In this document: positions 1 to 64,000 of the stretch, piece after piece
Numbering within the stretch: position 1 is the first letter of the stretch
How the letters are laid out: every line of letters begins with the position of its first letter
Translations under genes and position numbers: made by a program
NCBI GenBank assembly: GCA_020630915.1
Contig: JAHDIF010000002.1
Span: forward strand, 331,956 to 395,955
Origin: Dokdonia sp.
GTDB taxonomy: Bacteria; Bacteroidota; Bacteroidia; Flavobacteriales; Flavobacteriaceae
DNA length: 64,000 nucleotides
Reading direction: 5' to 3'
The notes under the pieces: generated by a model
Databases searched by the model: none
Seen by the model: only the letters and a program-made list of their open reading frames with translations
What the model was told of the DNA's origin: nothing

Positions 1-369
1 AGGTAAAAATATGCTTGTGATATAATAATCTAACGAGTAAGGGTTAGGTTCATTGGCAACAACAATATATAGATACACGGAGCGTGTGAGTACTAATGCA
101 CCTGTTATAAAAACTAGAAAGAATAATAGTTCCTTTTTCGCATTCCAGGTCAAGTTATTTTTAAAGAGCCATTGTTGAAAAGGAAGCATTGCAGCATACG
201 CAAGAGCTCCAACTATACCATATATGGGCAAAAATTGAAGTTTTTGTGCATTGGTAAGCTCATTTACATCCAAAGGATCAGTAAAATATAGGAATGCAAA
301 TATCCATACTGCTAGCCCTAAGGCAAGCCAAAGGTGATTTTTAATAGAAGGATCAAAAGGATATTTCAT
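1..369 (-). CDS. Partial membrane protein, possibly the sensor half of a LytTR regulator
   Basis: The first 123 residues of a protein running off the left edge are open, starting MKYPFDPSIKNHLWLALG. Three hydrophobic segments are visible (about residues 13-28, 51-66 and 82-100), separated by short polar loops. This layout, a few membrane helices directly after a short N-terminus, is common in flavobacterial membrane-bound LytTR DNA-binding regulators, but the DNA-binding part would lie outside the window, so that assignment is inference. The start ATG overlaps the stop of the upstream DUF1853 gene as ATGA, so the two are probably translationally coupled. Confidence 0.6.
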   Translation of the reverse strand, partial: MKYPFDPSIKNHLWLALGLAVWIFAFLYFTDPLDVNELTNAQKLQFLPIYGIVGALAYAAMLPFQQWLFKNNLTWNAKKELLFFLVFITGALVLTRSVYLYIVVANEPNPYSLDYYITSIFLP

Positions 370-1178
370 TTCCACCAAACTACAAAAAACTTATCTAAAC
401 TACCATCAGGCATTTTACGCCATAGCATAGGCGCATTTTTGTTAATGTGACGCACGTTTACATCCATAAGAATATTAAAATGTGATTGCCAGTCTACTTG
501 ATTATGGGGTAGATGTAACCATTCATACTTGTGGGGTATGTAGTATACGCTTTCGCGAAAGCTAGCATCCTCAAAATCGCTCATATACATCCAGCTGCCT
601 ACAATACATTGCTTGTTAAGAGGTCTAATTGATGGGACTTCTTGTGTAAGGGGCACAAAAAGCTGTCCCACAAAATACACTTGCTGGATTACTTCACGTG
701 GATCAATTTGTAATTCTTGTAAGTAGGGAAGACACTCCTTTGTATGTAAAAGCGGCAGCTGTTTATTTTTAGTCTTTTCTAGCTTAGTAAAAAACATATC
801 CTTACGGTTAGGACCCATCAAACGGTGTATAGGCTCTGATATGGATGGATCTATAATGTAGAATTTACAGCTTAACTCTATGTGGTAAATTGCCTTTTTG
901 TATTCTAAAAGAAAATCTAATTCTCCTACGGTGGTATTTCCTATTTTGACTTGTATACTATGAGCGAGTATGTTATACTCGGGATGCTGTTTGAGTAATT
1001 CTAGAAATATATATTCTACTTGATGCCCAAGTCTAAGGTTCGTAGGAATAGGCGATGGAGAAAAGTTTGAGAGGTCAAAATCAGGAAATGCAAATTGTTG
1101 TATACTAAATTGCTCCTGTTTCCAGAGCGGTTGTGTTTTTACAAATCCTTTATACGACCTCACGTTGTAAAAATACAA
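366..1178 (-). CDS. DUF1853 family protein (PD-(D/E)XK nuclease-like fold)
   Basis: This 270-aa protein matches the DUF1853 family as I know it: an RLGHQVEYIFLELL segment, then VGELDFLLEY and a downstream HIELSCKFYII. The spaced acidic residues and the ExxxK element resemble a PD-(D/E)XK nuclease core, but no activity is established. The first codon used here is TTG; a GTG at 1163 is an alternative start. The gene is coupled by ATGA to the membrane gene that follows. A copy of the GCTTTCGCGAAAGC palindrome lies in frame and encodes SFRES near residue 208. Confidence 0.75.
   Translation of the reverse strand: MYFYNVRSYKGFVKTQPLWKQEQFSIQQFAFPDFDLSNFSPSPIPTNLRLGHQVEYIFLELLKQHPEYNILAHSIQVKIGNTTVGELDFLLEYKKAIYHIELSCKFYIIDPSISEPIHRLMGPNRKDMFFTKLEKTKNKQLPLLHTKECLPYLQELQIDPREVIQQVYFVGQLFVPLTQEVPSIRPLNKQCIVGSWMYMSDFEDASFRESVYYIPHKYEWLHLPHNQVDWQSHFNILMDVNVRHINKNAPMLWRKMPDGSLDKFFVVWWK
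549..562. repeat. Dispersed palindrome GCTTTCGCGAAAGC (copy 1, exact)
   Basis: Perfect 14-bp palindrome inside the DUF1853 gene, read as SFRES on the minus strand. It is one of 14 exact copies in the window. Confidence 0.95.
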
Positions 1179-1205
1179 AAGGCCATCGTATGGATGACCT
1201 TTTGT
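1175..1205 (-). terminator. Possible terminator between the 143-aa membrane gene and DUF1853
   Basis: ACAAAAGG and CCTTTTGT arms flank a CATC/GATG inner stem with one C-A mismatch and a 5-nt loop. It sits just downstream of the stop at 1225 and overlaps the putative TTG start of the next gene. That makes it a weak terminator, or argues for the later GTG start of DUF1853. Confidence 0.4.
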
Positions 1206-1224
1206 GTATGTTATAAAAACCGAT

Positions 1225-1656
1225 TTATCCTAACCAGCCTTTCTTTATACAGTTTCCAGCGTACCAAATTAGAAATATACCAATTAGTACAACAAGTACA
1301 GGCATAACGGCTGCACCAGGTCCATAAATATCTAAAGCACCACTGATAAAAAGGTTATATACCATTTGAAATACAATTCCTACTAGTGATATTATAAACA
1401 CGGGCTTGGCCCATTTCTTTTTCAACAATAAGCCAATACACCCAAGCAGTCCAAACCATACTGCAAGTGCAAAGGCAATATGATACCACATAGGTGTATT
1501 GCTTATGATGTCTTGTTCTGCTTGAGACATGGCCGCAATTGTTTCTTCAGACATTAATTTTTGGCCCATATAGGCGCCAACTCCAGCTAGGTTCCATAAT
1601 AAGGCTACAATAGAAATAACCCAAAAAAGTGCGTTTGGTTTGTTGGTCGTTGTCAT
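1225..1656 (-). CDS. Four-helix membrane protein, tandem paralogue B
   Basis: The 143-aa protein has four predicted membrane helices (about residues 11-29, 55-79, 84-104 and 113-131) and a short basic tail. It begins MTTTNKP, as does its neighbour upstream, and the two align over their whole length with conserved aromatic and glycine positions. They are clearly a tandem duplication. I do not recognise a characterised family; related proteins are often called hypothetical or sugar-transporter-like without experimental support. Confidence 0.75.
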   Translation of the reverse strand: MTTTNKPNALFWVISIVALLWNLAGVGAYMGQKLMSEETIAAMSQAEQDIISNTPMWYHIAFALAVWFGLLGCIGLLLKKKWAKPVFIISLVGIVFQMVYNLFISGALDIYGPGAAVMPVLVVLIGIFLIWYAGNCIKKGWLG

Positions 1657-1699
1657 TTTGTTTGGTTTTAAAGTTGTTTATTTAATAGTGAGTTTAAAG

Positions 1700-2131
1700 T
1701 TAGTGAAGCCACTCTTTTCTTGCAGCACCTTTAGAATAGAAGTATAGGAAGACGCATATAATAATTACCATTATAGGTCCAAAATATACTTGTGATCCCA
1801 TTACTTCTGGAGCATTTGTGCCAAAAAGCCAGTATGCCTGTGTTAGTATAGCCGCAATTAATGATATAAAAAATAACATTACAGTTATTTTCTTGCGCAT
1901 AAGCATCGTAATGCATCCTAGCACTCCTGTTATAGTAGCAATTCCAAAAACGATCAGATACCAAGAAGGCATTCCGGTAAAAAGTTCAGCTTGGTCTGGA
2001 GGATAATTGTCTATTAGCCAATCTTTCATAAAGATCGTAGCTAAAAAATTGGCAAGGCCCATAATATTCCAAATAAGGGCACATACTGCAATCACCCAGA
2101 AAAGGGTTTTTGGTTTGTTAGTCGTTGTCAT
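1700..2131 (-). CDS. Four-helix membrane protein, tandem paralogue A
   Basis: This 143-aa protein has the same length and four-helix layout as the next gene and shares the MTTTNKP start, LFWVI in helix 1 and a conserved GVLGCI/GLLGCI motif opening helix 3. The DNA before both start codons is nearly identical for about 25 bases (TTTTAAAGTTGTTTA within it, read on the plus strand), so the duplicated unit included the leader. The function is unknown. Confidence 0.75.
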   Translation of the reverse strand: MTTTNKPKTLFWVIAVCALIWNIMGLANFLATIFMKDWLIDNYPPDQAELFTGMPSWYLIVFGIATITGVLGCITMLMRKKITVMLFFISLIAAILTQAYWLFGTNAPEVMGSQVYFGPIMVIIICVFLYFYSKGAARKEWLH

Positions 2132-2182
2132 TTTGTTAGGTTTTAAAGTTGTTTAATACATCAATGTACATATTTTTGTGGA

Positions 2183-2962
2183 ATGTTTGATAAACGTTAC
2201 TATTACTTGCTCAAAATCCAGTATCTGGGTTTTAGGTTTCACGGCTGGCAGGAGCAGCCTGATGTTCTTACCGTTGAGCGTATGATGAAGCGCACATTTG
2301 CCTACGTATTACAGCATAAAAACTTTAAGTTACTAGCTTCTGGAAGGACCGATGCAAAAGTATCTGCAAATGCACTATATGTAGAGCTATTTCTCAATGA
2401 TGCGCCCTTGCCTGAAGAAGGATTTCTTGAGCTGCTTAATACCAATCTACCGCAGGATATACGCTGTTTATCTATTACCGAAGTAGACAAGCAGTTTAAT
2501 GTAATGGATGCGCCCAAAGAAAAGGAGTATCTGTATCTGTTCTCACACGGACAAAAAAATCATCCATTTGCAGCTCCATATATGGTAGCGATTGCTCAAG
2601 ATCTGGATATCCCTTTAATGCAAGAAGCGGCACAACTCTTTGAAGGTACCCACGATTTTAGAACCTATGCATATAAGCCTAACCCTGAGACTAAAACTAT
2701 CGGAACGATCACAACGTCTGAGATTGTTTTGAATGAATTGTATACCGCTAATTTTTTTCCAGAGGCGAGTTATATATTTCGCGTAAGCGGTAAAGGATTT
2801 AAAAGGCACCAGATTCGATTAATGATGGGGGCACTTTTTGATGTAGGTACTCATAAATTCGATATTGATTTTATAAAAAAAACTTTAGTTCCTGATAATG
2901 GGATTAAATTGGAACACATTGCCCAGGCCAGCGGTCTTATCCTGCACGAGGTTACATTATAA
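2183..2962 (+). CDS. truA: TruA-like tRNA pseudouridine synthase, divergent active site
   Basis: The 259-aa protein has the TruA fold signature: YLGFRFHGWQEQP near the N-terminus (residues 14-26), the catalytic aspartate D57 in SGRTDAKVSA and a C-terminal FRVSGKGFKRHQIRLMMG. TruA isomerises uridines 38-40 in tRNA anticodon arms. Most bacterial TruA proteins carry GRTD-x-GVHA; here the positions after Asp are AKVSA, so the conserved G and H are lost. It could be a second, specialised TruA-type enzyme rather than the housekeeping copy. It is followed after about 30 bp by DUF2461. Confidence 0.75.
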   Translation: MFDKRYYYLLKIQYLGFRFHGWQEQPDVLTVERMMKRTFAYVLQHKNFKLLASGRTDAKVSANALYVELFLNDAPLPEEGFLELLNTNLPQDIRCLSITEVDKQFNVMDAPKEKEYLYLFSHGQKNHPFAAPYMVAIAQDLDIPLMQEAAQLFEGTHDFRTYAYKPNPETKTIGTITTSEIVLNELYTANFFPEASYIFRVSGKGFKRHQIRLMMGALFDVGTHKFDIDFIKKTLVPDNGIKLEHIAQASGLILHEVTL

Positions 2963-2992
2963 GTAGTATCTTTAAATGACTCAAGTATTTGT

Positions 2993-3676
2993 ATGAACAG
3001 TATTCCAAAATCGTCATTTGATTTTTTAAAAAAACTCGCGAAAAATAATCATCGTGACTGGATGACAGAGCACAAGAAGGAGTATCAGTCAAGTGAGCAA
3101 GCTCTAAAAGCCTTTTATGCCGCTATAGTGGACGGTCTTAATGAAACTGATGAGATAGAAAAACTCAAAGTTTTTAGAATTAATCGAGACATACGTTTTA
3201 GTAAAGATAAAACGCCCTATAACGTACATCGTAGCGCCAGTTTTAGTAGGGCAGGAGCGCATAGAAGAGGTGGGTATTATTTACGATTGGAGCCTGGAAA
3301 TAAATCTGTAGTAGCAGGTGGATTCTTTAATCCAGAGCATAAAGATTTAAAGCGCATTCGCACAGAGTTTCAGATGGATGCGAGCGAAATACGTGATATT
3401 CTATCTGAGCCCGCTTTCGCGAAAGCGTACGGAGGCAAATTTACACCACGCGACTCCGTTAAAACAGCACCCAAAGGCTTTGATAAAGAAGACCCAAATA
3501 TCGATTTAATCCGGCTTAAAAACTTTTTTGTGACGCATTCATTTACCGATGAAGAAGTATTTGCGCCAGACTTTAGTCAAAAAGTATTGAAACACTATAA
3601 ATTGCTGCGACCTTTTTTTGATTATATGAGTGATGTACTCACTACCGATCTCAATGGAGAATCTCTTATTGATTAG
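2993..3676 (+). CDS. DUF2461 family protein
   Basis: The 227-aa protein has the DUF2461 (TIGR02453) pattern: an N-terminal FDFLKKLAKNNHRDWMTEH, then RDIRFSKDKTPYN and SRAGAHRRGGYYLRLEPG, and a late KGFDKEDPNIDLIRLKNF. No biochemical role is established for the family. It lies close behind the TruA-like gene, so cotranscription is likely. Residues AFAKA near position 142 are encoded by a GCTTTCGCGAAAGC palindrome. Confidence 0.85.
   Translation: MNSIPKSSFDFLKKLAKNNHRDWMTEHKKEYQSSEQALKAFYAAIVDGLNETDEIEKLKVFRINRDIRFSKDKTPYNVHRSASFSRAGAHRRGGYYLRLEPGNKSVVAGGFFNPEHKDLKRIRTEFQMDASEIRDILSEPAFAKAYGGKFTPRDSVKTAPKGFDKEDPNIDLIRLKNFFVTHSFTDEEVFAPDFSQKVLKHYKLLRPFFDYMSDVLTTDLNGESLID
3413..3426. repeat. Dispersed palindrome (copy 2, exact)
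   Basis: Exact GCTTTCGCGAAAGC inside the DUF2461 gene, read in frame as AFAKA. Confidence 0.95.
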
Positions 3677-3679
3677 ATG

Positions 3680-3826
3680 TTAAGGGTTTCTTTTGCGTTT
3701 TCTAATGATTAGGTAGGTCACTATCAATAGTATGGGTAATGCGATAAATACAAATAACTCAACAGGTGATGATGGGTCAATCGGACTGTTGTTACTGGGT
3801 TTGGGCACCTCTGTAGAGATTTGCAT
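3680..3826 (-). CDS. 48-aa single-helix membrane peptide
   Basis: A short open frame starts at an ATG overlapping the stop of the upstream 139-aa gene (TAATG, one base shared), the arrangement expected for translational coupling. The product begins MQISTEVPKPSNNSP, then has one hydrophobic segment (about residues 23-41) and ends in a basic IRKRKRNP. The polar proline-rich start, helix and positive tail suggest a small inner-membrane peptide with its C-terminus inside. The coupling and composition support a real gene; no function can be assigned. Confidence 0.55.
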   Translation of the reverse strand: MQISTEVPKPSNNSPIDPSSPVELFVFIALPILLIVTYLIIRKRKRNP

Positions 3827-4245
3827 TAGCTTACTTTTTCTAGTGCCGCAGGCTTTTCAAAAAGCTGCACCTGGCTTACTAACCGTTCCTTTACAAGATT
3901 CATAATACGCTTATTAAGAGCACTAGAGTTCTTTATGTATGTGAGGTATTCTTCTACTGTAAATTGCCCAATAATCATTCCTTTAAGACTGTTTCTAAAT
4001 TTCATATCCTTATGGATGGCGTTCTCAATATATGCAAGTCGTTTCTCTATAGAAAGGTCGTAGAAGACATTTTTCCTTTTTGAAATGTAGTTTCTAAAGA
4101 CTTCAACGAGTAGCGGATTTTGAAGTTTTAAGATGGGCCTGAGTGTAGCATTTTGAAATTGTTCATCCGTACTCATTCCATCGTGTACTTTTGCACTAGC
4201 AATATGTGGTCTTATGCGTTTAATATCATTAGGTCTATCATCCAT
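3826..4245 (-). CDS. Conserved flavobacterial protein of unknown function
   Basis: The 139-aa soluble protein is mostly helical. It contains FQNATLRPILKLQNPLLVEVFRNYI and a later FRNSLKGMIIGQFTVEEY, both of which I associate with a conserved flavobacterial family. Members are sometimes labelled glyoxalase, but no vicinal oxygen chelate metal ligands are evident, so I do not use that name. It is followed by an overlapping small membrane peptide. A variant palindrome lies 39 bp upstream of its start. Confidence 0.7.
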   Translation of the reverse strand: MDDRPNDIKRIRPHIASAKVHDGMSTDEQFQNATLRPILKLQNPLLVEVFRNYISKRKNVFYDLSIEKRLAYIENAIHKDMKFRNSLKGMIIGQFTVEEYLTYIKNSSALNKRIMNLVKERLVSQVQLFEKPAALEKVS

Positions 4246-4283
4246 AACTTCGAGGTTTTTTAAATCTACAAATGAATTAGTAT

Positions 4284-4297
4284 GCTTTTGCGAAAGC
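4284..4297. repeat. Dispersed palindrome (one mismatch)
   Basis: GCTTTTGCGAAAGC differs from the consensus at one base. It lies in the promoter region of the 139-aa gene. Confidence 0.8.
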
Positions 4298-4331
4298 GTA
4301 GTCAGACTTTTTAACTACTTATAAACAATAG

Positions 4332-4357
4332 AAAAGCCTCTCGATGGAGAGGCTTTT
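4332..4357 (-). terminator. Rho-independent terminator of the 1020-aa BNR protein gene
   Basis: AAAAGCCTCTC and GAGAGGCTTTT form a perfect 11-bp stem around a 4-nt loop about 20 bp past the stop at 4378. A U-rich stretch follows on the minus strand. Confidence 0.85.
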
Positions 4358-4377
4358 AGACATCAAAAAATGAGATT

Positions 4378-7300
4378 TTACGACTTTAGATAATCTTCTT
4401 TACTAAGTAAAGTAGGGGGAGTCATCTCATTCTTAGTTAAGTACTTCAAAAATTTGGCAATTTCTTTTTGCTGAAGCTTTTCAAACGTATCTTGACCTTC
4501 CTTAAGTTGGGACTTGTATGTTGTGATGTTTTTAAGCTGCGCCTTGGAAGGAGCGTCATAAGAGGTAGACATGTCATTGAATAAATTGGTCATTTTCTCT
4601 CTTAACTCATCTTCTGCCTCCTGTACATACATATCGCCTGTAGTGACTACTAGTTCTGCTCTTAACGATTCTAGCTTATTTGCAACATCTTGCGCTTGTT
4701 TAACAGCTCCATTTTGTTTCAGTACATTTTGGGCTACTTTTTTGTATTCCTCAATATTGTAAACGAGATAGGCGAGATTTTCCATTCCTTCAGATAAATT
4801 GCTTAGGGCTTCTCTTTGCTGAGCTCTTTCTGTATCTGTTGTGGTAGATTTTGGGTCGTTTTTGATTTCAAAGGTATGCTCATAGGTTTTCTTACCCTTT
4901 GTCATAACAACTTTATACATACCAGCCTTTGCTCTTGGGGCAAATGGAAAAGAGATAGTTTTTCCCCCAGCAACTTTAGGGGCTTTACCTTGGTAGTTCC
5001 AATTTACGATATTAATACCTTTGGATTTTCCAGGTGTAAGCTTGGCCACTAGATTCCCTTCCATATCTTGAATCTCCATTTTCATCTTTCCAAAAGTGTG
5101 ACGCTTTTTAAGGTAGTATGTGATTTGAGCTACACTACTTGGATTTCTACCCACAAATTGTGTCTCTGTACTTGTGCCCCCAAAACCGCCACTTTCTTTC
5201 ATCACGGCTTCTTTAGAAGAGAAGAAGTGTACATCTTTTTGTAATATATCGTCACTTATTTCTCTAAGGTTAGATATATCATCTAGGATAATAACACCTC
5301 TGCCGTGAGTACCCATAACGATATCATTAGTTTTCTTTTGCATATCAATAAAATGCACTGCTACTGGTGGCATTTCATTTGTAAAATGTGACCAGTTTTT
5401 ACCACCGTCTATGGTAATGTACAGACCAAACTCGGTTCCTAAGAAAAGAAGATTCTCATTTTTATAATCCTCTTGAATATTTCTTGCAAAAGCTTTAACA
5501 TCATCTGTAATGATATTTGTCCATGTCTTACCATAGTCGGTTGTTTTCATAGCATAAGGTTGCATATCACCAGAAGTGTGTCCGTCAAAAACGGCATACG
5601 CAGTTCCTTTTCCGTGAACACTAGCTTCTATATGATATACCCAAGTATTCTTAGGAATTCCCACAAGATTTGCTGTTACATTATCCCACGATTTACCACC
5701 GTTTTTAGTTACTTGTATATTTCCGTCATCTGTTCCTACCCAGATTACATTCTGGTCTACTGGAGATTCTGCAATGGTGAAGATTGTAGTGTGTGTTTCT
5801 GCACCAGACTTATCTTTAGAAAGTCCGCCAGATTCTTTGTCTTGCTTTGCTGGATCATTTGTGGTCAAATCTGGTGAGATTTTCACCCAATTTTTACCCA
5901 TGTCCTCACTTTTATGGACATACTGGCTTCCTATATAAATACGATCTTCTTTAAATTCTGACAGTGCTAGAGGTGTATTCCAGTTAAAACGAAGTTCTTC
6001 GTCATTTTCTGGTACAGGCTTGATATCAGTTACTTTATCTATTTCTGTATTATATCTCCATACAGCTGCTGCTCCTTGTGGTTCTGAATAAATAATAGGC
6101 TTAGTTTTGTGTTTTAATACTCTAAAACCATCTCCGCCGCCTACACGATTCCAATCTCTCGCTTCAACACCTCCAGGAGATGATGACGGCCCATACCAAC
6201 TGCCGTTATCTTGTAAACCACCATAAACATTATAAGGCTCAGCATCATCTACACTTATGTGATAAAATTGAGATAAAGGAAGGTCTTCCGTCATTTCTAA
6301 AGTAACACCACCATTCCAAGAGCGATATAAACCGCCATCTGTGGCAGAGTATAAAATGTCGGAATTATGAATATCAAAAACAACATCGTGAATATCTGAG
6401 TGTTGATTACCCATATTTTGAAACGTTTTCCCTCCATCTCTCGATATAGATCCTGTAAGACCTCCTTTTACAATAACATCAGGATCTTTAGGGTCGATTG
6501 TAATTCTTGAGAAATAAAAAGGGCGTACCGTTAATCCAAAGTCATTGTTAAGATGTTCCCAACTTTGTCCTGCGTTAGTAGACTTCCATAATCCATTCTT
6601 TTCTGGATCTTCGGTCTCTAGAACTGCATACAAGATATTGGTATCACTAGGAGCTATTGCAATACCTATGCGCCCTAGTTTTCCAGCAGGAAATCCAGTT
6701 TGTATTTTATTCCAAGTAGCACCGCTATCTATGGATTTGTATAAGGCACTTGTCTCACCTCCAGAATTAAAACCCCATCCAGTTCTTCTGAACTCCCACA
6801 TAGAAGCATATAATATAGTTGGATCATTAGGGTCCATTAACACGTCTGCGGCTCCTGTGGAGGGACCTACATATAAAATTTTATTCCAAGTTATACCTCC
6901 ATCTGTAGTTTTATAGACTCCGCGTTCTTCACTATCGTTCCAAAGTGCTCCCATAACCCCTACATAAATTTCTTCAGGATTTTTTGGGTTAATTTCAATA
7001 GATGCGATTCTTTCGGAATTATCAAACCCCATTTTTTTCCAGGTTGTACCCGCATCGGTAGATTTATATAAACCATCTCCTACAGAAACACTATTACGTG
7101 TCCAGATCTCTCCAGTTCCTGCCCATACAGTATTGTCAGGATCAGAAGGATCGAGAGCGACTACCCCAATAGATTGTGCGTGCTCATCAAAAATAGGAGT
7201 GAAGGTTGCTCCACCATTGTTTGATTTCCAGATACCACCACCTGCGGTACCTATGTATAAGATTCGTGCATTAGTTGGATGATTTTCGATGTCTATAATA

Positions 7301-7440
7301 CGTCCACTCATTAAGGCTGGACCTATGTGACGCGCTTTCATATCCCCAAAAAGCTCTTTGCCCTTAAGAACAATGTCTTGTGCAAATGATGAAGAAGTCA
7401 CTGCACATAGCGCTAATACGGCTAAAATCGTTTTTTTCAT
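4378..7440 (-). CDS. Large secreted BNR/sortilin-like beta-propeller protein
   Basis: The 1020-aa protein has a cleavable signal peptide (MKKTILAVLALCAVTSSSFAQ). Repeated BNR/Asp-box motifs such as GGIWKSNNGGATF, GLYKSTDAGTTWKK and GVYKTTDGGITWNK are spread over about residues 40-720. This is the pattern of VPS10/sortilin-like or glycosidase-like ten-bladed propellers. Residues about 750-1020 form a separate region with a short beta segment and then a charged helical tail. The family is common in Bacteroidota and often called a glycosyl hydrolase, but no catalytic residues can be assigned here. It is probably periplasmic or surface exposed. It is preceded by a terminator and ends at another, so it is monocistronic. 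Confidence 0.8.
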   Translation of the reverse strand: MKKTILAVLALCAVTSSSFAQDIVLKGKELFGDMKARHIGPALMSGRIIDIENHPTNARILYIGTAGGGIWKSNNGGATFTPIFDEHAQSIGVVALDPSDPDNTVWAGTGEIWTRNSVSVGDGLYKSTDAGTTWKKMGFDNSERIASIEINPKNPEEIYVGVMGALWNDSEERGVYKTTDGGITWNKILYVGPSTGAADVLMDPNDPTILYASMWEFRRTGWGFNSGGETSALYKSIDSGATWNKIQTGFPAGKLGRIGIAIAPSDTNILYAVLETEDPEKNGLWKSTNAGQSWEHLNNDFGLTVRPFYFSRITIDPKDPDVIVKGGLTGSISRDGGKTFQNMGNQHSDIHDVVFDIHNSDILYSATDGGLYRSWNGGVTLEMTEDLPLSQFYHISVDDAEPYNVYGGLQDNGSWYGPSSSPGGVEARDWNRVGGGDGFRVLKHKTKPIIYSEPQGAAAVWRYNTEIDKVTDIKPVPENDEELRFNWNTPLALSEFKEDRIYIGSQYVHKSEDMGKNWVKISPDLTTNDPAKQDKESGGLSKDKSGAETHTTIFTIAESPVDQNVIWVGTDDGNIQVTKNGGKSWDNVTANLVGIPKNTWVYHIEASVHGKGTAYAVFDGHTSGDMQPYAMKTTDYGKTWTNIITDDVKAFARNIQEDYKNENLLFLGTEFGLYITIDGGKNWSHFTNEMPPVAVHFIDMQKKTNDIVMGTHGRGVIILDDISNLREISDDILQKDVHFFSSKEAVMKESGGFGGTSTETQFVGRNPSSVAQITYYLKKRHTFGKMKMEIQDMEGNLVAKLTPGKSKGINIVNWNYQGKAPKVAGGKTISFPFAPRAKAGMYKVVMTKGKKTYEHTFEIKNDPKSTTTDTERAQQREALSNLSEGMENLAYLVYNIEEYKKVAQNVLKQNGAVKQAQDVANKLESLRAELVVTTGDMYVQEAEDELREKMTNLFNDMSTSYDAPSKAQLKNITTYKSQLKEGQDTFEKLQQKEIAKFLKYLTKNEMTPPTLLSKEDYLKS

Positions 7441-7457
7441 GATTGGTTGATTTAAAT

Positions 7458-7488
7458 AAAAAAGCCGGAAGATGAACCCCGGCTTTTT
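7458..7488 (-). terminator. Rho-independent terminator after the LolA-like gene
   Basis: AAAAAGCCGG and CCGGCTTTTT arms flank a short loop 16 bp beyond the stop at 7504, and the minus-strand transcript then runs into U residues. Confidence 0.85.
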
Positions 7489-7503
7489 AAAAATTAATTT
7501 GAT

Positions 7504-8238
7504 TTAGTTTTTGTCTGCAGCAGCAGGCATCTCAAAGATAGTAGCATCTATCTCTGGATTAAGCTCAACACTTTTAATTGTTAAAGGAATGCCCCCTTGA
7601 ACAGTCATAGAAAAAGGAAAATAAAGACCATCTACCTCTTCATAATCACTCATGGTGTTTGTCATTGTTTGACCTCCCGCAGAAGATTCTGTCATAATTG
7701 GTACATTGTTTTCAGTTTCAAAATAGTAATAAGTAATAGCTTGTTCTTCTACGCCATTAACTTTTATAGGCTCTTGTACAAGTTTAATTTTATGTGTCTC
7801 TGTACCATCCTTAGTTTCAGTACCTACATACTCAACCGTGTATCCTTTTTCCTTATATCCCAAGAAAGGGTCTGGAAAATCGTTTGCTTGTAGCTTAGCA
7901 TTATCAGCAGATTCTTGTGGTAATTTTTCTGCTTGCATTGTCATTTGATTTGTACTCCAAACATTCTCTCCATCAAAAGCCATAATAACTATCTTTTGAC
8001 CTTGAAAATCTGCAAATACTATTGATTTTCCTTCTTTTGTATTAATCATTGTAACAGGAATTTCCATCCCTCCTTGATTAATAGATGCACTCATTTTTGT
8101 TGCTTGCAGGTTTTTCCAATTGTCCATACCTCCTGTATTTTCAAAGTAAGAAGCAAGAACCTCATCTGCGTTTTGTGCTTGTGCTGGAATGGCGATTGCT
8201 ACAACAAATAGGGCAACTAATAATTTAATCGTTTTCAT
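7504..8238 (-). CDS. Secreted LolA-like (outer membrane lipoprotein-sorting) protein
   Basis: The 244-aa protein has a signal peptide (MKTIKLLVALFVVAIAIPAQAQ) and then DEVLASYFENTGGMDNWKNLQATKM, the typical start of a Bacteroidota family annotated as outer membrane lipoprotein-sorting protein. Alternating hydrophobic strands follow and fit the half-barrel LolA/LppX fold. It lacks the clear features of the housekeeping LolA and is probably a periplasmic lipid- or lipoprotein-binding paralogue. It ends in a strong terminator ahead of the BNR protein. Confidence 0.6.
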   Translation of the reverse strand: MKTIKLLVALFVVAIAIPAQAQNADEVLASYFENTGGMDNWKNLQATKMSASINQGGMEIPVTMINTKEGKSIVFADFQGQKIVIMAFDGENVWSTNQMTMQAEKLPQESADNAKLQANDFPDPFLGYKEKGYTVEYVGTETKDGTETHKIKLVQEPIKVNGVEEQAITYYYFETENNVPIMTESSAGGQTMTNTMSDYEEVDGLYFPFSMTVQGGIPLTIKSVELNPEIDATIFEMPAAADKN

Positions 8239-8431
8239 AATGTGTTTATCGTTAAAGTTTGATGTCTAGGCATAAGACTATTTTCGTGCCAAAACGTTAC
8301 ACACTAAAGTAATTTATTTTAAATAAATACATCTTTGAAAAATGTGATTATCGAAAACATTTTAATCTCGGATACTAATAATGTAGTTTTCGAGCGTTTC
8401 TTTTTATCTTTAACATCGCTAGATTGTACGT

Positions 8432-9331
8432 ATGAAATTTGGACAAGTAGATAATCCGGAGCTTATTGATTTTACATTGCCTAAGGATCATCCCGATACA
8501 ATTGGTATGCTTTCGCGAAAGCGCACTAAACAGCAAAAAAATCTAAATGTGCATGTGGGCTGTGCAAAATGGAACAGGCAAGACCTCAAAAATTTTTATC
8601 CAAGAGGCACAAAAGATGAGTTGCAGTACTATGCCTCACAGTTTAATAGCATAGAGCTTAATGCCACCTTTTATAGACTGTTTCCTAAGGAACAATATCA
8701 AAAGTGGTATGAAAAAGCTCCAGATGGTTTTAAGTTTTTTCCAAAAATCACTAATAATATTAGCCATCTAAAACGACTTATAGACTCTGAACAGTATATT
8801 CCAGAATATTTGGATCACACTTTATTACTAAAAGAAAAGCTCGGGACCATTTTTTTACAAATGCATAATAATTTCCATCCTAAGAATTTTGATAGGGTAG
8901 ATAATTTTGTGAATAATTGGCCTAGTGAAGTACCTATTGCTCTAGAATTTAGACATACCGGTTGGTTTAACGATCCGGCTGTTGCTGAAAGACTATTTCA
9001 CTTACTAGAAGAAAACAATATAGCGAATGTTCTTGTAGATACTGCTGGGAGAAGAGATATTATGCATATGCGGCTTACCAATAATGAGGCTTTTATTCGT
9101 TTTGTAGGCGCAAACGATCCAAGTGATTATGCAAGATTAGATGATTGGGTCTTAAGGCTTAAGAAATGGGTGGATCAAGGACTTACGAATATTCATTTCT
9201 TTATACATCAAAATGTAGAGCTTGCCTCTCCATTATTGTCCGCTTACTTTATTAATAAATTGAACCCTGTACTAGGTACTCATCTTAAAGTGCCTCAAAC
9301 TTTGGTTCAGCCAGATCCAACACTATTTTAA
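8432..9331 (+). CDS. DUF72 family protein (YecE-like)
   Basis: The 299-aa protein carries DUF72 hallmarks: NVHVGCAKW near residue 40, YYASQFNSIELNATFYRL, FKFFPKITNNISH and a central EVPIALEFRHTGWF. The fold is a TIM barrel; no reaction is known. Its stop overlaps the ATG of the next gene as TAATG, so it is coupled to the gluconokinase/6-phosphogluconate dehydrogenase fusion and may be linked to gluconate use. The N-terminal 36 residues before the conserved core include LSRKR encoded by a palindrome copy. Confidence 0.85.
   Translation: MKFGQVDNPELIDFTLPKDHPDTIGMLSRKRTKQQKNLNVHVGCAKWNRQDLKNFYPRGTKDELQYYASQFNSIELNATFYRLFPKEQYQKWYEKAPDGFKFFPKITNNISHLKRLIDSEQYIPEYLDHTLLLKEKLGTIFLQMHNNFHPKNFDRVDNFVNNWPSEVPIALEFRHTGWFNDPAVAERLFHLLEENNIANVLVDTAGRRDIMHMRLTNNEAFIRFVGANDPSDYARLDDWVLRLKKWVDQGLTNIHFFIHQNVELASPLLSAYFINKLNPVLGTHLKVPQTLVQPDPTLF
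8509..8522. repeat. Dispersed palindrome (copy 3, exact)
   Basis: Exact GCTTTCGCGAAAGC in the N-terminal extension of the DUF72 gene, read as LSRK. Confidence 0.95.
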
Positions 9332-11211
9332 TGGGAGTTGTTTATATAGTTATGGGAGTTTCTGGTGTAGGTAAAACTACTATAGGAAAATTACTTGCAA
9401 CTGAATTGGGAGTACCATTTTTTGATGCAGATGATTATCATCCAGAAAGTAATAAAAATAAAATGGCGAGCGGCATTCCTTTACAGGATGCCGATAGATG
9501 GCCTTGGTTAAAGTTGCTATCACAGAATATTACAGAATGGAGTAATGATGGCGCAGTGCTAGCTTGTTCTGCGTTGAAAGAATCCTACAGAGAAATTCTA
9601 GAAGCTGGCGGAGATGTTAAATTTGTTTTTTTAGAAGGTTCTCAAGAAGACATAGCAAATCGACTTGCGGCCCGAAAGGATCATTTTTTTGATCCTACTT
9701 TATTGCAATCTCAGTTTGACACCTTAGAAAAGCCTAAAAATGCCATTGTGGTAAATGCTAAAAATAAACCTGAAGTTATAGTTAGAGAAGTTATGTCTAA
9801 AGAAAACACAAAAAGTGAATTAGGACTGATAGGTCTAGGTGTTATGGGCAAGAGCCTAGCTCGCAATTTTGCAACTAAAGGGATCAAGATGTCTCTGTAT
9901 AATAGACATGTTGCTGGCAAAGAAGAAAAGGTTGCTAGCAAGTTTGTGGACCAATATAAAGAACTTGAAGATAGTAATGGATACGATGATTTAGAAGCAT
10001 TTGTAAACTCTCTAGCCATACCACGAAAGATTTTCATTATGGTGAATGCTGGTCCAGCGATAGATGCAGTTATTAGATCTCTCGTACCTCATTTATCTGA
10101 AGGAGATGTTCTTATGGATGGAGGGAATAGCCATTATAAAAACACGCAAGATCGTTTTGAGTTACTAAAGGACAAAGGGATTCATTTTCTAGGAGTAGGA
10201 GTTTCTGGAGGTGAGAAAGGTGCTCTTGAAGGGCCTTCTATTATGCCTGGAGGTAGTAAAGAAGGGTATGAACTAGTAGGTGCTTATCTTGAACGCATTG
10301 CAGCAAGAGATAAGAACAAAGATGCCTGTTGTACTCGATTGGGTGATGGTGGTTCTGGTCATTTTGTAAAAATGATTCATAATGGGATCGAATATGCAGA
10401 GATGCAGCTTATTGCAGAGGTATACGATGTTTTAAAGACCAATTTACAACTTGATAATAGTACTATTTCAAATTATTTTAAAGATTGGAATCAAGGAGCG
10501 TTAGAAAGCTACTTATTAGAGATTTCTGGACATATACTCACAAAAAAGGAAGGTGATGTCTTTTTAATAGATGTAATTTTAGATAAGGCCAAACAAAAAG
10601 GAACGGGAGGATGGAGCACGACGGCCGCTTTAGAAATTGGTACCTCTTTAGATACAATCTCACAGGCCGTGATGACACGTATTGTATCTGGTTATAAAGA
10701 AGAGAGAACAAGAGCAGAGGAAATGTATACGCTTTCGCGAAAACATACTACACTTCTTTCTATTGAGACTATTAAAAAGGCCTATAAGGTAGCGCGTATT
10801 ATTAATCATTGCATTGGTATGGAAGCCCTACGTAAAGCATCTCAAGAGTATAATTGGGATCTCAATCTTTCGGAAATCACGAGAATATGGACAAATGGTT
10901 GCATCATACGTTCCCGGTTTATGGAAACTTTAGGGGCTATTTTGACTACTAGTTCTGACTCTTTATTTCTTTCAAATGATATAAGGATAGCGATTCAAGC
11001 GGGGCTTGATGACTTGATCTCATTTCAAGCGGAGACCTTAAAATCAGGTATGGCAACACCTGTTTTTAGTGCAGCCACTAATTATATATTGGCATTTACT
11101 AGAGGCGAGTCTTCAGCTAATATGATACAGGCGCAGAGAGATTATTTTGGTGCTCATACCTATGAGCGCAAAGATAAAACCGGAAGCTTTCACACTAATT
11201 GGGAAGATTAA
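9331..11211 (+). CDS. gntK-gnd: Bifunctional gluconokinase / 6-phosphogluconate dehydrogenase fusion
   Basis: The 626-aa protein joins two enzymes. Residues 1-155 are a gluconokinase with Walker A GVSGVGKTT (9-17) and FFDADDYHPESN. From about 163 a complete 6-phosphogluconate dehydrogenase follows: the NADP-binding GLIGLGVMG (about 165-173), MDGGNSHY, GVGVSGGEKGALEGPSIMPGG, the catalytic-site HFVKMIHNGIEYAEMQ and KGTGGWSTTAALEIG. It would phosphorylate gluconate to 6-phosphogluconate and decarboxylate it oxidatively to ribulose-5-phosphate, bypassing the Entner-Doudoroff route. It is coupled to DUF72 upstream and followed after 15 bp by a gluconate permease. A palindrome variant encodes LSRK in a variable region of the dehydrogenase part. 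Confidence 0.93.
   Translation: MGVVYIVMGVSGVGKTTIGKLLATELGVPFFDADDYHPESNKNKMASGIPLQDADRWPWLKLLSQNITEWSNDGAVLACSALKESYREILEAGGDVKFVFLEGSQEDIANRLAARKDHFFDPTLLQSQFDTLEKPKNAIVVNAKNKPEVIVREVMSKENTKSELGLIGLGVMGKSLARNFATKGIKMSLYNRHVAGKEEKVASKFVDQYKELEDSNGYDDLEAFVNSLAIPRKIFIMVNAGPAIDAVIRSLVPHLSEGDVLMDGGNSHYKNTQDRFELLKDKGIHFLGVGVSGGEKGALEGPSIMPGGSKEGYELVGAYLERIAARDKNKDACCTRLGDGGSGHFVKMIHNGIEYAEMQLIAEVYDVLKTNLQLDNSTISNYFKDWNQGALESYLLEISGHILTKKEGDVFLIDVILDKAKQKGTGGWSTTAALEIGTSLDTISQAVMTRIVSGYKEERTRAEEMYTLSRKHTTLLSIETIKKAYKVARIINHCIGMEALRKASQEYNWDLNLSEITRIWTNGCIIRSRFMETLGAILTTSSDSLFLSNDIRIAIQAGLDDLISFQAETLKSGMATPVFSAATNYILAFTRGESSANMIQAQRDYFGAHTYERKDKTGSFHTNWED
10731..10744. repeat. Dispersed palindrome (one mismatch)
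   Basis: GCTTTCGCGAAAAC inside the dehydrogenase part of the fusion gene, read as LSRK. Confidence 0.8.
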
Positions 11212-11226
11212 TTTAAAACTATAACC

Positions 11227-12573
11227 TTGGATATACAATTACTGCTTTCAGTCTTTTTAGGAATAAGTGTCTTGCTATTTCTCATTCTACGCTTAAAGAT
11301 ACAAGCCTTTCTTGCGCTACTTATAACGTGTATTGTTGTAGGCGTAACGGCAGGTATGGAGCCTTCTTTATTGCTCAAAAGTATTAAGAATGGAATGGGA
11401 GGTACACTAGGTTTTGTGGCTACCGTTGTTGGGTTAGGAGCTTTATTTGGTGCAATCTTAGAACGATCTGGAGGAGCACAGATGCTCGCAAACTCTTTAT
11501 TAAAAGCCTTTGGAATAGCAAAAGCGCCTTGGGCCGTGATGCTTACAGGTTTTTTAGTGGCCATACCTGTGTTTTTTGATGTTGCCTTTATCATCTTAGT
11601 TCCTTTAATATATGCATTGCAAAAACAAACGAAGAAGTCTTTGTTATTGTATGCGATACCTTTACTAGCCGGATTAGCTATCACGCATACATTTATACCA
11701 CCTACGCCTGGACCAATTGCAGTGGCCGAAATTTTAGGAGCAGATTTGGGGTATGTAATCATCTTTGGATTTATAGCTGGCTTACCCGCTGCAATTATAG
11801 CAGGACCTATGCTGGCAAAAAGATTGTCGAAAAGAATACATGTAGATACTCCAGAAGAAATGACAACAGTGATGGAAGTTCCTGAAAACGCTCCAAGTGC
11901 AGTTCAGATACTTGCAATTATTGCCATTCCCATTGTACTTATTGTTTTTAATACGGTTCTTGGCAGCCCGTTATTTCAAGATGGAGCTTTACCAGATTGG
12001 ATGCTTTATCTTTCTGGTTTGTTGGGCCACCCCTTCGTAGCGCTTATCATAGCCAATATTGTGGCTTGGTACTTCTTAGGTATTCGTAAAGGGTTTAAAA
12101 AAGATCAACTTTTAGAAATTTCAACAAAATCGTTATATCCTGCAGGTGTCATCATTTTGTTAACGGGAGCTGGTGGTGCTTTCAAGCAGGTACTTATTGA
12201 CACAGGAGCAGGAAAAATGATTGCAGAAAGTTTGAGTAGCGATTATTTTCCTCCTGTGATTTTTGGTTTCGTTGTGGCGGCTATCGTACGTATTTTACAG
12301 GGATCTGCCACGGTAGCAATGATTACCGCAGCCGGTATTGCATCTCCTATGCTCAGTATTGCAAACACGAGTGCTCCACAGCTCGCAGTACTTGTAATTG
12401 CAATAGCCTCTGGAGCTACGATTTTCTCACACGTAAATGACAGCGGTTTCTGGCTCGTAAAGCAATACTTGGGCTTAACAGAAAAACAGACCTTTACCTC
12501 TTGGACGGTAATGACCAGTTTGATTGCTCTCGTTGGATTAGTGGTTTCTACAATGCTATGGTATGTGGTATAA
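11227..12573 (+). CDS. gntP: GntP family gluconate:H+ symporter
   Basis: The 448-aa protein has about 12 hydrophobic segments and GntP-family signatures: GFLVAIPVFFDVAFIILVPL near residue 120, HTFIPPTPGPIAVAEILGADLG near 155 and LTGAGGAFKQVLIDTGAG near 310. GntP permeases import gluconate. Placement 15 bp after the kinase/dehydrogenase fusion supports this substrate. The frame opens with TTG at 11227; no ATG occurs before the first helix, so a TTG start is likely. A palindrome variant begins five bases after its stop. Confidence 0.9.
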   Translation: MDIQLLLSVFLGISVLLFLILRLKIQAFLALLITCIVVGVTAGMEPSLLLKSIKNGMGGTLGFVATVVGLGALFGAILERSGGAQMLANSLLKAFGIAKAPWAVMLTGFLVAIPVFFDVAFIILVPLIYALQKQTKKSLLLYAIPLLAGLAITHTFIPPTPGPIAVAEILGADLGYVIIFGFIAGLPAAIIAGPMLAKRLSKRIHVDTPEEMTTVMEVPENAPSAVQILAIIAIPIVLIVFNTVLGSPLFQDGALPDWMLYLSGLLGHPFVALIIANIVAWYFLGIRKGFKKDQLLEISTKSLYPAGVIILLTGAGGAFKQVLIDTGAGKMIAESLSSDYFPPVIFGFVVAAIVRILQGSATVAMITAAGIASPMLSIANTSAPQLAVLVIAIASGATIFSHVNDSGFWLVKQYLGLTEKQTFTSWTVMTSLIALVGLVVSTMLWYVV

Positions 12574-12577
12574 GTAT

Positions 12578-12591
12578 GCTTTCGCGAAAGT
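12578..12591. repeat. Dispersed palindrome (one mismatch)
   Basis: GCTTTCGCGAAAGT lies just after the gntP stop. It has no loop and no T-run, so it is not a typical terminator. Confidence 0.8.
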
Positions 12592-12650
12592 ATTATTATA
12601 CATTTGCCACAGGACACTATTATAAATAAGAATTGTGAAGACGGGATAAG

Positions 12651-12670
12651 ATTTCCGCCTTCGCGGAAAT
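12651..12670. repeat. Short hairpin ATTTCCGC-CTTC-GCGGAAAT
   Basis: A perfect 8-bp stem with a CTTC loop ends 10 bp before the thioesterase ATG, where it could occlude the ribosome binding region. It resembles the dispersed palindrome in its GC core but is not the same element. Confidence 0.5.
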
Positions 12671-12680
12671 AAAATGAATT

Positions 12681-13073
12681 ATGAATTTTCACACACGTAA
12701 ATGGATTAAACCAGAAGATCTAAATCCGAATGGAACCCTTTTTGGTGGAAGATTGCTAGAGTGGATAGATGAAGAGGCTGCGCTTTATGCAATTATCCAA
12801 CTTGAAAATCCTAGGACCGTCACGAAATATATGAGTGAAATAGATTTTCGCGCAAGCGCAAAAAAAGGAGATATTATAGAAATAGGGTTGGAAGTGATAA
12901 AATTTGGCACTGCTTCTCTCACGCTACATTGTGAAGTACGTAATAAGATGACTAGAGAAACTATTATTACTATTGAACGTATAGTTATGGTAGGGCTCGG
13001 TGAAGATGGCAAGGCAAAAGCCCACGGAAAAACAGAAGTAGAGTATGTTAGTAAACGTTTAGAGGATTCGTAA
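12681..13073 (+). CDS. Acyl-CoA thioesterase, hotdog fold (YciA/ACOT type)
   Basis: The 130-aa protein has the hotdog thioesterase pattern: NPNGTLFGGRLLEWIDEEAALYA (about residues 15-37), with the conserved asparagine, GG and acidic pair, then a beta-strand-rich half. YciA-like enzymes hydrolyse acyl-CoA esters in the cytoplasm. The length is usual for a single-domain member. The start ATG lies just downstream of a small hairpin. Confidence 0.85.
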   Translation: MNFHTRKWIKPEDLNPNGTLFGGRLLEWIDEEAALYAIIQLENPRTVTKYMSEIDFRASAKKGDIIEIGLEVIKFGTASLTLHCEVRNKMTRETIITIERIVMVGLGEDGKAKAHGKTEVEYVSKRLEDS

Positions 13074-13150
13074 TATTGAGTTAACCTTTATCGGAAATGA
13101 CGGATGCTCAATAATGTAGATGTAAGTTCGTAATGCTAATCAACTAACTT

Positions 13151-14083
13151 ATGAGAAATTATTACATATACTATCTAGTCGCTGTCTGTTTTTTTTCCTG
13201 CTCAGAAGATGATAAGGCAATAGATGTGGTGGTTAACGAAATAGAGCGTGGTGCAATCCTTAGAAACATAGAAAGAATATCAAAAGATTTTATTCACGAA
13301 GACTTTGAGAGTACTTTCTCTCTAACTATTGAAGAGCAAGATTTGGAGGAAGGAGATTTACTCGACTTTGTGAGAATGTATCTAGCTTATGAAGATAGAA
13401 ATGATGCCAATGGGATTAATACGACTTCAGAAACTGTTCTTGGAGATATCCCTAAGAGTGATTTTTTTACTGGTGAGTTTGGGTTACCACGCACTACGAT
13501 AACGCTGTCCTATCAAGATGCAGTTGACAGTGTTGGTCTTGATGCCCCATCTATATTGCCAGGAGATCAATTTAAACTAAGATTAGAGATTCATCTCACA
13601 GATGGCCGAACGTTTAGTACAGATACAGGAAGTGCGTCTATCCTTACAGACTATTGCTTTTTTAAATCACCCTATAGATATGAAATCGCTGTAATTGAAC
13701 CTATGGATGACCAACTGTTTACAGGTGTCTATAGTTATAACCTATTATCTGATAATGCTGTGGGAATTGATCCTATTGACGGGGTGACGTCTGTTTCTGC
13801 AGGGGGTTTTATCAATACCCGATTAGTGCCTTTTGGGTTTTCAGAACGAGTAGAAATCACCTTTTCTGGCTCAAAAATTTATCCTAAAATTTATCAATCA
13901 GTCAATGGGTTTTGTAGGGAATCACAGTTTCATATATTATCTGGACCAGCTCAAGATACTTTTGGTCAGTTTGAAGTTACTGATGATACTGTTTTCTTCG
14001 TAGATATAGCGCTGGGCTTTGAAGGGTGGGACGGTGGTTCTGGAGGTGAACGTATTTTAAGCTATAAATTCACAAAACAATAA
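13151..14083 (+). CDS. Secreted lipoprotein of unknown function
   Basis: The 310-aa product begins MRNYYIYYLVAVCFFSC, a lipoprotein signal with the acceptor cysteine at residue 17, followed by acidic SEDDKAID, which favours outer-membrane export in Bacteroidota. The rest is beta-strand rich without a motif I recognise. Two cysteines (about 174 and 256) could form a disulfide. It stands alone, with about 240 bp of non-coding DNA after it. Confidence 0.7.
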   Translation: MRNYYIYYLVAVCFFSCSEDDKAIDVVVNEIERGAILRNIERISKDFIHEDFESTFSLTIEEQDLEEGDLLDFVRMYLAYEDRNDANGINTTSETVLGDIPKSDFFTGEFGLPRTTITLSYQDAVDSVGLDAPSILPGDQFKLRLEIHLTDGRTFSTDTGSASILTDYCFFKSPYRYEIAVIEPMDDQLFTGVYSYNLLSDNAVGIDPIDGVTSVSAGGFINTRLVPFGFSERVEITFSGSKIYPKIYQSVNGFCRESQFHILSGPAQDTFGQFEVTDDTVFFVDIALGFEGWDGGSGGERILSYKFTKQ

Positions 14084-14234
14084 AAGTATATGAAGCCCTG
14101 GAGAATGTTCTTTACAAGTAACGCATAATCCTTTAAGTAGTCTAGTTTAGAAGCTCACCTATTCTAACTGCGTATGGAGGTAATGCTAGAATTTCTTCTA
14201 TAAAATTGATTCATGCGAACAATAGATTTATTAA

Positions 14235-14248
14235 GCTTTCGCGAAAGC
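14235..14248. repeat. Dispersed palindrome (copy 4, exact)
   Basis: Exact GCTTTCGCGAAAGC in the 244-bp gap upstream of the metalloprotease. I see nothing else recognisable in that gap. Confidence 0.95.
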
Positions 14249-14327
14249 TAAACATTTCCCAATTATTTCATAAAGAAATTGCATTCTGGTGACGGATTCT
14301 TATTTTCGGATTGTTAAAACTCTACCC

Positions 14328-16820
14328 ATGAAAAGAACGCTACTATTGTTTATTAGTCTCCTATTATTTTGCTCAGGACCTTTATTTTCTCAAAAGAAAA
14401 AACGAAAAGACAAAAACGCCAAAACTGAAAGAGTAGCACCAGAGAAAAAGAAGGATAAAGATGCTATTAAAGAGTACAAAGAGGTAATAACAAAAGAAGC
14501 TATTACTGATAGTGGTTTGTTTCACGTACATAAAGTCAAAAAAGACTTTTTCTATGAAATTCCTTTTAATAAACTAGAAAAAGATATGCTTTGGGTGAGT
14601 CGTATTGCTCAAATCCCTAATGGTCTAGGCGGTGGATATGTAAATGCCGGATCTAAAACAAATGAGCAAGTCGTTCATTGGACCCGTTTTCAAGACAAAA
14701 TATTACTCAAGATTAAATCCTACACGAATATTGCAGACAGTACAAAAACCATAAGCAACTCTGTAAGAGTAAATAATTATGAGCCTATACTGTACGCTTT
14801 TGATATAAAGGCATTTAATAAAGACAGTACTGCGGCTGTGGTAAATGTAACAAAGCTCTTTACGGCAGATATAAAAGCTATAAGCGGCCTATCTTCAAGA
14901 CTTAGAAAGCAATACAAAGTAAAAAAGCTGGATGCTAGTAGAAGTTTTATCAATACCATGAAAAGTTTCCCTCTCAATATTGAGGTAAAGCAAGATATGA
15001 CCTATGATGCCTCAGAGCCTCCAACAGAGAGAAATGCTCAATCTATAAGCCTACAAATGAATCAATCGATGATCCTGTTGCCAGAAGAGCCCATGCAACC
15101 TAGGTTATATGATCCTAGAGTAGGTTTCTTTACAGTAAGTCAATATGATTATGGTAGTGATGCTCTTAAGGCAGATAGGAATACCTACATACGCCGCTGG
15201 AAGTTAGAACCTAAAGATCCAGAAGCATACAAACGTGGTGAATTAGTTGAGCCTATAAAACCTATTGTATATTACTTAGACCCTGGTACTCCAGAAAAAC
15301 TTCAAAAGTATATCAAGCAAGGGATAGAAGACTGGCAAAAACCCTTTGAAACAGCAGGGTTTAAAAATGCTATTATTGCAAAAGATGCTCCAACACCAGA
15401 CGAAGATCCAGACTTTAGTCCAGAAGATATAAGATACTCTGTAGTCCGTTACGTAGCTAGTACAACTAGAAATGCTGTAGGGCCAAGTGTATCAGACCCT
15501 CGAAGTGGCGAGATTATAGAGAGTGATATCATCTGGTATCATAATCACTTGAGAAGTTATAGGAATCGATATATGTTAGAAACTGGGGCTGCAAATCCTA
15601 GTGCAAGAACTTTAAATACGCCAGATAAAGAGATAGGAGAGATGATGCGCATGGTTATTGCACACGAAGTAGGGCACGCCTTGGGCTTCCCGCATAATAT
15701 GGCCGCGAGTTATGCATATCCAGTAGAGTCTTATAGAAACGGTGCGTTCACTCAAGAAAACGGAATAGCGGCTAGTTTAATGGATTATGCGCGTTATAAT
15801 TACATAGCCCAGCCTGGTGATCAAAATATTCGATTTGTGCGTCAGATGGGACCCTATGATCATTATGCGACCAATTGGGGGTATAGATGGCTTCCGGAGG
15901 CAAAAACTCCAGAACAAGAAAAAACAACACTTAATAAATGGATACTGGAAAAGGCAAATGATCCTGTTTATAAATTTGGAAGACAGTCTAGTAGGTTTGA
16001 TCCTCAATCGCAAACAGAGAGTATAGGAAATGATCCCATTCTAGCAAGTACATACGGAATTAAGAACTTAAAGTATGTATCAGAAAGATTACCTCAATGG
16101 ACTTCTCATCAAACTAATGACTATCAAGACCTAGAGGAGCTTTATGGTGAGCTAATAAGTTGCTATAGTAGGTTTGTAGGTCACGTTGTAACCAATGTAG
16201 GTGGCGTTTTTGAAAATTTAAAAACTCCAGAGCAAGAAGGGTTAGTTTATAGCCACGTAAACAAGGCAACCCAAAAAGAATCTATGCAATGGTTAGGTAA
16301 TAATGTATTTGAAACTCCTACATGGCTCATAAATAAAGAAATTTTACAGAATATTGACCACGCAGGATATTTTGAAAGAATACGTAGGACACAATCTAGG
16401 TATTTAGATAGATTATTGAGCTTTGATCGAATAGGAAGGCTTATAGATGCAGAGACCGTAAACAAGGAGTATTACAGTGCTTTGGATTTGTTACGTGATA
16501 CTCAAAAGATTGTCTGGAGTGAGCTAGACAGAAATCAAAACGTAGATGTTTATAGAAGAAATTTACAACGTAGTTATCTAGATAGAATGACCTATTTAAT
16601 GACTAACGACGGGCCTTCAAGAAGAACAAGTAGACCAGGTTTTGAAGGGACATTAACCTATAAAGTAAGTGCCAGTGATATACAGCCGTTGGTGCGAGGC
16701 GAGCTAAAACTATTAAGAAAGAAGCTTAGAACAGCCCGTAATTCTAATATCAATACCATTACCCGATATCATTACGAAGATGCTATTGCAAGAATTGATG
16801 AGCTATTAGACCATAAATAA
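14328..16820 (+). CDS. Secreted zinc metalloprotease (DUF5117/DUF5118-type, HEXXH)
   Basis: An ATG at 14328 gives an 830-aa protein with a good signal peptide (MKRTLLLFISLLLFCSGPLFS); an in-frame GTG at 14289 would bury it behind 13 extra residues. The mature start is very lysine rich. The zinc site is HEVGHALGFPHN, with H446, E447, H450 and H456 by my count, followed by a Met-turn-like SLMDYARYNYIAQ. This is the architecture of Bacteroidota zinc-dependent metalloproteases with DUF5117 and DUF5118 regions. It is likely periplasmic or surface located; the substrate is unknown. It converges with the VanX-like gene 4 bp away. Confidence 0.87.
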   Translation: MKRTLLLFISLLLFCSGPLFSQKKKRKDKNAKTERVAPEKKKDKDAIKEYKEVITKEAITDSGLFHVHKVKKDFFYEIPFNKLEKDMLWVSRIAQIPNGLGGGYVNAGSKTNEQVVHWTRFQDKILLKIKSYTNIADSTKTISNSVRVNNYEPILYAFDIKAFNKDSTAAVVNVTKLFTADIKAISGLSSRLRKQYKVKKLDASRSFINTMKSFPLNIEVKQDMTYDASEPPTERNAQSISLQMNQSMILLPEEPMQPRLYDPRVGFFTVSQYDYGSDALKADRNTYIRRWKLEPKDPEAYKRGELVEPIKPIVYYLDPGTPEKLQKYIKQGIEDWQKPFETAGFKNAIIAKDAPTPDEDPDFSPEDIRYSVVRYVASTTRNAVGPSVSDPRSGEIIESDIIWYHNHLRSYRNRYMLETGAANPSARTLNTPDKEIGEMMRMVIAHEVGHALGFPHNMAASYAYPVESYRNGAFTQENGIAASLMDYARYNYIAQPGDQNIRFVRQMGPYDHYATNWGYRWLPEAKTPEQEKTTLNKWILEKANDPVYKFGRQSSRFDPQSQTESIGNDPILASTYGIKNLKYVSERLPQWTSHQTNDYQDLEELYGELISCYSRFVGHVVTNVGGVFENLKTPEQEGLVYSHVNKATQKESMQWLGNNVFETPTWLINKEILQNIDHAGYFERIRRTQSRYLDRLLSFDRIGRLIDAETVNKEYYSALDLLRDTQKIVWSELDRNQNVDVYRRNLQRSYLDRMTYLMTNDGPSRRTSRPGFEGTLTYKVSASDIQPLVRGELKLLRKKLRTARNSNINTITRYHYEDAIARIDELLDHK

Positions 16821-16824
16821 GGGA

Positions 16825-17430
16825 CTAGTTATCACAATCAAAGTCGATATCTAATACTTTGAGACCGTAGTTTTTAGCTTCATAGTTAAAGTGCCACCAT
16901 TCTGTGCGAATGGGGGCAAAGCCATTTGCTTTCATAACATCCCACAGTATTTTTCGATTTGCTTGGACTTCTTCCGAGTGTGGGTGGTCAATATGCGCTT
17001 CTTTTCCAAAATGATCATAATCACTCCCCATATCTAGGGGTTTCCCGTCTAGAGTGACAATGCTCATATCTATAGCGGCGCCACGATTGTGTATAGACCC
17101 ACTTTTATAAGGGTTACCCACATATGAAGGGTTAGGATAAATTGCCCACATCTTTTTTTGTACCGAAAGAGGGCGATAACAATCGTAAAAGAGAATTTTA
17201 TATCCTAGTTCACAAAAATCATGATTTGCAGCTGCGATAGCTTTTGCTATTTCTGGTAATAGCAGGCATTGAGAACAGTCATATACTGCGGCTTTTAGAA
17301 AATTGTCTTCAGTTGCATACTTAACATCATAGGCATATTCTCCTCCCAAAGATTCTATGTTTATCAAAGGAGACTCTTGAGCGATTCCTAAAATTGATAG
17401 GAAGGGGATAAGTACTAATAACTTTTTCAT
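16825..17430 (-). CDS. D-alanyl-D-alanine dipeptidase, VanX/DdpX type (peptidase M15D)
   Basis: The 201-aa protein has an N-terminal signal sequence and both M15D signatures. SIHNRGAAIDM supplies zinc ligands H114 and D121, and EWWHF supplies catalytic E177 and ligand H180. FYDCYRPLSVQ is the usual arginine-containing motif. These enzymes cleave D-Ala-D-Ala in the periplasm, for peptidoglycan turnover or dipeptide use. No vanH/vanA partners are near, so a resistance role is unlikely. It is divergent from rlmI, with a palindrome in the shared gap. Confidence 0.88.
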   Translation of the reverse strand: MKKLLVLIPFLSILGIAQESPLINIESLGGEYAYDVKYATEDNFLKAAVYDCSQCLLLPEIAKAIAAANHDFCELGYKILFYDCYRPLSVQKKMWAIYPNPSYVGNPYKSGSIHNRGAAIDMSIVTLDGKPLDMGSDYDHFGKEAHIDHPHSEEVQANRKILWDVMKANGFAPIRTEWWHFNYEAKNYGLKVLDIDFDCDN

Positions 17431-17471
17431 AGTTCTAAATTACAAAAACATTGTATAAAGAGTAGGTGTAC

Positions 17472-17485
17472 GCTTTCGCGAAAGC
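17472..17485. repeat. Dispersed palindrome (copy 5, exact)
   Basis: Exact core; the symmetry extends outwards to TACGCTTTCGCGAAAGCGTA (17469-17488). It lies between the divergent vanX-like and rlmI genes. Confidence 0.95.
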
Positions 17486-17509
17486 GTAAAAATCCCTAAT
17501 CTTGTGCGT

Positions 17510-18718
17510 ATGATTGACCTTCCCACTATTTCAACAAAACGCCTTGCCATACATTTAAAGCCAATGGCTGAAAAACTTGTGAAACAAGGTCATCCTTGGA
17601 TTTTTGCAGATAGCATCACTAAAATAAGTAAAGAAGGAGCTTCTGGAGATGTCGCTATCTTGTTTGACAAAAGGAGAGACAAGGTTTTTGGTGTAGGGTT
17701 GTATGACCCAGATTCTCCTATAAGGATTAAGGTTTTGAGTGCAGTTCCAGCGCATCTAAACAAGGACTTTTTTAAGAGTAAAATTGAGAAAGCTAAGAAC
17801 CTAAGAAAACCTTTATTGGAGACAGATACCAATAGTTATCGCCTTATATACGGAGAAAATGATGGCTTTCCAGGACTCATAGCAGATGTTTATGCAAATG
17901 TGCTGGTTGTAAAGCTATATTCTAGTATATGGCACCCTTACCTTAAAGATATATTTCCTGATCTCCTATTGTTTTCAGGTTGTGATACTATGGTCTTAAG
18001 ACTTAGCAGATTGCTAAGTAAATCTTCGGTAGCTCCGTTGATAGACGGAGCAGTACTTCATGGCACTCTTGAAAATGAGGTGGTGTATTTTATGGAACAT
18101 GGGATTCGGTTTTCGGCCAATGTTATTTATGGGCATAAAACTGGGTACTTTTTAGACCATAGAGAGAATAGGCGTAGGGTAGGACTGTTAGCTGATAATA
18201 AGCGAGTTTTGGATGTTTTTAGCTACGCTGGAGGGTTCTCAGTACACGCTCTCGCGGGTGGAGCAAAAGAAGTCATTAGTTTAGATATAAGTGTTCAAGC
18301 CCTAGAAGTCGCTTTACAAAACGGAAAATTAAATAACCATACAGGAAAACATACTACAATGGCAGTAGATGCTTTCTTAGGATTGCAACAACTCATTGAC
18401 CAAAATGAGGTATTTGATATTGTAGTGATAGATCCTCCTAGTTTTGCAAAGAGTAGTCGTGAGATCGATAGTGCAAAAAATAGCTATAGTAAGTTAGCAG
18501 GTTTAGGTGCTCAATTAGTGCGTAAGGAAGGCTTGCTAGTGCTAGCTTCTTGTTCTTCTAGAGTAACGGCGAGACAGTTTTATGATATTTCTGAAAATGC
18601 AATTTCAAAAACGAAACGTACATTTTCTGTTTTAAATAAAACCGAGCACGATATAGATCACCCTATTACATTTCCTGAAGCCGCATATCTGAAGTGCGGC
18701 TATTATAAATTGCATTAG
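17510..18718 (+). CDS. rlmI: 23S rRNA (cytosine1962-C5)-methyltransferase RlmI
   Basis: From the ATG at 17510 (a GTG two codons earlier is possible) the protein has 402 residues. An N-terminal PUA-like domain (GHPWIFADSITKI) is followed by a central region with NSYRLIYGENDGFPGLIADVY and a Rossmann methyltransferase domain with VLDVFSYAGGFSVHALAGGA, the SAM site, and VIDPPSFAKS. This domain order is that of RlmI/YccW, which methylates C1962 of 23S rRNA. Confidence 0.88.
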   Translation: MIDLPTISTKRLAIHLKPMAEKLVKQGHPWIFADSITKISKEGASGDVAILFDKRRDKVFGVGLYDPDSPIRIKVLSAVPAHLNKDFFKSKIEKAKNLRKPLLETDTNSYRLIYGENDGFPGLIADVYANVLVVKLYSSIWHPYLKDIFPDLLLFSGCDTMVLRLSRLLSKSSVAPLIDGAVLHGTLENEVVYFMEHGIRFSANVIYGHKTGYFLDHRENRRRVGLLADNKRVLDVFSYAGGFSVHALAGGAKEVISLDISVQALEVALQNGKLNNHTGKHTTMAVDAFLGLQQLIDQNEVFDIVVIDPPSFAKSSREIDSAKNSYSKLAGLGAQLVRKEGLLVLASCSSRVTARQFYDISENAISKTKRTFSVLNKTEHDIDHPITFPEAAYLKCGYYKLH

Positions 18719-18736
18719 AATACATACCTTTTACAT

Positions 18737-20296
18737 ATGAAATATTTGAATTTTTCTATCTTATTTTTCCTTCTCTTAATAGGAATTTCTTGTAAGCAAA
18801 AGCCAGAAGTTTCATTAGATGTGCATAGTATGGCGTTACTACCAACTCCTTTAAGTACTATGGCAAGACCCACCTCTTTTGTAATAGATCAAAATACAAT
18901 GATATCTGTAAGTTCATTGGAGTATTTAGAGTATACGGCTCATGAATTTTCTAACTATATAAAAGAAACCACTTCTCTAAAAATAGCTACAATTGTAGAT
19001 GGCGATACAACAAGACTTAATCGTATTTACCTTATAGTAGATTCAAATCTACAATTACTTCAAAATGACATTAGCAGTAATTTAGAAAAAGAGCAATATT
19101 CTTTAAGTATCAATAAAGATCGTGTTGTGCTGTTGGCATCTTCTCCTACCGGGATTTATAGAGGTGTGCAAACTTTAAAACAACTGCTTCCCTTGGATGG
19201 GATGACATCTAGCGAATGGGAGGGTACTATCTGGGCACTCCCAGGTTGCGAGATTATAGATGCTCCCAAGTATGAGTATAGAGGTGCCATGTTAGATGTG
19301 GCAAGACATTTCTTTTCTGTAGAAGATGTAAAGCGATACACAGATGTATTGTCCTTGTACAAGATTAATAAATTGCATTTACATCTTTCTGATGATCAAG
19401 GATGGAGAATAGAAATAAAGTCTTGGCCTAATCTCACAGAAATAGGAGGTAGCACAGCAGTAGGAGGTGGGATAGGAGGTTTTTATACTCAAGAAGACTA
19501 TAAAGAAATTGTCAGTTATGCTTTGCAAAAGCATATAACAATTATTCCAGAGATCGATATGCCTGGACATACTAATGCGGCTTTAGCTTCGTATCCAGAA
19601 CTTAATTGTGATAACAAGGCTACAAAATTGTACACCGGTATGAGAGTAGGTTTTAGCAGTTTGTGTGTAGATAAAGAGATCACGTATACGTTTTTAGAAG
19701 ATGTCATTGGAGAATTGGCAGCGATTACACCGTCAGAATACATACATTTAGGAGGAGATGAATCCCACGCAACATCAAAAGAAGATTATAATAAATTCTT
19801 GCGAAGAGCTTTTAAGATTGTAAAGAAATATAATAAAAAGATAATAGGCTGGGAAGATATTGAGAGTGCAGGTGTAGATGATTCATTTATACTGCAGCAC
19901 TGGACGAGCAAGGAAAAGGCAGAAAAGGGAGCTATACAAGGGGCGAAAATTATACTATCGCCAGCACCTTACACCTATCTAGATATGAAATATAATGACA
20001 GTACTAAATTAGGTTTAACTTGGGCTGGCACAATTACCACTGAAAAAGCCTATGCCTGGAGGCCCTCGGAGATTTTACAAGAGAACTACGAGGATCAAGT
20101 TATAGGAATAGAATCACCTTTGTGGTCTGAGACTGTTACAACAATAAATGATATTGAATATATGGCCTTTCCTAGAATTATTGCACACGCTTCTTTGGGC
20201 TGGGAAAGAAATCTAATGGATACTAGTATGTATCATGAAAAACTGAATAAAAACCTACAATGGCTTAATCGGTACGAGGTAAATTATAAAAAGTAA
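18737..20296 (+). CDS. Beta-N-acetylhexosaminidase, GH20 lipoprotein
   Basis: The 519-aa protein begins with a lipoprotein signal ending GISC. Residues about 35-160 form the GH20b-like N-terminal domain and the TIM barrel starts at YRGAMLDVARHFFSVEDVKRY. HLHLSDDQGWRIEIKSWPNLTEIGG and HLGGDESH carry the GH20 active site; D341-E342 are the expected polarising and acid/base pair. It should release terminal GlcNAc/GalNAc from chitin oligomers or glycans at the cell envelope. Its end overlaps the convergent 159-aa gene by 13 bp. Confidence 0.93.
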   Translation: MKYLNFSILFFLLLIGISCKQKPEVSLDVHSMALLPTPLSTMARPTSFVIDQNTMISVSSLEYLEYTAHEFSNYIKETTSLKIATIVDGDTTRLNRIYLIVDSNLQLLQNDISSNLEKEQYSLSINKDRVVLLASSPTGIYRGVQTLKQLLPLDGMTSSEWEGTIWALPGCEIIDAPKYEYRGAMLDVARHFFSVEDVKRYTDVLSLYKINKLHLHLSDDQGWRIEIKSWPNLTEIGGSTAVGGGIGGFYTQEDYKEIVSYALQKHITIIPEIDMPGHTNAALASYPELNCDNKATKLYTGMRVGFSSLCVDKEITYTFLEDVIGELAAITPSEYIHLGGDESHATSKEDYNKFLRRAFKIVKKYNKKIIGWEDIESAGVDDSFILQHWTSKEKAEKGAIQGAKIILSPAPYTYLDMKYNDSTKLGLTWAGTITTEKAYAWRPSEILQENYEDQVIGIESPLWSETVTTINDIEYMAFPRIIAHASLGWERNLMDTSMYHEKLNKNLQWLNRYEVNYKK

Positions 20297-20763
20297 TTTC
20301 TTTTTTGTAGGCTCGCTATTTTCATTTTTTGTCGAAATTCGGGACTGCTACTTTGAAGAACATGAAGGCTCGTGAGCCAAGATGCAGCCTCCAGAAGACT
20401 TGAGTACCTACATTTTTCTTGCTTGTATGTAAGTTTTTTCAACGCACATAATATAGGGTGTTGTTTTTTTTGTGAAACAATTGCATACGCCTTTACCCTA
20501 TACCTTATTTCAAAAAACTTATACCACGCTCTAGTACTAACAGAATAATCATAAATCCTATTTGAAATATAACCGATATTTGCTTCTTTCCCGTAATGGT
20601 TATCGATTAATTCTATGACCATTTCTGCCATTTTTTTATCAAACGATATTCCTTTCTGTATTTCAGACACTACAAATGTTTCATAGAAATAGAAAGTGCC
20701 GAATTGTAAAATATAAGTGTCTTCTAACTTATAAGGTAATTGCTCGAACGTTTTAGTTTCCAT
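20284..20763 (-). CDS. Hypothetical protein, 159 aa
   Basis: A soluble protein rich in aromatic residues (FGTFYFYETFVVSE) with a basic C-terminal third. The N-terminal half resembles short flavobacterial proteins of unknown function that end in a conserved YISNRIYDYS-like motif, which is present at about residues 65-74. No catalytic motif is visible. It overlaps the 3' end of the hexosaminidase gene on the opposite strand. Confidence 0.6.
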   Translation of the reverse strand: METKTFEQLPYKLEDTYILQFGTFYFYETFVVSEIQKGISFDKKMAEMVIELIDNHYGKEANIGYISNRIYDYSVSTRAWYKFFEIRYRVKAYAIVSQKKQHPILCALKKLTYKQEKCRYSSLLEAASWLTSLHVLQSSSPEFRQKMKIASLQKRNYFL

Positions 20764-21114
20764 AGCTCTATTCTTTAATTCTAAATGTAGAGAGGTATGG
20801 TTGATTGCTCTATATCAGCAGTTTAATAAATTTGTTAACACGATAAAATGCATTTATTTAGCGATCAAATGCAAAATGCAACACTAATGGATTTTATTTA
20901 CTGAAATTAATTTTAAACTGAACGTATAGAAATCATTGGGAAATTTTTAAACATAGCCTATAGCGACTTCTAACTATTCAATTTTTTACTAGGTGAGCAA
21001 TAGACAAATTTACCAGTCATATGATTATGGATACTGTTTAATATCTAATCACAACGTTCACTGTCTTTAATACGTAATGCCCAAAAAATGAACTCCTATT
21101 TCTCTGAAATCTAA
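20764..21114. other. 351-bp non-coding gap
   Basis: AT-rich DNA between two minus-strand genes. It should contain the promoter of the 159-aa gene near its left end. I see no open frame, hairpin or palindrome copy in it. Confidence 0.6.
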
Positions 21115-22167
21115 TTAATTACAACCGCCAGTGAATCCAGTGGCATCAAAAGAAGTTGTAATAATACCCGTTTCTTCATCTATAATTGCTTGAATAAGCA
21201 GGTCATTTATACCACTGCCGTCTCTTTTTGGACTACAGTATTCAAATAGATAAAAACTGTTTGCCTGTCCCGATACATTATCAGATACTTCATTAAATAC
21301 CGCTATCAAATCATCATTATTACCTGCAAAGGCACTTCCTTCAGTTCCTACGCGACCAAGAACGATTTGATCAATTTCCTCTCCAAGACCTATGGTAAAG
21401 AAAGAAATGTTGTCACTAGCATTGTTTACACTCATGAGTGCTTCACTTTCTGTATATCTAGCAGCTTGATCCGTCCCATCTGTAAAAATGACTATAGAAC
21501 TGGAGGCAAACACATCTTGTGCTTCAAAGGTTTCGATTGTGTTTTCTGCTAATAGAGTTGCCTTTATCACGGCACCATACAAGTCTGTTGAGGGATCATT
21601 GCTTATATCAGTGGTAATACCATTTATTGATTCTTGTAATAGGGTTGCATCTGTCGTAGGTGACTGCAATTCGTGCAAAATGTCTTCACCATCAAACCAG
21701 TAAATACCCATTTGGAAAGCATCTTGAGGCGTTGCAGGCATGACATTGTCTATAAAACTATTGGAAGCAGTTTTAAGTTCTGGTAAACTCGTGGCGAGCA
21801 CACTATTACTAAGATCCAAAATTAAAAATGTGGTAGTCACAAATATCTGTGCATTAGAAGATATTGTAGCGCTAGATTCTAAGCTGGAAATTTCGTTAAA
21901 GCAATCATCATTTTGCCCTTTTTCTAATATTCTAAAATTTGAGGCATTAAGACCAGGAACTGGGCCTCCTTGATTATCATTTACTTTAAAAAAAACAGAC
22001 ACCTTTGCCGGTAATGTGGTAAAAGATTCTTGTATTGTAAGTGTTAGATCTTCAGTGCCTAGATTAAGGCAGTCTATAGTATTACTGCTAGCGCTATCAT
22101 CGTCTCTAGAACTACAGGATAACAAACATAGGGTAAAGATGACAGCCCATAAAAAATTCAGTTTCAT
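21115..22167 (-). CDS. VWA-domain lipoprotein
   Basis: The 350-aa protein has a lipoprotein signal ending LLSC and then acidic SSRDDDS. A von Willebrand factor A domain spans about residues 110-305, with MIDAS motif DLSNS in ILDLSNSVL and a later VIFTDGTDQAA. The domain suggests a metal-dependent adhesion or scaffolding role on the outer membrane. No partner gene is adjacent. Confidence 0.8.
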   Translation of the reverse strand: MKLNFLWAVIFTLCLLSCSSRDDDSASSNTIDCLNLGTEDLTLTIQESFTTLPAKVSVFFKVNDNQGGPVPGLNASNFRILEKGQNDDCFNEISSLESSATISSNAQIFVTTTFLILDLSNSVLATSLPELKTASNSFIDNVMPATPQDAFQMGIYWFDGEDILHELQSPTTDATLLQESINGITTDISNDPSTDLYGAVIKATLLAENTIETFEAQDVFASSSIVIFTDGTDQAARYTESEALMSVNNASDNISFFTIGLGEEIDQIVLGRVGTEGSAFAGNNDDLIAVFNEVSDNVSGQANSFYLFEYCSPKRDGSGINDLLIQAIIDEETGIITTSFDATGFTGGCN

Positions 22168-22277
22168 AAAAATTCGGATTAAGATTGATAGTTCTAAAAC
22201 GAATACTTTAGGGCTTTATTTCAAGAACTGTTAGGTTATGATATTTACGTAGACTCCTTTTGAGGTATTCTAACGTT

Positions 22278-22291
22278 GCTTTCGCGAAAGC
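22278..22291. repeat. Dispersed palindrome (copy 6, exact)
   Basis: Exact GCTTTCGCGAAAGC between the divergent VWA gene and the next secreted protein. Confidence 0.95.
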
Positions 22292-22377
22292 ATAACAACT
22301 TGGTATAACATTTGTTAATATCTAGCTAAGAATAAATTTATTGCTTGTTTGAATTACTATATTTACTACTCAAAACA

Positions 22378-23076
22378 GTGAAACTGCCAAGATTAGAACA
22401 TATCATTTTTAAAATCGTATTGCTCGTAGTACTGGGACATACTTGTGTCTCATTGGGTCAATTAGATATCCCACGAAGACCCATTACTATAGAGGGTTTA
22501 CAAAATAATGCAGCACCTAGATCTGTATTAGTATCTCCAGAAAATTTAACAGGTATGGTATCTTCTGGAACCCTTGTAATAAAGAGCAAAATGAATCTAA
22601 GCGAGCCCTTGCCTGGTAAAGAAAAAAGACAAGCGCGCTTTATGGAGGGTGAGAAGTTTGCTAAAAAAGAATATGCAGCTCTAGAGAGCAAAATGAATAA
22701 AAAGTTTAATCCAATAGATATAGAAAAGAAAATCGTTCTTCCAGAGGATTACAACATAGGAGTTTATAATTCAAATGGAAAATTCGCCAAATTTGTCTTT
22801 AGGGATCACGGCCAATTTGACAATGATCAAGTTAAAATAATGGTGAATGACGTTGTAGTTTATGAGAAAATAACATTAACACTCAACTATATACCTGTAA
22901 CGATAGATCTTGTAGACGGGTTTAATAAAATAGATATTATTGCAATCAATCAAGGTAGCCTTGGTGCCAATACAGCCGAATTTCAGATATTTGACGATTC
23001 TTACAATACTTTGAGGTTTGGTCAATGGTGGCTCGCTACAGGGAAAAAGGCAACCGTAATCATAGTAAAAGACTAA
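22378..23076 (+). CDS. Secreted protein of unknown function
   Basis: A GTG at 22378 gives 232 residues starting with a signal peptide (KLPRLEHIIFKIVLLVVLG, cleavage likely near SLGQ). An in-frame TTG at 22345 would add 11 residues that weaken the signal. The mature part has a lysine-rich helix (about 75-115), then strands ending YNTLRFGQWWLATGKKATVIIVKD. The middle segment (FRDHGQFDNDQVKIMVNDVVVYEKITL) looks like a beta-sandwich. The family is not recognised. Its end overlaps the convergent mscS-type gene by 4 bp. Confidence 0.6.
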   Translation: MKLPRLEHIIFKIVLLVVLGHTCVSLGQLDIPRRPITIEGLQNNAAPRSVLVSPENLTGMVSSGTLVIKSKMNLSEPLPGKEKRQARFMEGEKFAKKEYAALESKMNKKFNPIDIEKKIVLPEDYNIGVYNSNGKFAKFVFRDHGQFDNDQVKIMVNDVVVYEKITLTLNYIPVTIDLVDGFNKIDIIAINQGSLGANTAEFQIFDDSYNTLRFGQWWLATGKKATVIIVKD

Positions 23077-24323
23077 TCCTCTACAACGACCTTATGGTCG
23101 CTGGGTAATTCAAAAATTTCTAGCTTAAAATAGGGTACTGCAGAGAGTAGATGATCAAAAATATCTGCAATTATATACTCATAGTTTTGCCACCTCTTAT
23201 CTGTACTAAAACAATAAATTTCTAGTGGTAATCCCTTGTCTGTAGGAGCAAGTTGTCGCGTCATTACCATCATATCCTTATTTATGGCAGAGTGATTTTT
23301 TATGTACGTTTCTATATACTTTCTAAACACGCCTAAATTTGTAAGATTGCGGCCGTTTAATGGTAATGACTTGTCTATATCGTGATCTAAATTGTACTTT
23401 TCTATTTTCTCCTGTTGTGAGGTTACGTATTCTTTTATGAGTCCTATTCTTTTGAACTCATTTATATCTTCTTCTTTTAGAAAATCTATACTTTCTTGCT
23501 TTATAAATAAAGCTCTTTTGATCCTACGTCCGTCAGAATCATTCATCCCACGCCAGTTCTTAAATGAATCAGAAATTAGAGCATAGGTAGGTATAGTGGT
23601 AATTGTTTTATCAAAGTTTTGCACTTTTACAGTAGCGAGATTTATCTCTATAACATCTCCGTCTGCTCCATATTTATCAAAGGTAATCCAGTCTCCAATA
23701 CGTACAATATCATTGGTAGCTACTTGTATACTTGCCACAAACCCTAAAATGGTATCTCTAAAAACCAATATAATAACTGCAGAGATCGCCCCTAGACCTG
23801 TTAAGAATTTAGTAGCATTGATATCTGCCAGTACAGATAAGCCATAAAAAATGGCAATAAACCAGGCTACCAGCATAAAGACCTGTATATAACTATCTAT
23901 TGGTTTGTCTCTTAATCTCGGTTTTGTCTTGAAATAATCTTTAAACGAATTTAATATAGCACGTGCAAGCCGTAGTATGATCACAATCCCTAATACTTGT
24001 AATGCCTTTATAGCCAAGGTTTGTAGCAAAGGAAAGTCTTGAAATACTAATGGTACTGACCAGTACGCTACTATCCAAGGTATGATGTGACCAAACCTTC
24101 TAGGTACTCTGTTTTTAATTAATAAATCATCTAGTTTTGTTTTTGATGCAATAGCTATTCCAGATGACATCTTGCGTAGGATGATACGTGCAATAAAATC
24201 TATAAGTAAAAGTAGGAGCGTCAGAGCAATGAATAAGATTATGACATTGACGTAACTTGCTGCACCTTCACTAATTCCATTTTTCACAAGTGACTCATAT
24301 ATTAAATGGCTTAATTCTTTCAT
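23073..24323 (-). CDS. Mechanosensitive ion channel, MscS family (YbdG-like)
   Basis: The 416-aa protein has four to five N-terminal membrane segments (about residues 22-50, 78-112, 144-165 and 172-200) and then the MscS beta domain (IRIGDWITFDKYGADGDVIEINLATVKVQNFDKTITTIPTYALISD) and a large C-terminal cytoplasmic domain. Length and domain order fit YbdG-like channels better than the short MscS. The role would be relief of osmotic downshock at the inner membrane. Confidence 0.85.
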   Translation of the reverse strand: MKELSHLIYESLVKNGISEGAASYVNVIILFIALTLLLLLIDFIARIILRKMSSGIAIASKTKLDDLLIKNRVPRRFGHIIPWIVAYWSVPLVFQDFPLLQTLAIKALQVLGIVIILRLARAILNSFKDYFKTKPRLRDKPIDSYIQVFMLVAWFIAIFYGLSVLADINATKFLTGLGAISAVIILVFRDTILGFVASIQVATNDIVRIGDWITFDKYGADGDVIEINLATVKVQNFDKTITTIPTYALISDSFKNWRGMNDSDGRRIKRALFIKQESIDFLKEEDINEFKRIGLIKEYVTSQQEKIEKYNLDHDIDKSLPLNGRNLTNLGVFRKYIETYIKNHSAINKDMMVMTRQLAPTDKGLPLEIYCFSTDKRWQNYEYIIADIFDHLLSAVPYFKLEIFELPSDHKVVVED

Positions 24324-24396
24324 AATGTAAAAGTACTTTGAATTTGTATCATCAAGATTTCTATTTAACTATTTTTAATACTTAAAATTTAAATAA

Positions 24397-24798
24397 ATGA
24401 AAAAGATCAATTTAGTATTCGTTTTACTGCTTATAACGCTCAGTATAGGTTCCTGTAAATCTGACAACAATGCAAATTTTGATTCAAATTATGCGCATGT
24501 GGTCTATTTTTGGTTTCACAATCCAGATAGTGCTGAGGACAAGGCTTTTTTTGAAAAATCATTAAAAAAGTTTCTGAATAACTCAAAATATGCCAAAACT
24601 AATTTTATAGGAGTCGCGCCCGCAGCGACTAGGGATGTAGTAGATGACTCATATGATTACAACATTATACTCACCTTTGAGTCTGCAGAGGCTCAAGACA
24701 AATATCAAACTGAAGATGTGCATCTTCAGTTTGTAAAGGAGTCCGAACATCTTTGGAAAAAAGTCATTGTTTATGATGCTATTCCTTTGTCAAACTAA
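24397..24798 (+). CDS. Lipoprotein with a Dabb (stress-responsive alpha/beta barrel) domain
   Basis: The 133-aa product has a lipoprotein signal (LLITLSIGSC), then HVVYFWFHNP at about residue 34 and a closing FVKESEHLWKKVIVYDAI, the ferredoxin-like Dabb pattern. Such domains usually dimerise. The binding partner or reaction is unknown. Confidence 0.75.
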   Translation: MKKINLVFVLLLITLSIGSCKSDNNANFDSNYAHVVYFWFHNPDSAEDKAFFEKSLKKFLNNSKYAKTNFIGVAPAATRDVVDDSYDYNIILTFESAEAQDKYQTEDVHLQFVKESEHLWKKVIVYDAIPLSN

Positions 24799-25024
24799 TA
24801 AATTGTGACTAAAAATATCCGTAAAACCTGCATATTCGATAGGTTTTAAGTCTCGAAGCTATTTTTTATTCTAATAAAAAAACTCTTAATGTGTTGTTTA
24901 TGAGGCACTAAAAAATTGTTAACCACTAACTATGCGCCTCTAAGAGAAAATAAGTCAAATAAAATGTTGTAAATCAATTTATTAGCCTGTCCTTTGCAAC
25001 TTATTAAATATTTAATTACATAAG

Positions 25025-25216
25025 ATGAATAAAGGAACAGTAAAATTTTTTAACGAGACTAAAGGTTTCGGATTTATTACAGAAGAAGGTGTTGAGAAGG
25101 ATCACTTCGTACACATTTCTGGATTAGTAGATGAAGTGCGTGAAGGAGACCAAGTTGAGTTTGAACTTAGAGATGGAAATAAAGGACTTAATGCAGTAAA
25201 TGTAAAAGTTGTTTAA
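25025..25216 (+). CDS. Cold-shock protein, CspA family
   Basis: The 63-aa protein is a single cold-shock domain with both RNA-binding motifs: KGFGFI (RNP1) and HFVHISGL (RNP2-like). It binds single-stranded RNA/DNA and acts as an RNA chaperone. The gene has a long upstream gap (226 bp) that probably includes a structured leader, as is usual for csp genes, and its own terminator downstream. Confidence 0.93.
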   Translation: MNKGTVKFFNETKGFGFITEEGVEKDHFVHISGLVDEVREGDQVEFELRDGNKGLNAVNVKVV

Positions 25217-25241
25217 TATCGATATTTTTAATTTTATAAAT

Positions 25242-25269
25242 GCCTGTCATTTTATGACGGGCTTTTTTT
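25242..25269 (+). terminator. Rho-independent terminator of the csp gene
   Basis: GCCTGTCAT and ATGACGGGC pair (one T-G wobble) around a 3-nt loop and are followed by seven T residues. Confidence 0.9.
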
Positions 25270-25371
25270 ATGTCTTTAATTCAAGATTCAAAGGAGCTTA
25301 CCTTTAATGGGTAACTACTTCCTAACTAAAAGGTATTTTCTTGAAACCAAGATTTAATAAGGTGTAGGTAC

Positions 25372-25385
25372 GCTTTCGCGAAAGC
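25372..25385. repeat. Dispersed palindrome (copy 7, exact)
   Basis: Exact core with symmetry extended to GTACGCTTTCGCGAAAGCGTAT, lying 23 bp before the ABC transporter start. Confidence 0.95.
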
Positions 25386-25408
25386 GTATTTATCCATAGT
25401 TTTACCGT

Positions 25409-27160
25409 ATGAAAAAGGAATCAAAAAAGCCATCTAGAGTTACCATAGGATCTGCTTTTAAAACCATCATTTGGCCCCGCCGAAAGTTGGTATTTATAGG
25501 TCTCTTTCTAATCCTTGTAGGAAGACTGGCAGGTTTTGTACTTCCCCTGAAATCAAAAGAGTTACTGGATCAAATTGTACCTAATGGAGATATGACTGCA
25601 CTATACAATCTTATCTGGATGGTGGTACTGGCACTCTTAGTACAAGCCGTTACCTCATTTTTATTGACGCGTATTTTAAGTGTACAAGCACAGTTTTTAA
25701 TCTCTGAATTAAGAGCACAGGTACAGAAAAAAGTGTTATCACTGCCCATAAGTTTTTTTGATAATGAAAAATCTGGTGCGCTGGTATCTCGTATAATGAG
25801 TGATGTTGAAGGAGTGCGTAACCTTATAGGTACTGGACTGGTACAACTTGTAGGAGGCACTATTACGGCGGTAGTTTCTCTAGTCTTGCTCATAAGGATT
25901 AATGTGATGATGACGCTGTTTGTGTTTATTCCTGTGGGTATTTTTGGTTATGTGGCCTTACGTGCATTTAAATACATACGTCCTATTTTTAGAAAACGAG
26001 GTAAAATTAATGCAGAAGTAAAAGGACGTCTTACAGAAACACTCGCTGGCGTGAGAGTGATTAAAGGTTTTGGAGCAGAAGCTCAAGAAAACAAAAGCTT
26101 TGAAGAAGGGGTAGAAAGATTATTTCAGAATGTAAAAAAGAGTCTAACGGCAACGGCTATTATGACGAGTAGTTCTACTTTTTTACTAGGATTTGCTTCT
26201 GTAGGAATTATGGGAATGGGTGGTTACAATATGATAAACGGGACGCTTACGGTTGGAGATTTTTTACTCTTTACCTTACTTCTTGCTTTTCTGGTGGCCC
26301 CTATTATTCAGATGAGTAATATAGGAAGTCAACTTACGGAGGCCCTTGCAGGTTTAGACCGTACTGAAGAGTTAATGAATATGACTCCAGAAGACGAGTT
26401 GGGAGACCGCACAATAGTTTTGGATACTTTTAAAGGAAATCTTAAGTTTAGTGATGTTTCCTTTGCCTACGAAGAAGGAAAGGAAGTACTTCATAACATA
26501 AATTTTGAAGCACCTTCTGGCTCTACCATCGCTTTAGTAGGTAGTTCTGGATCTGGAAAGTCTACCATCGCAGGCTTATCGGCAACATTCTTGAATCCTC
26601 AGTCTGGCGTGGTTTCTATAGATGGACAAGATTTATCTAAAGTAAAACTATCTAGTTTTAGACAGCATTTAGGAGTCGTATTGCAAGATGAATTTCTTTT
26701 TGAAGGCAGTATACGCGACAATATCTTATTTCCTAGACCCAATGCAACAGAAGAACAACTACAACGGGCCGTTAAAGCGGGTTATGTAGATGAGTTTACA
26801 GATCGCTTTGACGATGGCTTAGATACCTTGATAGGAGAACGAGGCGTAAAATTATCTGGAGGGCAGCGACAGCGTATTGCTATTGCAAGAGCCATACTTG
26901 CAGACCCAAAAATTATCATCCTTGATGAAGCGACCTCAAATTTAGATACAGAAAGCGAAGCTCTTATACAGAAGTCCTTAGATCAATTAGTAAAAGATAG
27001 GACCACCATTGTCATTGCACATAGACTAAGTACGATTAAAAAAGCAGATCAAATACTCGTGATAGAATCCGGTCGTATTGCAGAGCAAGGAACTCATGAT
27101 GAGTTAATTGCTCTAGAAGGAAGGTACTTTGAGTTGTATACGTATCAGGCTAAAATTTAA
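25409..27160 (+). CDS. ABC exporter, fused permease and ATPase (MsbA-like)
   Basis: The 583-aa protein has six membrane segments in residues 1-320 and a nucleotide-binding domain with Walker A GSSGSGKST, Q-loop VVLQDEF, signature LSGGQRQRIAIARA, Walker B IIILDEATS and the H-loop histidine in IVIAHRLSTI. It forms a homodimer in the inner membrane. Similarity to MsbA/LmrA suggests lipid or drug export, but the substrate cannot be read from sequence. Confidence 0.9.
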   Translation: MKKESKKPSRVTIGSAFKTIIWPRRKLVFIGLFLILVGRLAGFVLPLKSKELLDQIVPNGDMTALYNLIWMVVLALLVQAVTSFLLTRILSVQAQFLISELRAQVQKKVLSLPISFFDNEKSGALVSRIMSDVEGVRNLIGTGLVQLVGGTITAVVSLVLLIRINVMMTLFVFIPVGIFGYVALRAFKYIRPIFRKRGKINAEVKGRLTETLAGVRVIKGFGAEAQENKSFEEGVERLFQNVKKSLTATAIMTSSSTFLLGFASVGIMGMGGYNMINGTLTVGDFLLFTLLLAFLVAPIIQMSNIGSQLTEALAGLDRTEELMNMTPEDELGDRTIVLDTFKGNLKFSDVSFAYEEGKEVLHNINFEAPSGSTIALVGSSGSGKSTIAGLSATFLNPQSGVVSIDGQDLSKVKLSSFRQHLGVVLQDEFLFEGSIRDNILFPRPNATEEQLQRAVKAGYVDEFTDRFDDGLDTLIGERGVKLSGGQRQRIAIARAILADPKIIILDEATSNLDTESEALIQKSLDQLVKDRTTIVIAHRLSTIKKADQILVIESGRIAEQGTHDELIALEGRYFELYTYQAKI

Positions 27161-27161
27161 T

Positions 27162-27794
27162 TTAAATAACGTGAGACAAGCTTTGTACCTCTCTAGGATT
27201 CATATCATTTAAATAAGTTGATCCTACTCGTACTCTTACGAGTCGTAAAGTAGGAAACCCAACAGCAGACGTCATTTTCCGTACTTGTCTGAACTTACCT
27301 TCTTTAATAATAAGACGTATCCAAGATGTTGGGCCATGGCGTGCATCTCGCAGCTTTTTTCCTCTATCTGGAAAGTGAGGAGCTTGTAGTACTTGGTAAA
27401 CTTCACAGGGTTTTGTTGTATATTTTTTGCCGTCAAAACCTATTTCTATTCCCTCGCTAAGTTTCTTAATTGCTTCAGGAGTGATTGTGCCATCTAGCTG
27501 TGCGTAGTATTCTTTTTCAATACCAGATCTGTTAATAGTATCACTTAATTTCCCGTCTGTAGTAAGTAACAGCAATCCCTCAGATTTTTCGTCTAGACGT
27601 CCTACAGGCATCGTTCCATCTGGAAAATCATAAAGTTCAGAAAGAAACTTCTTTTTTCGTAATTGCCTAGCATCGTTGGATGACAGTTGGCTTATCATTC
27701 CGTAGGGCTTGTATATTTTAAAGTGATAGTGATTCACGCGGCTAAAATAGGTAGAAGTGCGCTTTCGCGAAAGCGTATTTACATTACCTTTCAT
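27162..27794 (-). CDS. rluE: RluE/RsuA-family pseudouridine synthase
   Basis: The protein has the small-subunit-type synthase core: FKIYKPYGMISQ, the catalytic aspartate D68 in PVGRLDEKSEGLLLLTTDG, and KEGKFRQVRKMTSAVGFPTLRLVRVRVG. There is no S4 domain, as expected of RluE, which modifies U2457 of 23S rRNA. The annotated ATG at 27794 makes a 20-residue leader partly encoded by a palindrome; a GTG at 27737 (VNHYHFKIYKPYG) fits the family start better. In that case the palindrome is intergenic. Confidence 0.85.
   Translation of the reverse strand: MKGNVNTLSRKRTSTYFSRVNHYHFKIYKPYGMISQLSSNDARQLRKKKFLSELYDFPDGTMPVGRLDEKSEGLLLLTTDGKLSDTINRSGIEKEYYAQLDGTITPEAIKKLSEGIEIGFDGKKYTTKPCEVYQVLQAPHFPDRGKKLRDARHGPTSWIRLIIKEGKFRQVRKMTSAVGFPTLRLVRVRVGSTYLNDMNPREVQSLSHVI
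27761..27774. repeat. Dispersed palindrome (copy 8, exact)
   Basis: Exact core, read as LSRK if the longer RluE start is used, or intergenic between divergent genes if the GTG start is right. Confidence 0.95.
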
Positions 27795-27824
27795 TATATT
27801 GCAGTATAATTAAACCGCACCTTT

Positions 27825-28700
27825 TTGAGAAGAACCCTCTTTGCTTTTTGCCTTTTCTGTACGTATATCTTATCACAGGCTCAGATTTCTGATCTGGCAA
27901 GAATAGAGTACGTGGGAATACCTGGTAATGGAGAAGGAGTAACCTATGATAGGCATAGGGCAATGCTTAATTATCCTATTGAAGTAAAGGAGGATGCCTA
28001 TTTCCTTGTAGGACTTGACTACAGCTACGTTAATTTAGAAATAGAACCGGCACTCGTACCATTTGATCCCGAACCTCTTAACAGATTTCAATTACTAGAT
28101 CTAAATCTAGGGTATACTTATAAGATGAGAAATGACTGGCGATTTGCTGCGAGAATTGCGCCAGGTTTTAGTTCCAACCTTACGGCAAGTAAATTAAGCT
28201 TTGAAGATCTCGCGTTCTCTGCGGATGTTGTTTTTATCAGAAATAGAAAAAAGGTCGACCTGCCAAAGAAGCCCACACAATTGATTTTAGGACTGTCGGT
28301 ATCCAATAACAGAGGGTTTCCTATACTACCATTTATAAGCTATTATAAGAAATTTCACTCTAAGTGGTCTTATAATGTAGGGGTTCCTAAGTCAAATTTA
28401 CAATGGCATTTACATGAAGATCATAGGTTGAAGGCGGTAGTGCGTCTTGATGGTTTTAGTGGTAATTTGCAACAAGGTTTTGTTGTTAATGAGTCTGTTG
28501 CAGATAGATTTAGAATAAGACTCCTTGTTGCGGGGCTGCGGTATGAATATAAATGTACAAAGAACTTAGAATTTTATATTAATGGCAGCTATATACTGGA
28601 TAGTAACGCCGTGCTTCAGGAAGGAACTCAAAACAGTCTTTTTGAACTAACTGATAAAAATACGGCTTATGTGAAAACAGGTGTGCGGTTTAAGGTATAA
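27825..28700 (+). CDS. DUF6268 family outer membrane beta-barrel-like protein
   Basis: The 291-aa protein has a TTG start, a signal peptide ending LSQAQ, and alternating amphipathic strands with a conserved LNLGYTYKMRNDWRFAARIAPGFSS segment. It matches the DUF6268 type and has a paralogue at 33631-34524. It is probably an outer membrane barrel of unknown role. It is divergent from the pseudouridine synthase, with the promoter compressed into a short gap, and its end overlaps rlmF. Confidence 0.65.
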   Translation: MRRTLFAFCLFCTYILSQAQISDLARIEYVGIPGNGEGVTYDRHRAMLNYPIEVKEDAYFLVGLDYSYVNLEIEPALVPFDPEPLNRFQLLDLNLGYTYKMRNDWRFAARIAPGFSSNLTASKLSFEDLAFSADVVFIRNRKKVDLPKKPTQLILGLSVSNNRGFPILPFISYYKKFHSKWSYNVGVPKSNLQWHLHEDHRLKAVVRLDGFSGNLQQGFVVNESVADRFRIRLLVAGLRYEYKCTKNLEFYINGSYILDSNAVLQEGTQNSLFELTDKNTAYVKTGVRFKV

Positions 28701-29526
28701 ATGTCCAAGCTATGAGCCTACTTTTCTTGTTTCCTTGTTGCATAGGTATTGTTTTGTAGGTAGCGTTTAGTTTTTCTAATTGCTTATATATTTTAGGAAG
28801 ATTTTGTTTTTGAGAAACAAGACTTGTAAACCATCCTACTTGGGATTTAAATAAGATACTTTCCTTGATCATTCGCTTGATAAACAGTGCTTCACCACCG
28901 TTGCACCACAATTCATTAGGCTGACCGGCAAAATTTCTTGAATCTGTTTTTAGTCCTAGATTGTTCCTTTTGATACTATTTGCTTTGAGAGCTTCTTTCT
29001 CTGAGGCATAAAAAGGCGGATTACACATTGTAAAGTCAAAATGCTCTTCATTACCTATTATCCCCTTGAATATATGGCCATTGTAGTCTTGTGATCTAAT
29101 TTCTATGTGCTCTTTTAAAGCAACTGTATTCTTTGTAGCATATTCAACAGAAAGAGGATTGCTATCACAACCCACCATATGCCATTTATATATGGACGTT
29201 GCTAATATTGGATAAATAGCACTTGCACCGGTTCCTATATCTAGACCTTTTACTGGCATAGTATCATTTAATAAATCATTGAGGTGGTGTACATAGTCTG
29301 CTCTTCCTGGAATAGGAGGGCAGAGGGCGCCACTAGGCAACTCCCATTGTTTGATATTATAATCGCTTATAAGGAGGGCTCTATTTAATAAAAAAACGGC
29401 TTTAGCATCACTATAATCTAGTGTTCTAAAGCCGTTTTTATGAGTTATATATGTATTTAATTCTGGTAAGACTTTTAAAAGTCTATCAAAATTATATTCT
29501 TCAATATGTATATTCTTGAGATGCAT
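28690..29526 (-). CDS. rlmF: 23S rRNA (adenine1618-N6)-methyltransferase RlmF
   Basis: From the ATG at 29526 the protein has 278 residues (a TTG at 29550 would add eight). It begins MHLKNIHIEEYNFDRLL and has GLDIGTGASAIYPIL (SAM site) and NPPFYASEKEA, the NPPF motif of N6-adenine methyltransferases. RlmF methylates A1618 of 23S rRNA. The last 11 bases overlap the convergent DUF6268 gene. Confidence 0.9.
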   Translation of the reverse strand: MHLKNIHIEEYNFDRLLKVLPELNTYITHKNGFRTLDYSDAKAVFLLNRALLISDYNIKQWELPSGALCPPIPGRADYVHHLNDLLNDTMPVKGLDIGTGASAIYPILATSIYKWHMVGCDSNPLSVEYATKNTVALKEHIEIRSQDYNGHIFKGIIGNEEHFDFTMCNPPFYASEKEALKANSIKRNNLGLKTDSRNFAGQPNELWCNGGEALFIKRMIKESILFKSQVGWFTSLVSQKQNLPKIYKQLEKLNATYKTIPMQQGNKKSRLIAWTFIP

Positions 29527-29568
29527 TACAGCAAGGTACTTCTTTCTCAAGAATCAATTTAAAAAATA

Positions 29569-30435
29569 TTAACCTAAATAAGAGATGAGAACTTTGCTCT
29601 TTGAAGTGTGACGCAACCTACGTATTGCTTTTTCCCTAATCTGGCGTACACGCTCTCTGGTAAGATCAAAAAGTTCTCCTATTTCGGTAAGACTCAATTG
29701 CTGATTGCCATTAAGACCGTAATTAAGACGTATCACACTGGCTTCTCTTTCTGTAAGAGTTTCTAAGGTTCTCTCGATTTCTTGCTCTAGTGACTCTTGC
29801 ATTAAAGAGCCGTCTGTATGCGCTGCGTGATTAGACTCTAGAACGTTATGAAGACTAAAGGTACTTTCTTCTTCTGCAAGTGGTGCATCTATAGATCTAC
29901 TGCGTTGCGTTGTGTGTAGTGTTGCTTCAATACGATCTGGGGAGACATCCATTACCTTTGCAATTTCGGCAGCAGTAGGCTCTCTTTCTAATCGTTGTTC
30001 GAGGTCCACACGAGCTTGCTTAATTTTACTTAGTTCTCCTATTTTATTGAGAGGGATACGCACAGTTCGAGCATGTTCTGAAATGGCTTGTAAGATAGAT
30101 TGTCTAATCCACCATACAGCATATGATATAAACTTAAACCCTCGAGTTTCGTCAAAACGACGTGCAGCTTTCACTAGTCCTACATTTCCTTCATTAATAA
30201 GATCAGAGAGGCTTAGTCCTTGATTTTGATATTGTTTTGCAACTGATATTACGAAGCGCAAGTTGGCACTGGTTAATTTATTTAAAGCTCTATCGTCACC
30301 TTTTTTTATTCTTTGAGCGAGTTCTACTTCTTCTTCGGCAGTAATAAGGTCTATTTTAGAGACATCTGCTAGGTAGTTATTTAAAGATTTTGTTTCGCGA
30401 TTAGTTACTTGCTTCGTAATCTTGAGTTGACGCAT
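29569..30435 (-). CDS. Sigma-70 factor, SigA/RpoD type
   Basis: The 288-aa protein begins MRQLKITKQVTNRETKSL, the hallmark of short Bacteroidota primary sigma factors lacking region 1.1. Region 2 contains LINEGNVGLVKAARRFDETRG and ISYAVWWIRQSI, and region 4 contains LTLTEREASVIRLNYGL and FDLTRERVRQIREKAIRRLR. From memory, the canonical flavobacterial SigA has EQSRIVRLPLNKIGS in region 3; here it is EHARTVRIPLNKIGE and the following region 3 differs widely. This may be a second group-1/2 paralogue rather than the housekeeping factor. Confidence 0.8.
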   Translation of the reverse strand: MRQLKITKQVTNRETKSLNNYLADVSKIDLITAEEEVELAQRIKKGDDRALNKLTSANLRFVISVAKQYQNQGLSLSDLINEGNVGLVKAARRFDETRGFKFISYAVWWIRQSILQAISEHARTVRIPLNKIGELSKIKQARVDLEQRLEREPTAAEIAKVMDVSPDRIEATLHTTQRSRSIDAPLAEEESTFSLHNVLESNHAAHTDGSLMQESLEQEIERTLETLTEREASVIRLNYGLNGNQQLSLTEIGELFDLTRERVRQIREKAIRRLRHTSKSKVLISYLG

Positions 30436-30560
30436 AGAGTGTAAAATATTAAGTTTGAGTTGTTTCTTAAAATACCATAAGATATGGACTTTACCAAATA
30501 GATAACATAGCTTTAACTTTTTAAATGATAGTTGTTGCTAGATAACTTTAACAATTTGAA

Positions 30561-30836
30561 TTATGCGGCATCACTTATTTCATCCAACGCTCTTTGAAAC
30601 TCTTCCCAGCTAACCTCGCTGTCACCATCTTTACTGTATCCTTCAATGAGTTTTGAAGCGACTAGCCCACGAATAAAGCCAGATATTTCTGCTTTTTTTA
30701 ATAAGGTTACTATTTCTTTTTTAGACAGTGATCCATCTCCATTTTTATCAAAGAAATGAAACGCTGCCCTTGGGTTTTCAAAATCTTCTGTAATTAAAGA
30801 CTGAAGTTTACCTAGTATCATATCTTTTGTTGCCAT
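30561..30836 (-). CDS. EF-hand calcium-binding protein
   Basis: The 91-aa cytoplasmic protein carries two EF-hand loops: DKNGDGSLSKKEI (about residues 29-41) and a second, SKDGDSEVSWEEF, in which the first position is Ser instead of Asp, so calcium binding there is doubtful. There is no signal peptide. It is divergent from the DUF1456 gene, with a palindrome between them. Confidence 0.8.
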   Translation of the reverse strand: MATKDMILGKLQSLITEDFENPRAAFHFFDKNGDGSLSKKEIVTLLKKAEISGFIRGLVASKLIEGYSKDGDSEVSWEEFQRALDEISDAA

Positions 30837-30883
30837 AGTTGTGCTATTTATATTTCACAAAATAAGAGAATTTTAGAAATTAT

Positions 30884-30897
30884 GCTTTCGCGAAAGC
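30884..30897. repeat. Dispersed palindrome (copy 9, exact)
   Basis: Exact core with symmetry extended to TATGCTTTCGCGAAAGCATA (30881-30900), between divergent genes. Confidence 0.95.
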
Positions 30898-30943
30898 ATA
30901 AAGATTATTACCCCACCGTCTATTATTCTTGTAACTTTGCGTT

Positions 30944-31198
30944 ATGGGATTAACAAATAATGATATTTTTAAAAAACTGCGCGTCGCTCATAAACTTAGA
31001 GATGAGGATATTGTAGAGATACTAAAACTAGTAGATTTTCAAGTAACAAAGAGTGAAATAAATTCTTTTTTTAGAAATGAAAATCATCCAAAATATGTAG
31101 AAGTGGGAGACCAGATTTTACGTAATTTTTTAAATGGCCTAATCATACACTTACGTGGGCCATTACCGCCAAAAAAGAAGCCTCAAGATAAAAATTAA
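30944..31198 (+). CDS. DUF1456 protein, single-repeat form
   Basis: The 84-aa protein starts MGLTNNDIFKKLRVAHKLRDEDIVEILKL and includes FQVTKSEINSFFRNENHPKY, one repeat of DUF1456. Enterobacterial YehS is about twice as long with two repeats, so this is a half-length version. It is followed 3 bp later by mscL and then a PepSY-like gene, suggesting an operon. Confidence 0.75.
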   Translation: MGLTNNDIFKKLRVAHKLRDEDIVEILKLVDFQVTKSEINSFFRNENHPKYVEVGDQILRNFLNGLIIHLRGPLPPKKKPQDKN

Positions 31199-31201
31199 TA
31201 T

Positions 31202-31654
31202 ATGTTTAAGTTTTACAAAGAGTTCAAGGAGTTTGCTATAAAAGGTAATATGATTGACATTGCCGTGGGTGTCATTATAGGTGCCGCTTTTAATAAAGTT
31301 GTAGACGTTATTGTGAAACAGATTTTAATGCCACCGTTAATCTTGCTTACAAATGGGTTGCAGTTTTCCAGTCACAAATGGATTCTAAGAGCGCAAACTA
31401 CTGGCGCAAATGATGAAGTTCTAGTTCAAGAAGTTGCTATAGGCTATGGAACATTAATGGAAGCCGCTATAGATTTTGCAATAATTGCCCTAACGGTATT
31501 CTTAATTATAAAAGCAATGAATAAATTGAGAAATAGAGCGCAAGATGTACAAGATAAAAAAGTGGTTACTCCTAAAGATATTGAACTTCTCAATAAAATT
31601 TCTATATTATTAGAAGAACAAAATGCGCTTTTGCATTCTAAAGTAAAATCATAG
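31202..31654 (+). CDS. mscL: Large-conductance mechanosensitive channel MscL
   Basis: The 150-aa protein begins MFKFYKEFKEFAIKGNMIDIAVGVIIGAAFNKVV, the conserved MscL N-terminus and first helix. A periplasmic loop, a second helix (IDFAIIALTVFLIIKAMN) and a C-terminal bundle helix follow. The homopentamer opens near lytic tension to release solutes. Confidence 0.95.
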   Translation: MFKFYKEFKEFAIKGNMIDIAVGVIIGAAFNKVVDVIVKQILMPPLILLTNGLQFSSHKWILRAQTTGANDEVLVQEVAIGYGTLMEAAIDFAIIALTVFLIIKAMNKLRNRAQDVQDKKVVTPKDIELLNKISILLEEQNALLHSKVKS

Positions 31655-31658
31655 CGAT

Positions 31659-32114
31659 ATGCCATTTAAGAGTCGATCATTTTCTAGTTACTTCTTTTTA
31701 TTATGTATTCTTTTGGGATTAAGTTGCCAGCAGGCTGTTACAAGTCAAGAAGTGCCTCAAGCGGTAAAAGATACTTTTGAGAAAATGTATCCTGGTGAAA
31801 ATGACCCCGATTGGCATTTAGACTCTCACGGATATTATGAGGCCAATTTTAAAAAGAAAGGTATTAAATACCGCGCAGATTATTTTAAAGATGGACGCTG
31901 GTTTGAAACAGAAACTAATATTAAGAAGAAAGAGTTGCCTAAGGCAATACGTAAGGTAATAGAGGAGAAGTATAGTTGGTATAAAATAGCAGAAATAGAG
32001 AAGGTACAACACCACACTAAAGGCCTCTTTTACGATGTAGAATTTAAGCGCAAGGGTAAAAATAAAGATGTTGAGTTTAAAGAAGATGGGACTATTATTT
32101 ATATCACTCCATAA
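31659..32114 (+). CDS. PepSY-like periplasmic lipoprotein
   Basis: The 151-aa protein has a lipoprotein signal ending LGLSC and two PepSY-like units: VPQAVKDTFEKMYPG...WHLDSHGYYEANFKKKG and LPKAIRKVIEEKYSWYKIAEIEKVQ. These resemble the PepSY-like family PF11396. Its role is unknown. It is the last gene of the DUF1456-mscL cluster. Confidence 0.75.
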   Translation: MPFKSRSFSSYFFLLCILLGLSCQQAVTSQEVPQAVKDTFEKMYPGENDPDWHLDSHGYYEANFKKKGIKYRADYFKDGRWFETETNIKKKELPKAIRKVIEEKYSWYKIAEIEKVQHHTKGLFYDVEFKRKGKNKDVEFKEDGTIIYITP

Positions 32115-32224
32115 GGTGATTAGAATTATTATCTGACAATTCCCTCCATAAAAATCACTAATGTCCATTATAGGTTATAAGCTTGAAGTTTTTACATAGC
32201 CACACATAGTTGTATTTTTATCCT

Positions 32225-33508
32225 ATGAAAAAGGAAGATTACAAAATACATATTGTAGGAGGCGGAGTAAGTGGCCTAATAGCTGCCATACAACTTGAAA
32301 AAGAAGGTTTTGCACCTACAATTATAGAAGCAACAGATCGTGTAGGAGGTAGAGTAAAGACAGATACTATAGAAGGGTATCAACTGGACCACGGTTTTCA
32401 AGTATTATTAGATGGATACCCTAAAGCCCAGGAATATTTAGACTACAAAGCACTGAGGTTACAACCCTTTAAACCAGGTGCTATTATTTTTAAAAATGGA
32501 AAGCCGCAAAAAATAGGAGATCCTTTGAGGGATAGAAGTCTATTATGGGCTACACTTACTTCAAATGTAGGATCGCTTGGGGATAAGCTAGCAATTTTTA
32601 AACTCAATAAACGATTAGCTAAAACTTCTATAAAAGCTATTTTTGAACAACCAGAGGTATCCACAAAATCGCATTTAAAGAATTTAGGTTTTAGTGATCG
32701 TATTATAGATAACTTTTTCACTCCTTTCTTTACGGGTATTTTCCTAGAAACAGAACTTGCAACATCTAACCGTATGTTTGAATTTGTGTATAAGATGTTT
32801 GGAGAAGGGCTCGCCACCTTACCAACAGCAGGAATAGAGGCTATCCCTCAACAACTTAAGAGCCTTTTAAAAGCTACTAAATTCATTTTTAATACTAAAG
32901 TCGCTCAAGTATCTAATGATATTATTTCACTAGTAGATGGTACTCAGTTAGAAAGTCACGCTGCCATTATTGCGACAGATGCCGCGACAGTTATTCCTAA
33001 TTTACGCAAGCAAGATGTGTCCTGGAAATCGTGTACAAATCTCTATTTTGAGGCAGAGCGCAATACCATAAAGAAACCCTTAATAGGTCTCATTGCAGAT
33101 AAAGAATCCTTGATAAATAATATTTTCTTTCACGATAGCTTAGAGACAACTTCTTCTGGAAAAAAATCTCTATTATCTGTTACTGTGGTAAAAAATCACT
33201 CATTTTCAAAAGCAAATTTAATTGCGCACGTCCAACAAGAACTCACCGACTTATGTGGCGTGGGGCAAACACGATTTTTAAAAAGCTATGATATAACAAA
33301 AGCCTTACCAGATATAAATAATTTACGATATACATGTCACGCAAGTGAGACGCAATTAAAAGAGCGCATTTTCCTCGCCGGAGATCACTTGCTTAATGGA
33401 TCACTCAATGCAGCAATACTTTCTGGCGAACTTGCAGCAAAGGGTTTAATAAATGTGTTGCAAGGTGGTATAAGGGCAGATGACTTAGTGAACGATCACC
33501 TTTTATAA
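32225..33508 (+). CDS. FAD-dependent amine oxidase / protoporphyrinogen oxidase-like protein
   Basis: From the ATG at 32225 (a TTG at 32210 is less likely) the 427-aa protein starts with the dinucleotide-binding motif IHIVGGGVSGLIAAIQLEKEGF and then EATDRVGGRVKTD, the amine oxidase GG motif. It closes with IFLAGDHLLNGSLNAAILSGELAA, the C-terminal FAD motif. The family includes carotenoid desaturases and plant-type oxidoreductases; the substrate is unclear. Confidence 0.85.
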   Translation: MKKEDYKIHIVGGGVSGLIAAIQLEKEGFAPTIIEATDRVGGRVKTDTIEGYQLDHGFQVLLDGYPKAQEYLDYKALRLQPFKPGAIIFKNGKPQKIGDPLRDRSLLWATLTSNVGSLGDKLAIFKLNKRLAKTSIKAIFEQPEVSTKSHLKNLGFSDRIIDNFFTPFFTGIFLETELATSNRMFEFVYKMFGEGLATLPTAGIEAIPQQLKSLLKATKFIFNTKVAQVSNDIISLVDGTQLESHAAIIATDAATVIPNLRKQDVSWKSCTNLYFEAERNTIKKPLIGLIADKESLINNIFFHDSLETTSSGKKSLLSVTVVKNHSFSKANLIAHVQQELTDLCGVGQTRFLKSYDITKALPDINNLRYTCHASETQLKERIFLAGDHLLNGSLNAAILSGELAAKGLINVLQGGIRADDLVNDHLL

Positions 33509-33528
33509 AACGTTTGTTTGAGGGTTAC

Positions 33529-33542
33529 GCTTTCGCGAAAGC
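33529..33542. repeat. Dispersed palindrome (copy 10, exact)
   Basis: Exact core with symmetry extended to TTACGCTTTCGCGAAAGCGTAA, 20 bp after the oxidoreductase stop. Confidence 0.95.
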
Positions 33543-33630
33543 GTAAAAGAAGACGTATTTTTAAGATTATTGGGAATATTCTTTAACTTTTCAGTATTAT
33601 TGTTACACCTTAAATTAAACTAACAAACAT

Positions 33631-34524
33631 ATGAAACGAATATTACTATCTGCTGCTTTTGTACTAATATGTGCGCAGCTTACGGCACAAGACTATCTTG
33701 ATCTTATAAAGGTGAGTTATAATAATGCCACACTAGGAAACATTGATAATGATGATGAGACTAATGTGAAAAATACTTATGTGGAATTTTATTATCCTTT
33801 CCCTATTTCAAGTAAAGCAACGTTCATTGGAGGTTTTACGTATGAAAATACGAGACTTGGGGCTGTTGGATTTGAACCAGATAGAACTAACTTAGTAATG
33901 ACCCGATTAAATTTAGGATTGAAATTAACACACGGTAATGATTGGACAGGTACTTATGTAGCTTTACCGCGTTATTCGACTGATTTTAGAGGTTTTACAG
34001 AAGACAATTTCCAAATGGGAGGGCTCGCATTATTTGAGAAGAGATATAATGCTAGAAAAGGATTTAAAGCAGGATTGTATGCGTCATCTGAAGAATTTGG
34101 TACTATCTTAACCCCTTTAGTTGGGTATTGGTACAAATCGAAAAATGGAAAATTCTATATTAATGCTATCTTACCTATTAGATCTGAGATGCAGTATGAT
34201 CTGCCTGATGGATTTAGTGTGGGAGCTAGTCTCGTTACATCTGTAAAGTCTTATAATCTAGCACAAAGAGATGATTTCTATATACAAGAAGAGTCCATAC
34301 GATTCAATGTTTTCTTGGGTGTTGACATAATAGAAGATGAATTACTTTTAAGAGGTAAAGTTGGTTTTGACACAACTGATTATGGTCTTTATAAGCAGGG
34401 AGATACCGTAGGCACTCAAATTCTCACATTTCAAGTAGATGGAGATGATCGTAATCGATTAAATTCAGAGTTTGATAGTTCTTTATTTCTTGGATTTGAT
34501 CTTGTCTACAGAGTAGGCATCTAA
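33631..34524 (+). CDS. DUF6268 family outer membrane protein
   Basis: The 297-aa protein has a signal peptide (MKRILLSAAFVLICAQLTAQ) and a strand-rich body with TRLNLGLKLTHGNDWTGTYVALPRYS, parallel to the LNLGYTYKMRNDWRFAARIAPG of its paralogue at 27825. It is probably an outer membrane barrel of unknown role and ends in a strong terminator. Confidence 0.65.
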   Translation: MKRILLSAAFVLICAQLTAQDYLDLIKVSYNNATLGNIDNDDETNVKNTYVEFYYPFPISSKATFIGGFTYENTRLGAVGFEPDRTNLVMTRLNLGLKLTHGNDWTGTYVALPRYSTDFRGFTEDNFQMGGLALFEKRYNARKGFKAGLYASSEEFGTILTPLVGYWYKSKNGKFYINAILPIRSEMQYDLPDGFSVGASLVTSVKSYNLAQRDDFYIQEESIRFNVFLGVDIIEDELLLRGKVGFDTTDYGLYKQGDTVGTQILTFQVDGDDRNRLNSEFDSSLFLGFDLVYRVGI

Positions 34525-34545
34525 TTATTGAAATATATACTAATA

Positions 34546-34574
34546 AAAAAGACCAAGATAGCCTTGGTCTTTTT
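34546..34574 (+). terminator. Rho-independent terminator after the DUF6268 gene
   Basis: GACCAAG and CTTGGTC arms, extended by A/T pairs, followed by a run of six T residues. Confidence 0.9.
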
Positions 34575-34621
34575 TGTTGCAATAAGTTAGACTAAGTTCT
34601 TTTAGTTCATCACTTCAAATT

Positions 34622-35200
34622 ATGCGTATGCGTTATAAAACTTTTTTCCTTATTCTTTTACTCAGTTCATTGGGCGCGTTGTGTGCACAAGAGAAACAAC
34701 CTTCTGATGTTTTTTGGAACGCTCTTAAAGAGCACTGCGGCAAGGCTTATCAGGGTTTTCTAGAGTTTCCAATAGAAGATGAAGATTTTGGAGGTAAAAA
34801 ACTTGTTATGCACCTAAGGTCTTGCGCTGATGATGAAATCAAAATTCCTTTTTATGTGGGAGATGATAAATCTCGTACTTGGATTCTAACCAGAGATAAG
34901 GGAATTATTTCATTAAAACACGACCATCGCCATGAAGATGGAACAGAAGATGTTATAAACTTTTATGGAGGTAGTGCGAGTAATGTGGGTAAGGAAAATA
35001 TACAATTTTTCCCTGCAGATGCACATACCCAGAAGATGATTCCAGAGGCAGCAACAAATGTATGGTGGATTACGATAGACAAAACAACCTTTACCTATAA
35101 TTTAAGGAGACTTGGAACCGATCGAGTCTTCAGGGTTGTAATGGATCTTTCAGTGCCAATTGTTAGTCCAGAGGCACCTTGGGGCTGGAATGACAAATAA
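34622..35200 (+). CDS. Secreted protein of unknown function
   Basis: The 192-aa protein has a signal peptide (MRMRYKTFFLILLLSSLGALCAQ) and a compact domain with CGKAYQGF, LRSCADDEIKIPFYVGDDKSRTW and LKHDHRHEDG. The two cysteines (about 40 and 70) may pair. The His/Asp-rich segment could bind metal, but this is only inference. It lies just upstream of the alginate locus without an operator of its own. Confidence 0.65.
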   Translation: MRMRYKTFFLILLLSSLGALCAQEKQPSDVFWNALKEHCGKAYQGFLEFPIEDEDFGGKKLVMHLRSCADDEIKIPFYVGDDKSRTWILTRDKGIISLKHDHRHEDGTEDVINFYGGSASNVGKENIQFFPADAHTQKMIPEAATNVWWITIDKTTFTYNLRRLGTDRVFRVVMDLSVPIVSPEAPWGWNDK

Positions 35201-35296
35201 TAATAGTTTGAGTTGTATAGTGTAACTAAGCTTTCTTCTAATTTTTCTTGTTAGTTTACTGAGCTTATGCTTTGCGTAATATTTTGCTATATTTAC

Positions 35297-35325
35297 AACT
35301 GGTTAACCAGTTTGGTTTTCCAGTT
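35297..35325 (+). promoter_or_regulatory. Double operator upstream of PL6 gene 1
   Basis: Two dyads, CTGGTTAACCAG (35299-35310) and TTGGTTTTCCAG (35312-35323), have centres 13 bp apart and end 17-18 bp before the ATG. They match the sites before the second PL6 gene and both susC genes. The half-site TTGGT/ACCAA is that of UxuR/ExuR-type FadR-subfamily regulators. Confidence 0.8.
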
Positions 35326-35341
35326 GTCTAAGTAGAGCATT

Positions 35342-37084
35342 ATGAAAATATATAACAAGTTATTTATGCTATTTCTAGCATATCAAACTCAAGCCCAGGT
35401 GGTCTCGAATAATACTGAACTTCAAAATGCCGTGGCAAATGCTCAAGCAGGTACTATAATTGAATTAACAGACGGCACTTGGAATGACGTACAGCTTTCT
35501 ATAAATGTAGATGGCACTGAGGATCAACCTTGCATAATTAGAGCTATAAATCCTGGGAATGTGACTTTTGAAGGTAGGAGCAATATAAGTTTAGGGGGCT
35601 CTTATATTATCTTTGAAGATATTATTTTTCAAAATGCATCTGGACTGATTTCTGTAGATGACAGAATTGAGCCTATAATAGAGTTTAGAGATAGTAGTAA
35701 TAATGATTGTGTACATTGTACGGTTAGAAATATTAAAGTAGATACCTACAATGCAAGTGAGACTCAAGAAGAAGATATTTTTAAATGGGTTATTATTTAT
35801 GGAGAGTACAACGAGGTAAGCTATTCTTCATTCATTGGTAAAAATGGGGTAGGAAGTATCATAAATGATAACCATAACAATGGTACTCCAGATTACTCTA
35901 AAATTCATCATAATTATTTTGCAGATAGAGTTCCTGTAAATGATGATGTTACAGGATTAAATGATCAAGATGCTATACGTATAGGTGTCAGTACAACATC
36001 ACTTTCTGATTCGTTTACAGAAGTTTATGATAATTTCTTTCACAATTGGTCTGGAGAAGTTGAAATAATTTCTAACAAATGTGGCAGCAATAAATACTAC
36101 AACAATACTTTTAGAGATTATCAAGGGACCTTAACCTTAAGACACGGAAATAATGCGGAAGTATATGGGAATTACTTTTTTGGGAATGCCAATTCATTTT
36201 CTGGAGGTGTGCGCGTAATTGGCGAAGATCATAAGGTTTATAATAATTATTTTGAAGGGTTGCGCTATGAAAAGCCTAATGGCTCAAATTCAAATGCCAC
36301 GGGTGCATTAAATGTTATGAATGGTGTAGAAGATTCTCCTTTAAATGGATATTTTCAGGTGAAAAATGTGCAGATTGTAAATAATACCCTTGTTAATTGT
36401 GATATGGGTGTTCGAATAGGAACTAGTTTGGGAGGCGGAACTTTACCACCGGAAAACCTAATAATCGCAAATAATATCATCTTAGACTCAGATGTAAATG
36501 CATTTCAGATTCTCAATGCTGCAATTGGAAATTCCAGCAACGAAGGTAATATTAAACAGAATGGCGATTGGGATTTGATAAACGGCGTTGATTTTAACCA
36601 AACTGTAGCTTCTGGATTGCTTAACTCTGACACCGATTTTTATAGATTAGGATCAGATAGTCCTGCTATTAATGCTGGTGTAGGCACATATGCTTTTTTA
36701 ACGAAGGATATTTTATATGGCAATCGAGAAGGAGATTTTGATGCTGGTGCCGAAGAGTTTGGAGCTGGCGGTACTGCAGGACCTTATGATGTGGATGACG
36801 TAGGGACGAATATAGGATTCGGCTCTTTTAATGCTTTATCTATTTCAGATGAGTACTTGCAATCTGATCGATTAAAATTGTTTCCTGTACCAGCTAAGGA
36901 TGTATTGGTAATTACTAAAGACAGTGATCCCATTGGGGATATTACCATTTTTGATGTTTTAGGCAATATAGTATTTACTCAATCTATAGATCAAAATAGC
37001 GCTTCAATCATTATTGGTCATTTGTCATCGGGAGTATATATTTTAAAAACGAAACATACATCAAAACGCTTCATTGTGCAATAG
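35342..37084 (+). CDS. Alginate lyase, PL6, with type IX secretion sorting domain
   Basis: The 580-aa protein has a signal peptide (cleaved near AYQTQAQ) and a parallel beta-helix of PL6 type. SGEVEIISNKC contributes the calcium-binding acidic residues and catalytic lysine, and TLTLRHGNNAEVYGNYF the catalytic arginine, as in AlyGC (established knowledge). Residues about 510-580 (FPVPAKDVLVI ... SGVYILKTKHTSKRFIVQ) form a type A T9SS sorting domain. This is therefore an extracellular lyase, probably cutting MG or G-rich alginate. Its own operator pair lies just upstream. Confidence 0.93.
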   Translation: MKIYNKLFMLFLAYQTQAQVVSNNTELQNAVANAQAGTIIELTDGTWNDVQLSINVDGTEDQPCIIRAINPGNVTFEGRSNISLGGSYIIFEDIIFQNASGLISVDDRIEPIIEFRDSSNNDCVHCTVRNIKVDTYNASETQEEDIFKWVIIYGEYNEVSYSSFIGKNGVGSIINDNHNNGTPDYSKIHHNYFADRVPVNDDVTGLNDQDAIRIGVSTTSLSDSFTEVYDNFFHNWSGEVEIISNKCGSNKYYNNTFRDYQGTLTLRHGNNAEVYGNYFFGNANSFSGGVRVIGEDHKVYNNYFEGLRYEKPNGSNSNATGALNVMNGVEDSPLNGYFQVKNVQIVNNTLVNCDMGVRIGTSLGGGTLPPENLIIANNIILDSDVNAFQILNAAIGNSSNEGNIKQNGDWDLINGVDFNQTVASGLLNSDTDFYRLGSDSPAINAGVGTYAFLTKDILYGNREGDFDAGAEEFGAGGTAGPYDVDDVGTNIGFGSFNALSISDEYLQSDRLKLFPVPAKDVLVITKDSDPIGDITIFDVLGNIVFTQSIDQNSASIIIGHLSSGVYILKTKHTSKRFIVQ

Positions 37085-37306
37085 GTGGCTTTGCGTGAAG
37101 CTATTTTTACACTGTACATCTGTTTATTGTAATGTTCTTACAAGGTTTACGTATGTGTCCTTTACTAGTATTTATAACTTCTAGTTTTTGTAGTACCTAT
37201 TTTAAAGAATAGGTAGTAAAGTTAATGGCTTTTTTATTGGTTTATCGTTGTTTATAACTCTTTCCATATTCTTATGATTTTGTCTGTAGGAAAGTCTTAT
37301 AAATTG

Positions 37307-37336
37307 TTGTGAATCTCATAATAATCTATATATTTG
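37307..37336 (+). promoter_or_regulatory. Promoter of the PL6-2 / PL7 operon
   Basis: TTG at 37307-37309 and TATATTTG at 37329-37336, spaced 19 bp, match the Bacteroidota -33 TTG and -7 TAnnTTTG elements. The operator follows directly, so a bound repressor would block initiation or early elongation. The rest of the 304-bp gap from 37085 shows nothing else recognisable. Confidence 0.65.
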
Positions 37337-37346
37337 AGCAACCTAA

Positions 37347-37373
37347 ATTGGTTAACCAATTTGGAAAACCAAT
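37347..37373 (+). promoter_or_regulatory. Double operator upstream of PL6 gene 2
   Basis: TTGGTTAACCAA (37348-37359) and TTGGAAAACCAA (37361-37372) have dyad centres 13 bp apart and lie 16 bp before the ATG. Confidence 0.85.
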
Positions 37374-37388
37374 TTTATTCAACGTATT

Positions 37389-39689
37389 ATGACCCGATTT
37401 TTTCTTGTATTCTGTCTCTTAATTATTTGTATATCCTGTAACGAAACCCTTGAAACCACAGGAACAGTTGTGGATAATGAGGACCAATTAAAAGCAGCCA
37501 TAAAAGATGCGGAGCCTGGAGATCATATTATTCTTAAAAATGGTACTTGGAAGGATATTGCTATAGAGTTCTATGCTCAAGGGACAGATAAAAAGACTAT
37601 AGTACTTGAAGCAGAAACTCCTGGAAGTGTAATTCTAGAAGGAAATTCTTCTCTTAAATTGGGAGGATCTCATTTAGAAGTAAGTGGCTTGCATTTTAAA
37701 AATGGATATACAACAGAAAATGCTGTTATACGCTTTAAAGTAGATAATAACAAAATCGCTTATCACTCGCGTGTTACAAATTGTGTTATAGAAGACTTTA
37801 CAAATCCTGATCGAGATAGTAAAAACCATTGGATAGAGTTGTGGGGGCAGCATAATACATTCGATCGAAATTATGTTACAGGAAAAACGAATCAAGGACC
37901 AACACTACGCGTGTTTTTAAAGGGTAATGAAAATGTAAATACCTACCACCAGATTAAAGACAATCATTTTGGGCCACGTCCTAGAAAAGGAGGCCCAAGG
38001 GCCGAAACGATGCAAATAGGTGATAGTTATACGTCTATGACGCCTGGTTATGTAAATGTGATGCACAATTATTTTGAACGATGCAACGGTGAAGTAGAGA
38101 TTATTTCTAGTAAGTCTAACTATAACACTTTTAAAAATAACGTGTTTTTTGAGTCAGAAGGATCGCTCGTATTGCGTCACGGTAATTATGCTACTATAGA
38201 CGGAAATGTATTTATAGGTAATGATAATTCAGAATTTATAGGAGGAATACGTGTTATCAATACAGGACATTGGATTACTAATAACTATTTCTATAATTTA
38301 AAAGGGAATGAATTTCGAGCACCGCTTGCCGTTATGAACGGAATCCCAAAATCACCCCTCAATCGCTATAATCAAGTAACTGATGTGGTAGTAGCGTACA
38401 ACTCATTTATAAACACCCAGACTCCTTGGCACTTTGGAGTAGGAGCAAATTTAAGTCAAGCAGAAGTCTTGCCGCCATCAGAAATCCGATCTGCGAGAGC
38501 AGAGCGAATGATAGTTGCTAATAATTTACTGTATACAGATAAAGCTTTCGCGAAAGCGATTAAAACATACGATTCTATTACAGGCGTAACATTTAAAAAT
38601 AATATTACAAACGTAGAGAATACTAGTGATTACAAAACAGACGGTCTTATAGCCAAAAATGTAAATTTAACGGGTGATGCGGGTATTTTTAGAATGCCTG
38701 GCGCTACAGATTCGGATATCTATAATGGTTTTGATTTTGAAAAATTAGATAAGGACATCTTTGGATCTGCACGCGATGGTCAAAATAGTGTAGGTGCAAT
38801 TGTGGCCCTTCCAGATAGTGTGAAGAAATTGCTAGATAGATCAGCATATGGTACCTCTTGGTTTGACACAAACCCACCTCAACAGGAAAACAACACCTTA
38901 ACTGTTTCTACTACAGATGAACTTAAAAAGGCCATTTCTACAAGTAATAATGGTGATGTAATAAACATCCAGCCGGGCACTTACAATATTACAGAATCGT
39001 ATTCTTTTGATAAGGTAATTACACTACAAGCAGCAACAAATGAAAGACCACTACTCGTTTTTTCGAGTGTGCCAAAAGCTTTTGAAATACGACCGAAATC
39101 GAAACTTAAACTTTATAATATTAGTCTAAAAGGAACGACTCAAACAGATGCTTTTGCCACATTGGATAAAAATATGGGACAGTCGTACGAACTATGGTTG
39201 GATAATGTAGAGATAGATGGTTTTAAGAGCGTTCTAGAAACCAGTAAAGCTTCATTTGCAGATACTATATCTATAAAAAATAGCCTAGTTAAAAATACAA
39301 TACGTGGGATACAGCTTAATAAAGAGATTAACGATAAAGGAGATTACAATGCTGCCTTTGTTTTTATTGAAGATTCAGAATTTAAAAACGTTGGAATGAA
39401 TGTACTAGACTATTATCGTGGCGGTTATGATGAGTCTACAATAGGAGGTAGTCTAGTTTTAGAAAGAAATACGTTTTCAAACTGCGGCGCGCAGGAAAAA
39501 ACAAACATATTGCTTAAAACAAGAGGTATAGTAAATGTAACTCTGGCGAATAATGAGTTTAGAAACAATCAGGTAAAAACCATTGCGGTTTTATGGGGTG
39601 AAAAAGGTCAAAAACCAGTAGATAATAAGGTGGTTAATTCTGGTGAAATAAAAGTGGTTCAAAATTTAAAACTAAAATTAGTTTACTAG
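37389..39689 (+). CDS. Two-domain PL6 alginate lyase lipoprotein (AlyGC-like)
   Basis: The 766-aa protein has a lipoprotein signal ending CISC. Residues about 25-490 form the PL6 catalytic beta-helix: NGEVEIISSKS carries calcium ligands and catalytic lysine, and SLVLRHGNYATIDGNVF the arginine. Residues about 500-766 form a second parallel beta-helix, the layout of the exolytic AlyGC from Glaciecola. An exolytic role releasing unsaturated monomer is therefore likely. It heads an operon with two PL7 lyases, a transporter, an SDR and KdgF. A palindrome encodes AFAKA at the surface of the catalytic domain. Confidence 0.92.
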   Translation: MTRFFLVFCLLIICISCNETLETTGTVVDNEDQLKAAIKDAEPGDHIILKNGTWKDIAIEFYAQGTDKKTIVLEAETPGSVILEGNSSLKLGGSHLEVSGLHFKNGYTTENAVIRFKVDNNKIAYHSRVTNCVIEDFTNPDRDSKNHWIELWGQHNTFDRNYVTGKTNQGPTLRVFLKGNENVNTYHQIKDNHFGPRPRKGGPRAETMQIGDSYTSMTPGYVNVMHNYFERCNGEVEIISSKSNYNTFKNNVFFESEGSLVLRHGNYATIDGNVFIGNDNSEFIGGIRVINTGHWITNNYFYNLKGNEFRAPLAVMNGIPKSPLNRYNQVTDVVVAYNSFINTQTPWHFGVGANLSQAEVLPPSEIRSARAERMIVANNLLYTDKAFAKAIKTYDSITGVTFKNNITNVENTSDYKTDGLIAKNVNLTGDAGIFRMPGATDSDIYNGFDFEKLDKDIFGSARDGQNSVGAIVALPDSVKKLLDRSAYGTSWFDTNPPQQENNTLTVSTTDELKKAISTSNNGDVINIQPGTYNITESYSFDKVITLQAATNERPLLVFSSVPKAFEIRPKSKLKLYNISLKGTTQTDAFATLDKNMGQSYELWLDNVEIDGFKSVLETSKASFADTISIKNSLVKNTIRGIQLNKEINDKGDYNAAFVFIEDSEFKNVGMNVLDYYRGGYDESTIGGSLVLERNTFSNCGAQEKTNILLKTRGIVNVTLANNEFRNNQVKTIAVLWGEKGQKPVDNKVVNSGEIKVVQNLKLKLVY
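38544..38557. repeat. Dispersed palindrome (copy 11, exact)
   Basis: Exact core inside the second PL6 gene, read as AFAKA. Confidence 0.95.
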
Positions 39690-39715
39690 CGCACCTTCTA
39701 TAAAATATTAGAAAA

Positions 39716-40759
39716 ATGAAAAAGGCATTCGTACTATTGACAGTACTTGTAGGAATAATTTCTTGTAAAAAACAAGGAACAAACACGGCGAGTATAGAAG
39801 AGCAGCAAAACGTTAGGACTATGTATCCTAGTGATGTTATTCCTTTTATGGATCAATGGAAAATTTTATTAGGTGATGGAACCAGTGTCAAGCAATTGGT
39901 AGATTATGAGGCAAAAGACTTTTTTTACACTACTAGTGATGGCAGTACAGACTGGGTGGTGTATAAAACACCCAATTCTGGAATCACATCAAAAACATCT
40001 AGTAATACAAGAACTGAATTAGGGCAACTAAAACGTTGGAAAACAGAAGAAGGAGGCAGCCTCACAGGAACCTGCAAAGTAATGCATACATCTACTTCTG
40101 GAGATGCTAGAGTAGCTGCTTCTTACTCAGTGGTAGTAGGTCAAATACATAGTGCAGATGGTCATAAAAATGAACCTCTCAAAATATATTACAAGAAGTT
40201 TCCAGGCCATACTAAGGGTTCGGTTTTCTGGAATTATGAGATCAATACTCAAGGCAGTAATTCTGAGCGATGGGATTTCTCAACAGCTGTTTGGGGTCAC
40301 GACATGTCTGTTATTGGGAGTGCACCAGATGCATATCCTCAAGAGCCAGAGGATGGTATTGCACTAGGTGAAGAATTTAGTTACAAAGTGAATGTCTATG
40401 AAGGTATAATGTACCTTACTTTTTCAAGTAAAGGACACGAAACTCAAACATTTAGTAAAAGTCTTGTGCAATCAGAGTACACAACTGATGCAGACATACC
40501 AGAACAAATAAGAACATTATATGCAGTAATAGATCGCGATGGTACAGAACGGCCTACTGCTTATGCTGGTGAGTTGCAATTTTTTAAACAAGGAGCTTAT
40601 AATCAGACTAATGGCAAGGATCCAGAAACAAATATGATCTGGAGCACTGGGGCAAACATATATCAAGGCGATATTAAAAAACAATATGCACACGGCAGCT
40701 ATGCAGAGGTTTGGTTTAAGGAGGCCTCAGTAGGAGAAGCAATACCTATTGCTCAATAA
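39716..40759 (+). CDS. Alginate lyase, PL7, lipoprotein
   Basis: The 347-aa protein has a lipoprotein signal (LVGIISC) and the three PL7 signatures in order: NTRTELGQ (RxEL), VVGQIHS (QIH) and LQFFKQGAYNQTN (the YxKxGxYNQ motif with catalytic tyrosine). The jelly-roll fold cleaves alginate by beta-elimination. It is paralogous to the gene at 42145-43215 across its whole length. The anchor places it at the outer membrane. Confidence 0.92.
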   Translation: MKKAFVLLTVLVGIISCKKQGTNTASIEEQQNVRTMYPSDVIPFMDQWKILLGDGTSVKQLVDYEAKDFFYTTSDGSTDWVVYKTPNSGITSKTSSNTRTELGQLKRWKTEEGGSLTGTCKVMHTSTSGDARVAASYSVVVGQIHSADGHKNEPLKIYYKKFPGHTKGSVFWNYEINTQGSNSERWDFSTAVWGHDMSVIGSAPDAYPQEPEDGIALGEEFSYKVNVYEGIMYLTFSSKGHETQTFSKSLVQSEYTTDADIPEQIRTLYAVIDRDGTERPTAYAGELQFFKQGAYNQTNGKDPETNMIWSTGANIYQGDIKKQYAHGSYAEVWFKEASVGEAIPIAQ

Positions 40760-40798
40760 AATGTAAAAAATTTAACAAGGAGAAATTAAAATTTTTAC

Positions 40799-40812
40799 GC
40801 TTTCGCGAAAGC
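40799..40812. repeat. Dispersed palindrome (copy 12, exact)
   Basis: Exact core with symmetry to TTACGCTTTCGCGAAAGCGTAA. Its right edge touches the ATG of the Nramp-like gene, so the element overlaps that gene's ribosome binding site. Confidence 0.95.
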
Positions 40813-40815
40813 GTA

Positions 40816-42102
40816 ATGGCAATTATAATGGAAGTTACAAACCCGAAAAAATCAGTTTTAAAAAAAATCATTGCTATGATCCTAGCTTTTGGGCCTGGAA
40901 TATTTGCAATAGGTTATACCATTGGTACAGGTAGTGTAACGTCTATGATTGTAGCAGGAAGCAGATTTAATATGCAATTATTGTGGGTGCTTTTTTTAAG
41001 CTGTGTGTTTTCAGGAGTATTGATATTTGCTTACGGTAATTATGCTCTAATAACTAATAATACAGCCTTATATGGATTTAAAAACCACTTAAAATATGGA
41101 AAGGCGCTAGCAATACTAATTATTATAGGAGTAACCTTTGGCCAGTGGAATTCATTAATGGGGATATTAGGAATTTCCTCAAATATCATTTACGAAATAG
41201 CTGTCTTAAATTTTGAGAGCCTCAGTGCTTATAAGTACGAGAGTGTCCTGTCTATTGCTATTTTAATCATTGTTACTTTCTACTTATTAATGCTGGTAGG
41301 TAAGTATACTTTTTTTGAGAAAATCTTAATTGTATTTGTGAGTCTTATGGGATTCTCGTTTGTTCTATCTTTATTTTTTGTGCAACCACTCGCCATAGAT
41401 ACCATTAAAGGGCTTATACCTTCAGTGCCCAAAGTTGCTGGTGGTAAAATGCTCGTTGCTGCTTTTGTTGGAACGACTATGGCGGCTGCAACATTTTTAT
41501 CACGCCCATTATTTGTAAAAGGTAAAGGTTGGTCAAAGTTACATTTGAAACAGCAGAAAAGAGATGCGATTACGGCTGCCGTACTCATATTCGCCATTAG
41601 TGCAACGATTATGGCAGTCGCTGCGGGCGCACTTTTTTATCAAGGGAAAGAGGTAACTCACGTCTTGGATATGGCTAATACGTTAGAGCCGGTAGCAGGA
41701 AAATGGGCAGTCACTATTTTCTTTTTTGGAGCGTTGAGCGCTGGCTTATCATCTATTTTTCCTTGTTTGTTGATTGCTCCATTACTCATTGCCGATTATC
41801 AATCTGGAGAACTTGATACGAATTCAAAACAATTTAGAATTATTACAGCAATAGCTTGTGGAGTCGCATTAATAGGGCCCGCTTTTGGTGCGAATCCTAT
41901 TGAGATTCAGATTTTATCACAAGTATTTAACGTGTTTGTTCTACCCTTGGTAGTATTAGGGATAATAATTTTACTAAGTAATAAAAGGACAATGAAAGGA
42001 TATAAAACTAGCATAGGAGTATATGCAGGAATGTATGCTGCATTATTCTTTTCACTAATAATCTCTTTCAATGGTGTTATGGCACTACTGGAATACTTTT
42101 AA
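40816..42102 (+). CDS. Nramp-fold transporter lacking the DPGN metal motif
   Basis: The 428-aa protein has about 11 membrane segments and clear overall Nramp (SLC11) similarity: FGPGIFAIGYTIGTGS in helix 1 and VAAFVGTTMAAATFLSRPLF in helix 6. In metal-transporting Nramp proteins helix 1 carries DPGN and helix 6 MPH. Here the first is replaced by GTGS and the second by MAA, so divalent metal transport in the usual way is unlikely. Lying between two PL7 lyases in the alginate operon, it may take up a sugar acid, oligomer or associated cation. The start could be ATG 40816 or 40828. Confidence 0.7.
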   Translation: MAIIMEVTNPKKSVLKKIIAMILAFGPGIFAIGYTIGTGSVTSMIVAGSRFNMQLLWVLFLSCVFSGVLIFAYGNYALITNNTALYGFKNHLKYGKALAILIIIGVTFGQWNSLMGILGISSNIIYEIAVLNFESLSAYKYESVLSIAILIIVTFYLLMLVGKYTFFEKILIVFVSLMGFSFVLSLFFVQPLAIDTIKGLIPSVPKVAGGKMLVAAFVGTTMAAATFLSRPLFVKGKGWSKLHLKQQKRDAITAAVLIFAISATIMAVAAGALFYQGKEVTHVLDMANTLEPVAGKWAVTIFFFGALSAGLSSIFPCLLIAPLLIADYQSGELDTNSKQFRIITAIACGVALIGPAFGANPIEIQILSQVFNVFVLPLVVLGIIILLSNKRTMKGYKTSIGVYAGMYAALFFSLIISFNGVMALLEYF

Positions 42103-42144
42103 ATTCTAAAAAAATAGAATTTTACTTGAATTAAAACACATCGA

Positions 42145-43215
42145 ATGAATATGAAACGTACGCTCTTACTATCATTGCTAATTATTTGGGTCTGTAGTTG
42201 TGATAAGAAAGAAAATAAAACTACCCAAAAAGAAGTTGAGAAAAAAGTATTCGCTAGTGATGTGATTCCATATTTTAATGAATGGAATTTAATCTTAGGT
42301 GATGGAGCTAATGTTGGGAATGCTACTAATTTTGAAAACGACACATTTTTCTATGGAGTGGAAGAGGACTCGGCTAATTGGGTAGTTTATAAAGCACCTA
42401 ATGCAGGAAACACACATGGAACCTCCAATAATACAAGAACAGAATTAGCACAAAATAAAAAATGGTCTGCACTGGCAGATGCAAAACTGGACGCGACTCT
42501 TAAGGTAATAAATGTCTCAGCAACAGGAGATGCGAGAGTTGCGGCTTCCCATTCTGTAGTTGTTGGGCAAATACATAGCGCCGAAGGTCACGAGAATGAA
42601 CCTCTTAAAATATTTTATAAAAAATTTCCTAATCATACAAAAGGCTCTGTTTTTTGGAATTATGAGATCAACACCGCTGGAGATGACAACTCAGGTAGAT
42701 GGGACTATTCTACAGCCGTTTGGGGAAATGATTTTTCAGTTGTTGGAACAGATGCCCATTCAAGTCCAGACGAACCGCAAGATGGTATCGCGCTTGGAGA
42801 AGAGTTTAGTTACGTCGTAGAAATGAAAGATGGTATTATGCATCTAACTTTTAAAAGCGATGGACATGAAACAAAGACATTCACAAAAAGTCTTATTACA
42901 TCTAGTTTTACTTCTAAAAATGATATCCCAAAGCAAACAAGGGATCTTTTTGTCCCTATCGGTCAAGACGGCATAGAACGAGTAAACGCATATGCAGATG
43001 AAGGGTTATTCTTTAAGCAAGGATGTTATAACCAAACCAACGGTAAAGATCCTTCTGTGAATAAAGTGTGGTGTTCTGGTGCGCAAACCTACGGTGGGAA
43101 TGTGCAGAAACAGTATCAAGATGGCAATTATGCGGAAGTGTGGTTTAAGTCTGCAAGTATTAAAATATCAGAGGAAGCAGTTTCGAATAAGGAATATTTC
43201 ATCAAAAATGACTAA
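42145..43215 (+). CDS. Alginate lyase, PL7, lipoprotein (paralogue)
   Basis: The 356-aa protein has a lipoprotein signal (LLIIWVCSC) and PL7 motifs NTRTELAQ, VVGQIHS and LFFKQGCYNQTN. It is very similar to the gene at 39716 (for example FPxHTKGSVFWNYEINT is shared apart from one position), so the two arose by duplication, with the transporter gene between them. A cysteine replaces alanine in the last motif. Confidence 0.92.
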   Translation: MNMKRTLLLSLLIIWVCSCDKKENKTTQKEVEKKVFASDVIPYFNEWNLILGDGANVGNATNFENDTFFYGVEEDSANWVVYKAPNAGNTHGTSNNTRTELAQNKKWSALADAKLDATLKVINVSATGDARVAASHSVVVGQIHSAEGHENEPLKIFYKKFPNHTKGSVFWNYEINTAGDDNSGRWDYSTAVWGNDFSVVGTDAHSSPDEPQDGIALGEEFSYVVEMKDGIMHLTFKSDGHETKTFTKSLITSSFTSKNDIPKQTRDLFVPIGQDGIERVNAYADEGLFFKQGCYNQTNGKDPSVNKVWCSGAQTYGGNVQKQYQDGNYAEVWFKSASIKISEEAVSNKEYFIKND

Positions 43216-43245
43216 GATTTTCCACATAATTGTACGTTTATAAAT

Positions 43246-44004
43246 ATGAAACTTAAAGGTAAAAATGTTCTAATAACAGCGGGTGCTCAAGGAATAGGGG
43301 AGGCAATTACAAGACACTTTATAGAGGGTGGCGCAAATGTTGCTATTCATTATTTTTCTAGTTCTAAGAGTGCAAAGGAACTAGTAAAAGATGCAACGAG
43401 TAAAGGACAGGAAGCGATCTCTCTATCTGGAGACCTCACAAAGGAAGAAGACGCGATTAGTTTAGTAAGGAATGCTGTATCTCACTTGGGAGGAATAGAT
43501 ATTTTAGTTAATAACGCAGGTTCATTAGTAGCACGTAACTTACTTGGAGATATAGAAACAGATTTCTGGCACAAAGTGATGGATGTTAACTTAACTTCTA
43601 TGATGTTCGTAACTAGGGCGGCGATAGAGCACCTAGCAAAAAATGAAAATAGCAGTGTTGTTAACTTGGCCTCTCTTGCGGGTCGTAAAGGAGGACATCC
43701 AGGCTCTCTAGCTTATGCGACAAGTAAAGGGGCAATTCTCACATTTACGCGGGCGCTAGCAACAGAGTTAGGGGGTAAAGGTATTCGTGTTAATGCGGTA
43801 GCTCCTGGGCTAATTCTAGGAACCTCATTTCATGACACGCACACCACAAAAGAGTCTGCCCAGGCAACGATAGCGGGTATTCCCATAGGCAAAGCTGGTA
43901 ATGCTGCAGATGTTGCTAGAGCTGTTTGTTACCTAGCATCTGAGTATGACGGGTTTATAACAGGTGCTACCCTCGATATCAATGGAGGAGTTTATAATAT
44001 GTAG
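43246..44004 (+). CDS. SDR oxidoreductase, possible DEH reductase
   Basis: The 252-aa protein is a classical short-chain dehydrogenase: TAGAQGIG (cofactor loop, with Ala for the usual Gly), NNAG, the catalytic serine and YATSK, and ATLDINGG at the end. Between PL7 and kdgF, it is a candidate for reducing 4-deoxy-L-erythro-5-hexoseulose uronate (DEH) to KDG. A second SDR at 58658 is the alternative candidate. Confidence 0.8.
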   Translation: MKLKGKNVLITAGAQGIGEAITRHFIEGGANVAIHYFSSSKSAKELVKDATSKGQEAISLSGDLTKEEDAISLVRNAVSHLGGIDILVNNAGSLVARNLLGDIETDFWHKVMDVNLTSMMFVTRAAIEHLAKNENSSVVNLASLAGRKGGHPGSLAYATSKGAILTFTRALATELGGKGIRVNAVAPGLILGTSFHDTHTTKESAQATIAGIPIGKAGNAADVARAVCYLASEYDGFITGATLDINGGVYNM

Positions 44005-44083
44005 CAAGGCGCTTTTATATCATAGATAATTAATTATCGAAAAAAAACAATAGAATAAAGTAATAATGACTAAAAATTAAGAA

Positions 44084-44431
44084 ATGAAAACATTTGGAGC
44101 GAGTAAAGAATTTATTAAGGGAACAGATATACAATGGGAAGTTGTTGGGGAAGGTGTTAAGCGTAAGATTATGGGCTATGATGATAAGATTATGTTAGTA
44201 AAAGTACATTTTGACGAAAATGGAGTAGGACAAATGCACGAGCATTACCATTCACAGGTAACATATGTTGAGAGTGGATCTTTTGATGTTACTATAGACG
44301 GAAAAACAGAAACACTTAAAGGAGGGGATTCATTTTACATACCACCTCATGCACTGCACGGAGCTATATGCAAGGAAGCAGGGGTTTTAATAGATGTTTT
44401 TTCACCAATTCGTGAAGATTTTATGAAATAG
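44084..44431 (+). CDS. kdgF: KdgF-type cupin, unsaturated uronate linearisation
   Basis: The 115-aa single cupin has metal-site residues H52, H54 and Q58 in QMHEHYHSQVTYVESG and a second motif FYIPPHALHGA. KdgF converts the 4,5-unsaturated monouronates released by alginate (or pectin) lyases into the open-chain ketouronate. Length and both motifs fit. It is the last gene of the operon that begins at 37389. Confidence 0.9.
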   Translation: MKTFGASKEFIKGTDIQWEVVGEGVKRKIMGYDDKIMLVKVHFDENGVGQMHEHYHSQVTYVESGSFDVTIDGKTETLKGGDSFYIPPHALHGAICKEAGVLIDVFSPIREDFMK

Positions 44432-44454
44432 TTAAAATTTTAACATTTTTAATT

Positions 44455-44485
44455 TTGCATTAACAAAATATAATCATCATATTTG
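44455..44485 (+). promoter_or_regulatory. Promoter of susC gene 1
   Basis: TTG at 44455-44457 and CATATTTG at 44478-44485, spaced 20 bp. The same sequence and spacing occur before susC gene 2, which supports the assignment. The -7 element overlaps the first operator dyad. Confidence 0.6.
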
Positions 44486-44520
44486 GTAAACCAAACTGGT
44501 AAACCAATTTGGAAAACCAA
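44482..44520 (+). promoter_or_regulatory. Triple operator upstream of susC gene 1
   Basis: Three dyads, TTTGGTAAACCAAA (44482-44495), CTGGTAAACCAA (44496-44507) and TTGGAAAACCAA (44509-44520), have centres spaced exactly 13 bp. They are a likely target of the FadR-type regulator at 56509. Confidence 0.85.
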
Positions 44521-44693
44521 TAAAAAAGGACAGCATAAAGCTGCCCTTCTAACTAACTTCTGGTAGGAAGTATAAATAAGCTTTAAAAAACTTACTTGTT
44601 GTAAAAGTAGTAAATCATTTACAAAATATGCAGCAATTAATCTTTTTTGAGAATTATTTAATATTAAATTAATTTAATCTTAAACTATTAATT
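44521..44693 (+). promoter_or_regulatory. Conserved 5' leader of susC gene 1
   Basis: About 170 nt between operator and ATG with hairpins GGACAGC/GCTGCCC, ACTTC-TGGTAG-GAAGT and TAAG/CTTA. The second hairpin and its spacing recur before susC gene 2. It may act as an attenuator or stabilising leader; no riboswitch class is recognised. Confidence 0.5.
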
Positions 44694-47600
44694 ATGAATG
44701 TAAAAACTAAGTTTTCTTTAGTATTTTTCTTTCTGAGTGGAGCTTTTCTTTTTGCTCAAAACAGTTATGAACTAAATGGAACTGTTACCTCGGCAGCTGA
44801 TGGAATTGCCATCCCAGGAGTGAATGTGAAGTTAGTAGGGTCACAAACTGGAGCTTCCACGGATTTTGACGGAAACTATCAAATTCAAGTGTCCAATGGA
44901 GATGTGCTTCAGTTTTCTTATGTAGGTTTTACAACACAAACTATTGAGATTACTGGTCAAACTGAGCAAAACGTGGCTCTTCAAATTGACAATGCGTTAG
45001 AGGAAGTAGTTGTTGTAGGTTATGGTACAAGAAAAAAATCACATCTTACGGGTGCTATCGCACAAATTAAAGGTGAAGACATCGCTGCAATACAAGCTAA
45101 CCGTGTTGACGATGCCCTAGCTGGTAAACTCTCAGGTGTACTGATTCAAAATCAAAGCGGAGAGCCTGGGGCTGATCCAAGAATTCAAATTAGAGCTGCC
45201 GCTTCTCTCTCGGGTGATTCAGGTCCATTAATTGTTGTAGATGGCTATCCTATATCTGGCAATTTGGCAACAGTAAATCCAAATGACATAGAGAGTATAG
45301 AGGTGCTCAAGGATGCTGCTTCTGCGGCAATTTATGGTTCAAGAGGGGCGAATGGCGTTGTTCTTGTAACAACCAAAAAAGGAAAATCCGGTAAATTAAA
45401 TTTTAGTTACAATACTTTTTTTAGTGCATCTAGAAAGTATGTAGATGACATAGAAATGTTAAAAACGGCGGGAGAATGGGCTTCTGAACTACAAACAAGC
45501 GCTTATAATCTTTCTCAGGTAGATCCACAATTATTAAATTATAGGTTAAATGCATTTGCAAATGCACCAGATGTCATAAGTGTGGAAGATTGGTTATTTA
45601 AAAATGGATCAACAAACAGCCATGACCTTAGCGTGAGTGGAGGTTCTGATAATACAAAATTTTTTGCTTCTATTGGGTATTTAGATACTGATGGCGTGGC
45701 ACAAACTCAAGGCTTTAAAAGGTATAATGCCCGTATCAATGTAGACACTAATTTAAATGATAAATTAAAAGCTGGAATTGCTTTAAACGGTTTTTATAGT
45801 CGTCAAGACATATTAGCTTGGGATCAGAGAGATTTGCTAAGGGCTTATAGTATAAGTCCTATTTATCATACAGACGCTTCCATAGCCTTTGTACAACAAC
45901 TAGATGCACAAAGACAAGCGCTTTCGGATGGAGGATTAGATCTTGCCAATTTAGACAGAACTTTTGATCAAGACAGGAGAGGTATTGGTTTAGACCCAAC
46001 TAGTATTTATTCTTTACAACCAGGAGATTATGTGCACGATTGGCACTATGGAAGAAACCAGAACGGAATTGGAGGTACAGGTGATGCAGGCGTGGCTGCT
46101 AAACTGGATAACTCAGACAGATGGGTAAAAACATACTTTGGTAACATGAATTCGTACCTACAATATAATCTCTTTGAAGGCTTAGATGTAAAGACAGTTT
46201 TTGGTGCAGATTTAAGAGACAGAGAACAATATTTTTATAGGGGGATATTGTCTGATGGAAGGCAACGTTCTACAGCAACAAACTTAGATATATTAGCAAC
46301 TAAAATTTCAACAGTCCTAAGTGAAACTACTTTAAATTATGCCAAAGTTTTTGGGAAACACGATATTTCTGCAATAGCTGGTTTCGAATTTCAAAACACT
46401 TATAGGAAAGGTACTTTTACAGAAGGTAATAATGTGCCATTTGGGGTACCTTTAAATTATGATTTATTTGATGCGGCTGATGTACTTGTTACTCGAATAG
46501 ATGAAACATCATCTAGAAGGAGTATTTTTGGAAGAGTTAATTATGCCTTTGATGACAAATACTTGGCCTCTATATCTCTAAGAAGAGATGGTGATTCCCG
46601 CTTCGGAAAAAACCAACAATTTCAAACTTTCCCTGCCATTTCTCTAGGATGGAATGCACATAATGAAGCCTTCATGGAAGATAACGAATTAATAAGTCTG
46701 TTAAAATTAAGATTTAGTACAGGATCTCTTGGAACCACATCTTTCTTAGGAGCTTATGATGCTTTAAGCCTTATACCTGTTGGTCAAACTAGTTTAGGGA
46801 CAGGTTTCTTACTACCAAATAACTTAGCAAATCAGGACTTAACTTGGCAAACTAATACAGAAACTAATTACGGTGTCGATTTAGGCGTTAAAAAGAACCG
46901 TTTTAGGTTCAGTATGGATTACTATACTTCTGATATTGAAGATATGTTAATTAACCAATCAGTTTCTGAAGTTATTGGAACACCTCAGATAATACTTAAT
47001 CGAGGAGATGTGACAAGTTCAGGTTTAGAATTTGAATTAAACGCAAATCTAATAAACAACGATAATTTCTCATGGAGTATGGGGGCAAATTTATCTACAG
47101 TTCAAACAGAAATAACCAGTTTAGGTAATTTAGATGAATTACCGCGTCAAGTCTATGGTGGTCCTTCAGGAAGAGGTCCAGAATTTAGAAATTATGTAGG
47201 TGGCGAAATAGGCGAGATGTGGGGTTACCAAGTGGTTAGAGAGGTTGAACCTGTACATATGGCAGATCCAACAAGAGCCGTTGGAAATGGAAGTGGATAT
47301 TGGTATGTTGTAGATCAAAATGGTGATGGCGAAATTACATACGAAGAGGATTATGTAAAGTTAGGTTCTGCAAATCCGGATTTTTATTGGGGTTTGAACA
47401 GTAACATGAATTATAAAGACTTTGACTTTTCATTTCAATTGCAAGGGTCCCAAGGTGCAGAAGTTTATAACATTGACCCTATTTACTGGAAAACACAATT
47501 TGGAAGAAGTTTATAACATTGACCCTATTTACTGGAAAACACAATTTGGAAGAGGTTTGCAACCTGATTTTGATGCTGATGGAGATGGAATTGCTGACGC

Positions 47601-47919
47601 CAATGGTTTACATTACGAACAAACAAGAAATGCTCACGGATCTGGAATTCAAGATGCATCGTTTATTGCTTTAAGAAACATTACTTTAGGTTATACTTTA
47701 AGACCAGAGTGGCTGGAAGAAACAGGTATAGGTTCATTAAGAGCTTATGTAGCAGCTACGAATTTACTCTACATCATGGGTAGTGACTATACATCTTTTA
47801 ACCCAGAAGGTGTTGAGACAACAAATAGTAATTATGGAGGTCCTACCACTTATGGTTATCAAGAAGGGGCAAGCCCTATTGTGAGAAGTTTTACTCTTGG
47901 TTTAAATGTTAATTTTTAA
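44694..47919 (+). pseudogene. SusC-like TonB-dependent receptor, frameshifted by a 46-bp duplication
   Basis: The frame encodes a signal peptide, a carboxypeptidase-regulatory-like domain (about 24-110), a plug with VVVVGYGTRKKSHLTGAI and most of the beta-barrel. It stops at 47516, after 940 residues. The cause is a perfect 46-bp tandem repeat (47461-47506 and 47507-47552). The remainder continues in the next frame to FTLGLNVNF at 47919, the expected end of a SusC barrel. Removing one copy restores a protein of about 1059 aa. As drawn, the last barrel strands are lost, so the receptor should be inactive or unstable unless the repeat is an assembly error or varies in the population. Confidence 0.9.
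47461..47552 (+). repeat. Perfect 46-bp tandem duplication inside susC gene 1
   Basis: Two adjacent identical 46-bp units. Because 46 is not a multiple of three, the second unit shifts the frame and brings in a TAA stop at 47514-47516. The 46-bp periodicity extends two bases before and one base after the pair. Confidence 0.97.
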
Positions 47920-47930
47920 TTAGAAAAATT

Positions 47931-49247
47931 ATGAAAAAATTAAAATATATTGGTTTGGGACTATTGGCTATTTTAGCTGTAGTCGCGTGTGATAATGACT
48001 TAGATCAAACGCCACCATTACAAGTTGAATCTAGTACGTTAACAGATTATGCAAGTGTTTTAAATGCAGCCTATCATTACCATACTGGTACATGTACACC
48101 ATTAGCTGTAATGGGAGACTTTAGAGCAGATAATGCGCTAATGGACGAAGAACCGTATCCTGCATTTGATAGATATAATAGTGATTTAGCTGGCGGTGAT
48201 TTAGTGGAGCAATTTTTTCGTCCATTTTACAGTAACCTGTATAAATCGATTTTAAGTGCTAATAATGTCATTGAAAATTCAACGGATATTAACGAGGTAG
48301 CAGAAGCCAAGTTTTTAAGGGCTCTATCCTATTTTAAACTGGTTAAAGTTTTTGGAGATGTAACCGTAATTCTTACACCCCAACCGGACATATCTGAAAT
48401 CCCGCTTGTTGACTTAACAAGAAAACCAGCTGCTGATGTATATTCTAATATTATTATTCCAGATTTACAAGACGCTATTGCTGACTTGACAAATAGTGTC
48501 GCTAGTGGTCGTGCTAGCGCACTGGCTGCTCGTGGAGTTTTAGGTCAAGTTTATATGTATCAAGGAAATTATGGAAATGCAGAAACCCAACTTGCTACTG
48601 TTATTACTGAAGCGAGTGCAGAAGGGGTATTATTAGAGGCAAATTTTGCAGATGTGGTAACTGATTCAAGTTCTGAAGTAATTTTTGCAACTCAAGTATC
48701 TTCTTCGGTTTCAGATGAATATGGTTTTACAGAGTTTCCCGCCTGGTTTGCTGGTGATGATACTAAAGCACCACTTCCACTAGATGCAGATTTAACTGCG
48801 GCTTTTGATGCTGCTGGTGATACTGTAAGAAAGGGACTTACAATTGACACAGAAGATAGTGTTGGTGTAAAATATTTAGGTGGTCTAGAACAAGACTGGA
48901 TAGAGTTAAGGTTGTCCGACGTCATATTGATGTATGCAGAAGCACTAAATGAAAATAACGTACCTGCATCTACTGTCCTTCCTTTATTAGATGATATAAG
49001 AACAAGAGCAGGTTTACCAAGCTTAACTGGAACCGCTTCTACTCAGGTAGAAGTAAGACAGGCTATTGCAGATGAGCGAAGACTGGAATTAGCCTTTGAA
49101 GGACACAGATGGTTCGATTTAGTAAGAACAGGAACTGTAGATTCTGAAATGGGAGAAACTGTAAATTCTAATTATCACGTATTTCCAATCCCAAATTCAG
49201 AAATACTTGCTAGCGATGGTGTGATTACACAAAATCCTGGATATTAA
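47931..49247 (+). CDS. SusD-like surface lipoprotein, pair 1
   Basis: The 438-aa protein has a lipoprotein signal (LAILAVVAC) followed by DNDLDQTPP, a SusD-type N-terminus with VIENSTDINEVAEAKFLRALSYFKLVKVFGD and the C-terminal RRLELAFEGHRWFDLVRTG motif. It caps the SusC barrel at the cell surface and binds the glycan. It starts 11 bp after its susC partner and is intact. Confidence 0.9.
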   Translation: MKKLKYIGLGLLAILAVVACDNDLDQTPPLQVESSTLTDYASVLNAAYHYHTGTCTPLAVMGDFRADNALMDEEPYPAFDRYNSDLAGGDLVEQFFRPFYSNLYKSILSANNVIENSTDINEVAEAKFLRALSYFKLVKVFGDVTVILTPQPDISEIPLVDLTRKPAADVYSNIIIPDLQDAIADLTNSVASGRASALAARGVLGQVYMYQGNYGNAETQLATVITEASAEGVLLEANFADVVTDSSSEVIFATQVSSSVSDEYGFTEFPAWFAGDDTKAPLPLDADLTAAFDAAGDTVRKGLTIDTEDSVGVKYLGGLEQDWIELRLSDVILMYAEALNENNVPASTVLPLLDDIRTRAGLPSLTGTASTQVEVRQAIADERRLELAFEGHRWFDLVRTGTVDSEMGETVNSNYHVFPIPNSEILASDGVITQNPGY

Positions 49248-49334
49248 TCCTGTTTAATTCATAGAAACTTAGTTAAAAAATATATTATTTGAATAATAGA
49301 GAATTGATTTAGTTAGCTATTAAATTTTGTTCAA

Positions 49335-49374
49335 AGTTTTACTGGTCAAAAAAAGGCCAGTAAAACTTTTTTTT
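49335..49374 (+). terminator. Rho-independent terminator of the first susCD operon
   Basis: Arms around GTTTTACTGG and CCAGTAAAAC form a long stem, followed by eight T residues. Confidence 0.9.
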
Positions 49375-49433
49375 GTAGAATAGAGATTTGTGGAATTTTG
49401 AAATAGTACTTTTTGGAAAACTATAATTGCATA

Positions 49434-49615
49434 GATTACATTTTACGTCTCTTGATGAATCTGAATTTAGACCTTTGGTAGACATAAGAATATAGTTAGA
49501 ATTAACGACGGTTCTGTTAGCTGGGTTGCATAGAAGTGATGAAGATCTAAGAAAAAAGTTAGAGGTACTAGACGCTTATACTGATACTTCATATATCGCT
49601 TTCGCGAAAGCATAA
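49434..49615 (+). pseudogene. Remnant of a second gntR (FadR-type) regulator gene
   Basis: Translation in pieces gives DYILR, then after a 2-bp insertion LDESEFRPLVDIRI, a TAG stop (49493-49495) and LELTTVLLAGLHRSDEDLR. This aligns with about 60 percent identity to residues 91-140 of the intact regulator at 56509. The frame then fuses with the palindrome that follows the intact gene. The missing part corresponds to a 287-bp deletion between TATATAGATA repeats still present in the intact gene (56920-56929 and 57207-57216). DNA similarity continues to about 49690. Confidence 0.88.
49598..49611. repeat. Dispersed palindrome (copy 13, exact)
   Basis: Exact core at the end of the gntR remnant, in the same position relative to gntR as copy 14 behind the intact gene. 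Both are followed by CATAAACTC. Confidence 0.95.
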
Positions 49616-49762
49616 ACTCCACAAAACATATAGTTTACTTAGATATTCATTTTGGAATGATATAGAATATCATTATCACTTGGAGAATAAAAATCATTTC
49701 CAATGTTATACTATTATGACATTGTAGGCTTCCCCTTTTTGTAAAGATATTTTGTAATTGGT
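49616..49762. other. Duplicated gntR-downstream flank, non-coding
   Basis: The first 75 bases align with the intergenic region after the intact gntR (both contain TCATTTTGGAATG at the same distance from the palindrome). The rest, up to the susC promoter region, holds nothing I recognise. Confidence 0.7.
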
Positions 49763-49783
49763 GAAATTTTAACAAGCATATCT

Positions 49784-49814
49784 TTGCTTTAACAAATAAT
49801 TATTACCATATTTG
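49784..49814 (+). promoter_or_regulatory. Promoter of susC gene 2
   Basis: TTG at 49784-49786 and CATATTTG at 49807-49814, spaced 20 bp as before susC gene 1. Confidence 0.6.
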
Positions 49815-49850
49815 GTAAACCAAACTGGTAAACCAATTTGGCTAACCAAT
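49811..49850 (+). promoter_or_regulatory. Triple operator upstream of susC gene 2
   Basis: TTTGGTAAACCAAA (49811-49824), CTGGTAAACCAA (49825-49836) and TTGGCTAACCAA (49838-49849), centres 13 bp apart. It is nearly identical to the susC gene 1 operator. Confidence 0.85.
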
Positions 49851-50025
49851 AGAAATGGGAGGTCTCGAGATCGTCCTTATTTAATAACAACTTCTGGTAG
49901 GAAGTAGGATAAGCTGAAAAATGCTTGCTTATTGCGAAGTGTTAAATGATATATATAGAGCGATAAGAAAATTTTTTCTACGAATTATTCATTAAACTAA
50001 TTAATTCAATTTTAAATCACTAATT
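49851..50025 (+). promoter_or_regulatory. Conserved 5' leader of susC gene 2
   Basis: This 175-nt leader shares ACTTCTGGTAGGAAGTA and a downstream AAGC/GCTT hairpin with the susC gene 1 leader, where the corresponding stem is TAAG/CTTA. The stem changes on both sides, which supports an RNA structure. The last bases and the first coding bases form a 37-base identical run between the two genes. Confidence 0.5.
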
Positions 50026-53000
50026 ATGAATGTAAAAACTAAGTTTTCTTTAGTATTCTTGCTTTTGTGCAGCGCTCTCATGATTGCCCAAAATGGACTT
50101 GAACGCAAAGGAACAGTTACATCATCACAGGATGGAGGTCCCATACCTGGTGTAAACGTAAGTGTTGTAGGAGCTTCTGGCGGTGCATCTACCGATTTTG
50201 ACGGTAATTATACTATTAACGCTTCAAATGGGGAGGTGCTTCAATTTTCTTATGTAGGTTTTAAAACACAATTAGTGACCGTAGGGTCTGAGATACAAGT
50301 TAATGTGGTTTTAGAGTTAGACAACGAGCTTCTAGATGAGGTCGTTGTTATAGGATATGGTACACAATCGCGTGCAGAAGTAACCGCAGCTGTAGGGAAA
50401 GTGAAGAATGAAGATTTAGACCAAATTGCTGTGGGAACTGCAGAAGAGGCTCTTGTAGGGCAAGTTGCGGGACTTAATATTCAAGCAACTGAGTCTGAAG
50501 CTGGTTCTGCGGCTACTATAACTGTTCGTGGTGTAGGGTCTATATCAGGAAATAGTGCTCCCTTATTAGTTGTAGATGGTGTAGTTCTAGAAAGTGATTT
50601 TCTTTCAAGTATAGATGTAAATGATATACAGTCTGTAGAAGTTCTTAAAGATGCCGCATCTGCATCTATTTATGGTTCACGAGCTGCAGGAGGTGTTTTA
50701 CTAATAACTACCAAAGAAGGTAAAGAAGGTGAGACTAAGTTTAGCTATAATACTTTTACTGGTGTGAAAGAGGCTCATAAAAGTGAAGCTTATGACACAA
50801 GTGTGGCTGATTGGCATAGGCGAGAGCAACAAGCTCTTGGAGAGTTAAGTCCACGTTCTCAGTACAGAGAATTAATTGGTATAGACCAGTCTTGGCAGGA
50901 CAGAGTTTTTGATGGCGGTATTATAGAAAGCCATTTCTTAAGTGCAAGAGGTGGTAGTAAAAGAACTAAATTCTCTACTTCTATGGCTTATGTTCATGAT
51001 GAAGGAGTGTTAGTGACTGACGATTTTAAAAAGTATAATTTTAAATTAAAAATTGACACTAAGGTGAATGATAAGTTTAAATTTGGTGCTAACATAGCAC
51101 CTTCTTATACAAAAAGAAGACGTTTTGACGGTTCTGTTCATGATATCTTAAGACAGCAACCATGGTTGCCAACATATCACGATGAAAATACAATACAATT
51201 TGTAGATTTTAATGCTTTTCCAGGAGTGCAAATAGGAGATTATGCGAAAGAAAGACATTTTGATAATTATGATCTCTTTGGTGACGGTGGTGATGTAGAC
51301 CTTAGTAGTACTTCTAATACAAATCCGCTTGCTAAAGTATTAGAGAGAAACAATACTGAAGGGAGATTTAGATTATATGGGAAGTTCTATGGGCAATATG
51401 AAATTGCAAAAGGATTACAGGCTCGTTTATCTATAGGAGGTGATTATGATAACAGAAGAAGAAGAATTTATGACGGTGTATTAGCATCTAGAAATGGTGC
51501 TGCAGATGCTGCATTAGAACTTCAAAGTAGAGATCGTATACATACAGTTGTCGAAGGATTGCTTACATACAACACTTCTTTTGGTGATCATAACCTTGAT
51601 ATCGTTGGTGGTGCTTCGGCTGAAAATTTTGATACTGCAGAGGAACAAGTAACAGGAATTGGATTTGCAAATGACTTATTACAAACTCTTACAAACGCGA
51701 CAATTGTTTCAGAGAAATTATCTTATAGAGTTGAACAACGTTTATTATCATTTTTTAGTAGAGCAAACTGGTCTTATCAAAGTAAGTACCTAGCCTCACT
51801 GAGTGTGAGAACAGACGCCAGTTCTGTTTTTGGAGTTAATAATAAATATGGATTTTTTCCATCGGCCTCTTTTGGTTGGAATGTTGCTAGGGAGAATTTT
51901 CTTAGCGAGAGCGATATAGTAAATGATTTAAAACTGCGTGTTAGCTACGGTTTTAGTGGTAATACTAATCTTAATACAGGCGATGTTATAATTGATAATT
52001 ATCCATCATTACAATTATTCGGTCCACAAACTTTTGTGCAAGATGGTGTTGCTGTTACTGGATTTGCCCCTATTAATATCCCGAATCCTGATCTTAAATG
52101 GGAACGTTCGCAAGAAACAAACGTTGGTGTTGATTTTGGATTTTTCGGTAATGTTGTTTCTGGTGCCGTAGATGTTTATAATAAGACTAGTGATCAACTA
52201 TTATTAAGTGTACCAGTAAGTACAACAACAGGTTTCCGTGAAGCGCTTCAAAATATTGGTGAAGTTGTAAATAGAGGTATAGAACTAGAATTAAGAACTA
52301 GAAATGTTTCTAATCAAAATTTTAGATGGACTACTACTTTGTTAGCCTCTAAAAATGAGAATGAACTTACCGATTTTGGTGGAGCTAGTGGTCTTATTAC
52401 TAACGTAGATGATAAGAGGGCTGCAGAGTGGATCAATCTAGAAGGGCAACCTATTTCTTCATTCTATGGTTTTGTAGTGGATAAAGAAATACCATTAGAA
52501 TTTATTGCTGACCCTTTTAGATTAGTAGGAGGTCAGACTCAAGATGTATATGTAAAAGATTTAAATGGAGATGGTGTAATTGATGATGATGATAAGACAA
52601 TTATTGGAGACCCTTATCCAGATTTGATTTGGAGTATCGCAAATGATTTTAAATATAAAAACTTTGATGCGAGCTTTACTTTTCAGGGTAGCTGGGGAGG
52701 ACAGGTTAGAAATATGACTGATCAGTATATCTTTAATCATTTTAATAGTTCGCAAGATTTTGTGCCAACGACAACACCAGATCAAGGGTTTATCAGAGAG
52801 AAAATTTTTACAGATGCCATTATTCAAGACGCTTCATATGTGGCATTACGTACACTTAGTTTAGGATATACGCTTGATCGAGATTTGTCAAGTAAAATAG
52901 GTATTTCTAAAGCTCGTGTGTATGCTTCAGGACAAAATTTACTATGGATTACTGCAGATGGTTACACTGGGTGGAATCCAGAAGCCATAAGAAATGAGGG

Positions 53001-53079
53001 TGTACTTAACCTCGGTTATCAAAGAGGAGGTTCTCCAGTGGCTCGAGTTGTTTCACTTGGAGTAAATGTTGAATTTTAA
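50026..53079 (+). CDS. SusC-like TonB-dependent receptor, pair 2
   Basis: The 1017-aa protein has a signal peptide (MNVKTKFSLVFLLLCSALMIAQ), a carboxypeptidase-regulatory-like domain, a plug (VVVIGYGTQSRAEVTAAVGKV, GSISGNSAPLLVVDGV, IYGSRAAGGVLLITTKEG) and a full barrel ending VVSLGVNVEF. It imports oligosaccharides with its SusD partner, driven by TonB. It is intact, unlike pair 1, and so is the likely working alginate-oligomer receptor. Confidence 0.92.
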   Translation: MNVKTKFSLVFLLLCSALMIAQNGLERKGTVTSSQDGGPIPGVNVSVVGASGGASTDFDGNYTINASNGEVLQFSYVGFKTQLVTVGSEIQVNVVLELDNELLDEVVVIGYGTQSRAEVTAAVGKVKNEDLDQIAVGTAEEALVGQVAGLNIQATESEAGSAATITVRGVGSISGNSAPLLVVDGVVLESDFLSSIDVNDIQSVEVLKDAASASIYGSRAAGGVLLITTKEGKEGETKFSYNTFTGVKEAHKSEAYDTSVADWHRREQQALGELSPRSQYRELIGIDQSWQDRVFDGGIIESHFLSARGGSKRTKFSTSMAYVHDEGVLVTDDFKKYNFKLKIDTKVNDKFKFGANIAPSYTKRRRFDGSVHDILRQQPWLPTYHDENTIQFVDFNAFPGVQIGDYAKERHFDNYDLFGDGGDVDLSSTSNTNPLAKVLERNNTEGRFRLYGKFYGQYEIAKGLQARLSIGGDYDNRRRRIYDGVLASRNGAADAALELQSRDRIHTVVEGLLTYNTSFGDHNLDIVGGASAENFDTAEEQVTGIGFANDLLQTLTNATIVSEKLSYRVEQRLLSFFSRANWSYQSKYLASLSVRTDASSVFGVNNKYGFFPSASFGWNVARENFLSESDIVNDLKLRVSYGFSGNTNLNTGDVIIDNYPSLQLFGPQTFVQDGVAVTGFAPINIPNPDLKWERSQETNVGVDFGFFGNVVSGAVDVYNKTSDQLLLSVPVSTTTGFREALQNIGEVVNRGIELELRTRNVSNQNFRWTTTLLASKNENELTDFGGASGLITNVDDKRAAEWINLEGQPISSFYGFVVDKEIPLEFIADPFRLVGGQTQDVYVKDLNGDGVIDDDDKTIIGDPYPDLIWSIANDFKYKNFDASFTFQGSWGGQVRNMTDQYIFNHFNSSQDFVPTTTPDQGFIREKIFTDAIIQDASYVALRTLSLGYTLDRDLSSKIGISKARVYASGQNLLWITADGYTGWNPEAIRNEGVLNLGYQRGGSPVARVVSLGVNVEF

Positions 53080-53091
53080 AAAGAATTAAAT

Positions 53092-54528
53092 ATGAAAAAT
53101 TATAAAATTTTAATATTCGTTTTGATTGCAGGATTTTGCTTGTCGTGCGAACCAGAATTTTTGAACCCGACGCCAGATTCGGCGATTTCTGGTGAAAATT
53201 TTCCTTCAAGTGAGCAAGAATTAGAATTTCTAGTAAATTCAATTTATGATGAGATTAAAGGTGTAAATAGTCTAGAAATTACCGATAATAATCTTAATCA
53301 TGGTGTTCAAAAAGAATTCTATATAACAGAGATGTTAAGTGATAATACAAGATCTAAAAGTGGGGAAGGGGAAGCTGCACAGGCAGACTTTTTCCAAATC
53401 GTATCTACTAATGGATTTGTTTTTGACTACTACAGAAGCTTTTATGCCGTAGTGTTTAGAGCTAACTTAGTTTTGGAAAATATTGAACTAGCTGGTGATA
53501 ATGCTTCACAAATTGAAGCAGAAGTACGTTTTTTAAGAGCTTATGCATATTTTAACTTAGTTAGATCTTTTGGAGATATTCCTTTAATATTGGAAACTAT
53601 AGGAATTGGCAATGCTGATGCACAATTTACGAGAGTAGCAACAAGTCAAGTTTACGATGCAATTATAGAAGACTTTACATTTGCTATTAATAACTTATCA
53701 GATGCAAATACAAATCGTTATAGAGCTTCTGTTCTTGCGGCAAAAGGTATGCTTGCAAAGGTTTATCTCACAACTGGCACAAATTACGGTGAGGCACAAG
53801 GGCTTTTAGAAGATATCATTATGAGTGAGAACTATGCTCTTGAACCAAATTTTAGAGATGTATTTTTTAATGAAGATAATTCCGAAACAATATTTTCTGT
53901 GGGTTATTTAGCAAGCGATACTTTTAATAGTCAAGATTTTTCAGCAGAAATGCTTAATAGTGTAGGTAGAACTTCCGGACAGAATTATGTAACAGATGAT
54001 ATGATCGCTGTGATGAACTCTGCTGGAGGAAATAGAACACAGTTTTCAATGCGAGTTGATCCGTTACAAATTACTCAAACACAGGTTATCAAATATTTAC
54101 CTACTGGTGATGAGGACTTAGAGATTCCAGAAACAAGCCCTAGTCCAAGACTAGCCGGTAATGACTTTATAGTTTTACGTTATGCAGATGTATTATTAAT
54201 GCACGCAGAAGCTATATTGGCAGGTAGTCAGTCTACAACATCTACTAATGCAATTGAGTCATTTCAGTTAGTAAGGGATAGAGCAGGCTTAACAGATCCA
54301 GTTTTAGAAATTACTAAGGAAAACTTGCTGTTAGAGCGAAGAGTAGAGCTAGCTTTTGAGAATCATCGTTTACACGATTTAAAAAGATTCGGTGTTGCTC
54401 AAGAAGTACTTGCCGCATATTCTGAAGCTATTGGTGGATCCTTTACAGGAACTGATTTACTTTTACCAATTCCTCAGTTCGAAATAAATTTAAGTAATGG
54501 ACTTTTAGAACAAAACCCAGGTTACTAA
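53092..54528 (+). CDS. SusD-like surface lipoprotein, pair 2
   Basis: The 478-aa lipoprotein (signal ending GFCLSC, then EPEFLNPTP) has the SusD tetratricopeptide-like helical core (AEVRFLRAYAYFNLVRSFGDIPL) and the terminal ERRVELAFENHRLHDLKRFG. It follows its susC after 12 bp and precedes the PKD protein by 19 bp. Confidence 0.92.
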   Translation: MKNYKILIFVLIAGFCLSCEPEFLNPTPDSAISGENFPSSEQELEFLVNSIYDEIKGVNSLEITDNNLNHGVQKEFYITEMLSDNTRSKSGEGEAAQADFFQIVSTNGFVFDYYRSFYAVVFRANLVLENIELAGDNASQIEAEVRFLRAYAYFNLVRSFGDIPLILETIGIGNADAQFTRVATSQVYDAIIEDFTFAINNLSDANTNRYRASVLAAKGMLAKVYLTTGTNYGEAQGLLEDIIMSENYALEPNFRDVFFNEDNSETIFSVGYLASDTFNSQDFSAEMLNSVGRTSGQNYVTDDMIAVMNSAGGNRTQFSMRVDPLQITQTQVIKYLPTGDEDLEIPETSPSPRLAGNDFIVLRYADVLLMHAEAILAGSQSTTSTNAIESFQLVRDRAGLTDPVLEITKENLLLERRVELAFENHRLHDLKRFGVAQEVLAAYSEAIGGSFTGTDLLLPIPQFEINLSNGLLEQNPGY

Positions 54529-54547
54529 GAAAATTAAAATTATAATT

Positions 54548-55513
54548 ATGAAATCATTTAAAATTTTAGTCGTTGCGATTTTAGCAATCTTTACAGCTTT
54601 TATTTCTTGTGAAAATGAGTATGAACTGCCAGAAGAGGGATCTATTGCAGATCTTACACCTCCTTCCGCAAGTTTCATTTTTGTTGGAGGTGAGTTGATT
54701 GAGGACTTTACACAAGTTCAATTTACAAATTTCTCTACTGGTGCAACCAGTTATAACTGGGATTTTGGGGATGGTACATCAACAACAGACTTTGAGCCAA
54801 CTCACGTCTATCCGGGAGAAGGCACTTATACGGTTACACTGGACATATCTGATGACTTAGGTGCCGAAAGCTCTTTTTCACAAACTTTTGACCTTATCAT
54901 GCCAGAAGAGCCAGATGTTCCTAACCCTGTATTGATTAATGCAGATTTTGACAAAATTCCTAAGTCGTCTGGATCAGATTGTTCTTGTTCTGGTTGGATA
55001 AATAAGGATATTGGTGAGCAAGGTGAGTCTAGTTCTGGTAATGGCGGTAGTGATAATGTTGTTAAATTTGATAATGCAGAACCAGATCACGTATATCAAG
55101 AATTTGCTGTCGTACCTAATGCAGATTATGCAATACAAATGCCCGTAGGGTTCCAATCACTTCAAGGCGGTATGGCTCCAAGTTCATTAGAGATTAGAGT
55201 ATTAGCAGGATCAGGTTATATAGATGGATATACACCTATTTATTACCAAGAGGCAGTTGATATGCCACAAGAAGATTGGGGTTATACAACGGTAGAACAG
55301 GTAGAAAATCCTGACAATAATCTTCTGGTAGATGTAATTGACAACCCGGGAACTACCGATTATTTGACATATTCCTTTACTTTCAACTCTGGAAATAATG
55401 ATAGTGTTGCGCTATTTATAAGAGGAATAGGAGGAGCAAACACTGGAGAATTTGGATACAATAGTGGTGATGAGGAGATTAGAGCAGATTTTGTAAGTAT
55501 TATTGCTAACTAG
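54548..55513 (+). CDS. PKD-domain surface lipoprotein, likely glycan-binding
   Basis: The 321-aa lipoprotein (FISC, then ENEYELPEEG) has one PKD domain at about residues 35-122 with YNWDFGDGTSTTDFEPTHVYPGEGTYTVTL. A beta-sandwich-like C-terminal region (about 125-321) resembles carbohydrate-binding modules but matches no family I can name. Its place after susD is where SusE/F-type accessory glycan-binding proteins are encoded, so alginate binding at the surface is a reasonable inference. Confidence 0.75.
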   Translation: MKSFKILVVAILAIFTAFISCENEYELPEEGSIADLTPPSASFIFVGGELIEDFTQVQFTNFSTGATSYNWDFGDGTSTTDFEPTHVYPGEGTYTVTLDISDDLGAESSFSQTFDLIMPEEPDVPNPVLINADFDKIPKSSGSDCSCSGWINKDIGEQGESSSGNGGSDNVVKFDNAEPDHVYQEFAVVPNADYAIQMPVGFQSLQGGMAPSSLEIRVLAGSGYIDGYTPIYYQEAVDMPQEDWGYTTVEQVENPDNNLLVDVIDNPGTTDYLTYSFTFNSGNNDSVALFIRGIGGANTGEFGYNSGDEEIRADFVSIIAN

Positions 55514-55519
55514 ACTTTA

Positions 55520-56422
55520 ATGAATTATAAGTTAGGCCTTATTCTATTTTTTCTTTGCTTGTTTAGTGGGTATTCATTAGAGGCTCAATCTAGTATGGAC
55601 ATCGCTGATAAGGAGAAACCTAAACGGGTAAAGAAAAAAAAGAAGAAAAAATATAAATTACCAGATATAGACCTAACACATTGGAAGGTTACGACTCCTG
55701 CGGGTGATGGAAAAAAGCCAGTAGAAGTTTCTCCTCCAGAAATATTTGACTATGCTACAGATGAGAGGTTAATACCTTATATGTATAATGATTCGTCTAA
55801 AGGAGCTCTTGTATTTTATGCATATCCTAGTAAAGCAACAACAAGGAATACGAAATATTCAAGATCGGAGCTAAGAGAGCAGATGGAGCCTGGTAACAAT
55901 AGTGTTAATTGGACTTTTAAGGAAGGGGGCTATTTAAAGGTAAAAATGGCTATGGACAAGGTCTCAAAAGATGCTAATGGTAAACCCCATAGAGTTATTA
56001 TTACACAAATACATGGCAGATTGACTAATGAACAGCGAGATCTAATAGGCGAAGATGATAATAACGCCCCTCCAATGCTCAAAATTTATTGGCAAGACGG
56101 AAAAATACGAGTCAAAACAAAGATTTTAAAAAATCTCAGTGCCGGTTCAGAAGATATTTTGCACGAAGACGCTTGGGATGATGATAAAGGGTTTAATTTT
56201 GAACAAAAAGTGGGTTACCAAAAATTTACCTTAGAAGTTAAAATTTCTGATGGAGAAATGGTTATCGTACTTAACAAAAATGAATACAAGGTTTATAAGG
56301 GTATTCATATTCAAAAATGGGGAGTTTTTGAAAATTATTTTAAAGTGGGTAACTATTTACAAACCCGTGACGAAGGAGCTTTTGCTAAGGTAAGAGTATA
56401 TGATATTGAAGTTAGTCACTAA
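55520..56422 (+). CDS. Alginate lyase, PL7, secreted form
   Basis: The 300-aa protein has a standard signal peptide (MNYKLGLILFFLCLFSGYSLEAQ) and no lipobox. A lysine-rich linker (KRVKKKKKKKYK) precedes the PL7 domain, which carries SRSELREQM, ITQIHGR and YFKVGNYLQ. It lacks a T9SS tail, so it is probably periplasmic, acting on oligomers imported by SusCD. It differs clearly from the two lipoprotein PL7 paralogues. Confidence 0.92.
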   Translation: MNYKLGLILFFLCLFSGYSLEAQSSMDIADKEKPKRVKKKKKKKYKLPDIDLTHWKVTTPAGDGKKPVEVSPPEIFDYATDERLIPYMYNDSSKGALVFYAYPSKATTRNTKYSRSELREQMEPGNNSVNWTFKEGGYLKVKMAMDKVSKDANGKPHRVIITQIHGRLTNEQRDLIGEDDNNAPPMLKIYWQDGKIRVKTKILKNLSAGSEDILHEDAWDDDKGFNFEQKVGYQKFTLEVKISDGEMVIVLNKNEYKVYKGIHIQKWGVFENYFKVGNYLQTRDEGAFAKVRVYDIEVSH

Positions 56423-56508
56423 GTATACTTGCAGTCTAGAATGTTGAAATTATTTTATAACTTAACATTCGAGAGCAATAATTATTAAAGTATCTAAAAT
56501 TGGAATGT

Positions 56509-57213
56509 ATGAAATTAGAAACACGTAGTAAAATAGCAGAGCACACATCAGTAGAGAAGGTAATTATTGGACAAATACGTGATATCATAAATTTAAAAAA
56601 TTTGGAACCTGGTGATAAACTCCCTTCAGAAAGAATGCTTTCAGAAAAATTTGATGTTCCCAGAAGTAGTATCCGTCAGGCCATACAGAAATTAGAGCAT
56701 TATGGTATTCTAAATTCCATTCCCCAAAGTGGGACTTTTGTCGCACAAATAGGTGTGATTGCTATTAATGGAATGATTGATGACATTTTGCGTCTTGATG
56801 AACCTGATTTTAAATCTCTGGTAGAAACAAGAATATTGTTAGAGTTAAAGACCGTTCGGCTAGCTGCATTGCGCAGAACAGATGAAAATCTAAGAGAAAT
56901 GCAAGTGGCCTTAGATGCATATATAGATAAGGTTCTTAGTGGAGAAGATGCAATGCAAGAAGATTTACTCTTCCATTTGGCAATAGCCAAAGCATCGGGC
57001 AATACTACAATGAATAATTTTATGTTGATCATTACGCCAGAAATTATAACCAATTTTGAAAAATATCATGTATGTGATCCAGATATGGCTCAATCAGGTA
57101 TAGAAGAACATCGAAGAATTTACAAAGCAATAGAAGAGCAAAACACCAAGGAAGCCAAAGCAATGATGAAAGAACATTTCAAAGCCTTATATCAATATTG
57201 CTATAATATATAG
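56509..57213 (+). CDS. GntR-family regulator, FadR subfamily (alginate/hexuronate regulator)
   Basis: From the ATG at 56509 (a TTG at 56500 is possible) the protein has 234 aa. The N-terminal winged helix carries LEPGDKLPSERMLSEKFDVPRSSIRQAIQKLEHYGIL, and the C-terminal FCD domain (about 90-230) includes ETRILLELKTVRLAA, DLLFHLAIAKASGN and EEHRRIYKAIEEQN with the metal-binding histidines. It is the likely reader of the TTGGTnAACCAA-type operators, which resemble UxuR/ExuR sites. I see no operator at its own promoter. It lies after the PL7 gene and before the MFS carrier. Confidence 0.88.
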   Translation: MKLETRSKIAEHTSVEKVIIGQIRDIINLKNLEPGDKLPSERMLSEKFDVPRSSIRQAIQKLEHYGILNSIPQSGTFVAQIGVIAINGMIDDILRLDEPDFKSLVETRILLELKTVRLAALRRTDENLREMQVALDAYIDKVLSGEDAMQEDLLFHLAIAKASGNTTMNNFMLIITPEIITNFEKYHVCDPDMAQSGIEEHRRIYKAIEEQNTKEAKAMMKEHFKALYQYCYNI

Positions 57214-57227
57214 ATACTTAAAATAAA

Positions 57228-57241
57228 GCTTTCGCGAAAGC
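57228..57241. repeat. Dispersed palindrome (copy 14, exact)
   Basis: Exact core 15 bp after the gntR stop, followed by CATAAACTC as in copy 13. Confidence 0.95.
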
Positions 57242-57347
57242 ATAAACTCAACAACATCATAGAAGTTACAGAGGTAGTCATTTTGGAATGGCAAGGACTG
57301 TCTTTATCATTTGTAAAACAAAAAACATTTTCAAAGAAAAATAAATT

Positions 57348-58634
57348 ATGAAATTAAAAGGGCTTAGATGGTGGATAATAGGGTTGATTTTTATTGCAAC
57401 CGTTATTAACTATGTAGACAGAACTGCTTTTGCATTACTCTGGCCTCAAATGGGAGAAGATTTGGGCATGGATAACTCTGATTATGCATTAATGCTCAAT
57501 ATTTTCATGATCACTTATGCAGCTAGTAAATTCTTATCTGGGAGATTATATGATCAAATAGGCACTCGTATAGGGTTTGTAGTTTCTATTGTAGTTTGGT
57601 CTACTGCTGCTGCCTTTCATGCACTTGCAAGAGGAGTTCTTACCTTATCTATTGTGCGTGGTTTATTAGGATTAGGAGAGGCTGGTCTATGGCCTGGTGC
57701 CGTAAAAAATAATGGAGAGTGGTTTCCTGCAAAACAAAGAGCAATTGCCCAAGGAATATTTAATTCGGGTGCGTCTATAGGGAATGTTATCGCTCCTGTT
57801 ATTATTGTTTATTTGTATGCCCAGTTTGGATGGAAATCTACTTATTTAATTCTTGGAGCAGTAGGTTTATTATGGATCATTCCGTGGCTTATTCTAAACA
57901 AGTCTAAACCAAAAGATCACCCTTGGATTACAGATGAAGAAAGGAATTTATTACTTAATGACAGAATAGCAAATAATAGCGTTGTAGATGATGGAGCTAA
58001 AAGTCTGAGTGTTGTAAAAATCTTAAGTTATAAACAACCTTGGGGAGTATTGTTATGTCGCTTTTTCATTGAACCTATTTGGTGGTTTTTTGCAGGATGG
58101 ATGCCTATCTATTTAAATAGTAAGTTTGGACTAAGCATAGAAGAAATAGGGAAGACTATGTGGATTTCTTATTTAATGGCTGCTGCTGGCGGAATATTAG
58201 GAGGTCTTTTTACTGAATCTATTATAAAGCGTACAAACATAAATATTGGTAGAAAAGCCAGTATTGTATTAGGTAGTCTGCTTATTATTATTGGATTCGT
58301 TTCTATCATTTTATTTGTAACAGATTCTAATTATATGACATTCATTTACCTTGCGGGGTTAGCTCTTTTTGGTTTTCAGTTTGCCATAGGGAATATTCAA
58401 ACTTTGTCAAGCGATTTATTTAGGGGACCATCTGTGGGAACTCTTGCTGGTCTAGCAGGGACTATTGCAGCAATTTCTCCTATAATCATGAATTGGTTTA
58501 TAGGGCGCATTACCCAAGGAGGATCTTATACACCGGCATTTGTGGCGATCACAGTTTCTGTGGCACTAGCTGTATTTGCCATTTTCTTATTAATTAAAAA
58601 CGTAAAATTAGTTGTTAATACAGCTCAAGAATAA
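57348..58634 (+). CDS. MFS hexuronate-type transporter
   Basis: The 428-aa protein has 12 membrane segments and the anion:cation symporter/hexuronate pattern: NYVDRTAFALLWPQM in helix 1, RGLLGLGEAGLWPGAVKNNGEWFPAKQRAIAQGIFNSGASIG and WWFFAGWMPIYL. It likely imports unsaturated uronate or DEH across the inner membrane. Four intracellular catabolic genes follow or precede it in the same direction. Confidence 0.88.
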   Translation: MKLKGLRWWIIGLIFIATVINYVDRTAFALLWPQMGEDLGMDNSDYALMLNIFMITYAASKFLSGRLYDQIGTRIGFVVSIVVWSTAAAFHALARGVLTLSIVRGLLGLGEAGLWPGAVKNNGEWFPAKQRAIAQGIFNSGASIGNVIAPVIIVYLYAQFGWKSTYLILGAVGLLWIIPWLILNKSKPKDHPWITDEERNLLLNDRIANNSVVDDGAKSLSVVKILSYKQPWGVLLCRFFIEPIWWFFAGWMPIYLNSKFGLSIEEIGKTMWISYLMAAAGGILGGLFTESIIKRTNINIGRKASIVLGSLLIIIGFVSIILFVTDSNYMTFIYLAGLALFGFQFAIGNIQTLSSDLFRGPSVGTLAGLAGTIAAISPIIMNWFIGRITQGGSYTPAFVAITVSVALAVFAIFLLIKNVKLVVNTAQE

Positions 58635-58657
58635 ATAAAAACTATTAAACAAAAACT

Positions 58658-59422
58658 ATGAGTAATAATACAGGTAAAATTGCAATAGTAACAGGAGCAA
58701 CTGGCGGAATTGGTTTTGCTGTTGCACAACGATTAGGTAAAGATGGTTTTACCGTAATCATAAATGGTATACAAGATGACGAAGGTGCGCAGCGAGTAGA
58801 AGAGCTTAAAGCACAGGGAATAGATGCTTCTTATTACGGTTTTGATGTGACTAAAGAAGACGCTGTTACATCAAATATCAAAGCTATAGGTGAAAAGTAT
58901 GGTAAGATAGATGTACTTGTAAATAACGCAGGAGGTCTAGGAGGACGTTCTAGGTTTGAAGAAATGACAACAGAGTTTTATAGATTTGTAATGGCTCTTA
59001 ATCTAGATTCTGTATTTTTTGCCTCTAGAGCCGCGATACCTTTCCTCAAAAAGGGCGATCATCCTACAATAATTAATTATACATCTAATGCTGGTTGGAA
59101 TGCGGGAGGTCCTGGAGCTGGTATCTACGGCACTTCTAAAGCTGGTGTACATACTATTACGAGAGCGCTTGCAAAAGATCTTGCAGAGTACGGAATCCGT
59201 GTAAACGCGGTATCGCCAGGAACCATAGACACCCCATTTCACGCTCAAATTAAATCTACAAAACCAGAAGTGTTTGCTTCTTGGGCAAATAATATCATGC
59301 TAGGAAGATTGGGACAACCAGAAGATGTAGCTGGTGTGGTGTCTTTCTTAGCAAGTAAGGATGCAGCTTTCTTAACTGCAGAGACCATTCAAGTAGGCGG
59401 TGGACAAGCATTAGGAATTTAA
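58658..59422 (+). CDS. SDR oxidoreductase, likely DEH reductase
   Basis: The 254-aa protein is a classical SDR with VTGATGGIG, NNAGG, the catalytic Ser in NYTSNAG, YGTSK and the C-terminal TIQVGGGQ. Position directly between the uronate carrier and kdgK makes it the best candidate for the NAD(P)H-dependent reduction of DEH to KDG. The other SDR at 43246 could be an isozyme with a different cofactor or act on another keto-uronate. Confidence 0.85.
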   Translation: MSNNTGKIAIVTGATGGIGFAVAQRLGKDGFTVIINGIQDDEGAQRVEELKAQGIDASYYGFDVTKEDAVTSNIKAIGEKYGKIDVLVNNAGGLGGRSRFEEMTTEFYRFVMALNLDSVFFASRAAIPFLKKGDHPTIINYTSNAGWNAGGPGAGIYGTSKAGVHTITRALAKDLAEYGIRVNAVSPGTIDTPFHAQIKSTKPEVFASWANNIMLGRLGQPEDVAGVVSFLASKDAAFLTAETIQVGGGQALGI

Positions 59423-59443
59423 AAAAAATATAAAAAGAGTAAA

Positions 59444-60484
59444 ATGGGTAAAGTAGTCACTTTTGGAGAAATAATGTTACGACTAGCTCCACAAGGATTT
59501 TTAAGATTTTCGCAAGCTAATAGCTTTGATGTAGTCTATGGTGGAGGAGAATCTAATGTAGCGGTATCGCTGGCAAACTATGGAGTTGATGTTGATTTTG
59601 TAACACGTTTACCTGATAATGATATCGGTAAATGTGCGATGATGGAAATGCGCAAGAGAGGTGTAGGTGTAGACAAAATAGTTTGGGGTGGAGATCGATT
59701 AGGAATCTATTTTTTAGAGACAGGGGCCGTAAGTAGAGGTAGTAAAGTAGTATACGACAGAGCGCATTCTGCCATTGCTGAAATTAAATCCGGAATGATT
59801 GATTGGGATGCTGTTTTTGAGGGTGTAGAATGGTTTCATTGGACAGGTATTACACCTGCTATCTCCCAAGGAGCAGCAGATGTATGTTTAGAGGCTGTAA
59901 AGGCCGCTAGCGAAAAAGGAATTACAATATCTACAGATCTTAATTACAGAGCAAAGCTTTGGAATTATGGAGGTGATCGTGAAGCCATCATGACAGAAAT
60001 TACATCATATTGCGATATCATTCTCGGTAATGAAGAAGATGCCGAAAAGCATTTTGGTATTCATCCAGAAGGACTTGATGTGCATAAGCATGGTCATGAT
60101 GTAAAGGCAGAAGCTTTTTTATCTGTGTGTAAACAAATGATGGAGAAGTTTCCAAGAGCAAAAAAGGTAATTACTACACTTAGAGGATCTATATCTGCAT
60201 CGCACAATACGTGGGCAGGAGTATTATTTGATGGAGAAAAAATGTATGAAACCAGACAGTACCAAATTACAGATATTGTAGATAGAGTAGGAGGAGGAGA
60301 CTCATTTATGGGAGGCCTTATCTATGGTTTACTCAAATATCCTGAAGACGATCAAAATGCACTAGACTTTGCCGTAGCAGCTTCTTGTTTAAAGCATACT
60401 ATAAAAGGAGATGCAAACTTGGTGACCGTTCCTGAAGTTGAGAAACTTATGGGGGGTGATGCATCAGGTAGAGTAGCACGATAA
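59444..60484 (+). CDS. kdgK: 2-keto-3-deoxygluconate kinase
   Basis: The 346-aa protein is a PfkB-family sugar kinase: GGGESNVAVSLANYG at the N-terminus, STDLNYRAKLW and the catalytic ITDIVDRVGGGDSFMGGLIYG with the anion hole and base Asp. It phosphorylates KDG to KDPG. It lies 21 bp after the SDR and 40 bp before the aldolase. Confidence 0.93.
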   Translation: MGKVVTFGEIMLRLAPQGFLRFSQANSFDVVYGGGESNVAVSLANYGVDVDFVTRLPDNDIGKCAMMEMRKRGVGVDKIVWGGDRLGIYFLETGAVSRGSKVVYDRAHSAIAEIKSGMIDWDAVFEGVEWFHWTGITPAISQGAADVCLEAVKAASEKGITISTDLNYRAKLWNYGGDREAIMTEITSYCDIILGNEEDAEKHFGIHPEGLDVHKHGHDVKAEAFLSVCKQMMEKFPRAKKVITTLRGSISASHNTWAGVLFDGEKMYETRQYQITDIVDRVGGGDSFMGGLIYGLLKYPEDDQNALDFAVAASCLKHTIKGDANLVTVPEVEKLMGGDASGRVAR

Positions 60485-60524
60485 AATTTAGAAAATTTTT
60501 ATAAAGATATATTGACTATATATA

Positions 60525-61199
60525 ATGGCACAATTTACAAGGATGCAAGTGGCAGGAGTAATGGAAGAAACGGGATTAGTTCCTTTGTTCTTTAATAGCG
60601 ACGTCGCTGTTGCAAAAAAATTGCTCAAAGCTTGTTATGATGGAGGAGCAAGATTATTAGAGTTTACGGCAAGAGGTGATTTTGCTTCAGAGATTTTTGC
60701 AGAACTTACAAAGTATGCAATAGCAGAGCTACCAGGTATGATTATGGGTGTAGGCTCAGTAACAGATGCCGCCGCCGCATCTTTATATATGCAACTTGGG
60801 GCAAACTTTATAGTAACTCCAGTATTACGAGAGGATATTGCCTTGGTATGTAATAGAAGAAAAGTACTATGGTCGTCGGGATGTGGTTCCCTTACAGAAA
60901 TAGCAAGAGCCGAAGAATTGGGTTGCGAGATTGTCAAGCTATTTCCTGGAGGTATCTATGGACCTCAATTTGTAAAGGCTATAAAAGGGCCTTGTCCTTG
61001 GACATCTATAATGCCCACTGGTGGAGTAGCGCCTACTAGAGAAAATCTAGCACAATGGTTTCAAGCAGGAGTAACTTGTGTAGGTATGGGATCTAAACTT
61101 GTGTCTAAAAACGATCAAGGACAATGGGATTATAAACTGATTACAGAACGTACTCAAAAGGCTATCAACCTTATAAAAGAAATACGGGCTAACAAATAG
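60525..61199 (+). CDS. eda: KDPG aldolase
   Basis: The 224-aa protein has the class I KDPG aldolase pattern: LLEFTARGD, MGVGSVTDAAAAS, ANFIVTPVL and the Schiff-base lysine in EIVKLFPGG, then IMPTGGVAPTRENLAQW. It splits KDPG into pyruvate and glyceraldehyde-3-phosphate, the last step of alginate catabolism here. A terminator follows. Confidence 0.94.
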   Translation: MAQFTRMQVAGVMEETGLVPLFFNSDVAVAKKLLKACYDGGARLLEFTARGDFASEIFAELTKYAIAELPGMIMGVGSVTDAAAASLYMQLGANFIVTPVLREDIALVCNRRKVLWSSGCGSLTEIARAEELGCEIVKLFPGGIYGPQFVKAIKGPCPWTSIMPTGGVAPTRENLAQWFQAGVTCVGMGSKLVSKNDQGQWDYKLITERTQKAINLIKEIRANK

Positions 61200-61260
61200 T
61201 TACATCATTTAAGAACACTCAAAAATTTGAATTAGTTTGCTATAATATTTTCGGGTGTAT

Positions 61261-61290
61261 AACAAAGAGTATCGTAGGATGCTCTTTGTT
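61261..61290 (+). terminator. Rho-independent terminator of the alginate catabolic operon
   Basis: AACAAAGAG and CTCTTTGTT arms, with further partial pairing inside, followed by TTGTTTT. Confidence 0.85.
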
Positions 61291-61339
61291 TGTTTTAAAA
61301 AGGATGTTCAATACCCGTTTTAGGCTTTACGTTGAGTCC

Positions 61340-62146
61340 CTACCTTTTAGGTGGCTCATTTTTCCTTACTTGCTCACGTTCCCAATCTGTAGGGCTTCCG
61401 AACATAATGGCCCAGGCTTTGGTAGGGCGTTTCCAAATATCACCTATCAAATCTCCCCAAGCATGGAAGACTAAATAGACCGGATTATATGAATTTACAG
61501 GTTTTGTAATGCCATAAACTGCTTGTTCCTTTTCTGGTTGAAACGTTCCAAACATACGATCCCAGATAATCAACGTAGACCCATAGTTTTTGTCAATGTA
61601 ATCTTCATTTACGGCGTGGTGTACACGATGATGTGAGGGGGTTACGAATACAAATTCAATAGGTTTGGGTAATTTTCTAATGAGTTCTGTATGAATCCAG
61701 AACTGGTAAAGAATTTCTAACTGATGAACGATAATAAATACCACAGGATCAAAACTCAACATAATAACAGGTAAGAAAAACACCAGTTTTAAATTTTGTA
61801 CCCACGATAATCTAAAGGAAGTAGAAAAATTGTAATAAATAGAGCTATGGTGCACCACGTGCGTAGACCACCAGAACCGTTGCACGTGCGATATCCTATG
61901 GGACCAATAGCGTACAAAATCTAGACAAATAAAACAAAGGAGATAGGACCACCAGGTATGTGGTATACTCCAAGGAGTGAGGTTGTAACAAATCACCACA
62001 ATATAGAAGACACCTACTTTTGTAAGGGCATTCACAAATAAATTACCAAAACCTATAGCGGCACTAGCAAGAAAGTCCTTGCCGTTATACAAGGCTATAT
62101 TTTCTTTGGTAGACAGATAGTATTCTAAAGCCACCAGCAAAAACAT
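61340..62146 (-). CDS. Sterol desaturase / fatty acid hydroxylase family protein
   Basis: The 268-aa membrane protein contains the diiron histidine motifs HRISH, HVVHHSS and HHRVHHAVNED, with several helices. These enzymes hydroxylate or desaturate lipids. The open frame continues upstream of the ATG at 62146 with plausible residues (LTLDALLELDFNTIIWIAAPV) back to a stop near 62238, but with no ATG, GTG or TTG, so the true start may be an unusual codon or the N-terminus may be damaged. Confidence 0.85.
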   Translation of the reverse strand: MFLLVALEYYLSTKENIALYNGKDFLASAAIGFGNLFVNALTKVGVFYIVVICYNLTPWSIPHTWWSYLLCFICLDFVRYWSHRISHVQRFWWSTHVVHHSSIYYNFSTSFRLSWVQNLKLVFFLPVIMLSFDPVVFIIVHQLEILYQFWIHTELIRKLPKPIEFVFVTPSHHRVHHAVNEDYIDKNYGSTLIIWDRMFGTFQPEKEQAVYGITKPVNSYNPVYLVFHAWGDLIGDIWKRPTKAWAIMFGSPTDWEREQVRKNEPPKR

Positions 62147-62892
62147 TACCGGAGCGGCTATCCATATAATGGTATTAAAGTCTAATTCTAAAAGAGCGTC
62201 GAGGGTAAGCTTTTTATTTTCGATATTGGTACGAATTTATGCACGAACATAATATCATAGTAGCTATGCCATTGGACGCTGCGGTGTTTAAAAGTCAAAA
62301 TAGCAATATACTGTTATTATAGCTGAGATTGGGGTTTTGGTATAACATTATTAGCAAGTGAAGCTGTATTGTTTTACGTGCCACCTGCATTGCACTGAGC
62401 GAGGAATCTCTTTGCTATGGTAAAATCTGTAGTTAATAGTTTAATTACTGCTTTGACATATAATTATCAGGGCTATAGCACTAAATCCTATTTTATAGTA
62501 AAATAACAGTGTATAGGCCATTTGATATACAATAACCATTGTACTATAATGTGTTGTGTTGTATAACTTTGCTTTGGTAAAAAGCGTTTTACCAAAGACA
62601 AATCTTCTTTTATTTTTTCTTCTCAAAATGTAATGGAATACGCTTTGCCCGAAGCGACGATAGGAGTGAAGTGGGAATGTGTATGAAGTGGAAATATGAG
62701 CAATAATCTAAAGAATTTCTAATAAAATATTATGAATATAATTCTTAATAACATCATTGATTTAATTAGTAAAATGTTACTGTGAAAACGTAACTAGAAT
62801 CTGCGAAATGTATTCAAACTTCTGCGAAATGAATAAATCTTCCAAACGGATACTAATTAGTTTTGTTCTAATCAAAATATAGATCGAACAAT
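62147..62892. other. 746-bp largely non-coding gap
   Basis: The left 90 bp look like coding sequence continuing the sterol-desaturase frame. The rest is AT-rich with no convincing gene, palindrome copy or RNA. It should contain the promoter for the rightward genes. Confidence 0.5.
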
Positions 62893-63318
62893 ATGAATAA
62901 CGAATCAAACTTGAGTACAACTGCAACAAAAAAAATCTGGAATCGACTATTTGTAGGTATTTTAATCCTACAAGCTATTTTAGAATTAGGCCTCGGTCTA
63001 GCGCTATTGTTTAACTTTTCTACTACCTTGGAAACTGGTTTTGGTATCACCTACAGTAACGAACTAGATATTCTAGGGGTTGCTTTAGGACTTTACTTAT
63101 TGTTATTAACCACTTTATTGATTTTGAGTGGTGTATGGACTCATAAATCTAACCGTTCTGGTATTACCTTAGGAATAATCAATGGTGTTTTTCTATTCAC
63201 TTTTGGTGTTACTGTATTTATGAAATTTGGTGATGTACAATCCTTATATATTGATAGTTTAAGAGGTCTAATAACAATTGCTTTAGGCTATATGGCCAGT
63301 AAAGAGATTAGATCTTAA
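62893..63318 (+). CDS. Four-helix membrane protein of unknown function
   Basis: The 141-aa protein has four hydrophobic segments (about residues 17-37, 55-76, 88-108 and 118-134) with short loops. The conserved-looking LGVALGLYLLLLTTLLILSG and GITLGIINGVFLFTFGV are not tied to a family I can name. It lies 9 bp upstream of the next gene. Confidence 0.65.
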   Translation: MNNESNLSTTATKKIWNRLFVGILILQAILELGLGLALLFNFSTTLETGFGITYSNELDILGVALGLYLLLLTTLLILSGVWTHKSNRSGITLGIINGVFLFTFGVTVFMKFGDVQSLYIDSLRGLITIALGYMASKEIRS

Positions 63319-63327
63319 TAGGATTAA

Positions 63328-63552
63328 ATGAATCCAAAAGAATTAATAATATCTGTTTATAAAACAAGTATCACTAAAAGGGACCTAAAGTATTTAAAAC
63401 CTGTTTTAAACAGTTTCAATAAAATTCATGCTTGGAGCACGGATTTAGAAGATTGGGAAAACATATTAAGAATTGAAAGTTTTTACGCTATTGAAAAGGA
63501 AATAATACACATGCTAAATGAACTTGACATTGCTTGTGTTGAATTAGAATGA
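63328..63552 (+). CDS. Hypothetical 74-aa protein
   Basis: A small acidic soluble protein (ELIISVYKTSITKRDLKYL ... NSFNKIHAWSTDLEDWENILRI). The pattern of a ferredoxin-like two-strand unit with a histidine suggests a heavy-metal-associated-like fold, but this is weak. Its stop overlaps the next start as ATGA, so it is coupled to the MBL-fold gene. Confidence 0.65.
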   Translation: MNPKELIISVYKTSITKRDLKYLKPVLNSFNKIHAWSTDLEDWENILRIESFYAIEKEIIHMLNELDIACVELE

Positions 63553-64000
63553 ATAGAATGAAAAAAATATTAAAACTAATAGTAAAAATCTTCGGAGTAA
63601 TCGTTGGTCTAGTACTAATAATAACATTGGCATTTATGAAAATTAGTCCACAATTTGGCGGAAAACACACAAAAGAAGATATTAAAAGATACGAAAAATC
63701 TGGGCATTATGAGGATGGTAAGTTTCAAAACCTAATACCAACTCCTATGGATATGAACTTTAGAAACACCATATCTGTTATTAAAGATTTCATAATAGGA
63801 GTTCCAGGGAAGGCCCCGGATTTTGATTTGCCTATAGTACAGATGGATTCTATTTATCTCGTGGAAACAAAAAACATTGATAGGCTCATCTGGTTTGGGC
63901 ATTCTGCCTTTTTATTGCAGCTCGACGGAAAAAATATTTTGATAGATCCTATGTTGGGAGAATCTCCAGCACCACATCCCCTTATAGGTACAAAAAGATT
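63549..64000 (+). CDS. MBL-fold hydrolase, NAPE-PLD/UlaG-like, partial
   Basis: The gene runs off the right edge after about 150 codons. It begins with an N-terminal membrane anchor (LIVKIFGVIVGLVLIITLAF) and then DRLIWFGHSAFLLQLDGKNILIDPMLG, the start of a metallo-beta-lactamase fold of the NAPE-PLD/UlaG type. The metal-binding HxHxDH would lie outside the window. Confidence 0.8.
   Translation, partial: MNRMKKILKLIVKIFGVIVGLVLIITLAFMKISPQFGGKHTKEDIKRYEKSGHYEDGKFQNLIPTPMDMNFRNTISVIKDFIIGVPGKAPDFDLPIVQMDSIYLVETKNIDRLIWFGHSAFLLQLDGKNILIDPMLGESPAPHPLIGTKR

Follow-up and report, generated by a model that had tools for sequence, protein, structure and literature searches.

The described systems closest to the repeat analyzed here are the uptake sequences of Pasteurellaceae (USS) and Neisseriaceae (DUS), the HIP1 palindrome of cyanobacteria, Chi, and the sites of Noc and ParB (NBS and parS). 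NBS and parS are palindromes of 14–16 bp with TTTC...GAAA arms, and to our knowledge the known uptake sequences are not palindromic. Temperate phages of Pasteurellaceae carry USS, according to the available part of one report (PMC6776037). Riemerella columbina, assigned to Flavobacteriaceae by the authors of another report, is described in its available text as competent and as preferring its own DNA (PMC7965970). Beyond a k-mer table in that text, no report of an uptake sequence in Bacteroidota was found in the literature searched, which was mostly open. Ten papers matched the 14-mer or four related strings, and none was evidently about this repeat; subscription journals lay mostly outside the search.

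The window, which is the whole stretch of 64,000 nucleotides of Dokdonia sp. DNA that was analyzed, contains 14 exact copies of the palindrome GCTTTCGCGAAAGC, three one-mismatch copies and no two-mismatch copies. The original prediction had claimed these exact and one-mismatch copies, and each was found exactly where it had been placed. Its claim that chance would give far fewer than one copy also held, as 0.08 copies with up to two mismatches were expected in the window from 100 dinucleotide shuffles. No strand is assigned to the copies. Two exact copies, at 3413..3426 and 38544..38557, lie within the plus-strand ORFs 2993-3676 and 37389-39689 and code for AFAKA. The copy at 549..562 is within the minus-strand ORF 366-1163 in the FRES frame. 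Two others are in the LSRK frame, at 8509..8522 near the start of ORF 8432-9331 (plus strand) and at 27761..27774 near the start of ORF 27162-27794 (minus strand), whose true start is possibly downstream of the copy. The remaining exact copies are intergenic. They lie between co-directional genes (14235..14248), between divergent genes (17472..17485, 22278..22291 and 30884..30897), upstream of a SusC-family gene (49598..49611) and at 25372..25385, 33529..33542, 40799..40812 and 57228..57241. The longer symmetry that had been claimed is present at several of them, as TACGC...GCGTA at 17472 and 25372, as TATGC...GCATA at 30884 and as TTACGC...GCGTAA at 33529 and 40799. The one-mismatch copies are at 4284..4297 (GCTTTTGCGAAAGC, intergenic, the aligned G190 stretch having the exact palindrome), at 10731..10744 within the plus-strand ORF 9331-11211, and at 12578..12591, intergenic and directly past the plus-strand ORF 11227-12573.

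The genome as a whole (2.97 Mb, 18 contigs) holds 685 exact copies, compared with 0.002–0.04 expected from Markov models of order 0–5, which were trained on contig C10 after removing the sites. GCTTTCGCGAAAGC read backwards was found 0 times in the same 2.97 Mb. The original prediction had asked for this count and named two outcomes that would speak against it, a frequency at the Markov level and confinement to the window; given the genome-wide over-representation, neither applies. The dispersed palindrome is therefore confirmed, and its strong genome-wide over-representation as one oligomer is a property of DNA uptake sequences.

Hundreds of copies were found in all 18 genomes examined of the source's genus (g1), in all 23 genomes examined of a second genus (g11) and in a single genome from a third. 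In the rest of the family sample (391 of 397 genomes) 0–19 copies were counted, and the carrier genera are 3 of the 237 sampled. A gyrA tree grouped g1 and g191 at 84/75 and placed g11 elsewhere; because this tree is weakly resolved, the only claim made is that the repeat is patchily distributed across the family. The exact 14-mer was absent from 80 named single loci of other Bacteroidota (1.58 Mb). Among the 77 of these loci longer than 9 kb, two other palindromic words rose above threshold, AAAATATTTT in L125 (7 copies) and GATCCGGATC in L141 (3 copies), both below the level of most 20 kb carrier stretches. In a screen of all decamers across the 76 loci with 12 kb or more, some two dozen passed a weak threshold, and one decamer (in L081) was of carrier strength. 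Since both screens sampled each genome at one locus, a sparse dialect could have been missed.

About half of the copies are inside ORFs, where all three reading frames are used, and copies are enriched 2–5 fold between genes. In GSIII, the one protein examined, the mean conservation of the site was within the 15% least conserved columns. The 5' flank is C-poor and G/T-rich on both strands, within and between genes, with T enriched 5' and A enriched 3' of the palindrome; the skew spans about 20 bp on each side. As a single strand, the palindrome folded into a hairpin with a CGCG loop in all four stretches folded, which corrects the earlier statement that it has no loop. One G242 copy folds into a longer hairpin. 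An extended cruciform was rejected, as the flanks pair only slightly above composition and at the first few positions. The flank signal is thus mainly one of composition.

Spacing was measured in several genomes. G242 has 61 sites in 260 kb, with a mean spacing of 4.3 kb and a CV of 0.42 compared to 0.98 at random. This evenness exceeds that of all 20,000 random sets, and no strict period was found in G242. One-mismatch copies occupy the gaps, with 2 of 17 lying less than 1.2 kb from the nearest exact copy, where 8.4 would be expected. Spacing was also very even in the g11 samples, which could favor a structural role. Copies, both coding and intergenic, are thus spaced more evenly than random, the exception being the CV of the copies listed for G428 (0.92, not different from random, p 0.25). 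Close neighbors are still rare among those copies (5 under 1 kb, 18.6 expected), and the few very close pairs are 270 and 223 bp apart in G428 and 197 bp apart in G412. Twenty samples of 20 kb from G428 held 3–9 copies each and were more even than random (variance/mean 0.48). Ten of these samples (1.45–2.75 Mb) held 61 copies and the other ten 38 (p 0.027), a split that was picked after seeing the counts.

Sites were also conserved in place, at 16 of 20 positions between G242 and G010 (31% for control 14-mers) and at 6 of 7 between G242 and G394 (2.8% for controls). One of nine places in the latter pair falls in gapped alignment. G000 and G206 (6.8 kb compared, one site, not conserved) and G000 and G190 (26 kb, five places, none exact in both, four gapped and one differing by one base) are too diverged to be informative on conservation. 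Among 69 near-copies from seven samples, changes at folded positions 1–7 numbered 22, 8, 3, 2, 16, 14 and 4. This position-specific tolerance is as would be expected of a sequence that is being read.

Two verified phage records, in which terminase, portal and further phage genes are present, hold 7 copies in 37 kb and 4 copies in 31 kb, and transferred gene clusters also carry copies. Some mobile, Rhs and giant-ORF stretches are without copies, and site-free stretches of 15–30 kb exist. Among the copies listed for G428 there are four gaps longer than 12 kb, one with an integrase and a relaxase and another with an Rhs gene and an SbcC/RAD50-like gene. The G428 gap L353 holds SecY and the carbamoyl-phosphate synthase small chain, and in gap L351 the single protein scanned had no Pfam match. 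Both gaps longer than 12 kb among the copies listed for G412 are occupied by giant ORFs (13 and 15 kb). Gaps in the window's own contig also hold core genes (an RF-1-domain protein and FAA hydrolase). In g1 (15 of 18 genomes), copy number did not scale with genome size (slope 32±31 per Mb compared to a mean of 210 per Mb) and copy density fell with it (rho -0.71, p 0.003); in g11 (20 of 23 genomes) the fall was not significant (rho -0.18, p 0.45). For density in core compared to acquired DNA, the g1 size trend and the G428 and G412 gaps point one way, whereas the g11 trend, the gaps of the own contig and L353 point the other.

With moderate confidence, the palindrome is best explained as a signal resembling an uptake sequence, palindromic and spread by biased uptake, in Bacteroidota. 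A natural-transformation receptor, at the surface or in the periplasm, would bind GCTTTCGCGAAAGC together with the G/T-rich 5' flanks, and fragments bearing a site would be taken up and recombined more often. Through this bias the sequence would come to occupy all positions able to tolerate it. A single site per fragment would suffice and a second nearby site would bring no gain, which could account for the regular distances of about 4 kb. Since the site is palindromic, a fragment could be recognized in either orientation. A toy model of one site per fragment, with rates set by hand, gave a CV of 0.42–0.48 and a spacing of 3.1–5.5 kb with exponential fragments of mean 3–5 kb. The computations show that the palindrome is over-represented, evenly spaced, conserved in place, gained and lost by substitution, carried by phages and scarce in some acquired regions; the receptor, competence and the uptake bias are inferred. 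A ComEC domain was found in all 24 genomes examined, carriers and non-carriers alike, and so does not explain the distribution of the repeat. No receptor for the palindrome was found. The regional copy difference in G428 is not predicted by the uptake model.

The original prediction had offered a protein site, a methylation or uptake signal and a HIP1-like chromosome mark, choosing none. Uptake is favored most by the even spacing, the use of all frames, the turnover through substitution, the copies in phages, the lack of copies in some acquired regions and the hundreds of copies in each genome examined of two genera; a chromosome mark may still apply. As such a chromosome-organizing site, the palindrome would be bound by a dimeric protein about once per 4 kb, compacting, insulating or segregating the nucleoid, with selection setting the spacing. 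The exclusion of near neighbors, the dyad symmetry with its position-specific tolerance and two-sided flank skew, and the even but regionally different counts in G428 suggest this role. However, a ruler would not be expected to leave 15–30 kb free of sites or to lack a significant rise in copy number with genome size in g1. Phages and transferred gene clusters carrying the repeat also count against this role, which we consider unlikely. Each of 18 genomes, of which 7 carry the repeat and 11 do not, gave a single ParB_N-domain match, so a Noc-like paralogue from the ParB family does not explain the repeat, although a very divergent one may exist. A palindromic Chi-like site, at which a helicase-nuclease would pause from either side and the flanks would favor RecA loading, is more doubtful. 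One site per 4 kb or so is near the density of Chi in E. coli, the flanks have the same skew on both strands in and between genes, phages carry copies, and one site per broken end could give even spacing, which the toy model fits equally well. Known Chi is nevertheless short, oriented and non-palindromic, an exact site of 14 bp is unusually long, and hundreds of copies occur in just three of the 237 genera in the family sample.

Maintenance of a HIP1-like palindrome by DNA methyltransferases or repair around its center (TCGCGA or CGCG) is improbable. Longer versions of the repeat are still palindromic, as is the case for HIP1 according to Elhai (PMC4390886), and among single changes in the near-copies C to T at folded position 6 ranks second (11 of 69). 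However, T to C at position 5, which lies outside CpG, is found equally often (14 of 69), and the core is not enriched alone, 30 of 135 TCGCGA lying outside TTTCGCGAAA in C10. A mobile repeat of the REP/MITE type, copied to new places, would be dispersed in several hundred copies as seen here, but this reading is already contradicted by the data and has very little probability. About half of the copies are in ORFs and in three frames, though 14 is not a multiple of 3, and copies repel one another. Aligned positions of G242 and G010 without the exact word differed by substitutions in 4 of 4 cases and never by a 14-bp gap. Neither the insertion origin nor the mainly intergenic location of REP/MITE was found. 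Equally remote is an intrinsic terminator or promoter element, despite the hairpin potential and the intergenic enrichment. T lies 5' and A 3', the reverse of a terminator, which has a T-run 3' of its hairpin and sits at gene ends; with about half of the copies in genes, this bears out the earlier statement that the palindrome is not a terminator. Orientation preference among co-directional, divergent and convergent gaps was inconsistent across G000, G206 and G242, and the window had no Rfam match at gathering scores, which also sets aside a known RNA family.

If the uptake signal is real, it would be the first self-recognition tag for transformation in Bacteroidota, judging by the literature searched; it would favor gene exchange within genera and be a simple marker for DNA that has passed through these hosts. 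More tentatively, it may be a DNA uptake sequence that has no precedent in Bacteroidota and is the first to be palindromic, a genus-fixed tag with fragment-length spacing that phages have adopted and that could trace gene transfer in other genera. A chromosome ruler, if true, would act as a site-specific organizer of unusual density and regularity. On either reading, even spacing and hundreds of exact copies make function directly testable.

Compared to NBS and parS, the repeat differs in arm spacing, has hundreds of copies and has no extra ParB_N protein. It resembles Chi in density and G/T-rich context, but is a perfect, longer palindrome that is free of orientation, whereas Chi is an oriented site. 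The comparison with HIP1 as a highly iterated palindrome holds, including the palindromic longer versions (PMC4390886, available text). The two differ in sequence (GCGATCGC in HIP1), length (14 compared to 8 bp), phylum and the unenriched core, and the repeat studied here is evenly spaced; the best named relatives of a marker protein were Bacteroidota, mostly Flavobacteriaceae. Unlike USS and DUS, which occur about once per 1–1.5 kb in Proteobacteria, the repeat is a perfect 14-bp palindrome with symmetric flanks, very few close pairs and about one copy per 4–9 kb in Bacteroidota. It shares with them hundreds of exact copies, many in ORFs, over-even spacing and over-represented near-copies and, with USS, accumulation in temperate phages, as far as the available text on USS goes (PMC1939737, PMC6776037). 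That text also gives USS as denser in core than in accessory genes, where our own data are mixed. Common to at least three genera of one family and to some phages, the palindrome behaves like, and appears to resemble, the tags by which DNA of one's own kind is recognized.

The original prediction placed 14 exact and three one-mismatch copies of the 14-bp palindrome in the window (positions 549–57,241), and all were found at their predicted coordinates. The proposed excess over a Markov background also held genome-wide, with 685 copies in the 2.97 Mb of the source genome (G000), where low-order models predict 0.002–0.04; the pattern read backwards does not occur in this genome. The window spans positions 331,956–395,955 of contig C10 of G000. 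Over the full 409 kb of this contig, exact copies number 89, one-mismatch copies 17, and two-mismatch copies 21, compared to averages of 0, 0.03, and 0.9, respectively, for scrambled palindromes of equal composition.

At least one copy was observed in 80 of 397 genomes of the family Flavobacteriaceae, and hundreds were observed in only six, from the source genus g1 (G000, 685; G206, 857) and the genera g11 (G010, 578; G242, 664; G394, 609) and g191 (G190, 408). The remaining 74 copy-bearing family genomes hold 1–19 each. Hundreds of copies were present in all 18 g1 genomes (369–905) and all 23 g11 genomes (288–857) examined, the lowest counts coming from incomplete assemblies. A class-level sample contained the palindrome in 11 of 149 genomes, with hundreds in the source genome only, and no copy was found in 80 named loci of other Bacteroidota (1.58 Mb), located using glutamine synthetase III (GSIII) from the source genome as query. 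In a gyrA tree of 30 genomes, g1 and g191 grouped with moderate support and g11 was placed elsewhere. A Bizionia MAG locus (L081) holds six copies of a different word, the decamer TCAAACAGGA, within 15.7 kb; this may be a repeat internal to a gene or a further iterated word.

Copies of the palindrome avoid one another. Under a null that keeps their intergenic preference, neighbours within 1.2 kb numbered 4 in C10 (21.4 expected), 2 in G206 (11.1), and 0 in 100 kb of G242 (6.4). Mean spacing in 260 kb of G242 was 4277 bp with a coefficient of variation (CV) of 0.42, outside 20,000 random sets. No strict period was found in this genome. CVs elsewhere were 0.44 (G394), 0.40 (G010, one interval spanning the join between two contigs), 0.67 (G000), and 0.73 (G206). 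Among the sites listed for two further carrier genomes, the CV was 0.74 over 100 sites in G412 and 0.92 over 94 sites in G428; the latter is not significant (p = 0.25), the pattern being broken by four gaps of 16–30 kb, and falls to 0.56 once gaps above 12 kb are removed. Intervals shorter than 1 kb were scarce among these sites (G412, 4 compared to 23 expected; G428, 5 compared to 18.6), the closest pairs being isolated cases 197–270 bp apart. Twenty 20 kb samples of G428 (contig C4, L359–L378) held 3–9 copies each (variance/mean 0.48); the ten at 1.45–2.75 Mb held 61 and the other ten 38, a contrast (p = 0.027) whose split was picked post hoc. In G190, 14 samples held 0–5 copies each. Near-copies also kept their distance, with 2 of 17 one-mismatch copies (8.4 expected) and 6 of 21 two-mismatch copies (10.4 expected) within 1.2 kb of an exact copy, as if one-mismatch copies fill gaps and stand in for exact ones.

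The symmetry extends beyond the 14-mer to CGC...GCG and then to further paired bases that vary by genus. The longer forms TACGC...GCGTA and TATGC...GCATA, noted in the original prediction for several window copies, proved frequent in g1, and each of the 24 copies in a 100 kb stretch of G242 is preceded by C and followed by G, often as TTCC...GGAA. On either strand, C is depleted in the 5’ flank 5 to 20 bp out (2–16%, compared to 17–20% at 100–200 bp), where G and T are abundant, inside and between genes alike (G000, G206, and G242); this skew was not clear for the nine copies within the initial 100 kb of G190. Left-right flank pairing is near the level expected from flank composition. Seven samples (1.74 Mb) held 364 exact and 69 one-mismatch copies, whose mismatches fall unevenly on folded positions 1–7 of GCTTTCG (22, 8, 3, 2, 16, 14, and 4). 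Under neutral decay, positions 3 and 4 should be no better protected than position 5, which suggests that the palindrome is being read.

Sites are held in place between genomes. Between G242 and G010 (approximately 89% DNA identity), 16 of 20 sites are intact, compared to 31% of control 14-mers, and the differences in this closest pair are substitutions: the other four sites carry 1–3 each, and at one of these sites the changes form a symmetric pair. G242 and G394 have six sites intact in both (2.8% of control 14-mers identical); the alignment is gapped at one G242 site, and the G242 counterparts of two G394 sites differ at 3 and 8 positions. Between G010 and G394, four sites are intact and three are present in G394 only (control, 3.0%).

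Using calls from a home-made gene finder, intergenic copies numbered 39 of 89 in C10 (8 expected), 22 of 44 in G206 (4.5), 14 of 24 in 100 kb of G242 (2.7), and 4 of 9 in the first 100 kb of G190 (0.9). Further or larger samples gave 7 of 21 (G394), 9 of 34 (G190), 52 of 99 (G428), and 33 of 61 (G242, 260 kb), 2.4 to 5 fold above the intergenic share. Pooled with overlaps removed, 162 of 348 copies are intergenic, and no consistent preference was found among convergent, divergent, and co-directional gaps. Copies within C10 genes use every frame, encoding AFAKA (27), LSRK (15), or FRES (9). In GSIII (26 of 80 relatives aligned), mean conservation of the AFAKA columns falls within the lowest 15% of columns, although the last AFAKA column is conserved as E in most relatives and is A in the source genome.

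Copy number in g1 does not track genome size (slope 32 ± 31 per Mb), and density falls with size (rho = -0.71, p = 0.003; 15 of 18 genomes, three below 88% completeness being dropped). The g11 trend was not significant (rho = -0.18, p = 0.45; 20 of 23 genomes, narrow size range). Four copy-free gaps examined in G428 contain, one set per gap, an Rhs gene with an SbcC/RAD50-like gene; an integrase with a relaxase; large ORFs, the single one scanned having no Pfam match; and SecY with the carbamoyl-phosphate synthase small chain. Two copy-free 16.7 kb gaps in G412 (L356–L357, G412:C1:287401-320800) each contain one long ORF, of 13.3 kb in one gap and 15.2 kb in the other. The large gaps of C10 are of mixed content, and within the window two gaps, of 8.8 and 7.6 kb, lie in the SusC and alginate-lyase region (~41–57 kb). 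A palindrome-free gap of C10 also encodes a protein of 1100 aa that combines a MAC/perforin domain with ankyrin repeats (L030:3324-6626).

Twenty copy-bearing loci from low-copy genomes contain 41 copies. Eight have in common an outer-membrane efflux gene, 74–100% identical to that of L039 (L039:2475-10510), with relatives in several flavobacterial genera (L034, L038, L042, L043, L045, L047, and L051); four of the eight carry two copies 933 bp apart. In L039, the sole efflux locus scanned, the adjoining genes encode metal-efflux and multicopper-oxidase proteins. We infer that the low-copy loci are transferred DNA with sites retained, and the palindrome may trace gene transfer out of the carrier genera.

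At least 120 IMG/VR stretches contain the palindrome, 109 of the matches listed having a single copy. Fifteen viral records, picked mostly for multiple copies, hold 2–7 each; they are not independent, as G399, G400, G401, and G411 have a common 4480 bp interval and G404 and G408 common positions. PHROGs searches of three of the 15 identified G408 (transposase, terminase, and portal; 7 copies in 37.4 kb) and G411 (terminase, portal, major head, and tape measure; 4 copies in 30.6 kb) as phages; three G397 proteins gave two matches, both to families of unknown function, and none for the third. G408 (L323–L324), with the highest count of the 15, has 44% GC and may have a higher-GC carrier such as g191 as its host.

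An iterated word used in all frames, evenly spaced, replaced by near-copies, conserved in position, present in phages, and scarce in some acquired DNA favours an uptake-like drive, which we consider the most likely reading, at about even odds. A toy model with one useful site per fragment and rates set by hand gave CVs of 0.42–0.48 and spacing of 3.1–5.5 kb for exponential fragment lengths (mean 3–5 kb), and CVs of 0.23–0.35 for fixed lengths. This model would equally serve a Chi-like function, which we regard as unlikely. A chromosome organiser ranks directly after uptake, as a doubtful but less improbable candidate than Chi. Least probable of these four would be a methylation-linked palindrome.

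The uptake-like drive would require competence, and ComEC, a necessary but non-specific component, was detected in each of the 24 genomes searched for it. Riemerella is placed in different families by different schemes. The authors of one study place it in Flavobacteriaceae and describe it as competent, with R. columbina preferring its own DNA, and the top decamers examined from their k-mer table are A-rich (PMC7965970). Haemophilus uptake sequences are reported to accumulate in temperate phages and to be denser in core genes (PMC6776037). They are also described as evenly spaced, with 65% in ORFs, and as spaced less evenly than would be expected of compaction sites (PMC1939737). The palindrome resembles the Haemophilus uptake sequences in its even spacing, its copies within ORFs, its presence in phages, and a possible scarcity in some acquired regions.
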